DNA of 35,061 nucleotides from Terriglobia bacterium (GTDB lineage: Bacteria; Acidobacteriota; Terriglobia; Bryobacterales; Bryobacteraceae). A program made the position numbers and the translations under genes. This document shows, one piece after another, positions 1 through 35,061 of this stretch (position 1 is its first letter; each line of letters begins with the position of its first letter). The stretch lies in NCBI GenBank assembly GCA_020073265.1, contig JAIQFN010000064.1:1-35061 (forward strand), read 5' to 3'. The notes beneath the pieces are model-generated. The model saw nothing but the letters and a program-made list of their open reading frames with translations, searched no databases and was not told where the DNA came from.

Positions 1-445
1 AGCGCTTGGATCTGCTCAAGTAGAGGGCGCGCCTCGGGCGGGGGATCGTATAGAATACGTAACGCTGGTCATGTGAGCCGGCGTGAAGATCGTGGACATC
101 ATTTGGATGGCCCACCGGCCGTCATTGTTGGTGACCGAGTAGATGCCTTCGCATCGCAACAGCTTCTTGCCATCGCTGCGAAATACTGCATCAGCACCCG
201 CACTCCATCGGGAACCGACGTTTCGTAACTCAGCGCGAAGCGATTGTCCAGCATCGCGCCAGGACCAAGGCCTTGCGGCGCCTGCGGATCTTGGGCAGCG
301 GCCGGGAGCGAACCCCGCGGTCTGTTGCGCCACGGCTGTTGTCAACGCCAGGGTGCCCAGCAGTCCCGCGGATGCGGCGCCGGCAATAAAGCTGCGCCGG
401 CCGGTCGCGATAAATAGCTAGGCTCGAGCCGATGGTCTCTGTCAA
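1..445 (-). pseudogene. Decayed Tat-secreted NTF2/SnoaL-like protein gene (several frameshifts, runs off left edge)
   Basis: No single frame spans this gene, but protein-like stretches follow each other across all three minus frames. An ATG at 445 opens MTETIGSSLAIYRD. A twin-arginine signal (GRRSFIAGAASAGLLG, about 405-355) then appears in another frame that has no start codon. A third frame carries PGAMLDNRFALSYETSVPDG and reads to VLMQYF. The frame then returns for EGIYSVTNNDGRWAIQ and STIFTP, and from about position 60 a further shift gives LYDPPPEARPLLEQIQA to the window edge. At least four frame changes in 445 bases point to a degenerating gene, although local sequence errors cannot be excluded. 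The NTF2/SnoaL-like assignment rests on the general look of the EGIYSV..WAIQ..STIFTP block and is weak. Confidence 0.5.
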
Positions 446-464
446 AGGCTGGAATTGGGCAGCT

Positions 465-1571
465 CTATCTCCACTTGCGAACCCGCTGCGCGTTCACGAT
501 CCGCTCGGTTGCCAGTCCAACAGCCGCTGCGCGCATGGAGATGCCCGCGCGGCGCGACTTTTCGATTATCAACGAGGTATTCCGCCGGATTTTCTCTTCG
601 ATGGCTGTGAAGGCCGTCGTCTCGCTCCCGCCATGATACTCCGTGGCCGCGCAAATAACGCCGCCGGCGTTGACGACGAAATCGGGCAAGATCAAAACGC
701 CGCGCGCTTCCAGCATCGCCTCCGCTTCCGCCGTACACGGAATATTGGCTCCTTCGGCGACGATCTTCGCCCGTAGTCTGGCAGCGTTGTCCTGATTCAG
801 CACGTCGGGCCGCGCCGCCGGAATCCAGATATCGCAAGGAACATCAACGATGGCGTCCGTACCGGCCTTCGCACCGCCGGGAAAGTCGGTCACCGATTGG
901 CCCGCCTCTTTCAGCGAGATCAGCGCGGCAACATCCAGACCATCCGCGGAAGAAACCGTGCCATGGCTGTCGCAGCACGCCACCAGCACGCAACCTCTCC
1001 GGGCAAGAAACCTGGCAGCATGCTTGCCGACCGCTCCAAAGCCCTGCACAGCCACTCGCGCGCCCTTGAGATCCAGGTTGATGGCCTGCGCGGCGACCTC
1101 CACGGCGGCGGCCAGGCCGAAACCAGTCGCGCCAAGCTCATCCAGCGGGATGCCTCCCAGTTCGCGAGGCAAACCGACCGCCCGGCCAATCTCGTCGTGA
1201 ACCCAGCCCATCGCCAGTTCGTCGGTTCCCATGTCGGGGCCGGGAACGTAATCCTTGAGATCGGCGATAGCGGCAGCAAAAGCACGGACTAACTGTTCCT
1301 TGTCCCGGGACGGCATTTTCGGATCGGCGAAGATCACCGATTTTCCGCCGCCGTGCGGTAGGCCGGCCGCTGCATTCTTGAGTGTCATCGCACGGGCCAG
1401 CCGGCATGCTTCGCCGGCGGTGACATCGGGGGCCATGCGCACGCCGCCGATCGCCGGGCCGCAGGCGGTGTTGTCCACTACCACTACCGCCTTGAGTCCC
1501 ACGTGCAGCAAGGAAATATGCAAGATCTTGGATGGACCGAGGTCATCCACGAATGTAGAGATGTCTTCCAT
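465..1571 (-). CDS. Glu/Leu/Phe/Val dehydrogenase family protein
   Basis: NAD(P)-dependent oxidative deaminase of the Glu/Leu/Phe/Val dehydrogenase family. It would interconvert an amino acid and its 2-oxo acid plus ammonia in the cytosol. About 368 residues, nearer leucine dehydrogenase in length than the ~410-450 of glutamate dehydrogenases. Visible are the substrate-binding block GPAIGGVRMAP (about 38-48), lysines K65 (TLKNAAAG) and K77 (HGGGKSV, the usual catalytic lysine), PGPDMGTDE with the catalytic aspartate, and the Rossmann turn VQGFGAVG. I chose ATG 1571; a TTG lies one codon upstream at 1574. There is no Shine-Dalgarno sequence, and a near-perfect sigma-54 promoter (1584-1599) places the predicted transcript start at about 1573, so the message may be leaderless. 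Substrate specificity cannot be read from sequence. Confidence 0.9.
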   Translation of the reverse strand: MEDISTFVDDLGPSKILHISLLHVGLKAVVVVDNTACGPAIGGVRMAPDVTAGEACRLARAMTLKNAAAGLPHGGGKSVIFADPKMPSRDKEQLVRAFAAAIADLKDYVPGPDMGTDELAMGWVHDEIGRAVGLPRELGGIPLDELGATGFGLAAAVEVAAQAINLDLKGARVAVQGFGAVGKHAARFLARRGCVLVACCDSHGTVSSADGLDVAALISLKEAGQSVTDFPGGAKAGTDAIVDVPCDIWIPAARPDVLNQDNAARLRAKIVAEGANIPCTAEAEAMLEARGVLILPDFVVNAGGVICAATEYHGGSETTAFTAIEEKIRRNTSLIIEKSRRAGISMRAAAVGLATERIVNAQRVRKWR

Positions 1572-1583
1572 CAACCGGATGCC

Positions 1584-1599
1584 TGCAGGACACGTGCCA
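1584..1599 (-). promoter_or_regulatory. Sigma-54 (-24/-12) promoter of the amino-acid dehydrogenase gene
   Basis: Minus-strand TGGCACGTGTCCTGCA matches the RpoN consensus TGGCAYGNNNNTTGCW at 11 of 12 defined positions, with the obligatory GG and GC at correct spacing. The predicted +1 is about 1573, essentially at the start codon. A 12-base inverted repeat, AGGTCAGGACCT, abuts it at 1600-1611. Confidence 0.75.
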
Positions 1600-1629
1600 A
1601 GGTCAGGACCTGGCCCACGGCCGCGCCCG

Positions 1630-2244
1630 TTAGAAAGCCAAGGCTGGGCGCAGGGGACCGAGAAGGTGCGCCATCTGAAGCCGCGCTCGCCTGTGCCGTG
1701 TTTTCACCGTGGGGATGCTCGCGTGCAACAGACCTGCAGTCTCGGCGATGCTGAGCTGCTGCACGTCCCTGAGGTGGATCATGCGTCGATAAGGCGCGGG
1801 TAGTTTGGCGAGCGCTGTCTGGAGCGATCTGACGGTTTCACGCCGCTCGCATTCCTGGAATGGAGAGGCTGCGGGGTCAACCACGCTCACATAGATGAGC
1901 GGAGCCTGGTCGATGGAGACCAGCCGAGAGGTCACGCGCTTCCTCTGCCATTGCCGCACCTCATTGACCGCGATCTTAGTCAGCCAGGTCCTGAAACTGG
2001 CCTCATCACGAAACTGCTCCAGCTTGGTGAGCGCTTTCAAGACCGTCTGCTGAATGAGGTCCTCCGCGTCCGGGTCATCTCGCATCCTGGCGCGAACCAA
2101 ACGGAACAGACCCGGCAGATGGGGGTGCAGCAAATCGGCGAACAGTTCTGTACGGCCATCCAGGACTTGGCCGATCAACCGAGCGTCGTTCTGCCGGGAC
2201 AGCAGCTCATTGAAGGCCGGAACGAAGTCGTTCGGAGTCGTCAT
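1630..2244 (-). CDS. ECF-type RNA polymerase sigma-70 factor
   Basis: A 204-residue group 4 (extracytoplasmic function) sigma factor. Region 2 is seen as LFRLVRARMRDDPDAEDLIQ followed by TVLKALTKLEQF and FRTWLTKIAVNEVRQWQRKR. Region 4 is seen as LPAPYRRMIHLRDVQQLS followed by the helix-turn-helix IAETAGLLHASIPTVKTRHR. ATG 2244 was chosen over a longer reading because the preceding sequence carries AAAGG at a good distance and the extra N-terminus would be arginine/serine-rich nonsense. No anti-sigma factor gene is next to it, which is unusual for ECF factors and suggests control by expression level. A weaker -24/-12 match lies at 2283-2298. It is separated from the dehydrogenase by an intergenic gap of about 55 bases. 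Confidence 0.92.
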   Translation of the reverse strand: MTTPNDFVPAFNELLSRQNDARLIGQVLDGRTELFADLLHPHLPGLFRLVRARMRDDPDAEDLIQQTVLKALTKLEQFRDEASFRTWLTKIAVNEVRQWQRKRVTSRLVSIDQAPLIYVSVVDPAASPFQECERRETVRSLQTALAKLPAPYRRMIHLRDVQQLSIAETAGLLHASIPTVKTRHRRARLQMAHLLGPLRPALAF

Positions 2245-2282
2245 CCTGGTGTGCCTTTCGCGTTGCAGCAACCTGGACCTAC

Positions 2283-2298
2283 TGCAGCTTCGATGCCG
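2283..2298 (-). promoter_or_regulatory. Possible sigma-54 promoter of the ECF sigma gene
   Basis: Minus-strand CGGCATCGAAGCTGCA has GG-N10-GC spacing and about 9 of 12 consensus positions. The predicted +1 at about 2272 would give a 28-base leader including the ribosome binding site. It is weaker than the other sites listed. Confidence 0.4.
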
Positions 2299-2400
2299 GA
2301 AGCTATGTACGCATCCTGCGGGGCGGGTGCCGCCTTGCTGAGGGAAATTGCACAGGTCTTGTTGGGCGAAAGCACCCAATTCGGCCCGTACCCGCCTTCA

Positions 2401-3273
2401 CTATTGCGAATGACGGATCACCTCGACTGAGCACAGCGCGTGTATCGCGACGGCTTCCGAAACGCTGCCGATCAGGAAGCGATCGATCCCGCGCCGGCCG
2501 TGCGAACCCACCACGATCAGGTGTGCGCCACACTCGGCGGCTTCCTGGAGAATGATCTCTTTGGGCGTAGCGGAAGGAGCGGCCGCGGTTCCCGACGCCG
2601 GCAAACTTCCTTCGCGGATGATCTTTTCGGCCGACCTCACGGCTCCTTGCGCTCGCTCGATGGCCGCTTCCTCGAGCTTTTTCATAGCCGCCGGGTCCAA
2701 GCGATGCCGATCAGCGGCCGCTGGAAGGCGTATCGGATGTTCCGCTACGCTCAGGATTCGAACCTTCGTTCCCGACGGCCACGGGCGTTCGGCTATCGAT
2801 CGCGCTGCGGCTTCCGAGCATTGGGATCCGTCGGTCGCCAGCAGGATCTTCATCGCTCCCGGAACGGCTTCGGCGCGCACGATTTCGACCGAGCAAGGCG
2901 CGGATCGAAGCACGGCGCGAGCCACGCTGCCGAGAAGAAATCGCCTTACAGACGTTACTCCGTGCGAGCCAACTACGACCAGGTCGGCGCCCATCTCTCG
3001 GGCGCGATCAACAATTGCAGCTTTTGCGTCGCCGCATGACACCAGCGTAGTGGGCTGAATGCCAGACGAACGGAGCTGTTGCGCCGCAGCTTGCACGGAC
3101 TCGTCAGCCATCTGATTGAGCGTCTCCATCAAGGACGGAACGTCCCAGGCGTACAGCGGCTCGACCACGCTCAGGACCTCGACAGTCGTGTTCGGAGGCC
3201 AGGGACGGTCCGCCACAATTGCGACCGCACGATCGCTTTGCGCTGAAGAATCGACCGCCAGAAGAATCTTCAT
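2401..3273 (-). CDS. Tandem-domain universal stress protein (UspA family)
   Basis: Two UspA domains in 290 residues. Domain 1 (about 1-138) starts MKILLAVDSSAQSDRA and ends with the nucleotide-binding signature GSHGVTSVRRFLLGS. Domain 2 (about 142-290) restarts with MKILLATDGSQCSEAA and carries GSHGRRGIDRFLIGS. Both fit the G-x2-G-x9-G-S/T pattern of ATP-binding Usp proteins, so each half probably binds ATP. Such proteins are cytoplasmic and accumulate under starvation, hypoxia or redox stress. The start at 3273 has GGGAACGAG upstream. The gene is divergent from the AAA+ ATPase gene, with a sigma-54 promoter match in the shared region. A second Usp protein is encoded at 11186-12073. Confidence 0.93.
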   Translation of the reverse strand: MKILLAVDSSAQSDRAVAIVADRPWPPNTTVEVLSVVEPLYAWDVPSLMETLNQMADESVQAAAQQLRSSGIQPTTLVSCGDAKAAIVDRAREMGADLVVVGSHGVTSVRRFLLGSVARAVLRSAPCSVEIVRAEAVPGAMKILLATDGSQCSEAAARSIAERPWPSGTKVRILSVAEHPIRLPAAADRHRLDPAAMKKLEEAAIERAQGAVRSAEKIIREGSLPASGTAAAPSATPKEIILQEAAECGAHLIVVGSHGRRGIDRFLIGSVSEAVAIHALCSVEVIRHSQ

Positions 3274-3294
3274 GTTGACTCGTTCCCCGCCATC

Positions 3295-3324
3295 CCTTGG
3301 GCTTCTGCAACCCGAGGCCCAAGG
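3295..3324. promoter_or_regulatory. Inverted repeat around the Usp promoter
   Basis: CCTTGGGC (3295-3302) and GCCCAAGG (3317-3324) form perfect 8-base arms around a 14-base spacer. The repeat overlaps the -24/-12 element at 3306-3321, so it may be an operator or simply a hairpin. The same short region serves the divergent usp and AAA+ genes. Confidence 0.4.
3306..3321 (-). promoter_or_regulatory. Sigma-54 promoter of the tandem usp gene
   Basis: Minus-strand TGGGCCTCGGGTTGCA has a perfect -12 block (TTGCA), GG at -24 and correct spacing, with mismatches only inside the -24 block. The predicted +1 is about 3295, giving a 22-base leader. Confidence 0.6.
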
Positions 3325-3383
3325 CCACGGACGGCTTCATCTCGCATGGTATTGGACGTGCATCTCAGTGGCACAGGCGCACC

Positions 3384-4544
3384 ATGGCATGCATGCACAT
3401 CCGGCTGAATCCCGCCAGGATGGGGTCGGAGACGGAGGTCCTGGAGCAGAGCCTCCGCAAGCTCATCGTCGGCCAAGACGAAGCGATCCAAGCCATTGTC
3501 CGTGTTTACCAGATGCACTCGACCGGCATGAGCCTGCCCGGACGGCCGATTGCGAACTTCCTGTTTCTGGGACCTACCGGATCGGGCAAGACCCGCATCG
3601 TGGAAGCCACCGCCGAGTGCTTGCTCGGGAATTCCCGGGCGCTGGTCAAAATTGACTGCGGCGAGTTCCAGCACAGCCATGAAATCGCCAAGCTCATCGG
3701 TTCCCCTCCTGGTTACATGGGGCATCACAATACAAATCCCCTGTTGAGCCAGGAAGCGCTGGACCAGCATTTCACCTGCAAGACGAAAATCAGTTTCGTT
3801 CTCTTCGACGAGATCGAGAAAGCCAGCGACGCGCTGTGGAACCTGTTGCTGGGCATCCTGGACAAAGGGACGCTTACGCTCGGCGACAACCGCAAAGTTG
3901 ATTTCTCCCGAGCGATGATCTTCATGACCAGCAATCTGGGAGCAGCGGAAATGAGCGCTTTGCTCAGCCCCAGGTTTGGGTTCGCGGTCCAGACACAGGG
4001 GTCGGGGGAAACCGGCCGGTTGGAGAACAAGATCGGCCGGAGCGTGCAGGAAGCGGCGCGGAGGAAATTCGCGCCCGAATTCATCAATCGCCTGGACAAG
4101 ATTGTCACTTTCAAGCCGCTCGGAACGAACCAGCTGCGCCAAATCCTGGATATAGAACTCAAGCGGGTTCAGAAGCGGATCTTTAGTGGCGGACCACGGC
4201 GCTCTTTCATCTTCACCGCCACCAATCGCGCCAAGGAACTGCTGCTGAGAGAAGGCACGGATGCAAAGTACGGTGCGCGGCACTTGAAGCGCGCCATCGA
4301 ACGGCTGTTAGTACAACCGATGTCCAATCTGATCGCGACCGAACAAGTCCGCGGCGGCGACTGCATTCGGATCGACCTGGACCGATCTGTGGACCGGCTG
4401 AATTTCATCAGGGAAGAGGAAGGCCTGGCCGTTAGCGCCATGACGGAGCTGGTCGGCTTCGCCCTGCCGGCAGCGGCCATGGCTACCAGCACTTCCGCGC
4501 CACTGGAGACGATAAGGACATGGACCAGCACGCTCTTCAAATGA
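3384..4544 (+). CDS. Orphan ClpB-D2/ClpA-like AAA+ ATPase
   Basis: About 386 residues made of a single AAA+ module of the ClpA/B second-ring type. The order is IVGQDEAIQAIV, Walker A GPTGSGKT (K69), the pore-loop region PPGYMGHHN, Walker B FVLFDEIEKAS, sensor 1 IFMTSN, and the D2-small C-terminal domain with sensor 2 GARHLKR. There is no N-terminal substrate domain, no first ring and no ClpP-binding loop that I recognise, so it is not a complete ClpB, ClpA or ClpX. It may be a stand-alone unfoldase or remodeller. The start is uncertain: ATG 3384 and ATG 3420 are both possible and neither has a clear Shine-Dalgarno sequence. Its 3' end overlaps the malic enzyme gene, so the two are probably co-translated. 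Confidence 0.85.
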   Translation: MACMHIRLNPARMGSETEVLEQSLRKLIVGQDEAIQAIVRVYQMHSTGMSLPGRPIANFLFLGPTGSGKTRIVEATAECLLGNSRALVKIDCGEFQHSHEIAKLIGSPPGYMGHHNTNPLLSQEALDQHFTCKTKISFVLFDEIEKASDALWNLLLGILDKGTLTLGDNRKVDFSRAMIFMTSNLGAAEMSALLSPRFGFAVQTQGSGETGRLENKIGRSVQEAARRKFAPEFINRLDKIVTFKPLGTNQLRQILDIELKRVQKRIFSGGPRRSFIFTATNRAKELLLREGTDAKYGARHLKRAIERLLVQPMSNLIATEQVRGGDCIRIDLDRSVDRLNFIREEEGLAVSAMTELVGFALPAAAMATSTSAPLETIRTWTSTLFK

Positions 4545-5956
4545 CAACCGAGCCACGCACTCCCACGCGGGAAGAGCTTGAAGCGCGTGCGAGCAAGCCG
4601 GACGAAGAATCGCTGCGCCTGCACGCCTTCTATCAGGGCAAGATGCAGGTTGTGCCCAAGTGCCCGATCTCGAGCGCCCGCGACTTTGCTTATTGGTACA
4701 CGCCCGGCGTGGCGGCGCCGTCGAAGGCGATTCAAGCCGATCCTTCCAGAGTCTACGAGCTGACCAACAAGTCCAATCTGATCGCCGTCGTGTCCGACGG
4801 GTCTCGCGTTCTCGGCCTTGGAAACATCGGGCCACACGCAGGTCTTCCGGTGATGGAGGGCAAGGCGTTGTTGTTCAAATATCTGGGCGGCGTGGATGCC
4901 GTGGCGCTTTGTCTGGCGACTCAGGATGCTCGGGAATTCACGCGCGCGGTCCAGCTTCTGGAACCTGCCTTCGGCGCGATCAATCTCGAGGACATCGCAC
5001 AGCCTCGTTGCTTCCGCGTGCTGGCGGAGTTGCGCAAGACCATGCCGATTCCCGTATGGCACGACGACCAACAAGGCTCGGCCACGGCGCTGCTGGCCGG
5101 CTTGATCGGGGCGCTAAAAGTTGTTGGAAAGCGCATCGATTCCATCCGCATCGCGATGATCGGGATGGGCGCCGCCAACTTCGCGACCTACGGGTTGCTC
5201 AAGACCTACGGCGTCGATCCGGCGCAGATCGTGGCTTGCGACAGCCGGGGGACCCTGCACCGGGGCCGCCGCGATATCGAGGATCGGCAGACAGACCTGG
5301 CCGAGAAGTGGGCGGTGTGCCAACAAAGCAATCCGGACCAGGTGACGGGCGGGATACAGCAAGTGCTCCGGGGAGCGGACGTGTGCATCGCTTTCGCTTG
5401 CTCCAACCCGAAGCTGATCGACCCCGCTTGGATCCGTAGCATGGCCAAGGATGCGATCGTGTTCGCCTGCGCCAACCCATCGCCCGAGATCTGGCCCTGG
5501 GATGCGAAGGCCGCCGGGGCCCGGATCGTGGCGACCGGCCGCAGCGATTTCCCCAACCAACTGAATAACTCGCTGGTATTCCCTGCGATCTTTCGTGGAA
5601 CGCTGGATGCGCGAGCAGTGACCATCAGCGATGACATGGCACTGGCGGCCGCGATCGAACTGGCTCGCTGCGCCGAGGAGCTCGGCCTGAGGGAGGACGC
5701 GGTGCTGCCCCGCATGACGGATTGGCAGGTGGTTCCGCGCGTAGCCGCCGCGACCGCGATGAAGGCGCAAGAGCTCGGCCTGGCGCGCGTCACGCGCACT
5801 CGCGAAGAGTACCTGGAGAGCGCGACTCGCCGCATCTTGGATTCCCAGCGCATGTTGAAGGTGCTGATGCAGGAGGGTGTAATCGCGGAGTTACCTGAGC
5901 CGGCCGGCGAGATAGCGCACCAACTCGCCCAAGGTGCCAAGACTCCGGTAGTCTGA
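4520..5956 (+). CDS. Malic enzyme (oxaloacetate-decarboxylating malate dehydrogenase)
   Basis: A 478-residue cytosolic enzyme converting malate to pyruvate and CO2 with reduction of NAD(P). The N-terminal malic domain shows [48 protein letters not shown] and [11 protein letters not shown]. The NAD-binding domain shows [17 protein letters not shown]. It lacks the phosphotransacetylase-like extension of MaeB-type enzymes. ATG 4520 is preferred for GGAG 11 bases upstream; an in-frame ATG at 4541 forms an ATGA overlap with the ATPase stop codon. Its last 66 bases overlap the convergent acyl carrier protein gene. Its product pyruvate is the expected substrate of the E1/E2 genes on the opposite strand. 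Confidence 0.93.
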
Positions 5957-6136
5957 TTCAGGAATCTCGACCTTTAGCTCCTCGTGCAGTCCGATCATCA
6001 GGTTCAGATAGTCGAACGAGTCGATATCCAGAGCCTCTCGCAAGTTTTCTTCTGAATTGATTTGATCCAGGTTGGCCTCGGGAGCAATCCTTCGCAGGAT
6101 TTTGAACACCGCATTTTTGATCTCCGGGTCGCTCAT
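5891..6136 (-). CDS. Acyl carrier protein
   Basis: An 81-residue acidic four-helix carrier protein. The phosphopantetheine serine is S40 in DIDSFD, a variant of the usual DSLD/DSLE. The following helix ([19 protein letters not shown]) is typical. It is the last gene of the long minus-strand run: its ATG overlaps the E2 stop codon by ATGA, implying translational coupling. No fatty-acid or polyketide synthase genes are nearby, so it is not the housekeeping AcpP in its usual context. The position suggests that it accepts or donates an acyl group connected with the 2-oxoacid dehydrogenase or the acyl-CoA synthetase, but this is inference. The coding 3' end lies antisense within the malic enzyme gene. 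Confidence 0.9.
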
Positions 6137-7308
6137 AGCTTCTCCGGTTCCTGCAGATGCTGGTTCAGCGCGGTCAGGAACTGTGCGCCGCGATGGCCGT
6201 CGGTGGCGCGATGGTCGCCAGCCAGCGTGGCTGTCACCACGGGCCGGATTCCGAGCATTCCATTCTCCGCCCAGGGCGACTGGATGATCCTGCCGAAGCC
6301 GATCAGCGCCACCTGCGGCGGATAAATCACTCCGTGAACTGTCTCCACTCCCAGATCGCCAAGATTGGTGATGGTGACGGTGGCGTCGGTGATTTCGGAA
6401 CTGCGCAGCCGGCCGGCTCGGGCCCGCGTGATCAAGTCCCGCAGAGACTGCATCAATTCATCCAGGTTCTTGCGGCCCGCATCCAGGATCGCCGGCACCA
6501 CCAGGCCGCCCTGTCGCAGCGAGATCGCAAAGCCGATGTGCACCGCTTCCTTGGGCTGAAGCTGATCGTCAATCCAATAGCCATTCAGCTCGGGTACATC
6601 CTGCAACGCGCGCGTGACGGCCTTGATGAGCAGGATCACGCTCAACAGCCGGTCGCTTACGGAACGCTTGCGATTCTCGGCTTCCAGGAATTTCAACGCT
6701 CGTTCGAGATCGATTCTGGTCTCGAGATAGTAATGCGGGATCTCGCGATTTGACCGCGCCATGGCGGCCGCGATGGCCCGGCGCATGTCGGCTCGGAAGC
6801 CGGGCGCAACCGCGGGCTTTTCCACCGGCGCTTTCTTCAAAGCCTCGGCCGCTCGGTCAACATCTTCTTTTGTAATCTCTCCGTGCGGACCGGTGCCCTG
6901 CACCTGACCGAGATCGACGCCGAGCTCCTGGGCCACGCGACGAGCGAGCGGCGAGACTCGAAGACGAGTGGCTGGAGGCATTGGCGCGGGCGCGGACGGT
7001 GCGGGCGCGGACGGTGCGGGTGCAGGCGGCGCGGGCTGGATCGCTTCATGAACCAGCGCGGCGGGTGCCTGGCCTTCTTCCCGAATCACCGCCAGCACGG
7101 CGCCCACCGGCAGGGTCTCTCCCGGCTGGGCCAGAAGCTGATCGACAACACCGTCGTGATAGACCTCGACCTCGATGTCGGCTTTTTCGCTTCGCACCAC
7201 GCCGATGATGTCGCCGCGCTGGATGCGATCGCCCGGCTTGACGCTCCACTCGATCAGGGTGCCTTCCTCCATGTCCGCACCCAGGCTCGGCATGCGGAAC
7301 TCAGCCAT
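6133..7308 (-). CDS. 2-oxoacid dehydrogenase E2 (dihydrolipoamide acyltransferase)
   Basis: A 391-residue E2 subunit that transfers an acyl group from lipoamide to CoA. One N-terminal lipoyl domain (1-77) carries the lipoyl lysine K42 in [10 protein letters not shown] proline/alanine-rich linker follows, then a peripheral-subunit-binding domain ([16 protein letters not shown] and [13 protein letters not shown]), then the catalytic domain with the HRATDG motif (His366, Asp370) near the C-terminus. The start ATG 7308 overlaps the E1-beta stop by eight bases. Products could be acetyl-CoA from pyruvate or acetoin, or branched-chain acyl-CoA; pyruvate is favoured by the acetyl-CoA synthetase and malic enzyme neighbours. 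No E3 gene is in the cluster. Confidence 0.93.
6982..7032. repeat. Short tandem repeat encoding the Ala/Pro linker of E2
   Basis: The run of ggtgcgggcgcggac-like units encodes alternating Ala-Pro-Ser in the flexible linker between the lipoyl and subunit-binding domains. Such linkers are normal in E2 proteins. The repeat is prone to length variation. Confidence 0.6.
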
Positions 7309-8296
7309 GCGCGGGCACCATCGCTTCCACGGCCGCGGCGATGGCAGCAACCTGAGGGAAGGAAGCATCCTCGAGATGCTTGGGATAAGGCGTCGGCACT
7401 TCGACTCCGCAGATTCGCTCGACCGGCGCATCCAGCTCGTAGAAGGCTTTCTCCTGGATGCGGGCGCAGATTTCGGCGGAAATGCCGCCACTGCGCCAGC
7501 CTTCATCCACCACCAGCGCTCGGTGAGTTCGCCCGACAGACTCCAGGAACGTGGCCTCGTCCAGCGGCCGCAGGGTGCGAAGGTCGATCACTTCCGCTTG
7601 GATGCCCTTCTTGGCCAGCATCTGCGCGGCATCCAGGGATTTCCAAAGCATGGCCCCATAAGTGATGATCGTGACATCGCTGCCGGCGCGACGCACTCGC
7701 GCCCGCTCGATGTCCACCGGGCCCGCGTCGGCCGGCAATTGCCCTTTCATGTTGTAGAGGCCGGCGTGCTCGAAGATCAGGACGGGATCCGGATCTTCCA
7801 GCGCTGTGCCGAGCATTCCTCGCGCGTCTTCGAGCGTGGCGGGCGCCAGAACTCGGATTCCTGGGATGTGCGCGAACCAGCCTTCCAGGCTGTGCGAGTG
7901 CTGTGCGGCTACCTGCCTGCCTCCACCGGTCGCCATCCGGATCACCACCGGCACGTTGAACTGGCCGCCCGACATGTGCAGAAATGTAGCGGCGTTGTTC
8001 ATGATCTGGTCGAGCGCGAGCAGGCTGAAGTTGACGGTCATGATCTCGACGATCGGCCGCATGCCGCCCAGCGCGGCGCCGATTCCCGCACCGACGAACG
8101 CCGACTCGGACATGGGCGTGTCGCGAATCCGCTCGGGACCGAATTCCTCGAGCAGTCCCTTGGACACCGCGAAGCAGCCGCCGTAGCGGCCGACGTCCTC
8201 GCCCATCAGGAACACGCGGTCATCTTTGCGCATGGCCTCGCGGATCGACTCGCGGATGGCTTCACGATAGCTCGATGGAGCCTGTGCGGCGGTCAT
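7301..8296 (-). CDS. 2-oxoacid dehydrogenase E1, beta subunit
   Basis: A 331-residue transketolase-like beta subunit of the heterotetrameric thiamine-diphosphate E1. The N-terminus has [20 protein letters not shown] and the family-typical [20 protein letters not shown]. Central [20 protein letters not shown] and the C-terminal transketolase domain ([18 protein letters not shown]) follow. With the alpha subunit it decarboxylates a 2-oxoacid and acylates the lipoyl group of E2. The ATG at 8296 overlaps the alpha stop codon by ATGA and the stop overlaps the E2 start. The size and layout also fit acetoin dehydrogenase AcoB, so the substrate is not certain. Confidence 0.93.
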
Positions 8297-9293
8297 GTCG
8301 GCCTCCGTTCGCTATAGACGAAGCGCTCCAGATCCGTCACCGGCTCCCAGGTCCCCGCCTCAGCGAAGGCCACGGCATCGTCGATTTCGGCTGCGATGTC
8401 GCGCTCCAGGCGCTCCAGATCGGAGTCGAGGATGGCTCCCTGTTGCTTCAACGACGACTCGAGATTCGAAATAGGGTCGCGCTTTTTCCACTCTTCGACT
8501 TCCGCCTTGGCTCGATACAGCTCGGGATCGTACATCGAGTGCGCTCGAAAACGATAGGTCCTGCACTCCAGAAAGAAAGGACCTTTTCCGGCGCGGATCG
8601 CGGCGAGCGCCTTCTGCGCAGCGGCTTCGACTGCGAAAACGTCCATTCCATCGACGGCCTCGGCGGCCATCCCGTAGGCGGCGGCCTTCTTCGCCAGGTC
8701 GGTTGCGGATTGGGCCAGATCCAACCGCGTACCCATCGCGTACAGGTTGTTCTCGCACACGAACAGGACCGGCAGCCGCCAGAGTGTAGCGAGATTCAGG
8801 CTCTCGTGAAATTCCCCTTCGGCGACGGCGCCATCGCCGAAGAAGCAGCCCGTGACAGTTGTTTTTCCGCGCATCTGGTCGGCCAGGGCGAGGCCGACCG
8901 CCACAGGCAAACCTCCGCCGACAATGGCGTTGCCGCCGCAGAAGCGAGTCTTGGCGTCGAACAGGTGCATCGAGCCGCCTCGCCCGCGGCTGCAGCCTTC
9001 CTGCTTGCCGTAAAGCTCCGCCATGATGGCGCGAGCCGGGATTCCGCGGACCAGTGCGTGGCCGTGCTCCCGGTAGGTCGCGACGATGCCATCCTCAGGC
9101 CCTAATGCCTGCACCACGCCAACTGCCACGGCTTCTTCGCCGTTATAAAGATGTAGAAAGCCGCGGATCTTCGCGGCGGTGTAGAGCTCGGCGCAGCGCT
9201 CTTCGAGCCGGCGAATACGCAACATCTGCTTCAGGCATTCGATAGCGTGCGTGCGTTCCACCGCCGGCGCGGACTGAACTTCCAAGGGAGGAC

Positions 9294-9297
<4 letters not shown>
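8293..9297 (-). CDS. 2-oxoacid dehydrogenase E1, alpha subunit
   Basis: A 334-residue thiamine-diphosphate-binding alpha subunit. The ThDP motif starts at GDG (154-156, [17 protein letters not shown]) and closes with ENN about 30 residues later. [19 protein letters not shown] is the family signature before it. It pairs with the adjacent beta subunit. The start at 9297 overlaps the acetyl-CoA synthetase stop by four bases (ATGA), so the whole block from the synthetase to the carrier protein is a chain of overlapping genes. Pyruvate is the likeliest substrate; acetoin is an alternative. Confidence 0.93.
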
Positions 9298-11054
<1,757 letters not shown>

Positions 11055-11185
11055 AACTCTCAAGACGCCTTGCTTGGATAGTGACGATGAGCATGTGAAC
11101 TTCCAGCAAATGCAGGCAACCGATTCAGAATGCGGGCCTTGCAGAGGATGGAAGTGCGCAACCTCGCGCCGTGAAACTGCGGGAT

Positions 11186-12073
11186 TTAACCCACAATCTG
11201 CCGAGACGAGTCCGCTTCCTCATGTCCGAATCCGTTCCCGAGCAGCAGCAGAGGCACCTCGACTTCGCGCAACAGGGCTTCGAAGGATTCGACGTCCTTG
11301 AGCAGTTGCCGATCCGCCAGAACCAGCAGAACCGCTCCTTCGTCTTTCACCGCGCGCAGCAGGCTGGTTTTTTGGTCCGGATCGACTCGCCGGTATCGGA
11401 CTTCGATGGCCCGGCCTTGCAGCAGGCTCCGAATCTCGGCCAGCGTCTTCTCATAGTCGGCTGTGCAGACCAGAACCGTGATGCCTTGGGCCCCAGGTCT
11501 CGCCAGCGAGGCGGTGACCAGCAAGGCGCTCTTGGAAGCCGGTGAGCCGTCATAGTAGACCGCCAGCCGCAGGTTGCCTAGCACGGCGCGTCGCGAGATC
11601 AGCAGCAGGGGAATCCTGCTGGTCGCGAGCTCGAGCGCAGTGGAACCGATTCGCAACCGGCTGCCGGAGGACCAGCCCAGCCTGCCGATGGCCACGATGT
11701 CGCTTTGGCCGGCCGCGGTCCGCAACACGGATGTGACCTCGCCACGCACGGTCTGAAATGACCATCGCAGTTGAGCGCGATGCGCGGCGGCCGCCAGCGT
11801 GTTTCGGATTTGCTCGGACTGAGCTCTCAGCTTGCGCTCCATGATGGCGCGGTTCAGAGGAGCCTGGCTGGCGGCCGGATACGCGATCTCTCTGGCGGAG
11901 GGGGAATCCGCCATGCGAAGCAGCGCAACGTCCTCGACAAACAAACCGGCCAGCTCGGCCTCCATCCTGGCCGCTAGGTCGACGGCCATTTCCAGCGCCG
12001 CCACACTGTCCGGGGAGGCATCCAGCGCGACCAGAATCCGCCGGATCGCATGGCTGGTGTCGGGATCGCTCAC
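11186..12073 (-). CDS. Universal stress protein, two-domain, divergent
   Basis: A 295-residue Usp-like protein. The first domain begins [20 protein letters not shown] and contains the insertion seen in long bacterial Usp proteins ([16 protein letters not shown]). Its nucleotide loop is [20 protein letters not shown]. The second domain ([20 protein letters not shown]) lacks a clear G-x2-G-x9-GS motif, so only one half may bind ATP. The start is GTG 12073, which forms a GTGA overlap with the stop of the Lon-like protease gene; a longer in-frame reading upstream is composed of implausible sequence. Coupling to a protease and a CBS gene supports a stress or energy-sensing role. Confidence 0.88.
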
Positions 12074-14505
12074 AGTTGTGTCTCGGTGAGTATTCGCCGC
12101 CCGGCCGCCAGCCGCTTTTGAGCCAGCTCGATCAGGCGCGTCTCGACTCTCTGGTTCACGCTTCCCTCGGGAAACCTTCCGGAGGCGTCGCGCTCGCCGG
12201 CCGGTATGCCGGTCAGAATCTCGATGCCCTGGTCGATGGTCTCCACCGCATAGACGTGGAATTTGCCGGCTTGGACGGCCTCCACGACATCGCGCCTCAG
12301 CATCAGATGCCGGATGTTGGAGCTCGGGATCAGCACTCCTTGTCCATCCAACGTCCCTCGATTCCTGCACAGATCGAAAAATCCTTCGATTTTCTCGTTG
12401 ACGCCTCCGATGGCCTGAATCTGCCCATGCTGGTTGACGGACCCGGTGACAGCCAGGGATTGCTGGATGGGCAAACCGGAAAGGGCGGAAAGCAGCGCAT
12501 ACAGTTCCGCGGATGAGGCGCTGTCACCTTCCACCGCGCCGTAGGACTGCTCGAAGACCAGGCTCGCGGACAGCGACAGAGGATGATCCGGAGCATAGCG
12601 CGCGCCGAGAAAGCCGGAGAGAATCAGCACGCCTTTCGAGTGAATGGGGCCGCTCAGCTCCACTTCCCGCTCGATGTCGATGACCTCGCCCCTGCCGAGC
12701 CGGATGCGCGCGGTGATCCGGCTGGGATGTCCGAAAGCGAAGTCCGCCAACTGGATCACCGAGAGGCCGTTCACTTGGCCGACTCGTTCGCCTTGCGTGT
12801 CGACCAGAATCGTACCGTGCAGGAACTCCTCGAGCAACCGGTCCCGCAGCCGGTCCGCGCGATGGATCTGGGCATCGATAGCCCGTTGAACATCCTCAGC
12901 CGTGACAGCGGGCCGCGCCGCTTCGCGCGCCCAGTAATCCGCTTCCCGGAGCAAGTCCGCCAGCGTTCTGCGGTGCGCCAAGACTTTTTGTGCGTCTCCC
13001 GCCAGGCGCGAGCTCTGTTCGATGACACGTCCCACCGCGCCACGGTCGAACGGGAGCAGAGCGTCCTGGCGAGCGATGGTCCCGATCAATCGCGCGTACA
13101 GCAGATGGCTATCGGCGTTTCGCTCCATGCGCTCTTCAAAATCGGCGGCCACCTTGAAAAGCTCGCCGAACTCGGTATCGAGCGAGGAGAGCAGGTAATA
13201 GAGCAGTCTTTCGCCCACCAAGACGACTTTGACGTTCAGTGGAATCGCCTCGGGCTCCAGCGAGACTGTACTCACCAGGCTCAACATCTGCCCGAGTGAC
13301 TCGATGCGAATCTGGGAGGACTGCAAAACTCGCTTGAGAGCGTCCCAGGCATACGGTTGAACCAGCAGCTTGTAGGCGTCCAGAATCAGATAGCCGCCGT
13401 TGGCACGATGCAGTGCTCCCGGCCGGATGAGATTGAAGTCGGTGGAGAGCGCTCCCATTTGCGCTATGTATTCGATCTCGCCGACCAGGTTCTGATAAGT
13501 GGGATGGTCCTCGTACACCACGGGTGCGCCATGGTTCGCGCTATGATCCACCAGAACATTTACCTGGTAGCGGCGGAAGAAGGCCGGGCCCTTGGGCGCG
13601 TGAGGCAGAAACATTCCCATCAATGCTGCCAGGGGATTGTCCGGCGGCGTCAGGAACTCATCCACGTTTGCGATCACGTCCTGCTGAATGCGGTCCAGGA
13701 ACCCGACCACTTCCGGCAGGTCGGCGTGCTTCTTCCGCAGATCCTCGATGGAGTGGCCCACTGCGAACGCCGCCACTTCATCGTTCAGCGCTCGAATCTT
13801 CTCCCGCACTTCCTGCTGCCACTTTGGCACCTGGTGCAGGACGGCCTGCAGCTTCTGCTGCGTTTCGGACATGGCCGCCTCGATCCGCTGATGTTCCGGT
13901 TCGGGCAACTGCTCGAACGCCTCCGGGCTGATCACCTCGCGATTTCGCGTCGGCGCCAGTATCCAGCCAGTGGGAGTCCGAAGCAATGCGACGTCTTTCT
14001 CGCCGGCCTCCCGTTGTATTTCTTCAAAGGCCTTTTCCTGGCGATCCTTGAGTTCCTGTTCAACGACCTGCTTGCGCGCCCGGTAGCTCTCAGATTCGAA
14101 TGCGGACGGGATGGCGGAGCGCAGATGGTCGATCAACCGGTGCACGTCATCGCGCAGCAGCACGCCTCGGCCGGGTGGAAGCTTCAGCGCATGCGGCGTC
14201 TCCGGACTATCGAAATTATTGATATAACACCAGTCATCTGCAGGCGGCTCTTGGGCAGCCCTTTTTTGCAGGAAGGCGCTAACGCTCGCATACTTGCCGG
14301 TTCCGGCGGGTCCCAGCAGATAGAGATTGAAGCCCTGCCTGCGGATGCCGACGCCGAATCGGACGGCTTCGAGCGCGCGTTCCTGGCCGACGAACTCGGT
14401 GAGGTCTTCCAACTCGGCGCTGGTGTTGAACTTGAATTCCGCCGGATCACAGCGGCGGAACAGGGCCTCCGGGGGCAAGCATTTTGTATCGACAGCCGTG
14501 ACCAT
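12070..14505 (-). CDS. Lon-like ATP-dependent protease (AAA_32 / Lon C-terminal domain)
   Basis: An 811-residue protein of the Lon-related family with an AAA_32-type ATPase, not classical LonA. Walker A is LLGPAGTGKY (K71), early in the protein. The long coiled middle region (about 120-270) is followed by NGGYLILDAYKLL. The C-terminal Lon peptidase domain has EGDSASSAE with the nucleophile S662 and GGVNEKIEG with K705, an intact Ser-Lys dyad of the LonB-like (GDSAS) type. The start ATG 14505 is six bases from the CBS gene stop. No transmembrane segment is evident, so it is likely a soluble protease acting on damaged or regulatory proteins under stress. Confidence 0.92.
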   Translation of the reverse strand: MVTAVDTKCLPPEALFRRCDPAEFKFNTSAELEDLTEFVGQERALEAVRFGVGIRRQGFNLYLLGPAGTGKYASVSAFLQKRAAQEPPADDWCYINNFDSPETPHALKLPPGRGVLLRDDVHRLIDHLRSAIPSAFESESYRARKQVVEQELKDRQEKAFEEIQREAGEKDVALLRTPTGWILAPTRNREVISPEAFEQLPEPEHQRIEAAMSETQQKLQAVLHQVPKWQQEVREKIRALNDEVAAFAVGHSIEDLRKKHADLPEVVGFLDRIQQDVIANVDEFLTPPDNPLAALMGMFLPHAPKGPAFFRRYQVNVLVDHSANHGAPVVYEDHPTYQNLVGEIEYIAQMGALSTDFNLIRPGALHRANGGYLILDAYKLLVQPYAWDALKRVLQSSQIRIESLGQMLSLVSTVSLEPEAIPLNVKVVLVGERLLYYLLSSLDTEFGELFKVAADFEERMERNADSHLLYARLIGTIARQDALLPFDRGAVGRVIEQSSRLAGDAQKVLAHRRTLADLLREADYWAREAARPAVTAEDVQRAIDAQIHRADRLRDRLLEEFLHGTILVDTQGERVGQVNGLSVIQLADFAFGHPSRITARIRLGRGEVIDIEREVELSGPIHSKGVLILSGFLGARYAPDHPLSLSASLVFEQSYGAVEGDSASSAELYALLSALSGLPIQQSLAVTGSVNQHGQIQAIGGVNEKIEGFFDLCRNRGTLDGQGVLIPSSNIRHLMLRRDVVEAVQAGKFHVYAVETIDQGIEILTGIPAGERDASGRFPEGSVNQRVETRLIELAQKRLAAGRRILTETQL

Positions 14506-14511
14506 GCGCGC

Positions 14512-14964
14512 CTATCGCCGCACCTCGGCCTCACGCGCCTGTTCCCGCGAGACCAGCTTGGCCAGTTCGCCCATCTCCTCGGCCAGCAGTTGGATCAAAT
14601 CATCCAGAGACAGGATACCCACCAGCCCGCCGTTGCGATCGACTACCGGCATTCGGCGGATGCCGTTCATGCGCATGTGTTGCATGCATTCAAAAACGCC
14701 CTGATCCTCCCGGACCGTCACCAGTTCCCGGACTCCCAGGTCGCCGAGTGCAAAAACGGCCGGATCCAGGGCTTCGGCAACCACGTTGCGAACGATGTCC
14801 CGATCTGTGATGATCCCGATGGGAACCACGCGGCCGCCGGCCTCTTCTCGAGCCACCACAAGATTACCCACGTGGTGCTTGGCCATCAACTTAGCAGCCT
14901 CTCGAACGGTCGTATCCCGGCCCGCGATGACGACATCGCGCACGCAAATGTCACCTACCGGCAT
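14512..14964 (-). CDS. Tandem CBS-domain protein
   Basis: A 150-residue protein made almost wholly of two CBS motifs: VRDVVIAGRDTTVREAAKLM with IGIITDRDIVRNVV, and VRELVTVREDQGVFECMQHM with VGILSLDDLIQLL. Pairs of this kind bind adenine nucleotides and report energy charge. ATG 14964 is chosen because GGAGG lies six bases upstream; the alternative TTG at 14979 would overlap that ribosome site. It follows a 68-residue protein gene and precedes the Lon-like protease by six bases, so it is near the head of the long operon. Comparable small CBS proteins (such as Hrp1 in mycobacteria) belong to hypoxia regulons. Confidence 0.92.
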   Translation of the reverse strand: MPVGDICVRDVVIAGRDTTVREAAKLMAKHHVGNLVVAREEAGGRVVPIGIITDRDIVRNVVAEALDPAVFALGDLGVRELVTVREDQGVFECMQHMRMNGIRRMPVVDRNGGLVGILSLDDLIQLLAEEMGELAKLVSREQAREAEVRR

Positions 14965-14978
14965 TGTGTACCTCCGCA

Positions 14979-14995
14979 AGTTTCTCCGTGAAACT
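14979..14995. promoter_or_regulatory. Inverted repeat upstream of the CBS gene
   Basis: AGTTTC-TCCGT-GAAACT: perfect six-base arms with a five-base spacer, immediately before the ribosome binding site of the CBS gene. It could be an operator or a small mRNA hairpin. A weak -24/-12-like sequence (15007-15022, minus) ends 11 bases upstream. Confidence 0.3.
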
Positions 14996-15040
14996 ACGGG
15001 TCGTTGTGCACGTCAGGGTCCACCCAAGGTAGGACTGATA

Positions 15041-15247
15041 TCAGACGGGCGCGGGCTGTTGGACTGGCTGCGCGGCCTGAACCTGTTGAATGAGCGCTTC
15101 CACGGTTGCCTGGCGCTCCTTCAGGCCCACACGGAAGTTGGCGGTATCGGTTTGCCGGATTTCAACAAGCAATTCTTTTTGTTCGCTTTGCAACAGCTCC
15201 AGGATCAGGCTCAACTGCGGCCCCGACAGAACAAGTGGCTGTGTCAT
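15041..15247 (-). CDS. Small hypothetical protein at the head of the CBS-to-ACP operon
   Basis: A 68-residue soluble protein beginning MTQPLVLSGPQLSLILELLQ, predicted mostly helical (SEQKELLVEIRQTDTANFRV) with a Gln/Pro/Ala-rich tail. I recognise no domain; the ELLQSEQKELLVEIRQTDT pattern recurs in small acidobacterial and proteobacterial proteins of unknown role. Support for its being real: GGAG ten bases before the ATG, an excellent sigma-54 promoter (15270-15285) whose predicted start gives a 12-base leader, and its position 76 bases before the CBS gene in the same direction. Confidence 0.72.
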   Translation of the reverse strand: MTQPLVLSGPQLSLILELLQSEQKELLVEIRQTDTANFRVGLKERQATVEALIQQVQAAQPVQQPAPV

Positions 15248-15269
15248 GCGCCCTGGCTCCTGAGTTGGC

Positions 15270-15285
15270 AGCAAGACGAATGCCA
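15270..15285 (-). promoter_or_regulatory. Sigma-54 promoter of the nine-gene small-protein/CBS/Lon/Usp/Acs/E1/E2/ACP run
   Basis: Minus-strand TGGCATTCGTCTTGCT matches TGGCAYGNNNNTTGCW at 11 of 12 positions, with a perfect -12 block. The predicted +1 is about 15259, 12 bases before the ATG at 15247. It lies in the region divergent from the radical SAM gene. Confidence 0.75.
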
Positions 15286-15341
15286 CAAACGGAGAAATCC
15301 GGCGCCGGCGCGCTAGAATAGTTGCAGGAAGTTCCACCGCA

Positions 15342-16430
15342 CTGAAGACCCTAGCTGTCCAACTCACCGAACTAAGCCAGGAATCCGAGCTTTTCGAAGT
15401 CATCGACGCCCAACGCCTGCGCTGCCTGGCGTGCGGACATCGCTGTCCTATCGGAGCGGGCTTCCAGGGCGTATGCAAAGTTCGATTCAACCGCGGCGGA
15501 AAGCTGTTCGCTCCCTATGGGTACGTGAACACTGTCCAATGCGACCCCATCGAAAAGAAGCCGTTCTTTCACGTGCGGCCGGGTGCGCTGGCGCTCAGCT
15601 TCGGCATGCTGGGGTGTGATCTGCATTGCGGCTACTGCCAGAACTGGGTTTCGTCGCAGGCGCTCCGCGACACGCGTTCGGCTATCGATTTCACCCGGGC
15701 CCAGCCGGAGCAGATCGTCGACGCCGCGCTGCGGCATGGTGCGGACGCAGTGGTGAGCACCTACAACGAACCGCTGATCACGGCCGAATGGGCGGTGGAG
15801 GTCTTTCGCCGGGCGCGCCAGGCCGGGCTATTGACGGGCTTCGTGTCCAATGGAAACGCGACGCCCGAGGTCTTGCGCTACCTTCGCCCTTGGCTGGACC
15901 TCTACAAGGTGGACTTGAAGAGCTTCGACGATCGCCGCTATCGCGAGCTGGGCGGGCGGCTGGGGCCGATCCTGGATTCCATCCAGCAGATTCATGAGAT
16001 GGGCTTTTGGCTGGAGATCGTGACGTTGATTGTGTCCGGCTTCAACGACTCGCTAGCAGAGCTCGAAGCCATGGCGAAGTTCATCGCCGGCGTTTCGGCT
16101 GACATCCCCTGGCACGTGACCGCTTTTCATCCGGACTACAAGATGATCTCTCCCGGGGACACTTCCGCCAAAACCCTGCTGCGTGCGGTGGAGATCGGAC
16201 GGGCGGCCGGATTGAAATTCGTGTACGCCGGCAACCTGCCAAGCGAAGTCGGCGGCTGCGAAGACACGTGCTGCCCCGCCTGCGACGCGACGCTGATCCG
16301 CAGGCGCGGGTTCCGGATTCTTGAAAATCGCATGAGCGATGATGCGGCTTGCCCGGAATGCGGCGTCAGAATCCCGGGCGTGTGGATTCGGCCGACGCTA
16401 GCGAACGTGGCCGACCCGCAACGGAATTGA
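15342..16430 (+). CDS. AmmeMemoRadiSam-system radical SAM enzyme (PflA-like), non-canonical start
   Basis: A radical SAM protein with the cluster motif C-x3-C-x2-C (CDLHCGYC). The full family N-terminus is present in frame upstream of a GTG at 15525: cysteines in RCLACGHRC, VCKVRFN and the DPIEKKPFFH signature. No ATG, GTG or TTG occurs in frame between the upstream stop (15261) and this region. CTG 15342, with AGGAAG ten bases before it, gives LKTLAVQLTELSQESELF and a 362-residue protein, and is my preferred start. The C-terminus (CEDTCCPACDATLIRRRGFR, CPECGVRIPG) is a zinc-ribbon-like tail. The usual partners AMMECR1 and Memo are absent here. The substrate is unknown. The last codons lie in the upstream copy of a direct repeat. 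Confidence 0.82.
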   Translation: MKTLAVQLTELSQESELFEVIDAQRLRCLACGHRCPIGAGFQGVCKVRFNRGGKLFAPYGYVNTVQCDPIEKKPFFHVRPGALALSFGMLGCDLHCGYCQNWVSSQALRDTRSAIDFTRAQPEQIVDAALRHGADAVVSTYNEPLITAEWAVEVFRRARQAGLLTGFVSNGNATPEVLRYLRPWLDLYKVDLKSFDDRRYRELGGRLGPILDSIQQIHEMGFWLEIVTLIVSGFNDSLAELEAMAKFIAGVSADIPWHVTAFHPDYKMISPGDTSAKTLLRAVEIGRAAGLKFVYAGNLPSEVGGCEDTCCPACDATLIRRRGFRILENRMSDDAACPECGVRIPGVWIRPTLANVADPQRN

Positions 16431-16472
16431 TCACGCCGCGGCGACGGCGATCGGCTTCGCCTTGGCCGCGGG
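16371..16472. repeat. Direct repeat, copy 1 (radical SAM 3' end plus ghost of Hsp20 3' end)
   Basis: Ungapped match to 17443-17544 at an offset of 1072 bases; 16381-16472 differs at 14 of 92 positions and 16426-16462 (37 bases) is identical. Here the plus-strand radical SAM tail is intact, while the minus strand (about 16475-16429) encodes TPAAKAKPIAVAAA followed by a stop, an orphan copy of the Hsp20 C-terminus. It is in frame with, and beyond, the stop codon of the PEP-CTERM gene. Confidence 0.85.
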
Positions 16473-16484
16473 TGTTAGAACGGA

Positions 16485-17315
16485 TTACGACTCGGTTCTC
16501 TTCGCCTCAAACGTATTTCGGCGGGCGAACGCGAACCGGCTCATGCCAAGCAGCGCAGCGCCCAACAGAAGCAGCGAACTGGGTTCAGGCACGGGTGCGG
16601 TTGTGTCGAAGGTAAACGCGGTGGGTGTCCCATCCCAACTCGCGCTGGCGCCGTTGGAGGCCCATAGCCAGAAGGGGTCGGCAATACCATAGCCCGAGGA
16701 AAACGGGTTCCCCCCAACAGCGGTCAGATCACTGAAGTCCTGCACCACAATTCCGGCGTCTTGACCAATCAGGCCGTACGACCCTACAAAGTTGTTGCCA
16801 TCGGTGGAATAGGTATCCCCAACATATTCAACAACTGAAGAACCGGAACCCGAAACCCAGCGCAAACCGCCGGAGACATGCTCGCCAACAATGTTCCCGT
16901 TCAGGTCAACAAAGTTGAAGAAGAGAATTGCCTTATCTTCAGCGGTGGCATTGCTGTCTGCAGTGATAGACTGGCCGCCTGCGAATCCCAAGGCGAAGCC
17001 GTTGCTCAGCGGAATGAATGTGAAATCGCTTGCGCTCCACTGAGTCGGATATGTATATGTCTGGGTATTGCCGTCGTAGTAATAATTCACAATGCCCAGG
17101 CTGGTGAAAGTGAATTGGAGAGAGCCGATATCGCAGGTTGTGCCGATCACGTCGGCTAGGCTGCCGCTGCTACACACTGGGTCCGCGAATGCGGAACCCG
17201 CGAAAAGGGCACAAAAGAGTGAGAGAGATACTGCGCGACGACAGAATATCGTTTTGTTCCGCGGATGTTCTAGACGTGCCGGATTAGCCAGAAAGCTGTA
17301 ACGATTCGAAGGCAT
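16485..17315 (-). CDS. PEP-CTERM sorting-domain protein
   Basis: A 276-residue exported protein. A signal peptide (RRAVSLSLFCALFAGSAFA, about 26-44) precedes a Ser/Gly/Asn-rich, beta-strand-type body with no recognised catalytic motif. The C-terminus is a canonical PEP-CTERM signal: VPEPSSLLLLGAALLGMSRF followed by a basic tail (AFARRN). Such proteins are processed by exosortase and are linked to biofilm or exopolysaccharide matrix. No exosortase gene is in the window. The gene is visibly richer in A+T than its neighbours and lies precisely between the two copies of a direct repeat, both signs of recent acquisition. A near-perfect sigma-54 promoter lies upstream; PEP-CTERM genes in other bacteria are known to be RpoN/PrsR-dependent. 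Confidence 0.9.
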   Translation of the reverse strand: MPSNRYSFLANPARLEHPRNKTIFCRRAVSLSLFCALFAGSAFADPVCSSGSLADVIGTTCDIGSLQFTFTSLGIVNYYYDGNTQTYTYPTQWSASDFTFIPLSNGFALGFAGGQSITADSNATAEDKAILFFNFVDLNGNIVGEHVSGGLRWVSGSGSSVVEYVGDTYSTDGNNFVGSYGLIGQDAGIVVQDFSDLTAVGGNPFSSGYGIADPFWLWASNGASASWDGTPTAFTFDTTAPVPEPSSLLLLGAALLGMSRFAFARRNTFEAKRTES

Positions 17316-17374
17316 GGGTGATTCCTTTCTCGCATTCTGGTGCGCTCGGACGATTAACGAACCCCAAAGCTGCT

Positions 17375-17390
17375 AGCACGAAACGTGCCA
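17375..17390 (-). promoter_or_regulatory. Sigma-54 promoter of the PEP-CTERM gene
   Basis: Minus-strand TGGCACGTTTCGTGCT matches 11 of 12 consensus positions, with a perfect -24 block. The predicted +1 is about 17364, giving a leader of about 49 bases. It sits between the start of the gene and repeat copy 2, so it travelled with the inserted segment. Confidence 0.8.
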
Positions 17391-17442
17391 AATAGCCGGT
17401 GTTGTGCGACTGTGACTAGGATCGGGAATTCTCACTGCCGAA

Positions 17443-17544
17443 ATCCCAAGGAGCCGGACTCGGCCAACGCCCGCGAGCATGGCCGAGCCCCAACGGCATT
17501 GATCACGCCGCGGCGACGGCGATCGGCTTCGCCTGGGCCGCCGG
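17443..17544. repeat. Direct repeat, copy 2 (Hsp20 3' end plus ghost of radical SAM 3' end)
   Basis: Partner of 16371-16472. Here the minus-strand Hsp20 tail is the functional copy, while the plus strand reads AEIPRSRTRPTPASMAEPQR before a stop, a drifted version of the radical SAM tail VRIPGVWIRPTLANVADPQR. The reciprocal pattern shows that the radSAM/hsp20 convergent junction was duplicated, with the PEP-CTERM segment between the copies. Confidence 0.85.
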
Positions 17545-18009
17545 CGCTTTGGCTGCCGTGATGTGGAGCATGCCCTTGTCGAGCGTAGCGCGGGTCTTGT
17601 CTATATCGATGGGCTGCGGCATTGCGAACCGCCGGCATACGTTGTTCGGGCCAAACTCCGTCCAGAGCACCTTGGCCTCCTCGGCCTTCTTCTCCGGCTT
17701 GATCTCGGCGTGCACCACGATCTCAGAAGGCGTGGCCGTGACCTGCACCTCGCCGGCGTCGAAGCCTGGTAGCGTCATCTGGAGTTGGTACCCGTCGCCC
17801 TTCTCGTCCAATTCCGCAGCCGGCCAGCCGAATACTTCATGCTCCGCCCGGAACCAATCGTCGAGCGCATGTCCTAACGCTCGCCCTCGCTTCTCGAACA
17901 GCTCGAATGCCCGCTGACGGACATCCGCAAAACGCTTCTCCATTTCCTCGAAGATCGGAAGCGGCTGCATGCCTGGCTTTTCGATCTTCTGAACAGTGAT
18001 ATTTGCCAT
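17503..18009 (-). CDS. Hsp20/alpha-crystallin small heat-shock protein
   Basis: A 168-residue cytoplasmic holdase. The alpha-crystallin domain spans about 58-150 (FGWPAAELDEKGDGYQLQMT, LPGFDAGEVQVTATPSEIVV, CRRFAMPQPIDIDKTRATL, with GMLHITAAK as the last strand). The C-terminal tail is Ala/Pro/Lys-rich (APAAQAKPIAV), with PIAV in the place of the usual I-x-I/V oligomerisation motif. ATG 18009 has a perfect GGAGG eight bases upstream. It is expressed from a -24/-12 promoter at 18048-18063, divergent from a SagB-type gene, rather than from an evident heat-shock (sigma-32 or HrcA/CIRCE) promoter. The 3' end lies in the repeat described above. Confidence 0.95.
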   Translation of the reverse strand: MANITVQKIEKPGMQPLPIFEEMEKRFADVRQRAFELFEKRGRALGHALDDWFRAEHEVFGWPAAELDEKGDGYQLQMTLPGFDAGEVQVTATPSEIVVHAEIKPEKKAEEAKVLWTEFGPNNVCRRFAMPQPIDIDKTRATLDKGMLHITAAKAPAAQAKPIAVAAA

Positions 18010-18047
18010 AGTTACACCTCCAGTCCGTGTCAGGACAAAGCCCACGT

Positions 18048-18063
18048 AGCAGTTCTGGTGCCA
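18048..18063 (-). promoter_or_regulatory. Sigma-54 promoter of hsp20
   Basis: Minus-strand TGGCACCAGAACTGCT matches 10 of 12 positions with exact GG/GC spacing. The predicted +1 is about 18037, giving a 28-base leader containing the GGAGG site. It faces away from the promoter at 18102-18117. Confidence 0.7.
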
Positions 18064-18081
18064 TCCGCCAACTCCTCCGTT

Positions 18082-18100
18082 GAGACGCCGGCATCGTCTC
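18082..18100. promoter_or_regulatory. Inverted repeat between two divergent sigma-54 promoters
   Basis: GAGACG-CCGGCAT-CGTCTC: six-base perfect arms around seven bases, in the 38-base gap separating the hsp20 and sagB -24 elements. It is a candidate activator site, though unusually close for an enhancer. I did not find the same motif at the other sigma-54 promoters. Confidence 0.3.
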
Positions 18101-18101
18101 T

Positions 18102-18117
18102 TGGTATCTCGATTGCG
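18102..18117 (+). promoter_or_regulatory. Sigma-54 promoter of the SagB/CapA pair
   Basis: TGGTATCTCGATTGCG has a perfect TTGC -12 core, GG at -24, and 9 of 12 positions. The predicted +1 at about 18128 coincides with the first candidate ATG, implying a leaderless or nearly leaderless transcript. Confidence 0.5.
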
Positions 18118-18127
18118 GTGTCGCCAG

Positions 18128-18790
18128 ATGTACATGACCAGGAGATCCTTTCTACCACCAGTCGCCGCACTCGCCACGCGTGCAGGTCTTGCAGACCACA
18201 CCATCGCTCTGCCGCAGCCTCGCACGAAAGGTGAGACCTCGCTGGAGCACTGCTTGTTGAACCGAAGGTCGGTTCGCAGCTATCGTGACGTCCCCCTTTT
18301 ACTGGACGCCGTCGGACAGCTTCTCTGGGCGGCGCAGGGCGTCACCGCCGAAGGGCATCTCCGGACCGCTCCTTCGGCCGGAGCTCTTTACCCGCTCGAA
18401 GTTTATCTGGTGGCCGGCAATGTGGACGGCGTCTCGCCGGGACTCTATCACTACCGGCCGGAGCGGCACGAGCTATTGCTCGTAAAGCCTGGCGACCTCA
18501 GGCAGGAACTGGCGCGAGCGACCTTCGAACAGGACTGCGTCCAGAGCGCCGCTGCAACGATCCTGTTCGCTGCGGTTTACGCACGCACCGGGGGGAAATA
18601 CGGGCAGCGCGCCACGCGCTACGTCCACATGGAAGCAGGACACGCGGCGCAGAACGTTTGTCTCCAGGCGGCTGCATTGGGGCTTGGAACCGTTACGGTA
18701 GGCGCATTCCAGGATGACGAGGTGAAGCGCGTCGCGGAACTCCCGGAATCCCATGAGCCTGTCTACCTGATGCCAGTCGGGCGAAAGTAG
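18128..18790 (+). CDS. SagB/ThcOx-type nitroreductase-fold oxidoreductase (Tat signal)
   Basis: About 220 residues. The SagB/ThcOx fold is shown by LEHCLLNRRSVRSYRDVPLL, QLLWAAQGVTAEGHLRTAPS, AGALYPLEVYLVAG and the C-terminal AAQNVCLQAAALGLGTVTVG. The arginines and serine-rich loop fit FMN binding. The N-terminus MTRRSFLPPVAALATRAG is a twin-arginine signal, so the folded flavoprotein may be exported. Starts at ATG 18128 or 18134 are both possible; no Shine-Dalgarno sequence precedes them. No azole-peptide precursor, SagC or SagD genes are present, so bacteriocin synthesis is not supported. It is followed after six bases by capA, suggesting co-transcription. A second, shorter homologue is encoded at 21732-22358. 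Confidence 0.85.
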   Translation: MYMTRRSFLPPVAALATRAGLADHTIALPQPRTKGETSLEHCLLNRRSVRSYRDVPLLLDAVGQLLWAAQGVTAEGHLRTAPSAGALYPLEVYLVAGNVDGVSPGLYHYRPERHELLLVKPGDLRQELARATFEQDCVQSAAATILFAAVYARTGGKYGQRATRYVHMEAGHAAQNVCLQAAALGLGTVTVGAFQDDEVKRVAELPESHEPVYLMPVGRK

Positions 18791-18796
18791 TAAGCA

Positions 18797-19909
18797 GTGC
18801 GTCCCACTACCCTCTTTCTGTGCGGAGATGTCATGACCGGAAGAGGGATCGACCAGGCGCTTCCGCACCCGTCCAAGCCCGTTCTGTTCGAGCCGTATGT
18901 AGCTTCCGCGCTCGAATATGTCGCCATGGCCGAGAGAGCGAACGGGCCGATTCCCAAACCGGCCGGCTTTTCTTATATCTGGGGCGATGCCCTCGGGGAG
19001 CTTGATCGGGTAGCGCCGGCGGCCCGGATCGTTAACCTGGAAACCAGCGTAACCACCAGTGAGACTTACGAGCGCAAAGGCATCAACTACAGAATGCATC
19101 CCGCCAACACGCCGTGCCTGACGGCGGCCAAGATCGACTGCTGCGTGCTTGCAAACAATCACGTGCTCGACTGGGGCCACGCCGGACTGACCGAAACACT
19201 AGACGCGCTCCACAACGCGGGCATCCGGACGGCGGGAGCAGGGCGAAATCTAACGGAGGCCTTAGAGCCGGCGGTCATCCAGATTGGTGGCGGCGCAAGA
19301 GCGCTGGTATTCGGTCTGGGCATGACGGATAGCGGAATACCTTCCGATTGGGCCGCGAACGGCACGCATCCCGGAATCGCTTTGTTGTCAGGACGGTTGC
19401 AAACCCAGGTGGGAGGTATCGCCGAAAGAGTGCGCGCCTTGAAACAGCCCGGAGATATCGCGGTCCTGTCGATTCACTGGGGCCCGAACTGGGGCTACCG
19501 GATTCCAGAACAGCAGCGAGTCTTCGCTCACCAGCTCATCGACGCCGGCGGGATCGATGTGATTCACGGTCATTCCTCTCACCATCCGAAACCGGTCGAG
19601 ACTTACAGAGGCAAGCCGATCCTCTACGGCTGTGGAGATTTCCTGAATGACTACGAAGGCATTGCAGGATACGAGGAATTCCGAAGTCATCTGGTCCTGA
19701 TGTACTTCGTGACAATCGACGCGTCCACAGGAAATCTCCTCCGATTGGAGATGACGCCTCTGGAGATCCAACGTTTTCAGTTGCGACTAGCCGGACATCA
19801 GGACGCGGTCTGGTTGCGAGACACCTTGAACCGGGAAGGCAGGCAAAGCGGAACTCAGGTGTTGTTGAAAGACGATCATCGGCTCGTCCTCCAGTGGCAT
19901 CAGTCTTAG
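18797..19909 (+). CDS. CapA-family (poly-gamma-glutamate synthesis type) metallophosphatase-fold protein
   Basis: A 370-residue protein with the CapA metallophosphatase-like signature in order: FLCGDVMTGRGID at the N-terminus, NLETSVT, VLANNHVLDWG, LSIHWGPNWG and HGHSSHHPKPVETYRGKPIL, ending YGCGDFLNDY. The conserved Asp, Asn and His residues of the metal site are present. CapA proteins are tied to poly-gamma-glutamate capsule or related surface polymers, but many bacterial homologues have no known role, and no capB or capC is here. There is no clear signal peptide. The start is GTG 18797, six bases after the SagB stop codon, so translation is probably coupled. Confidence 0.9.
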   Translation: MRPTTLFLCGDVMTGRGIDQALPHPSKPVLFEPYVASALEYVAMAERANGPIPKPAGFSYIWGDALGELDRVAPAARIVNLETSVTTSETYERKGINYRMHPANTPCLTAAKIDCCVLANNHVLDWGHAGLTETLDALHNAGIRTAGAGRNLTEALEPAVIQIGGGARALVFGLGMTDSGIPSDWAANGTHPGIALLSGRLQTQVGGIAERVRALKQPGDIAVLSIHWGPNWGYRIPEQQRVFAHQLIDAGGIDVIHGHSSHHPKPVETYRGKPILYGCGDFLNDYEGIAGYEEFRSHLVLMYFVTIDASTGNLLRLEMTPLEIQRFQLRLAGHQDAVWLRDTLNREGRQSGTQVLLKDDHRLVLQWHQS

Positions 19910-19956
19910 AACGCCACTGCGACAGGACATGGTCATGTTCGTGCTAGGAGGCAGGC

Positions 19957-20151
19957 ATGCGCAGGATTGGAGAAGAAGAAGGCCCGCTCGAATGTCCGCG
20001 GTGTAAAGCAGAGGCGACTTGGCTCTTTCTCGACGAAGAGAAGACTGTAGTTGAGATCTTGTGCTCCGACTGTGGCCGCTTCGAAATGTCCCGCACCGAA
20101 TTCGAAAAGGCGGAATCCGACGCGGTGGAAGCCGCTGAGCGTCGCGAGTGA
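19957..20151 (+). CDS. Small zinc-ribbon protein
   Basis: 64 residues with two CxxC knuckles (CPRC and CSDC) 22 residues apart, a typical zinc ribbon. The C-terminal half is acidic and helical (FEKAESDAVEAAERRE). The start has AGGAGG five to six bases upstream. It follows capA by 47 bases in the same direction. I do not recognise a named family. No catalytic residues are seen, and a protein- or nucleic-acid-binding role is only a guess. Confidence 0.75.
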   Translation: MRRIGEEEGPLECPRCKAEATWLFLDEEKTVVEILCSDCGRFEMSRTEFEKAESDAVEAAERRE

Positions 20152-20228
20152 GGCGCTTGGGCAAGACGTATTGCGCGGCTAGGCCCACCACTTGGGAATA
20201 TTGACCGCGTGATTTCGCGCGGTTCAAG

Positions 20229-20903
20229 CTACCGGCCCTGCAAGTATCTCAACTCTCTTTGAAACCAGTCGCGCGCCAGGGCCGCGACTTTTTCGAGAGT
20301 GCCAGGCTCCTCAAAAAGATGCGTGGCGCCGGGAACAATCTCGAGCTTCTTCTCTTCCATGTGCAATTGCCGGAAGGCGTCCTGGTTCATGTCGATCACC
20401 GGCGTATCCTCGCCGCCGACAATGAGCAGCGTGGAGGCTTTCACCGACGGCAGGGATGCACCGGCAAGGTCCGGACGTCCGCCCCGCGAGACGACGGCGA
20501 AGACGTCCTCGGGCCGCCGAGCGGCTGCGACCAGCGCCGCCGCCGCGCCCGTGCTGGCTCCGAAATAGCCGACCAGCAGGTTCCGCGTGTCTGCATCTTT
20601 CTTGAGCCACGCGGTTGCTTCGGAGAGCCGCCGCGCGAGCAGAGCGATGTCAAACCGGAGGTGCGCGGTGCGGACGTCGATGCGCTCCTCGTCGGCGGTG
20701 AGCAGGTCAAACAACAGCGTCGCCAGCCCTCCCTGCTGCAGCACTCGCGCAACATACTGGTTGCGCGGGCTGTGCCGGCTGCTGCCGCTTCCGTGCGCGA
20801 ATGCGATGACCGCCGTGGCCTTCTCGGGAATTACAAGATTCCCTTCCAGGCCGGTCGGCGGAATGAGGACACTCCGTTCAATTAGTTCACCAGTTGCTTT
20901 CAT
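20229..20903 (-). CDS. Alpha/beta hydrolase (dienelactone-hydrolase-like)
   Basis: A 224-residue cytosolic alpha/beta hydrolase. The oxyanion region is AFAHGSGSSRHSPRN, the nucleophile is S117 in GYFGASTGAA, the acid is the Asp in GGEDTPVID, and the histidine is in GATHLFEEPG. This is the subfamily often found beside stress genes and phosphoribosyltransferases, with unknown natural substrate. ATG 20903 follows AAGGAG at eight bases; a longer start at 20933 would lie inside the upstream gene. The first 17 bases overlap the 3' end of the BON-domain gene, so the two are probably translated together. Confidence 0.9.
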   Translation of the reverse strand: MKATGELIERSVLIPPTGLEGNLVIPEKATAVIAFAHGSGSSRHSPRNQYVARVLQQGGLATLLFDLLTADEERIDVRTAHLRFDIALLARRLSEATAWLKKDADTRNLLVGYFGASTGAAAALVAAARRPEDVFAVVSRGGRPDLAGASLPSVKASTLLIVGGEDTPVIDMNQDAFRQLHMEEKKLEIVPGATHLFEEPGTLEKVAALARDWFQRELRYLQGR

Positions 20904-21513
20904 TGCGCAGACTCCTTTTCCTCTGACTTGCAATGCGTGCCAGCAGTCCGAACCCCAGGCTCGCTGCGGCGACTCCGGTTAACATGCGGGCCGCGGGCGG
21001 CCAGTCGCACCGCAGAAGTCCCGGGCGCTCAGTGTTACGCTCGCGGCCGCCTTGCAGAGTGGGGACATTAAAGGCATCGCGGTGGCGTAGCAAATGATCG
21101 CAGACCAATGAAACACCTCGGATCGAGCCCACTCCGGAGAGCAACTGCGCCGCCTCATGCTCCAGAACGGCGCCGCTTAGCGTAATCTTCCCATCGTGCG
21201 CGATAACGTCGATGGCATGCGGATGAGATGCCAGCCGCCCCAATCTCGCCCGCACTCGCGCCACCAGTTGATCGTCGTCCACCGGCTCGTGCTGCACAAT
21301 GGATTTCGCGTTGGCGATCCATCCATGTGCGCGATTCGTCAAGTCGGCCCCGGCCCGGTCTGCCGAAGTTCGGGCCTGCCGGCAGGCGCTGGCCGCCTTG
21401 TCGCGCAGCACCGCGCGCCGAGACTTGCCGCGATCCGGATCCATCAGATACATCCATCCCGCGCCGACGCCGATGCCGGCAATCAGGAACCGAGCGCCAA
21501 ATTCTTTTCCCAT
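20887..21513 (-). CDS. BON-domain membrane-associated protein
   Basis: 208 residues. An N-terminal membrane segment (RFLIAGIGVGAGWMYLM) is followed by a basic stretch (DPDRGKSRRAVLRDKA), a helical linker, and one BON domain (about 82-145: LVARVRARLGRLASHPHAID, GKITLSGAVLEHEAAQLLS, VRGV-like end). A second hydrophobic segment (MLTGVAAASLGFGLLARIA) lies near the basic C-terminus. BON domains bind phospholipid and stabilise envelopes under osmotic or oxidative stress. GGAGG lies four bases before the ATG. A possible -24/-12 site (21659-21674) lies well upstream. Confidence 0.88.
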   Translation of the reverse strand: MGKEFGARFLIAGIGVGAGWMYLMDPDRGKSRRAVLRDKAASACRQARTSADRAGADLTNRAHGWIANAKSIVQHEPVDDDQLVARVRARLGRLASHPHAIDVIAHDGKITLSGAVLEHEAAQLLSGVGSIRGVSLVCDHLLRHRDAFNVPTLQGGRERNTERPGLLRCDWPPAARMLTGVAAASLGFGLLARIASQRKRSLRNESNW

Positions 21514-21658
21514 GTGACCTCCTGTTTCTTGTTCCGGATGCGCGACTACACCCAGCCCATCTAGGGAATTCCACTCAAATCCGCGCTCTACAAGCGCCCT
21601 CGGTTAGATGTGAAAAAGGAACAGGTTCGCTTGAAGAGCAATGCTCCAATGGTCCGTG

Positions 21659-21674
21659 AGCAGCTCGAATTCCA
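21659..21674 (-). promoter_or_regulatory. Possible sigma-54 promoter upstream of the BON/hydrolase pair
   Basis: Minus-strand TGGAATTCGAGCTGCT has exact GG/GC spacing and about 9 of 12 positions. The predicted leader would be about 135 bases, longer than for the other sites. It falls in the 218-base gap 21514-21731, which otherwise holds nothing I can identify. Confidence 0.35.
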
Positions 21675-21731
21675 TCGGACTGCACCGGCTGTTCATCTGT
21701 CCAAAGCGCGATGCCCGGACGAGCGACGGCC

Positions 21732-22358
21732 TTACTTGGGATAGCCAACCGACTGCGCCAGGACGATTCGCTGATCGGGCCGCAGGCGCATGGTCTTGGC
21801 AAGCGCGGTTCGGTCCACCGAGCCGCGTACCACCGTCGCCAGACCCGCGGAAGCGCAGTAGAGGTAAACGTTCTGGCCGATGAATCCGGTATTGGCGGCC
21901 GAGTAAAAGACCTTGTCTTCGGCCGGCATGTTTCCCAGCTTGCCGAAATCCGCCACATACACCAGGTTCACCGCGGCATCGCGGACGAAGGCCTGGGTGC
22001 CCGTGCTGGCTCGAAGGTCTCCGGAAAGGAGCGGCGTCAGCCGATGCGCGTTCGGCTCGTACAAATACAAGCCCTCCGCCGTGACCACGTAAATGTCGAT
22101 TTCCTGGCGGTCCATCGCCGATGGGGCCGTGCGCTTGCCGTCCGCCCGATTCACCCCGAACGCCGCCCACAGCAGATTGGAAAGCTCCTGCGGCGGAAGT
22201 CTGGTGGCGCTGAATTCGCGCGACGACTTTCGCTCCTTGAGTACCTGCATCAGAGGTTTGCCGCCGTCGGTCTGCGCCGCCGGCAGCTCGACGGGCTTGA
22301 GTTCGCCCGCGACGCAGAGTGCGGGCAAGACGATGAGTCCGGCTAAGAGTTTTTTCAT
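21732..22358 (-). CDS. SagB/ThcOx-type nitroreductase-fold protein, secreted
   Basis: 208 residues with a Sec signal peptide (MKKLLAGLIVLPALCVAGEL). The nitroreductase-like body has LKERKSSREFSATRLPPQEL, SNLLWAAFGVNRADGKRTAP, AEGLYLYEPNAHRLTPLLSG and the C-terminal NTGFIGQNVYLYCASAGLAT. The RTAPSA motif and the pattern of arginines fit the flavin site of SagB-type proteins. It resembles the protein at 18128-18790 but uses Sec rather than Tat export. GGAG lies upstream of ATG 22358. It lies 53 bases after the HPF gene in the same direction. Function unknown; a periplasmic flavin reductase is plausible if cofactor is loaded outside. Confidence 0.87.
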   Translation of the reverse strand: MKKLLAGLIVLPALCVAGELKPVELPAAQTDGGKPLMQVLKERKSSREFSATRLPPQELSNLLWAAFGVNRADGKRTAPSAMDRQEIDIYVVTAEGLYLYEPNAHRLTPLLSGDLRASTGTQAFVRDAAVNLVYVADFGKLGNMPAEDKVFYSAANTGFIGQNVYLYCASAGLATVVRGSVDRTALAKTMRLRPDQRIVLAQSVGYPK

Positions 22359-22411
22359 AATGTTCTCCTGGAAGCGTCGCGCGCCTGCTCGTTTTTGCGG
22401 CGCGCTGAGTT

Positions 22412-22744
22412 CTAGCCCTTGAGGTCCTCCAGACGGCGGCGAGCGATGTTGAAAGCGCCGTGAACCGCCATAGCGGCGTTCTTGTGCTGCGCCTTAGCGT
22501 CCACGTGCTGCACACCCTTTTTCGGCTCGATCTTAGCCATCGCGACTTCGGCGGGAAGTTCCAAGTCGATGAGCACCTTGGATACGCTGCCGCGGCGGGC
22601 GTGCTTCGGAAGCTCTACGTCCACCCGGCAGCTAACAATCCGCTCACAGAACTTCTCGAGCTCCGCGAGCTCCTGTCTGATGCGGGTTTCAACCTCGTCT
22701 ACGGGCGCAGTGTTGTGAAATGAGATCTCTAGAGGACGCAGCAT
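22412..22744 (-). CDS. Short ribosome hibernation promoting factor (HPF/RaiA family)
   Basis: 110 residues matching the HPF/YfiA N-terminal domain: LEISFHNTAPVDEVETRIRQ, a central strand pair (SCRVDVELPKHARRG and SKVLIDLELPAEVAMAK), then the final helix VHGAFNIARRRLEDLKG. It lacks the C-terminal dimerisation domain of long HPF, so it resembles the short forms that inactivate or protect 70S ribosomes in starvation. GAAGGTGAA precedes ATG 22744. It lies between DksA/TraR-type and SagB-type genes on the same strand. Its divergence from the canonical family suggests an accessory rather than housekeeping copy. Confidence 0.87.
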   Translation of the reverse strand: MLRPLEISFHNTAPVDEVETRIRQELAELEKFCERIVSCRVDVELPKHARRGSVSKVLIDLELPAEVAMAKIEPKKGVQHVDAKAQHKNAAMAVHGAFNIARRRLEDLKG

Positions 22745-22801
22745 GTCAATTCACCTTCTTTCTTGCTTGGAACCGGGCGTTTGTCCTGCCGAACAACGGG
22801 A

Positions 22802-23146
22802 TTAGAGCGCGAGTGCGGCCTGCCGATCGTGCCGGTCTTGATCTTCGAGGCAATACGGTGTCCACGGAAGCTTGTCCAACCGATCAGCCTCAATCGCGTT
22901 CCCACAGTCGACACACGTGCCATACGTGCCGCTTTCTATGCGCAGTAACGCATCGCGAACGAGCGCGTAGAGGTTCCAGTCAGATGTCGTTTCCTGAAAA
23001 AGAGCTTCCTTGCCCTCCGACGAGACCGTGCTATCCTCAGACTCGGCAGTGCCTAGGGCTCGAGCCTCCGCCTCGGTCCGCGCCATGTCCGCCAGCAGTT
23101 CTTGCTCTTTCTCGTGCAATCGTTTGTGCAGTACAGTGGTGTTCAT
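22802..23146 (-). CDS. DksA/TraR-family zinc-finger transcription regulator
   Basis: 114 residues. An N-terminal coiled-coil (LHKRLHEKEQELLADMART) would enter the RNA polymerase secondary channel, followed by the LRIESGTYGTCVDCG signature and a zinc finger. The finger has C78, C81 and C99, but the fourth ligand position is D102 (YCLED instead of YCxxC), so zinc binding may be altered or redox-tuned. It lacks the long N-terminus and DxxDxA coiled-coil tip of true DksA. ATG 23146 has AGGAAG upstream. It belongs to the same run as HPF, which is a functionally sensible pairing for stringent or starvation control. Confidence 0.9.
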   Translation of the reverse strand: MNTTVLHKRLHEKEQELLADMARTEAEARALGTAESEDSTVSSEGKEALFQETTSDWNLYALVRDALLRIESGTYGTCVDCGNAIEADRLDKLPWTPYCLEDQDRHDRQAALAL

Positions 23147-23171
23147 TGAACTTCTTCCTTGCGTATAGCTC

Positions 23172-23187
23172 TGCACGCCATCTTCCA
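23172..23187 (-). promoter_or_regulatory. Possible internal sigma-54 promoter before the DksA/TraR gene
   Basis: Minus-strand TGGAAGATGGCGTGCA keeps GG/GC spacing and TGCA at -12 but matches only 8 of 12 positions. The predicted +1 would be about 23161, 15 bases before the ATG. Confidence 0.3.
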
Positions 23188-23218
23188 AGCGCCGGCACAC
23201 CCCCATCAAGCGAGCGCG

Positions 23219-23446
23219 TCACCTTCGCCGGAACGATTCCAGGGTCCAGCCGTCTTGCTGCGGTGAGACGGTGTGGCGCAAGACATAGATGTTGCCGTCG
23301 TCCGAGCGCACTTTGAAGTACGTTGCATCCGGACTATGCCATTGATCCAACACCGCTTCTACCGAGTGGTCCTGGCCGCCCAGACGAAAGCGCAAGGGGC
23401 GCTCCTCAGCCTTATAGCCCGAGTAGCATTCCACTCGCAGTGTCAT
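23219..23446 (-). CDS. Small conserved hypothetical protein
   Basis: 75 residues: RPLRFRLGGQDHSVEAVLDQ, then DATYFKVRSDDGNIYVLRHT, ending in GWTLESFRRR. This pattern (a small beta protein with a YFKVRxDDGNxYxLRH core) recurs as a short uncharacterised protein in acidobacteria and other soil bacteria. No signal peptide or catalytic motif. Its ATG overlaps the stop of the preceding small gene by ATGA, suggesting coupling. It is 73 bases from the DksA/TraR gene, in the same direction. Confidence 0.8.
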   Translation of the reverse strand: MTLRVECYSGYKAEERPLRFRLGGQDHSVEAVLDQWHSPDATYFKVRSDDGNIYVLRHTVSPQQDGWTLESFRRR

Positions 23447-23595
23447 CCCGAACGACCGTCTCGATTGTATTCGGGGCGGCTTCGCACCGGCTTCCTGGCA
23501 TTCCTGGGGATCAAAATGGGCTTGCCGTAAGCCGAATTCCTCAGGCGCTCGACTCGCCAGGCGCGAAACACGCGTGGGTTACGGCGGATATCCAT
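23443..23595 (-). CDS. Small basic protein, first gene of the DksA/HPF run
   Basis: 50 residues starting MDIRRNPRVFRAWRVERLRN, very rich in arginine, with AYGKPILIPRNARKPVRSRP before the end. No family recognised; the charge would suit RNA, ribosome or DNA contact. ATG 23595 is chosen because AAAGGAGG lies six bases upstream. An ATG four bases earlier (23599) reads only six codons. A good sigma-54 promoter lies 57 bases upstream of the predicted leader. The overlap with the next gene (ATGA) supports a translated ORF. Confidence 0.5.
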   Translation of the reverse strand: MDIRRNPRVFRAWRVERLRNSAYGKPILIPRNARKPVRSRPEYNRDGRSG

Positions 23596-23662
23596 CCATT
23601 CCTCCTTTCGGGTCGGAAAGGGGAGCCGGCCTTCGTGTCCGGCGCTCCACGCTGCTTCGATC

Positions 23663-23678
23663 TGCAACCCCGATTCCA
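23663..23678 (-). promoter_or_regulatory. Sigma-54 promoter of the small-protein/DksA/HPF/SagB run
   Basis: Minus-strand TGGAATCGGGGTTGCA matches 10 of 12 positions with a perfect TTGCA -12 block. The predicted +1 is about 23652. It lies in the 251-base gap 23596-23846, where I see no other feature. Confidence 0.65.
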
Positions 23679-23846
23679 ATCCTGGGCCGGCTACTCCGAG
23701 CCGCCTGGAGGCAAAGTTGCGAGCTTCGCCCCTCGGCGATGTGCTCCCTGTTCGTGGCCGAACTGCCGGCCGGCGTACATGTCGAACCCGGCGAGGTATC
23801 TCAACGCGCCCGGTGCTGATATTCGCCGCGAGCTTACGCGCCGTCG

Positions 23847-24566
23847 TCAGGGCTTCGTAGCCGTCGACTTCTTGAGCACCAAGGGAGCGCTGCCGCCGCC
23901 TTGGCTCCAGGTACCGTTCAGTTCGGTGCCTTCCTTATTGATCTCGGCATCGTAGTTTCCGCCGATCGCGTTCGCCTGAACTGTCAAGTGCGTTCCCTTT
24001 TGCTCGACCGAAGTGACCGGAATCTCAGCATTGCCTTGGTCGACGCTGACCAACACAGCCCGCGCACCCTCCTGATCGTTCGAAATCTTCAGGATTATTC
24101 TGAGTGACTGGCCGACTTCCAGAGTCCCTTCCCAGGCGCCGACAAATTGCGCGCTCACGGCGGTGCTGGCCTTGATGGTCGCGACCTTGGCTTCGCCCGT
24201 TCGGCTGAGTTTGAAGGACATGCTTGCTCCGCCTTGCGAAAAATCGCCGGACACGGTCTTGCCGTCGGCCGACAGCGTTCCACTGAAAGTCGGATCGCCG
24301 GGCCCACCTTTGATGTGGAATGAGCACTTTCCGTCGCGGAAGGTGATCCGGTCCAGAGGAATCCCGGAAGCGCCCTGCATCGGAATCGAGATCGATCCAA
24401 CCCAGCCGCTGGCCGTGTTGTCCAAGTCGACCTCCACGCCGAGAGAGGTCTGCGGAACCTCGATCGATCCGCTCCAATGTCCCTTCAAGCCGGTTTGCGC
24501 CGATAACGTGATCGCGGCGGCGAAACCTAAGGCCGCGATGTTCGCCCGTGTGATCGCGTTTTGCAT
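23847..24566 (-). CDS. Secreted protein with two beta-rich repeat domains
   Basis: 239 residues with a signal peptide (ANIAALGFAAAITLSAQTG). Two related beta domains follow: the first starts GLKGHWSGSIEVPQTSLGVE and the second QFVGAWEGTLEVGQSLRIIL, each ending in a similar G-x-W-S-Q-G-G or F-S-Q-G-G strand (SGDFSQGGASMSFKL; NGTWSQGGGSAPLVL). This module is known as an N-terminal extension of some acidobacterial secreted peptidases and hydrolases, but no catalytic domain is attached here. The ATG has AAGGGAGA upstream. The gene is divergent from the membrane-protein gene at 24635 with a 68-base gap that holds no clear promoter match. Confidence 0.8.
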   Translation of the reverse strand: MQNAITRANIAALGFAAAITLSAQTGLKGHWSGSIEVPQTSLGVEVDLDNTASGWVGSISIPMQGASGIPLDRITFRDGKCSFHIKGGPGDPTFSGTLSADGKTVSGDFSQGGASMSFKLSRTGEAKVATIKASTAVSAQFVGAWEGTLEVGQSLRIILKISNDQEGARAVLVSVDQGNAEIPVTSVEQKGTHLTVQANAIGGNYDAEINKEGTELNGTWSQGGGSAPLVLKKSTATKP

Positions 24567-24634
24567 TTTTCTCCCTTCCTTTGCTTAGCTTTTAGTATCC
24601 CTGAATGCGCAGGCGCATGCGGTATGGTTGTGGG

Positions 24635-25180
24635 ATGGATTTAGAGCGTCTGCCGACCGCGATATTGATTGTCCTCATCAGCATCGTGGCGGCACTCGGC
24701 GTCTGGTACCTCGCGATACGTCTGAATCAGCCCCGGCTCAAGGCGATCGCGGTACTGATCGGAGTGTTTCCGTTGCTGGGGTTCGGCATACAAATCGCAT
24801 CGTATTTCTTCGACTGGGGAGGTCCTCCGGACACGTACACGACGTCCACACCGGGACCGGCGAGCCGCGAAGCGTCCACCACTCGCGACTCTCCGTTTCC
24901 GGTGACCGACCATACTGTCATGCACGAAGTCGAACTCACGCCGCGAGCCGGCGCCGGCAAGACGCCCCCGGGCACGATCCAGCTCAGCGTTGTGGTGCAA
25001 TCCCCGAAAGGCCAGACGCTAGTGAACACGACCGAGTCACTGGCGCCAGGGCAGGGACAATTCTGGTCTCCTTTGCGAACGCGGTTTCAACCGCTCGAGG
25101 AGGGCGAACACAGCATGCACTTGGAGATTCCCGCCGGTGTGAACGAGGTAAAGGTTAAGGTTCGCGAATTACGGAAGTGA
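24635..25180 (+). CDS. Membrane-anchored hypothetical protein
   Basis: 181 residues from ATG 24635. Two membrane segments (LPTAILIVLISIVAALGVWY and AIAVLIGVFPLLGFGIQIAS) are followed by a Thr/Pro/Ser-rich linker and a soluble beta domain (HEVELTPRAGAGKTPPGTIQ, then EEGEHSMHLEIPAGVNEVKV) that would lie outside or inside depending on orientation. No family recognised. Upstream ATGs (24605, 24617) are in frame but add an Arg-rich stretch without a better ribosome site. The 193-base gap after it holds the sigma-54 promoter of the next gene. Confidence 0.72.
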   Translation: MDLERLPTAILIVLISIVAALGVWYLAIRLNQPRLKAIAVLIGVFPLLGFGIQIASYFFDWGGPPDTYTTSTPGPASREASTTRDSPFPVTDHTVMHEVELTPRAGAGKTPPGTIQLSVVVQSPKGQTLVNTTESLAPGQGQFWSPLRTRFQPLEEGEHSMHLEIPAGVNEVKVKVRELRK

Positions 25181-25272
25181 TGGAGTTGCCCGCACAGGTG
25201 ACTTGTTCCGGACGAGGACGCATCCAATAAACCTGCTCGGGCCGTTATTCTTGCCCGACAGTGGAATTCTTA

Positions 25273-25287
25273 CCGCCTGGCCGGCGG
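25273..25287. promoter_or_regulatory. Inverted repeat upstream of the ompA-like promoter
   Basis: CCGCC-TGGCC-GGCGG, centred about 52 bases upstream of the -24 element. It is a possible activator site, but GC-rich palindromes are common in such DNA. Confidence 0.2.
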
Positions 25288-25331
25288 ATGCCTGGCCGTA
25301 CATCCCTTTCTCCCGAGTCAGATCCGGGTGC

Positions 25332-25347
25332 TGGCATGGGGCTTGCA
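25332..25347 (+). promoter_or_regulatory. Sigma-54 promoter of the OmpA/BON envelope operon
   Basis: TGGCATGGGGCTTGCA fits every defined position of TGGCAYGNNNNTTGCW. The predicted +1 is about 25358, just before AAGGGTGG and the ATG at 25374. It is the best match in the window. Confidence 0.85.
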
Positions 25348-25373
25348 TCTGTCAGCGCAGAAGGGTGGCAACC

Positions 25374-26966
25374 ATGAAGACCGGAATCCTGATGGCCGCA
25401 ATCAGCCTTGCTTTTCTTTCCATGGCGATACCTCAGGCGCCAGCTCAACAGGCGGAACCGCGCGAGGGTAACGCGCCCATCTACCGAGTAACGGTAGTGC
25501 AACGTACCGCTAAGGCCATCAATTACCAATACCGTTCCGGGCCCACCAAGATCGATTTTCGCGGCACGGTGCTGCTTCCACACGCCAAAGGTGACGCGAC
25601 CGTGGAAGCGCGCCGGGGACGCACTGAAATTGGGGCGAGGCTGGAAGGCCTGACGACACCCCAACGCTTCGGCAGAGAATACTTGACCTATGTCCTGTGG
25701 GCGATCACGCCGGAGGGCCGGCCGCACAACATTGGGGAATTGATCGCCGATGGCTCCGATAAGGCCAGGGTCCACGTCACCACCGATCTGCAGGCTTTCG
25801 CGTTAATTGTGACCGCGGAGCCTTACTCGGCGGTGCGGCAGCCGAGCGATGTTGTGGTGCTCGAAAACGAGGTGCGTCCCGAAACCCTGGGGATCGTCGA
25901 GCCGGTTCGAGCCAAGTACGAACTTCTGCCGCGCGGCGAGTACACCTGGCGCGTGCCGAGCGACCTCGGCGCGCCCCCGGTCAATTCTCCCAAGGTCTCG
26001 ATGCACGAGTATGACGCGATTGTCGAGCTGTACCAGGCTCGGAACGCCGTCGGCATCGCGGGCAATGCAAACGCGGAACGCTACGCCGCGGACACATTCG
26101 CTCAAGCCAAGAGACTGCTCGCGGAAGCGGAGCGATTGCATGACGAGAAGGCCGACTATAGCCGGGTGGTCCAGAGCGCGCGCGAAGCGGCGCAGACCGC
26201 GGAGGACGCTCGCATGATCGCTCAGCAGCGCCAGCAGGCCGAGCGACTGAAAACCGCCGATGCGGAGCTGTCGGAAGCGCAGGCCAAAGCCGCTAGCGCC
26301 CAACAGGTCCAGGAACGCGCCGCCGGCCAGGTGCAGCAGGCCCAGGCCGAGGCGGACGCCGCGCGGGCACAAGCTCAAGCGGCCCTGGCCGCGCGCGATC
26401 AAGCCGAGGCTGAGGCACGGGCAGCGCGCGAGCGAGTTGCGCCGTCGCGACCCGCGGCCAGCGGCATCCAGGATCAGCGCGAACTGACCGCGGCCCGGGA
26501 ACGCGATTCGCGCATGCGGCTGCTGCAGGACTTGAAGCGAGTCTTTCCCACGCTGGACACGACTCGTGGTTTGGTGGCCACGCTGCCCGATGACAGCTTT
26601 GTCGGCGGAGTGGTTCGAGGTGCGTCCGCAGGTCAGGTGGCTCGGATGGCCACGATCCTGATGCGCCAGCCGGGTCTGTCCGTTTCCGTCGAAGGGCATT
26701 CAGACAGTGCCGCCCGGGATACGCAGGCGCGAGAGCGCGCCGACGCGGTCCGTCATGAGCTGGTTGCCAACGGCGTGCCTGCCGGTTCGGTTTCCGCGAC
26801 GGGATTGGGCGACAGCCGTCCGTTGTCTTCCAACGCCACCTCACAGTGGCGCAAAGAAAACTCGCGAGTCGAAATCGTGATCGCGGGAGACGCCATCGGC
26901 AAGCTGCCGCTGTGGGAACAGACCTACAGCCTCACCCGGCCCGAACAACATCCATCCGGGAGGTGA
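25374..26966 (+). CDS. OmpA-family outer-membrane/peptidoglycan-anchoring protein with coiled coil
   Basis: 530 residues from ATG 25374 (AAGGGTGG upstream). A signal peptide (ILMAAISLAFLSMAIPQAPA) is followed by an N-terminal beta domain (about 35-210: YRVTVVQRTAKAINYQYRSG, FRGTVLLPHAKGDATVEARR). A long Ala/Gln/Glu coiled coil (about 220-380, DUF4398-like start: NAERYAADTFAQAKRLLAEA) leads to a C-terminal OmpA domain with SVSVEGHSDS, RERADAVRHELVANGV and ATGLGDSRPL (the peptidoglycan-binding Asp and Arg are present). It would tether the outer membrane to peptidoglycan. It heads an operon with two further envelope genes. Confidence 0.9.
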   Translation: MKTGILMAAISLAFLSMAIPQAPAQQAEPREGNAPIYRVTVVQRTAKAINYQYRSGPTKIDFRGTVLLPHAKGDATVEARRGRTEIGARLEGLTTPQRFGREYLTYVLWAITPEGRPHNIGELIADGSDKARVHVTTDLQAFALIVTAEPYSAVRQPSDVVVLENEVRPETLGIVEPVRAKYELLPRGEYTWRVPSDLGAPPVNSPKVSMHEYDAIVELYQARNAVGIAGNANAERYAADTFAQAKRLLAEAERLHDEKADYSRVVQSAREAAQTAEDARMIAQQRQQAERLKTADAELSEAQAKAASAQQVQERAAGQVQQAQAEADAARAQAQAALAARDQAEAEARAARERVAPSRPAASGIQDQRELTAARERDSRMRLLQDLKRVFPTLDTTRGLVATLPDDSFVGGVVRGASAGQVARMATILMRQPGLSVSVEGHSDSAARDTQARERADAVRHELVANGVPAGSVSATGLGDSRPLSSNATSQWRKENSRVEIVIAGDAIGKLPLWEQTYSLTRPEQHPSGR

Positions 26967-26972
26967 CAGAAC

Positions 26973-27221
26973 GTGACTCGAGAACGGATTGTGGGTTTTA
27001 TGTTGGGCATCAGCGTGGGAACCGCGGTCGGCTTCTATCTGCGGCCGTCGGAGCGCGATCGAAGAGACCTGCGGCGCGCTCGAACTCCGGAGGGGGCCAC
27101 CAACCTGCGCAAAGCCCGCGATCCACTGACCGCCGTTCGCCCGTCTTCCCAGCGCTGGCCAGAGCAGGCGCATCGCTGGAGCGGCGAACCGGCTCAACGC
27201 AGTGGAACGAACAAACAGTGA
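26973..27221 (+). CDS. Small single-pass membrane protein (YtxH-like)
   Basis: 82 residues starting at GTG 26973 with GGAGG about nine bases upstream. One short N-terminal membrane helix (VGFMLGISVGTAVGFYLRPS) is followed by a basic, disordered tail. This layout resembles YtxH-type stress proteins, without sequence identity that I can assert. It sits six bases after the OmpA gene and 24 before the BON lipoprotein gene. Confidence 0.7.
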   Translation: MTRERIVGFMLGISVGTAVGFYLRPSERDRRDLRRARTPEGATNLRKARDPLTAVRPSSQRWPEQAHRWSGEPAQRSGTNKQ

Positions 27222-27245
27222 AAAGGAACGAGAAAGGAGACCGAG

Positions 27246-27848
27246 ATGCGAATCGCAATGACTCTACTGATGGCTGGATTGCTGACTAGCCTGGGTTGCT
27301 CGAATACCGGCACGCAGGTGACGTCAGCGGCCAGCTTGACGAATTCGGATTTGCAGCAGATGGTACAGTCCAAGCTGACTTCCGATCCACAGCTTGCGCA
27401 GGTTGAGGTAAGCGCGGATGCGGATCAAAACCAGGTTACATTGTCGGGTTCGGTCGCATCCGAACAGGCGCGCAGCGATGCCGTCGATATGGCCAAAGCT
27501 GCCCACGCGAACCTGCAGGTGGTGGACAAGATCGATGTGAAGCCGCCAGAGGTATCGCGCAGCGACTACACCGCGGACATGGCCCGAGAGACCAGGGAGA
27601 AGGCCAAGGCGCTGGGCGACAAGATCGGCCAGTCGCTGGATGACGCCTGGATTTATACCAAGATCGAGACCAAGCTGGCGGGCAACTCCACCACGCCGGC
27701 TCTGAAGATCAATGTCGACGTCGCCAGGAATGTCGTAACCCTGCGCGGCGACGTGGACTCCGCGGCTGCCAAACAGGAAGCCGAGCAGATCGCCAAGGAC
27801 ACCGACGGCGTCAAGGCGGTGCGGAACCTCATCAACGTGAAGGCATAG
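27246..27848 (+). CDS. BON-domain lipoprotein (two BON domains)
   Basis: 200 residues. A lipoprotein signal with the lipobox LTSLGC (Cys18) indicates outer-membrane or periplasmic anchoring. BON domain 1 spans about 35-100 (LQQMVQSKLTSDPQLAQVEV, NQVTLSGSVASEQARSDAVD) and BON domain 2 about 134-200 (WIYTKIETKLAGNSTTPALK, NVVTLRGDVDSAAAKQEAEQ). Similar to OsmY-type envelope proteins that respond to osmotic or acid stress. AAAGGAGA lies upstream of the ATG. It is the last gene of the OmpA operon, convergent with the phosphatase gene 25 bases on. Confidence 0.9.
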   Translation: MRIAMTLLMAGLLTSLGCSNTGTQVTSAASLTNSDLQQMVQSKLTSDPQLAQVEVSADADQNQVTLSGSVASEQARSDAVDMAKAAHANLQVVDKIDVKPPEVSRSDYTADMARETREKAKALGDKIGQSLDDAWIYTKIETKLAGNSTTPALKINVDVARNVVTLRGDVDSAAAKQEAEQIAKDTDGVKAVRNLINVKA

Positions 27849-27872
27849 CGGCTCGGAGATTCGGCAGGCACA

Positions 27873-28508
27873 CTAGCGCACGCTGGGAGCTTGGAGGGCC
27901 GGATCTCCCTGAGTTGCGGGCAGGGTCGCCGGCAGGGTCCCTGTTCCCGATGCAGCGGCGGCGGCTTTCTGAGGCGGCTGATACTGGATCACGTACTTCT
28001 GCAGGGCGCGTTGATACCAGCTCATTCCGTAGGACCGGGCTTCGCTGAGCGCCTTCTTGTTGTCCCAGCGGTCGTGACCGATTCGATAGCACGCAATCAC
28101 GGCGCCGGTCCGGTCGGCCCCACGCTGGCAGTGCACGAAAACGGGAACAGCCGTGGCGTCATCGAACAGCGCGAGAACCTTGGCAACCTGTTCGTCAGTT
28201 GGCGTGCTCATTCCCTTCATGGGCACGCTGACGTATCGCATGCCCCTGGCTTCGACCAGCCGCTGTTCCTCGGCCTGGGAATGCTCGCCGATGAGGCGGA
28301 GGTCGACGACGGTCTTGATTCCCAGCTTCGCCAAGCTGTCAAATCCCAGCTCGGCAGGCTGAGCGCCTCGATACACCGTTTGGCTGACTTTTTGAAAGTT
28401 GGAAACGCCGGTTAGTTGTGGGCTGCCGGCGGCCAAAAGAACCGGCAAAAATGCCGAGAGAAGGCACACGGCCATCCGGCGCCACAGCGAGGAGTGATAG
28501 AAGTTCAT
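27873..28508 (-). CDS. Secreted dual-specificity/tyrosine phosphatase-like protein
   Basis: 211 residues. The signal peptide (RRMAVCLLSAFLPVLLAAGS) is followed by a phosphatase domain with SQTVYRGAQPAELGFDSLAK, IKTVVDLR, and the C-x5-R active-site loop VHCQRGADRTG (C127, R133). The general-acid aspartate is less clear. The C-terminus is Ala/Pro-rich. The fold and the 'YRGAQP' start are typical of bacterial DSP4-like or phytase-like cysteine phosphatases. Substrates could be phosphotyrosine, inositol phosphate or lipid phosphate; sequence alone does not decide. It is divergent from the TIGR03118 gene across a 201-base region without a strong promoter match. Confidence 0.88.
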   Translation of the reverse strand: MNFYHSSLWRRMAVCLLSAFLPVLLAAGSPQLTGVSNFQKVSQTVYRGAQPAELGFDSLAKLGIKTVVDLRLIGEHSQAEEQRLVEARGMRYVSVPMKGMSTPTDEQVAKVLALFDDATAVPVFVHCQRGADRTGAVIACYRIGHDRWDNKKALSEARSYGMSWYQRALQKYVIQYQPPQKAAAAASGTGTLPATLPATQGDPALQAPSVR

Positions 28509-28709
28509 TGGATGCGAACCTTAAGGGGGGCCGAAAGAGAAGACGCCCGCGAAATGCAATTGGTTGCCTTCTCACGGTTTCAAATCTCGCCAGTCACTTG
28601 TTTCTAACGTCGCCGGAGTACACGGTCTTACAAAAACTTCACAATATCTTAGCTTCCTGGAGCGTAGCAAGCGCGCGTCCGGAGCGATCCAACCGGCGGA
28701 GGATCGCTC

Positions 28710-29855
28710 ATGAAGAAGCACATCATTCTCTACCTGACCGCGCCCCTGCTGGTGGTTGCGATTCCGAGAATTGCGAAGTCGGAACCGCGCGGCAACGTCT
28801 ATATCCGGCACAATCTGGTCTCAGACTTGCCGGCCCATTCCGAGCACCGTGACCCCAATCTGGTGAACCCTTGGGGCGTCACCTTCTCTCCGACGGGTCC
28901 CTTCTGGATCTCGGACAATCATACGGGCGTTTCAACGGTCTACGATGCGCGTGGGAACTCGCTGCCCGAAGGCGCGCCGCTGGTGGTTCAGATCCCGCCG
29001 CCAGCGGGAGGAATGCCGCCCGCCGCTCCAACCTGAATCGTCTTCAACGGCACGGCGAACTTCGCTCTGGCGCCTGGCAAAGCGGCGCTGTTCATCTTCG
29101 CGACCGAAGACGGAACGATCTCCGGCTGGAATCAATCAGTCGATCCCACGCACGCGATTCTCAAGGTGGATAACTCGGGATCAGGCGCCGTGTACAAGGG
29201 ATTGGCCCTGGGCAGCAGCGGCGGCGGGACCTTCTTGTACGCAACCAATTTCAATGCAGGCAGGGTGGATGTCTTCGACAGCAATTTCATGCCGGCCATG
29301 CCCGGCTCGTTCCTGGACGCGAGCATTCCGGCCGGCTTCGCGCCCTTCGGCATCCAGAACGTAGGAGGCAAGTTGCTGGTGACCTACGCCAAGCAGGATG
29401 CCGCCAAGCATGACGACATCGCGGGCCCTGGTAACGGCTTCGTGGATGTCTTCGACTCAAACGGAACGCTGCTGCAGCGCCTGATTTCGGCAGGCGCTCT
29501 GAATTCTCCGTGGGGCATCGCGATGTCGCCCGCCAACTTCGGCGATTTCAGCAACAGCCTGCTGATTGGAAACTTCGGCGATGGAACGATCCACGCGTTC
29601 GACCCGCAGACGGGAGCGCTGCGCGGCCAACTGCTGATTCCCTCGGGCCGTCCTCTGACGATCCAGGGCCTGTGGGGCTTGACGTTCGGCAACGGCGGGC
29701 AAGCGGGCGATCCAGGGATTCTGTATTTCACGGCGGGCATTCCCGGCCCGGGCGCAGTGGAAGACCATGGGTTGTTCGGCCAGATCAGGCCGCAGCACGC
29801 CCGTGACGATGACCGGGATCATGACGGCGAAGGCAAAGGAAAAGATCGCGACTGA
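28710..29855 (+). pseudogene. TIGR03118-family secreted protein interrupted by one in-frame TGA
   Basis: The reading frame runs 381 codons with a single TGA at 29034-29036 (codon 109). Upstream: a signal peptide (HIILYLTAPLLVVAIPRIAK), then VNPWGVTFSPTGPFWISDNH, typical of TIGR03118. The stop falls in PPAAPT-stop-IVFNGTANFA, where family members carry glycine (PTGIVFN), so a GGA to TGA change explains it. Downstream the frame continues with clear family motifs (GFAPFGIQNVGGKLLVTYAK, LNSPWGIAMSPANFGDFSNS, GLWGLTFGNGG) to a charged Asp/Lys tail. GGAGG precedes the ATG. No other disabling change is visible, so the loss is recent, or the base is a sequencing error or readthrough site. Confidence 0.8.
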
Positions 29856-29899
29856 CTGGCGCGCCGGCGCAAGTCGCGGCTGCAGTCCCCGGCACGAAG

Positions 29900-31492
29900 C
29901 TATAGCGTTCCGGTCCGGAGGTCCTTGGGAAGTGCGAAGCGCAAACAGGTCCCAGGCTCCGGCGGCGATTCGATCCAGATGCGGCCGCCGTGCCTTTCGA
30001 TGATTTTCTTGCAAAGCGCGAGACCGATTCCGGCGCCGGACACTTGCGGGCCGTGCAAACGTTTGAATAGACCGAAGACCTGATCCCGATACTGAGGTTC
30101 AATGCCGATGCCGTTGTCACTCACGGAAAGGACCCATTCGCCGCCGCTTTCCGCGGCTGAGACGTGCACCCGCGGGGTTTTGTCGTCGCGATACTTGATC
30201 GCATTTCCGATGAGATTCTGAAAGACCATGACCAGTTGCGGCTCATTCATAGCAAGCACGGGAAGTGGATCGTGCGTGATCACAGCCTCACTCTCTTGAA
30301 TGGCCGCGGCCAGATTCAGCAGCGCTGCTTGCAGCGCGCGAGTGCCATCGGTATCCGCGCCGGATAGCCCCATATCACCGGCTCTTGAGTACAGCAAGAA
30401 TCCGTCGACGAGGGCTGCCATGCGACGCACGCCAGAAGTGATGTAGTTTATGAACTCGTCCGCCTCCTCGCTGAGTTGTCCACGATAGCGTTTCGCCAGC
30501 AGCTCCGCAAAGCTGCCGGTCATCCGCAGGGGTTCCTTCAAGTCATGACTGGCGGCATAGGCAAATTGCTGCAGGTCGGCGTTGGATCGCGCCAGCTCCT
30601 GGGCCTGGTTCGCAAGCTGGTTGCGGGCTTGCTCACGTTCCCAGACCACGGCTGACACTGCCAGCACCATGACCGCACCCACGCCCAGATAGGCCTGCAA
30701 CAGCAGCAGCGATTCATTGGGCGAACCTGTCACGAAAGGGCCAAAACCGTGCAGCGTGCTCCGCAGGGCGACACTCGCCAGAAGAACACTCGACGCGGTG
30801 GCGCCTCGGGGGCCAAAACGGAACGCACTCCAGAGCAGTACTGGAGTAACGATGAATTCGAGAGGGTAGTTTGTTCGGCTCCACGGCGCCCAGCTACCGA
30901 AGGCGACTATGCCCAAGACCAACAGACATGCGATCAACAGAATCGCTTCGCCGATACGCAGCCAGTTTATCCGCTCTCGCCGAGCCCAGAGCACCAGCAA
31001 CGGCGCGAACAGCACTGCTCCGACTGCGTCTCCAAGCCACCATGTCAACCAAATGGGTCCAGCCGCATTCCACGCCGCGAGCCGGCCGAGACACAGGACC
31101 GTCACGCCAATGGTGGCGCTAACCGCGGTGCTGACGCCGGCCAGCAGTGCGAACCGAAAAACGTCCAGCGGCCGGAAGAATGCTTCGCGGCCGCCCGCAA
31201 ACCGGTTCACCAGTAGCGATCCCACGATGGCCTCTAGCGTGTTTCCTGACGCGATCCCCAGGGAGGTCCAGAGTGTTCCGGCGGTCGTCAAATTGACAAT
31301 AAACGCACCTGCCAGGATGCTGGGCCACACCCAAACACCCAGCATTAACATGGTGGCAAGCGCGATGCCGGTGGGAGGCCAGACCGCGGTCGCGCTCTCA
31401 TGCAAGAACGCCAGCCTGAGACCCAGTTTTCCAGTCGCAATGTAGACCAGCGTGACGATCAACAGAACGAAGAGGCGACGAGGCCAGGTCAT
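29900..31492 (-). CDS. MASE1-domain membrane histidine kinase
   Basis: 530 residues. The first ~280 form a MASE1 sensor with about eight membrane segments (RLFVLLIVTLVYIATGKLGL, HESATAVWPPTGIALATMLM, TWWLGDAVGAVLFAPLLVLW). A short coiled coil leads to HisKA with H316 in AYAASHDLKEPLR, then a HATPase_c domain with N (QNLIGNAIKYRD), SDNGIGIEPQYRD and GAGIGLALCKKIIERHGG boxes. The ligand of MASE1 is unknown. It is divergent from the receiver gene at 31657, its most likely partner. The HisKA block resembles that of the kinase at 32131-32955. Confidence 0.92.
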   Translation of the reverse strand: MTWPRRLFVLLIVTLVYIATGKLGLRLAFLHESATAVWPPTGIALATMLMLGVWVWPSILAGAFIVNLTTAGTLWTSLGIASGNTLEAIVGSLLVNRFAGGREAFFRPLDVFRFALLAGVSTAVSATIGVTVLCLGRLAAWNAAGPIWLTWWLGDAVGAVLFAPLLVLWARRERINWLRIGEAILLIACLLVLGIVAFGSWAPWSRTNYPLEFIVTPVLLWSAFRFGPRGATASSVLLASVALRSTLHGFGPFVTGSPNESLLLLQAYLGVGAVMVLAVSAVVWEREQARNQLANQAQELARSNADLQQFAYAASHDLKEPLRMTGSFAELLAKRYRGQLSEEADEFINYITSGVRRMAALVDGFLLYSRAGDMGLSGADTDGTRALQAALLNLAAAIQESEAVITHDPLPVLAMNEPQLVMVFQNLIGNAIKYRDDKTPRVHVSAAESGGEWVLSVSDNGIGIEPQYRDQVFGLFKRLHGPQVSGAGIGLALCKKIIERHGGRIWIESPPEPGTCLRFALPKDLRTGTL

Positions 31493-31656
31493 GCCAGATT
31501 CCTGAGGTGGACGTGAACTATTCTAGTGCATCCAATGGCGGCCATCCTGGCGCGACGGCCAGCGTTGCGATGGGCCGCGGCGCCAGGGACCGAAGGCGGG
31601 TGGTATCCGCCGCGCGATCGCGTTAGACTAAGCAAGTCAGCATCCAGGAGCAGCCT

Positions 31657-32076
31657 ATGAACCCTGTGTCTGTCCTAGTGATCGAGGACAGCAAGGCTGA
31701 CGCCTTGCTGATGCGGACGATCCTGTCCGGCTCGTCCATGCCAATCGAAGTGACGATCGTCGAAGATGGCGAGAGCGCAACTAGCATGCTCCGCAATCCG
31801 GAGTTCGAGCCGGATCTCATCGTTACGGACCTGAACCTTCCTGGATCCTCCGGCGACCACTTTCTAATCCGGTATCAGCGCGGCGATACTCCTGTGGTTG
31901 TCTTCAGCTCTTCCAAGAGCCCCACCGATGCAGCCAGGGCTCTCGAACTCGGAGCGAGCGAGTTTGTGGAGAAGCCGGTTACTCTGGACGCCTTCGCGGA
32001 AGCCCTCTGGGCGGTGATCCGGAAATGGACGGCCGGAAGGCACGGCACACGCAAGGGAGTGTTGGAGAGGAGATGA
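31657..32076 (+). CDS. Stand-alone response regulator receiver
   Basis: 139 residues, a single CheY-like receiver of the Rcp1 type. The phospho-acceptor is D58 (LIVTDLNLPG), with acidic residues E10/D11 (VIEDSKAD), the switch serine region VVVFSSSK and K in EFVEKPVT. No output domain follows, so it likely acts through protein contact or phosphotransfer. AGGAG lies upstream of the ATG. It sits between two kinases with near-identical HisKA style, divergent from one and convergent with the other, an arrangement that suggests both act on it. It cannot itself be the sigma-54 activator. Confidence 0.9.
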   Translation: MNPVSVLVIEDSKADALLMRTILSGSSMPIEVTIVEDGESATSMLRNPEFEPDLIVTDLNLPGSSGDHFLIRYQRGDTPVVVFSSSKSPTDAARALELGASEFVEKPVTLDAFAEALWAVIRKWTAGRHGTRKGVLERR

Positions 32077-32130
32077 CTGGCCTCCATCGATTGCCAGCAA
32101 CGGCCCGCTGACTCGACATCCAGCGGACGC

Positions 32131-32955
32131 TTAAACGGGGCCCAACTGTTTTGGCAGCGTGAACCGAAAGGTTGCGCCTTGGCCGGCCGCCGATTCCACC
32201 CAGATTTTCCCACCCTGTTGCTCCACGATGCGCTTACAAATGGCCAGCCCGATGCCGCTGCCCGGATACTCGGCGCCGTGAAGGCGCTTGAATGCGCCGA
32301 AGATCTGTTCGTGATCGACAGGGTCGATGCCGATCCCGTTGTCTTTGACGGCAAACGTGATGGAGTCGTCGCCTTCCGCGGCGCAGATGTGGATTCGCGG
32401 CGGGTCAGCTCCCCGGAATGTGAGTGCGTTCGAAAGCAGTTGCCGGAACAATTGAGACAATTGCGCGTAGTCGGACCTGAGGCCGGGAAGCGGATCGAAG
32501 CTGATCTGAGCGCCGGTCTCTCGGATCACATTATCGAGATCGAGCAGAACCCCCTGCAATGCAGCCCCGGAATCCACCTGCGCGAGGGGCTCCCGCGGGT
32601 CTCGGAACTGCTGTGAATAAACCAGCAGATCGGTGAGCAGGCGATCCATCCTTTGCACCGCGTCGACAATGTATTGCATGAACTCGCGGCCAGTGCTGTC
32701 CAACTGGCCTGCATAGACCCGGTCGAGCATCTGAGTGTAGCTCGCAACGGTTCGCAGCGGCTGGCGCAGATCGTGCGCGACGGCGTACGCAAACTGGCGG
32801 AAATCCTCGCTGTGTTGCTTTCGTTCCCTGCGCAGCTGGGCGCGAGAGTCTTCTTGGTCGGCCGCGGGGAACTGCTGGATCTCGGATCCTCCTGGCGGCG
32901 ATTCGTGCGCTGCCTCGGGAGCGTCGAAGCCGCTCTTGCGGTTCTTGGGGCTCAT
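32131..32955 (-). CDS. Soluble histidine kinase lacking a sensor domain
   Basis: 274 residues from ATG 32955. About 50 disordered charged residues precede HisKA with H61 (AYAVAHDLRQPLR), a coiled second helix (FMQYIVDAVQRMDRLLTDLL), and a HATPase_c domain with the N box (RQLLSNALTFRG), VKDNGIGIDPVDHEQIF, and GSGIGLAICKRIVEQQGG. The kinase core resembles those of bacteriophytochromes, but no GAF, PAS or PHY domain is present, so input must come from a partner protein. A TTG start at 32976 is possible but has no better ribosome site. It is convergent with the receiver gene. The 172-base gap upstream holds the promoter of the next gene. Confidence 0.9.
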   Translation of the reverse strand: MSPKNRKSGFDAPEAAHESPPGGSEIQQFPAADQEDSRAQLRRERKQHSEDFRQFAYAVAHDLRQPLRTVASYTQMLDRVYAGQLDSTGREFMQYIVDAVQRMDRLLTDLLVYSQQFRDPREPLAQVDSGAALQGVLLDLDNVIRETGAQISFDPLPGLRSDYAQLSQLFRQLLSNALTFRGADPPRIHICAAEGDDSITFAVKDNGIGIDPVDHEQIFGAFKRLHGAEYPGSGIGLAICKRIVEQQGGKIWVESAAGQGATFRFTLPKQLGPV

Positions 32956-33093
32956 TTCTCTCGGAATCCATCTCAATTATTGCAGAGCGGATGTTACGAA
33001 TCGAGAATGAGCCGGTCGGGCGGCTCTTACACGGACTGTAATTTCTGCCAAGGACCGCTAGCGATAAATCCTCGCCGAATCACGGTTTGGACG

Positions 33094-33109
33094 TGGCAAT
33101 CGCCGTGCT
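33094..33109 (+). promoter_or_regulatory. Probable sigma-54 promoter of the zinc-ribbon gene at 33128
   Basis: TGGCAATCGCCGTGCT matches 9 of 12 positions with exact spacing and GG/GC intact. The predicted +1 at about 33120 leaves only an 8-base leader with no Shine-Dalgarno sequence. Confidence 0.5.
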
Positions 33110-33127
33110 TGCACTGGTGCTCGAGCT

Positions 33128-33322
33128 ATGAACCCGTTACGCCCAACCAGCACTTGTCCGAAGTGCCATTGGACGACGGTGCGTCCTTCCTTGAAACGGA
33201 CCCGGTTGGACCGCGTCTTGAACCTGGTTGGTCTGCGTCCCTTCCGCTGCCGCTCATGCCGACATCGCTTCTATCGCCTTGCATGGCGCGCGAGCAGCAA
33301 CGTCTCCGCGAGTTGGAACTGA
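33128..33322 (+). CDS. Small zinc-ribbon protein
   Basis: 64 residues with CPKC near the N-terminus and CRSC 31 residues later (PFRCRSCRHRFYRL), separated by the basic segment RPSLKRTRLDRVLNLVGLRP. The composition and order recur as a short uncharacterised protein in acidobacteria. It is probably a zinc-binding nucleic-acid or membrane-associated factor, but no function is known to me. It is convergent with the secreted-protein gene, 24 bases away. It resembles the other small zinc-ribbon protein at 19957-20151 only in general plan. Confidence 0.7.
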   Translation: MNPLRPTSTCPKCHWTTVRPSLKRTRLDRVLNLVGLRPFRCRSCRHRFYRLAWRASSNVSASWN

Positions 33323-33345
33323 CGCGGGCGGGCTTCTTTGCGCTG

Positions 33346-33807
33346 CTATTGACGTTCGAAGACCAGAGTCTCCGGGCCATGGCCGGGCCGCTCCACCGTC
33401 AGTACCAACGAGCCGTCGGTTGCGAGATTGTAACGTTCGACCGTAGTTGCGTTGTCCTTGGTCGAAGTGACCTCGAGCGTGTTTCCTTCCCACTTGGGCT
33501 TGGCCTTGGAATCCGGACCGGAGTGAATGGATGCATTGTGCGGCGCGTCCGCGCTGAAGCGGTAGGACACGGTCTGGCCGTTCTGGTCGTAGGTGAAGCT
33601 TTCCGCAACGTAGATGTGGTGCTCCCGGTCATAAATCGTTACCGTGCCAGCCTGGAGCGCGGGTTCCCCGCCAAACTGACTCCGTGCGGGTGCCAGTTTC
33701 CAGGTGCCATTCAATTCGTGATGATGGCTCTCGGCCCAGCCCCAGGCCGGGAACAACGCTAGTATCGCGAGCGATGTCAGAAGAGTCTTAACCTGATGTA
33801 ACAACAT
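33346..33807 (-). CDS. Small secreted beta-barrel-like protein
   Basis: 153 residues with a signal peptide (VKTLLTSLAILALFPAWGWA). The mature part starts HHHELNGTWKLAPARSQFGG and contains strands typical of a lipocalin-like fold of acidobacterial secreted proteins (AGTVTIYDREHHIYVAESFT, YDQNGQTVSYRFSADA, NTLEVTSTKDNATTVERYNL), ending ETLVFERQ. No catalytic motif. GGAGGC lies three bases before the ATG, within the 11-base leader predicted from the sigma-54 promoter at 33829-33844. Confidence 0.8.
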   Translation of the reverse strand: MLLHQVKTLLTSLAILALFPAWGWAESHHHELNGTWKLAPARSQFGGEPALQAGTVTIYDREHHIYVAESFTYDQNGQTVSYRFSADAPHNASIHSGPDSKAKPKWEGNTLEVTSTKDNATTVERYNLATDGSLVLTVERPGHGPETLVFERQ

Positions 33808-33828
33808 GCTGCCTCCACGTTCTGGGCC

Positions 33829-33844
33829 TGCAAGCCTGGTACCA
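33829..33844 (-). promoter_or_regulatory. Sigma-54 promoter of the small secreted-protein gene
   Basis: Minus-strand TGGTACCAGGCTTGCA matches 10 of 12 positions with a perfect TTGCA -12 block. The predicted +1 is about 33818, directly before the GGAGGC site. Confidence 0.65.
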
Positions 33845-33913
33845 CGACGCGTGGAAACCCGCCATCAGAAGCTTGTGAGCCACTATGGCTCGCACTCTTC
33901 GTTCGAAAAACGC

Positions 33914-34162
33914 TCACGCCCTTCTCAGCACTCTCACGAATGCCACCAGCAGAACGGCGCCCAGGATCGCGACCAGGATGCTGGGAATCAATCCTCCGCC
34001 GCTGTGAAGGCCGAGCAGCCGCAGGATCCATCCGCCCACGATCCCGCCGCAGATTCCTACGAGAATGTCCATGAGCGGACCGTAGCCGGAACCCTTCATG
34101 ATTTTTCCCGTCGCCCAACCCGCGATCAGGCCCACTATGATGACCCAGAGCAGCCACATCAT
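33914..34162 (-). CDS. GlsB/YeaQ/YmgE-family stress membrane protein
   Basis: 82 residues, almost wholly hydrophobic: MMWLLWVIIVGLIAGWATGK, then a loop (IMKGSGYGPLMD), a glycine-zipper helix (ILVGICGGIVGGWILRLLGL) and a third helix (GLIPSILVAILGAVLLVAFV). The length and the three-helix plan match transglycosylase-associated or GlsB-like proteins that are induced in stationary or acid stress. GAGGAGGTT lies upstream of the ATG. It is 25 bases downstream of the disrupted gene and in the same direction, so the upstream insertion element may affect its expression. Confidence 0.9.
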   Translation of the reverse strand: MMWLLWVIIVGLIAGWATGKIMKGSGYGPLMDILVGICGGIVGGWILRLLGLHSGGGLIPSILVAILGAVLLVAFVRVLRRA

Positions 34163-34187
34163 AACCTCCTCGCAGGGATCCGCGCCG

Positions 34188-34897
34188 TCAACATCCCTGA
34201 CCTGTGCAATCGTCCACCGGCTCTGCGGGGCCCGGCCCTATCGCCGGGGAAATGGATTTACCCGCCTCAGCCTTGTCTCCGATTCGTTCCGGCTTGTTCG
34301 GAGTCGTGAGGTTGTCCGCGCGCCGGTGTGGGTGGCGGATCTCAGGCCAGAATTCGTGCAGCACGTTCATGCCCGCTTCGGCCCCAAAGCCGACACCGGT
34401 GGCGGCGAATCCGCTCGCGACAGTATGGTAGCTGGCCGGATGCCAGAGGCGTGAAATGAATCCGCCTCCCACGATACCCGAAATTTCTCCCACCGCCACG
34501 GTGCGTTGCCTGGTGGTGGTCTTGCGCGTGATCACCGTGCTCACCAGAGCGTACTTGAGGCGCGCTCCGAAGCCTTGTTTGCCGGAGGGCTGGTACTTGA
34601 GCTCCTCATGCAGCATCTTGCCCACCGCGAAATGAATGGAAGACCGGACCACATGGGTTCCCAGGGCCGAGCCAAGCCGCCTGCCGAAGCCCACCATGCC
34701 GCCGCCCCATTCATACGGGTTGGTCGTAGCCTGGTCGAATCCCGCTGCGGCACTGGACGTCGCCAGGGATCCCGGGTTAACAATGCGCTGCGCGTATTCC
34801 CGTGCTGGCGACTGCCCGGTCTGAGGGTCGCCGTCTCCTTGAGCCCGCAGGATGCCGGGCGCGAGGAGTAGCGAAAAAATGCCGAGAACGGAGACTA
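34188..34897 (-). pseudogene. Secreted hypothetical protein, 5' end removed by IS630-type insertion
   Basis: An ATG at 34697 would give 169 residues, but the coding sequence clearly extends upstream without a stop to the element boundary at about 34897. It reads VSVLGIFSLLLAPGILRAQG (the hydrophobic core and cleavage site of a signal peptide), then DGDPQTGQSPAREYAQRIVN and onward to the GGGMVGFGRRLG region. No ATG, GTG or TTG exists in this extension. The insertion therefore removed the start codon and the n-region of the signal peptide. The remaining body (SSIHFAVGKMLHEELKYQPS, VGEISGIVGGGFISRLWHPA) resembles an uncharacterised acidobacterial envelope protein. A truncated cytoplasmic product from 34697 cannot be excluded. 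Confidence 0.75.
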
Positions 34898-35061
34898 GTG
34901 GGCTGTCTGTGAGAAGTATTTACCACGACTGAATTCTCCGCCTTGGGTCGGAGTATTTCCAGCGGAAGGGCTTGGCAGATTTTCCGTATAGCCGAATGTA
35001 GCGCAGGATCTTGCGCCGGAGGTCGGCGACGGAAGTGAAGATGCCGCGATCGATCACTTCG
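34896..35061 (-). mobile_element. End of an IS630-family insertion sequence (runs off right edge)
   Basis: The element boundary is placed at CTAG (34895-34898), the preferred IS630 target whose TA is duplicated. The outer end then reads GTGGGCTGTCTGTGAGAAG on the plus strand, followed by the transposase 3' end. Only one terminus is visible, so the inverted repeat cannot be confirmed. Confidence 0.7.
34920..35061 (-). CDS. IS630-family transposase, C-terminal part
   Basis: The last 46 codons of a DDE transposase: GIFTSVADLRRKILRYIRLY, then GKSAKPFRWKYSDPRRRIQ and a TAA stop. The FTSVADLxxKIxxYIxxYN/GxxAKPFxW block is characteristic of the IS630/Tc1-mariner C-terminus following the catalytic third acidic residue. 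The N-terminal portion and catalytic residues lie beyond the window. Confidence 0.85.
   Translation of the reverse strand, partial: EVIDRGIFTSVADLRRKILRYIRLYGKSAKPFRWKYSDPRRRIQSW

Follow-up and report, generated by a model that had tools for sequence, protein, structure and literature searches.

The window analysed here is a whole stretch of 35,061 nt (GenBank GCA_020073265.1, contig JAIQFN010000064.1, positions 1-35,061, forward strand) from an uncultured acidobacterium, Terriglobia bacterium (Acidobacteriota; Terriglobia; Bryobacterales; Bryobacteraceae), and its contig makes up 0.55% of the 6.41-Mb genome. Genes were called with a home-made script that was checked only against Pfam matches, which gave 38 automatic calls in the window. 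Some automatic starts were wrong and were set by hand (Usp 3273 and PEP-CTERM 17315). The curated set holds 39 genes, and its starts were chosen with the sites already known, so the cleaner figures come from the automatic calls. About 28 transcription units were grouped by eye. An energy block, a stress block and one further block of genes were recognized, and they are listed in table 1 together with the putative -24/-12 sites.

Table 1. Gene blocks and putative sigma-54 sites of the window, with consensus matches (of 12), matrix scores (bits) and distances to the gene start (bp)
Feature	Position	Strand	Gene(s)	Score and remarks
Doubtful site	1584..1599	-	GDH, 465-1571	11/12, 14.9 bits; predicted start ~2 nt before ATG
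Weak site	2283..2298	-	ECF sigma factor, 1630-2244	9/12, 8.5 bits
Weak site	3306..3321	-	Tandem Usp gene, 2401-3273	9/12, 6.6 bits
-24/-12 site	3347..3362	+	ClpX-like, 3420-4544; malic enzyme, 4520-5956	9/12, 15.4 bits (matrix); absent from earlier list
Energy block	6133..14964	-	PDH E2, E1b, E1a, AMP-forming acyl-CoA synthetase, Usp, LonB-like protease, CBS protein	Pfam
-24/-12 site	11090..11105	-	Acyl-CoA synthetase, 9294-11054; PDH E1a/E1b/E2, 6133-9297	14.7 bits, 35 bp; absent from earlier list
-24/-12 site	15007..15022	-	CBS, 14512-14964, then LonB, 12070-14505, and Usp, 11186-12073	8/12, 13.7 bits; absent from earlier list
-24/-12 site	15270..15285	-	Small ORF, 15041-15247	11/12, 15.5 bits
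Stress block	16485..23146	.	PEP-CTERM, Hsp20, nitroreductase, PGA_cap, DLH, BON-like, nitroreductase, S30AE ribosome hibernation, DksA-like	Pfam (BON-like under the cut-off)
-24/-12 site	17375..17390	-	PEP-CTERM gene, 16485-17315	11/12, 15.4 bits
-24/-12 site	18048..18063	-	Hsp20 (DUF2934+HSP20), 17503-18009	10/12, 15.8 bits
Weaker site	18102..18117	+	Nitroreductase, 18128-18790; PGA_cap, 18833-19909	9/12, 10.9 bits, 10 bp from chosen start
Site, not accepted as promoter	21659		BON gene, start 21513	9/12; ~145 bp from this nearest start
-24/-12 site	23172..23187	-	DksA-like, 22802-23146	8/12 but 14.3 bits, 25 bp
-24/-12 site	23663..23678	-	Overlapping small ORFs, 23443-23595 and 23219-23446	10/12, 10.4 bits, 67 bp
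-24/-12 site TGGCATGGGGCTTGCA	25332..25347	+	OmpA-like, 25374-26966	12/12; predicted start ~25358
Further block	25374..32955	.	OmpA-like, BON, PTP-like phosphatase, MASE1 histidine kinase, receiver-only response regulator, histidine kinase	Pfam
-24/-12 site	33094..33109	+	Small cysteine-rich ORF, 33128-33325	9/12, 13.5 bits, 18 bp
-24/-12 site	33829..33844	-	33346-33807 (153 aa, without family match)	10/12, 15.5 bits

An earlier note on this DNA had listed 13 sites with exact GG-N10-GC spacing, and all of them were present, with scores and orientation as stated under consensus scoring. One was a full match (25332) and three matched at 11/12 (1584, 15270 and 17375). The orientation was that of the next gene in all 13 cases, though 21659 was rejected as a promoter for its distance from any start. 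The doublets GG and GC, 10 nt apart in the frame TGGCAYG-N4-TTGCW, are those of a sigma-54 promoter, at which the transcript starts 12 nt after the GC. The island sites lie mostly ~20-60 bp before start codons. Site 1584 is doubtful as the promoter of GDH, considering its predicted start and its absence at 9/12 or better from all four other usable relatives. Among 43 sites collected from relatives, for which GG and GC were required by selection, the shape was YGGCA-N7-TGCW, with T before GC in all 43 and A/T after GC in 41. A second scoring used a matrix whose training sites came from relatives of two island genes and had been chosen with the same consensus. It added the sites before clpX-malic enzyme, acyl-CoA synthetase-PDH and CBS-LonB, and the dksA site was upgraded.

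The bare density of the motif is no evidence, as it equals that of shuffled sequence. With at most two mismatches the window held 15 sites versus 11.2 +/- 3.3 in shuffles (17 of 100 shuffles reached 15), and with at most three it held 90 versus 92.8, without excess in either case. Placement, however, differed markedly. Upstream sites were defined as those on the sense strand 10-130 bp before a start, with at least 10/12 consensus matches for the strict class, and 674 genes (790 kb) of the same genome formed the background. Strict sites preceded 5 of the 38 automatic window genes versus 5 of the 674 background genes (Fisher p = 7e-5), and 7 of the 39 curated genes (p = 6e-7). By the relatives' matrix, sense sites preceded 13 of 39 curated genes versus 17 of 674 (p = 3e-10), and 11 of 37 (p = 2e-8) without the two genes that had supplied its training sites through their relatives; with automatic starts the figure was 9 of 38, and the maximum among 491 background windows of 38 genes was 3. 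The statement of the earlier note that most transcription units carry the element went too far, since 13 of 39 genes amount to about a third, within ~28 units. In the opposite orientation the matrix found sites at 5 of 39 window genes versus 5 of 674; part of the window excess is thus without orientation by this measure, and part of the antisense excess may represent promoters of divergent neighbours.

A census of the genome gave 80 sites with at most one mismatch; 49 lay within coding sequence, 23 upstream of a gene in the sense orientation and 8 elsewhere. The OmpA-like gene has one of just three exact matches in the genome, and the window contig holds 4 of the 23 sense upstream sites. A 35-kb contig with 4 of the 80 sites would be expected about once by chance when a whole genome is scanned (a rough estimate), which makes the census weak by itself; it is the noncoding sense placement, not the census count, that carries weight.

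Recurrence in relatives was scored at 9/12 or better, with the window locus itself counted in the totals for the OmpA-like gene, Hsp20 and gene 33346-33807. Sites were found at 24 of 30 OmpA-like loci (0.99 expected), at 14 of 30 Hsp20 loci (0.88 expected) and at 9 of 26 usable loci of gene 33346-33807 (0.72 expected; 4 of 30 were without usable upstream sequence). Of the OmpA-like sites, 26 of 29 lay 22-34 bp before the start codon. LonB, the negative control, had none in 12 loci (2 of 14 unusable), and one of six GDH loci was unusable for a missing start. Conservation, as expected of sigma-54 promoters, is thus present for the first three genes but not for GDH; for the rest the samples were small or nil. 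In two relatives' loci the CBS gene had a site of 8/12, at 23 bp in one and 39 bp in the other. Usp relatives had sites at 25-48 bp in the same genome (C81, 11/12; C80, 9/12) and in L222 (10/12) and L223 (11/12); those in L221, L226, L315 and L334 were below 9/12. Among the examined loci, the sole relative of the small ORF 15041-15247 lacked a site, the PEP-CTERM gene had no relative, the one relative of the DksA-like gene had only 7/12 at 106 bp, and relatives of the second small ORF (23219-23446) in three loci had no site directly upstream. The gene order of the island was not kept among relatives, and synteny of the whole island was rejected, with LonB relatives in 13 of 200 genomes (window genome counted) and in none of four others of the genus.

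Elsewhere, 5 of 42 Usp genes from three genomes had 11/12 sites at 19-26 bp versus 0.04 expected, and 32 had no site of at least 9 (the DNA of 42 of 43 hand-merged genes was covered, and a 198-base fragment was set aside). Among 177 neighbours of Hsp20 at 17 named loci, 10 reached at least 10/12, versus 5 of 674 genes in the background (p = 1e-4). In loci of the same genome picked for Usp genes, at least 9/12 was reached by 5 of 14 genes on C80 and 0 of 15 on C123. Further loci were sampled partly from census hits, so that their enrichment is biased upward (C81, 6/19; C52, 5/15; C70, 1/14; C83, 4/21; C24, 1/16; C67, 2/33). The motif also precedes some stress genes elsewhere in the genome, namely Usp genes, a GroEL and an Hsp20. 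Stress genes on other contigs have comparable sites in front of them, so the block belongs to something wider. Of the parts sampled, it appears to be the densest in a sigma-54 stress regulon that spans several loci. The clustering in a stress and energy block described by the earlier note was confirmed, but not its dedicated 32-kb regulon. The wider regulon would include some Usp genes and probably also, on other contigs, the GroEL, the Hsp20 and an archease-RtcB pair.

It might be argued that a searching eye picked chance matches from GC-rich DNA, given the window counts equal to shuffles, the majority of the best genome matches inside coding sequence and the failure of sites 1584 and 21659. 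The same procedure on 790 kb of the same genome nevertheless gave far fewer upstream sites, and the recurrence in relatives, with LonB as control, contradicts chance for the OmpA-like gene, Hsp20 and 33346-33807; we consider chance very improbable as the explanation. It is also very improbable that the sites bind, instead of sigma-54, another regulator with a TGGCA-N7-TGCCA-like dyad. Several window sites, such as 17375, are indeed half palindromic, but in the relatives' sites the base after TGC was never C, which is incompatible with TGCCA as the right half, and the sense orientation and narrow start distance of the OmpA-like sites fit a promoter. Taken together, orientation, fixed spacing, start distance and recurrence support the view that the island sites behave as sigma-54 promoters, an activity predicted here from sequence. 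We are fairly confident that the window represents a stress and energy-limitation island with about a third of its genes under -24/-12 promoters, as part of a wider regulon.

Concerning the regulators anticipated by the earlier note, rpoN was found as a single copy in the genome (196 bits), but no sigma-54 activator lies on the window contig, where the single match to the activator domain is the ATPase of the ClpX gene (24 bits or less). The genome has 17 strong activator-domain matches, counted only at E 1.9e-61 or better because the family also matches 14 of 14 control genomes. Two relatives have NtrC-type activators within comparable islands. The G185 C8 activator has no ortholog in the window genome at E <= 1e-110 (104 of 200 genomes have one); the closest of 12 compared among the 17 own activators is 40% identical. 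The G185 C23 activator has its best own match (60%) on C32, adjoining a kinase among ordinary genes, and given these neighbours the C32 activator is only a candidate. The GAFTGA loop expected of NtrC-family sigma-54 activators is present in the C32 and G185 C23 activators; those of G185 C8 and G119 C88 have GSFTGA instead. No common enhancer element was found: TTTCGAAA occurred in 7 of 39 upstream stretches versus 4 of 673, but none of the seven was in the window, all being at related loci in other genomes, and NmpR-type boxes were scattered.

The promoters may thus be real and yet answer to several unrelated activators, making the block a neighbourhood rather than one regulon. This is suggested by the number of activator-domain matches, by the lack of a shared enhancer, by the two activators of the relatives' islands, which are different proteins (~36% identical), and by the PEP-CTERM genes of Proteobacteria, for which a separate sigma-54 site and a separate activator motif are described under PrsK/PrsR (PMC1569441), so that a PrsR-like activator could serve the window gene. 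However, sites are much denser over the stress genes than in the background, and genes of this kind turn up again at sites in other parts of the genome, suggesting a common logic. We regard several activators as a serious possibility, somewhat short of an even chance.

Under the sigma-54 regulon that we favour, such promoters would head about a dozen transcription units of a Bryobacterales-type island. Polymerase would be held there as a closed complex until activation, and opening of this complex by an activator is established for sigma-54 generally. A stress signal, judging from gene content low oxygen or low energy, would switch on an NtrC-type activator, which would then hydrolyse ATP and open the complex. 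Chaperones, Usp, CBS, ClpX, LonB, PDH and acyl-CoA synthetase would be kept tightly off and then started together, conceivably by one activator common to the island promoters. The bacterium probably turns on its survival genes through such a tightly gated system. A bolder idea, which we hold tentatively and think rather unlikely, is that in Bryobacterales one NtrC-type two-component activator with sigma-54 commands dormancy across the whole genome as its master switch. It would turn the DosR/lxa-like islands C46, C80, C81, C52 and C83, with their chaperones, Usp, ClpX and LonB and even the PDH/acyl-CoA synthetase entry to central metabolism, from absolutely off to on together. In other bacteria such a role belongs to general stress sigma factors, DosR or FNR-type regulators.

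Sigma-54 (RpoN) control is more familiar from nitrogen and flagellar genes. In soil, Acidobacteria are common; they grow slowly in culture, and to our knowledge little is known of their entry to and exit from low-energy states. If survival islands run on sigma-54, the response would be all-or-none with an ATP cost per activation, an unusual gate for dormancy; the regulon of uncultured genomes could be read off their sequence, and the activator could be traced by its binding.

The DosR dormancy regulon of Mycobacterium contains genes of the Usp, Hsp20, nitroreductase, CBS and ribosome-hibernation types, and the window has the same types. Unlike the window genes, those of DosR sit at many scattered loci, and the DosR box core had no match with at most two mismatches in the window. 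The DosR regulon is also mentioned in PMC6127331 and PMC11841059. The lxa island is likewise a dense block of Usp, heat-shock protein and BON protein (Pfam in the window), but the portion of the lxa literature drawn on here discusses CRP/FNR-type FixK regulation and does not mention sigma-54. An FNR-type box occurred 12 times in the window versus 8.0 expected (10 of 100 shuffles reached 12), without clear enrichment. In Myxococcus xanthus, the NmpRSTU system, according to the part of the source used here, has an NtrC-like response regulator that with sigma-54 sites drives CBS, Usp and oxygen-use genes at low oxygen, through 7 promoters and 23 genes (PMC11841059). The window set is similar in this respect, but larger, with chaperones, proteases and PDH, and its contig carries no activator; the NmpR box GCGCA-N5-TGCGC occurred 3 times in the window versus 5.8 expected, with no pattern upstream of 39 promoters. 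As in the PrsK/PrsR system, a sigma-54 site (17375) precedes the window PEP-CTERM gene, and in relative G185 C23 a site at 25186 (11/12) lies ~540 bp ahead of the start called for another such gene; two activators tested against PrsR scored 342 and 390 versus a cut-off of 502.6 bits. Our literature search turned up no publication that deals with a sigma-54 stress regulon for Acidobacteria. In the consulted part of a survey of predicted sigma-54 regulons in 33 classes, Usp enrichment is predicted for Planctomycetia, and chaperones of the GroEL/IbpA type are predicted for Planctomycetota and Bacteroidota; the string "acidobacteri" is absent from its main text (PMC12316311). The gene content of the window resembles the lxa and DosR islands, and its putative regulatory logic resembles that of NmpR in Myxococcus.

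The window carries promoter-like sites of the sigma-54 (RpoN) -24/-12 type (GG-N10-GC) whose placement upstream of genes is enriched and which recur in part among relatives. All 13 sites listed in the earlier note were found at their positions, with scores against the 12-base consensus as it had given them. The bare motif was not enriched in the window (15 matches vs. 11.2 expected, and 90 vs. 92.8); the sigma-54 signal is one of site placement, not of motif count.

Sense upstream sites were counted with a single gene-calling script in the window and in 790 kb of the same genome as background. The window had nine sites of at least 10/12, of which one was within auto-called coding sequence, and site 2909 also fell inside the Usp gene after correction of the Usp start. 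The background had 67, of which 60 were within coding sequence. Sense sites of at least 10/12 lying 10-130 bp from a start preceded 5 of 38 auto-called window genes (7 of 39 with hand-curated starts) vs. 5 of 674 background genes, and those of at least 9/12 at 15-60 bp preceded 6 of 38 (curated, 9 of 39) vs. 7 of 674; the auto-called figures are the fairer ones, because curated starts were set with the sites already known. On the antisense strand, sites of at least 9/12 at 15-60 bp were found for 1 of 39 window genes and 12 of 674 background genes.

A weight matrix was built from 38 distinct sites upstream of relatives of the Hsp20 and OmpA-like genes, with the window left out. At 10 bits in the sense direction it detected 13 of 39 curated window genes vs. 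17 of 674 in the background, although the matrix is not independent of the consensus, because the consensus picked its training sites. The antisense figures were 5 of 39 and 5 of 674, and 11 of 37 curated genes still passed when the two training-family genes were removed. With auto-called starts, 9 of 38 window genes passed, while the highest count in any of the 491 background windows (38 genes each) was 3; at 13 bits that highest count was 2 and the window still had 9. Ten of the earlier note's sites passed at 10 bits and three failed. The note had left the energy block without sites; the matrix found three new ones, and the energy block therefore has sites as well.

Positions of predicted sigma-54 sites and of features discussed in the text (window coordinates unless stated; matrix threshold 10 bits)
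Position	Feature	Remark
1584	site, earlier note	passes matrix
2283	site, earlier note	fails matrix
3306	site, earlier note	fails matrix
3347	site, new, matrix	before ClpX-malic enzyme genes
11090	site, new, matrix	before acyl-CoA synthetase-PDH genes
15007	site, new, matrix	before CBS-LonB-Usp genes
15270	site, earlier note	passes matrix
17375	site, earlier note	passes matrix
18048	site, earlier note	passes matrix
18102	site, earlier note	passes matrix
21659	site, earlier note	fails matrix
23172	site, earlier note	passes matrix
23663	site, earlier note	passes matrix
25332	site, earlier note	passes matrix
33094	site, earlier note	passes matrix
33829	site, earlier note	passes matrix
465-1571	GDH gene	
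12070-14505	LonB gene	
17503-18009	Hsp20 gene	
22412-23146	S30AE and DksA-type genes	adjoining
28710-29855	secreted-type protein frame	single in-frame stop, ~29034-29036
33346-33807	gene scored for recurrence	
15158-17020 of locus L354	archease-like and RtcB-like genes	same genome, contig C81

Recurrence was examined in 200 genomes of the family, with up to 30 loci per gene; the best GG-N10-GC site of at least 9/12 at 10-90 bp from the start was scored against Markov shuffles, the window being counted in each sample. Only the best-matching loci were judged; the OmpA-like family, for one, has matches in 191 of the 200 genomes. Sites preceded the OmpA-like gene in 24 of 30 loci (0.99 expected), the Hsp20 gene in 14 of 30 (0.88 expected) and gene 33346-33807 in 9 of 26 (0.72 expected). 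For GDH the only site in five loci was that of the window itself (0.23 expected), and LonB, the negative control, had none in 12 (0.49 expected). The sites of relatives have the shape YGGCA-N7-TGCW. At 17 named Hsp20 loci, a site of at least 10/12 preceded 11 of the 15 Hsp20 genes that could be tested and 10 of 177 neighbouring genes; the background figure is 5 of 674. Among the few relatives examined, those of the CBS and Usp genes had sites in part, and those of orf15041, the second small ORF and DksA had none. One Hsp20, 57% identical to the window's, comes from a record titled Bordetella parapertussis (L177, CALQCC020000024.1), a title that looks like a mislabel.

The distribution of LonB, GDH and Hsp20 was patchy and partly shared (13, 6 and 29 of the 200 genomes, respectively). 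All three co-occur in two relatives, G119 and G185, and none was found in four other sampled genomes of the genus at the cut-offs used. Such a pattern suggests transfer or repeated loss.

A whole-genome census allowing one mismatch at most yielded 80 sites: 49 within coding sequence, 23 in sense orientation no more than 250 bp upstream of a gene, and 8 elsewhere. Four of the 23 are on the window's contig. Among the remaining 19 are three Usp genes, which PF00582 also matches, and, named by eye, an Hsp20, a ClpX-like ATPase, an SCO1-like gene and a YbaK-like gene; the others are unrelated or of no recognised function. Among 42 Usp genes of three genomes, 10 had a site of at least 9/12 (2.2 expected) and 5 an 11/12 site at 19-26 bp (0.04 expected), three of these five being already known from the census. 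Of two stretches chosen for their Usp genes, that on contig C80 had sites at 5 of 14 genes, including GroEL-type and BON-type genes, and that on C123 at 0 of 15. Contig C81, chosen via the census, had sites upstream of Usp, BON-type and archease genes. Its archease-like gene, with a 10/12 site 24 bp upstream, is followed by an RtcB-like gene (both named by eye), a pair reminiscent of RtcR-controlled RNA repair.

The window is one entire contig (C46; 35,061 bp) of a 6.41-Mb genome in 131 contigs, most likely that of a Bryobacterales-type acidobacterium. Its Pfam content agrees with the earlier label of a stress and energy island, which is fair. The matches are GDH, malic enzyme, PDH E2/E1b/E1a, AMP-forming acyl-CoA synthetase, radical SAM, PGA_cap and DLH; a tandem Usp, a second Usp, a ClpX-like ATPase, a LonB-like protease, a CBS protein, Hsp20 and two nitroreductases; and an S30AE ribosome-hibernation protein and a DksA-type zinc finger. 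Further matches are PEP-CTERM, an OmpA-like protein, a phosphatase, two BON-type proteins (one under the cut-off), an ECF sigma factor, a receiver-only response regulator and two histidine kinases, of which one has a MASE1 domain. Searches of the window found no tRNA and no Rfam family over threshold. The S30AE-DksA pairing is also found on contig C88 of G119, and these growth-arrest functions appear to be kept together. The interrupted secreted-type frame is either a broken gene or a sequencing error.

The earlier note had proposed a search for rpoN and an activator just outside the window. A single rpoN is present in the genome, and none of the genome's 17 strong activator-domain matches is on C46. 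In G185, an NtrC-type activator with a GAFTGA loop lies inside a cluster of four sites (contig C23), and a protein on contig C32 of the window genome, 60% identical to it, is a candidate activator of the window promoters. On G185 C8 and G119 C88, a different NtrC-type activator is found in the neighbourhood of Hsp20, DLH, Usp and S30AE-type genes; its loop is GSFTGA, not GAFTGA, which is a caveat because one paper (PMC12316311) calls GAFTGA invariant among sigma-54 activators. Of 14 named Hsp20 loci (L171-L184) searched with four activators as queries, two, L172 and L173, hold an activator. In one genus, TTTCGAAA was found at -81 to -100 from the sigma-54 sites that precede Usp and Hsp20 genes (upstream regions of L171 and L172; L173) and is a possible enhancer element there; it was not found in the window.

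From established sigma-54 biology, RNA polymerase would be held in closed complexes at -24/-12 and opened by an ATP-driven activator. In gene content the block is similar to the DosR system. It also resembles lxa in content (PMC6127331) and NmpR of Myxococcus in regulatory logic (PMC11841059); gene content and the NmpR analogy suggest that induction may follow low oxygen or low energy. The PEP-CTERM site matches the pattern described for Proteobacteria in PMC1569441, and sigma-54 control of Usp and chaperones has already been predicted in other phyla (PMC12316311). DosR, FNR and NmpR boxes were not enriched in the window. Content like that of lxa and DosR and logic like that of NmpR, with no enrichment of those three boxes, argue for a variant wired to sigma-54, and what is new would be a DosR/lxa-like stress repertoire under such control in Acidobacteriota.
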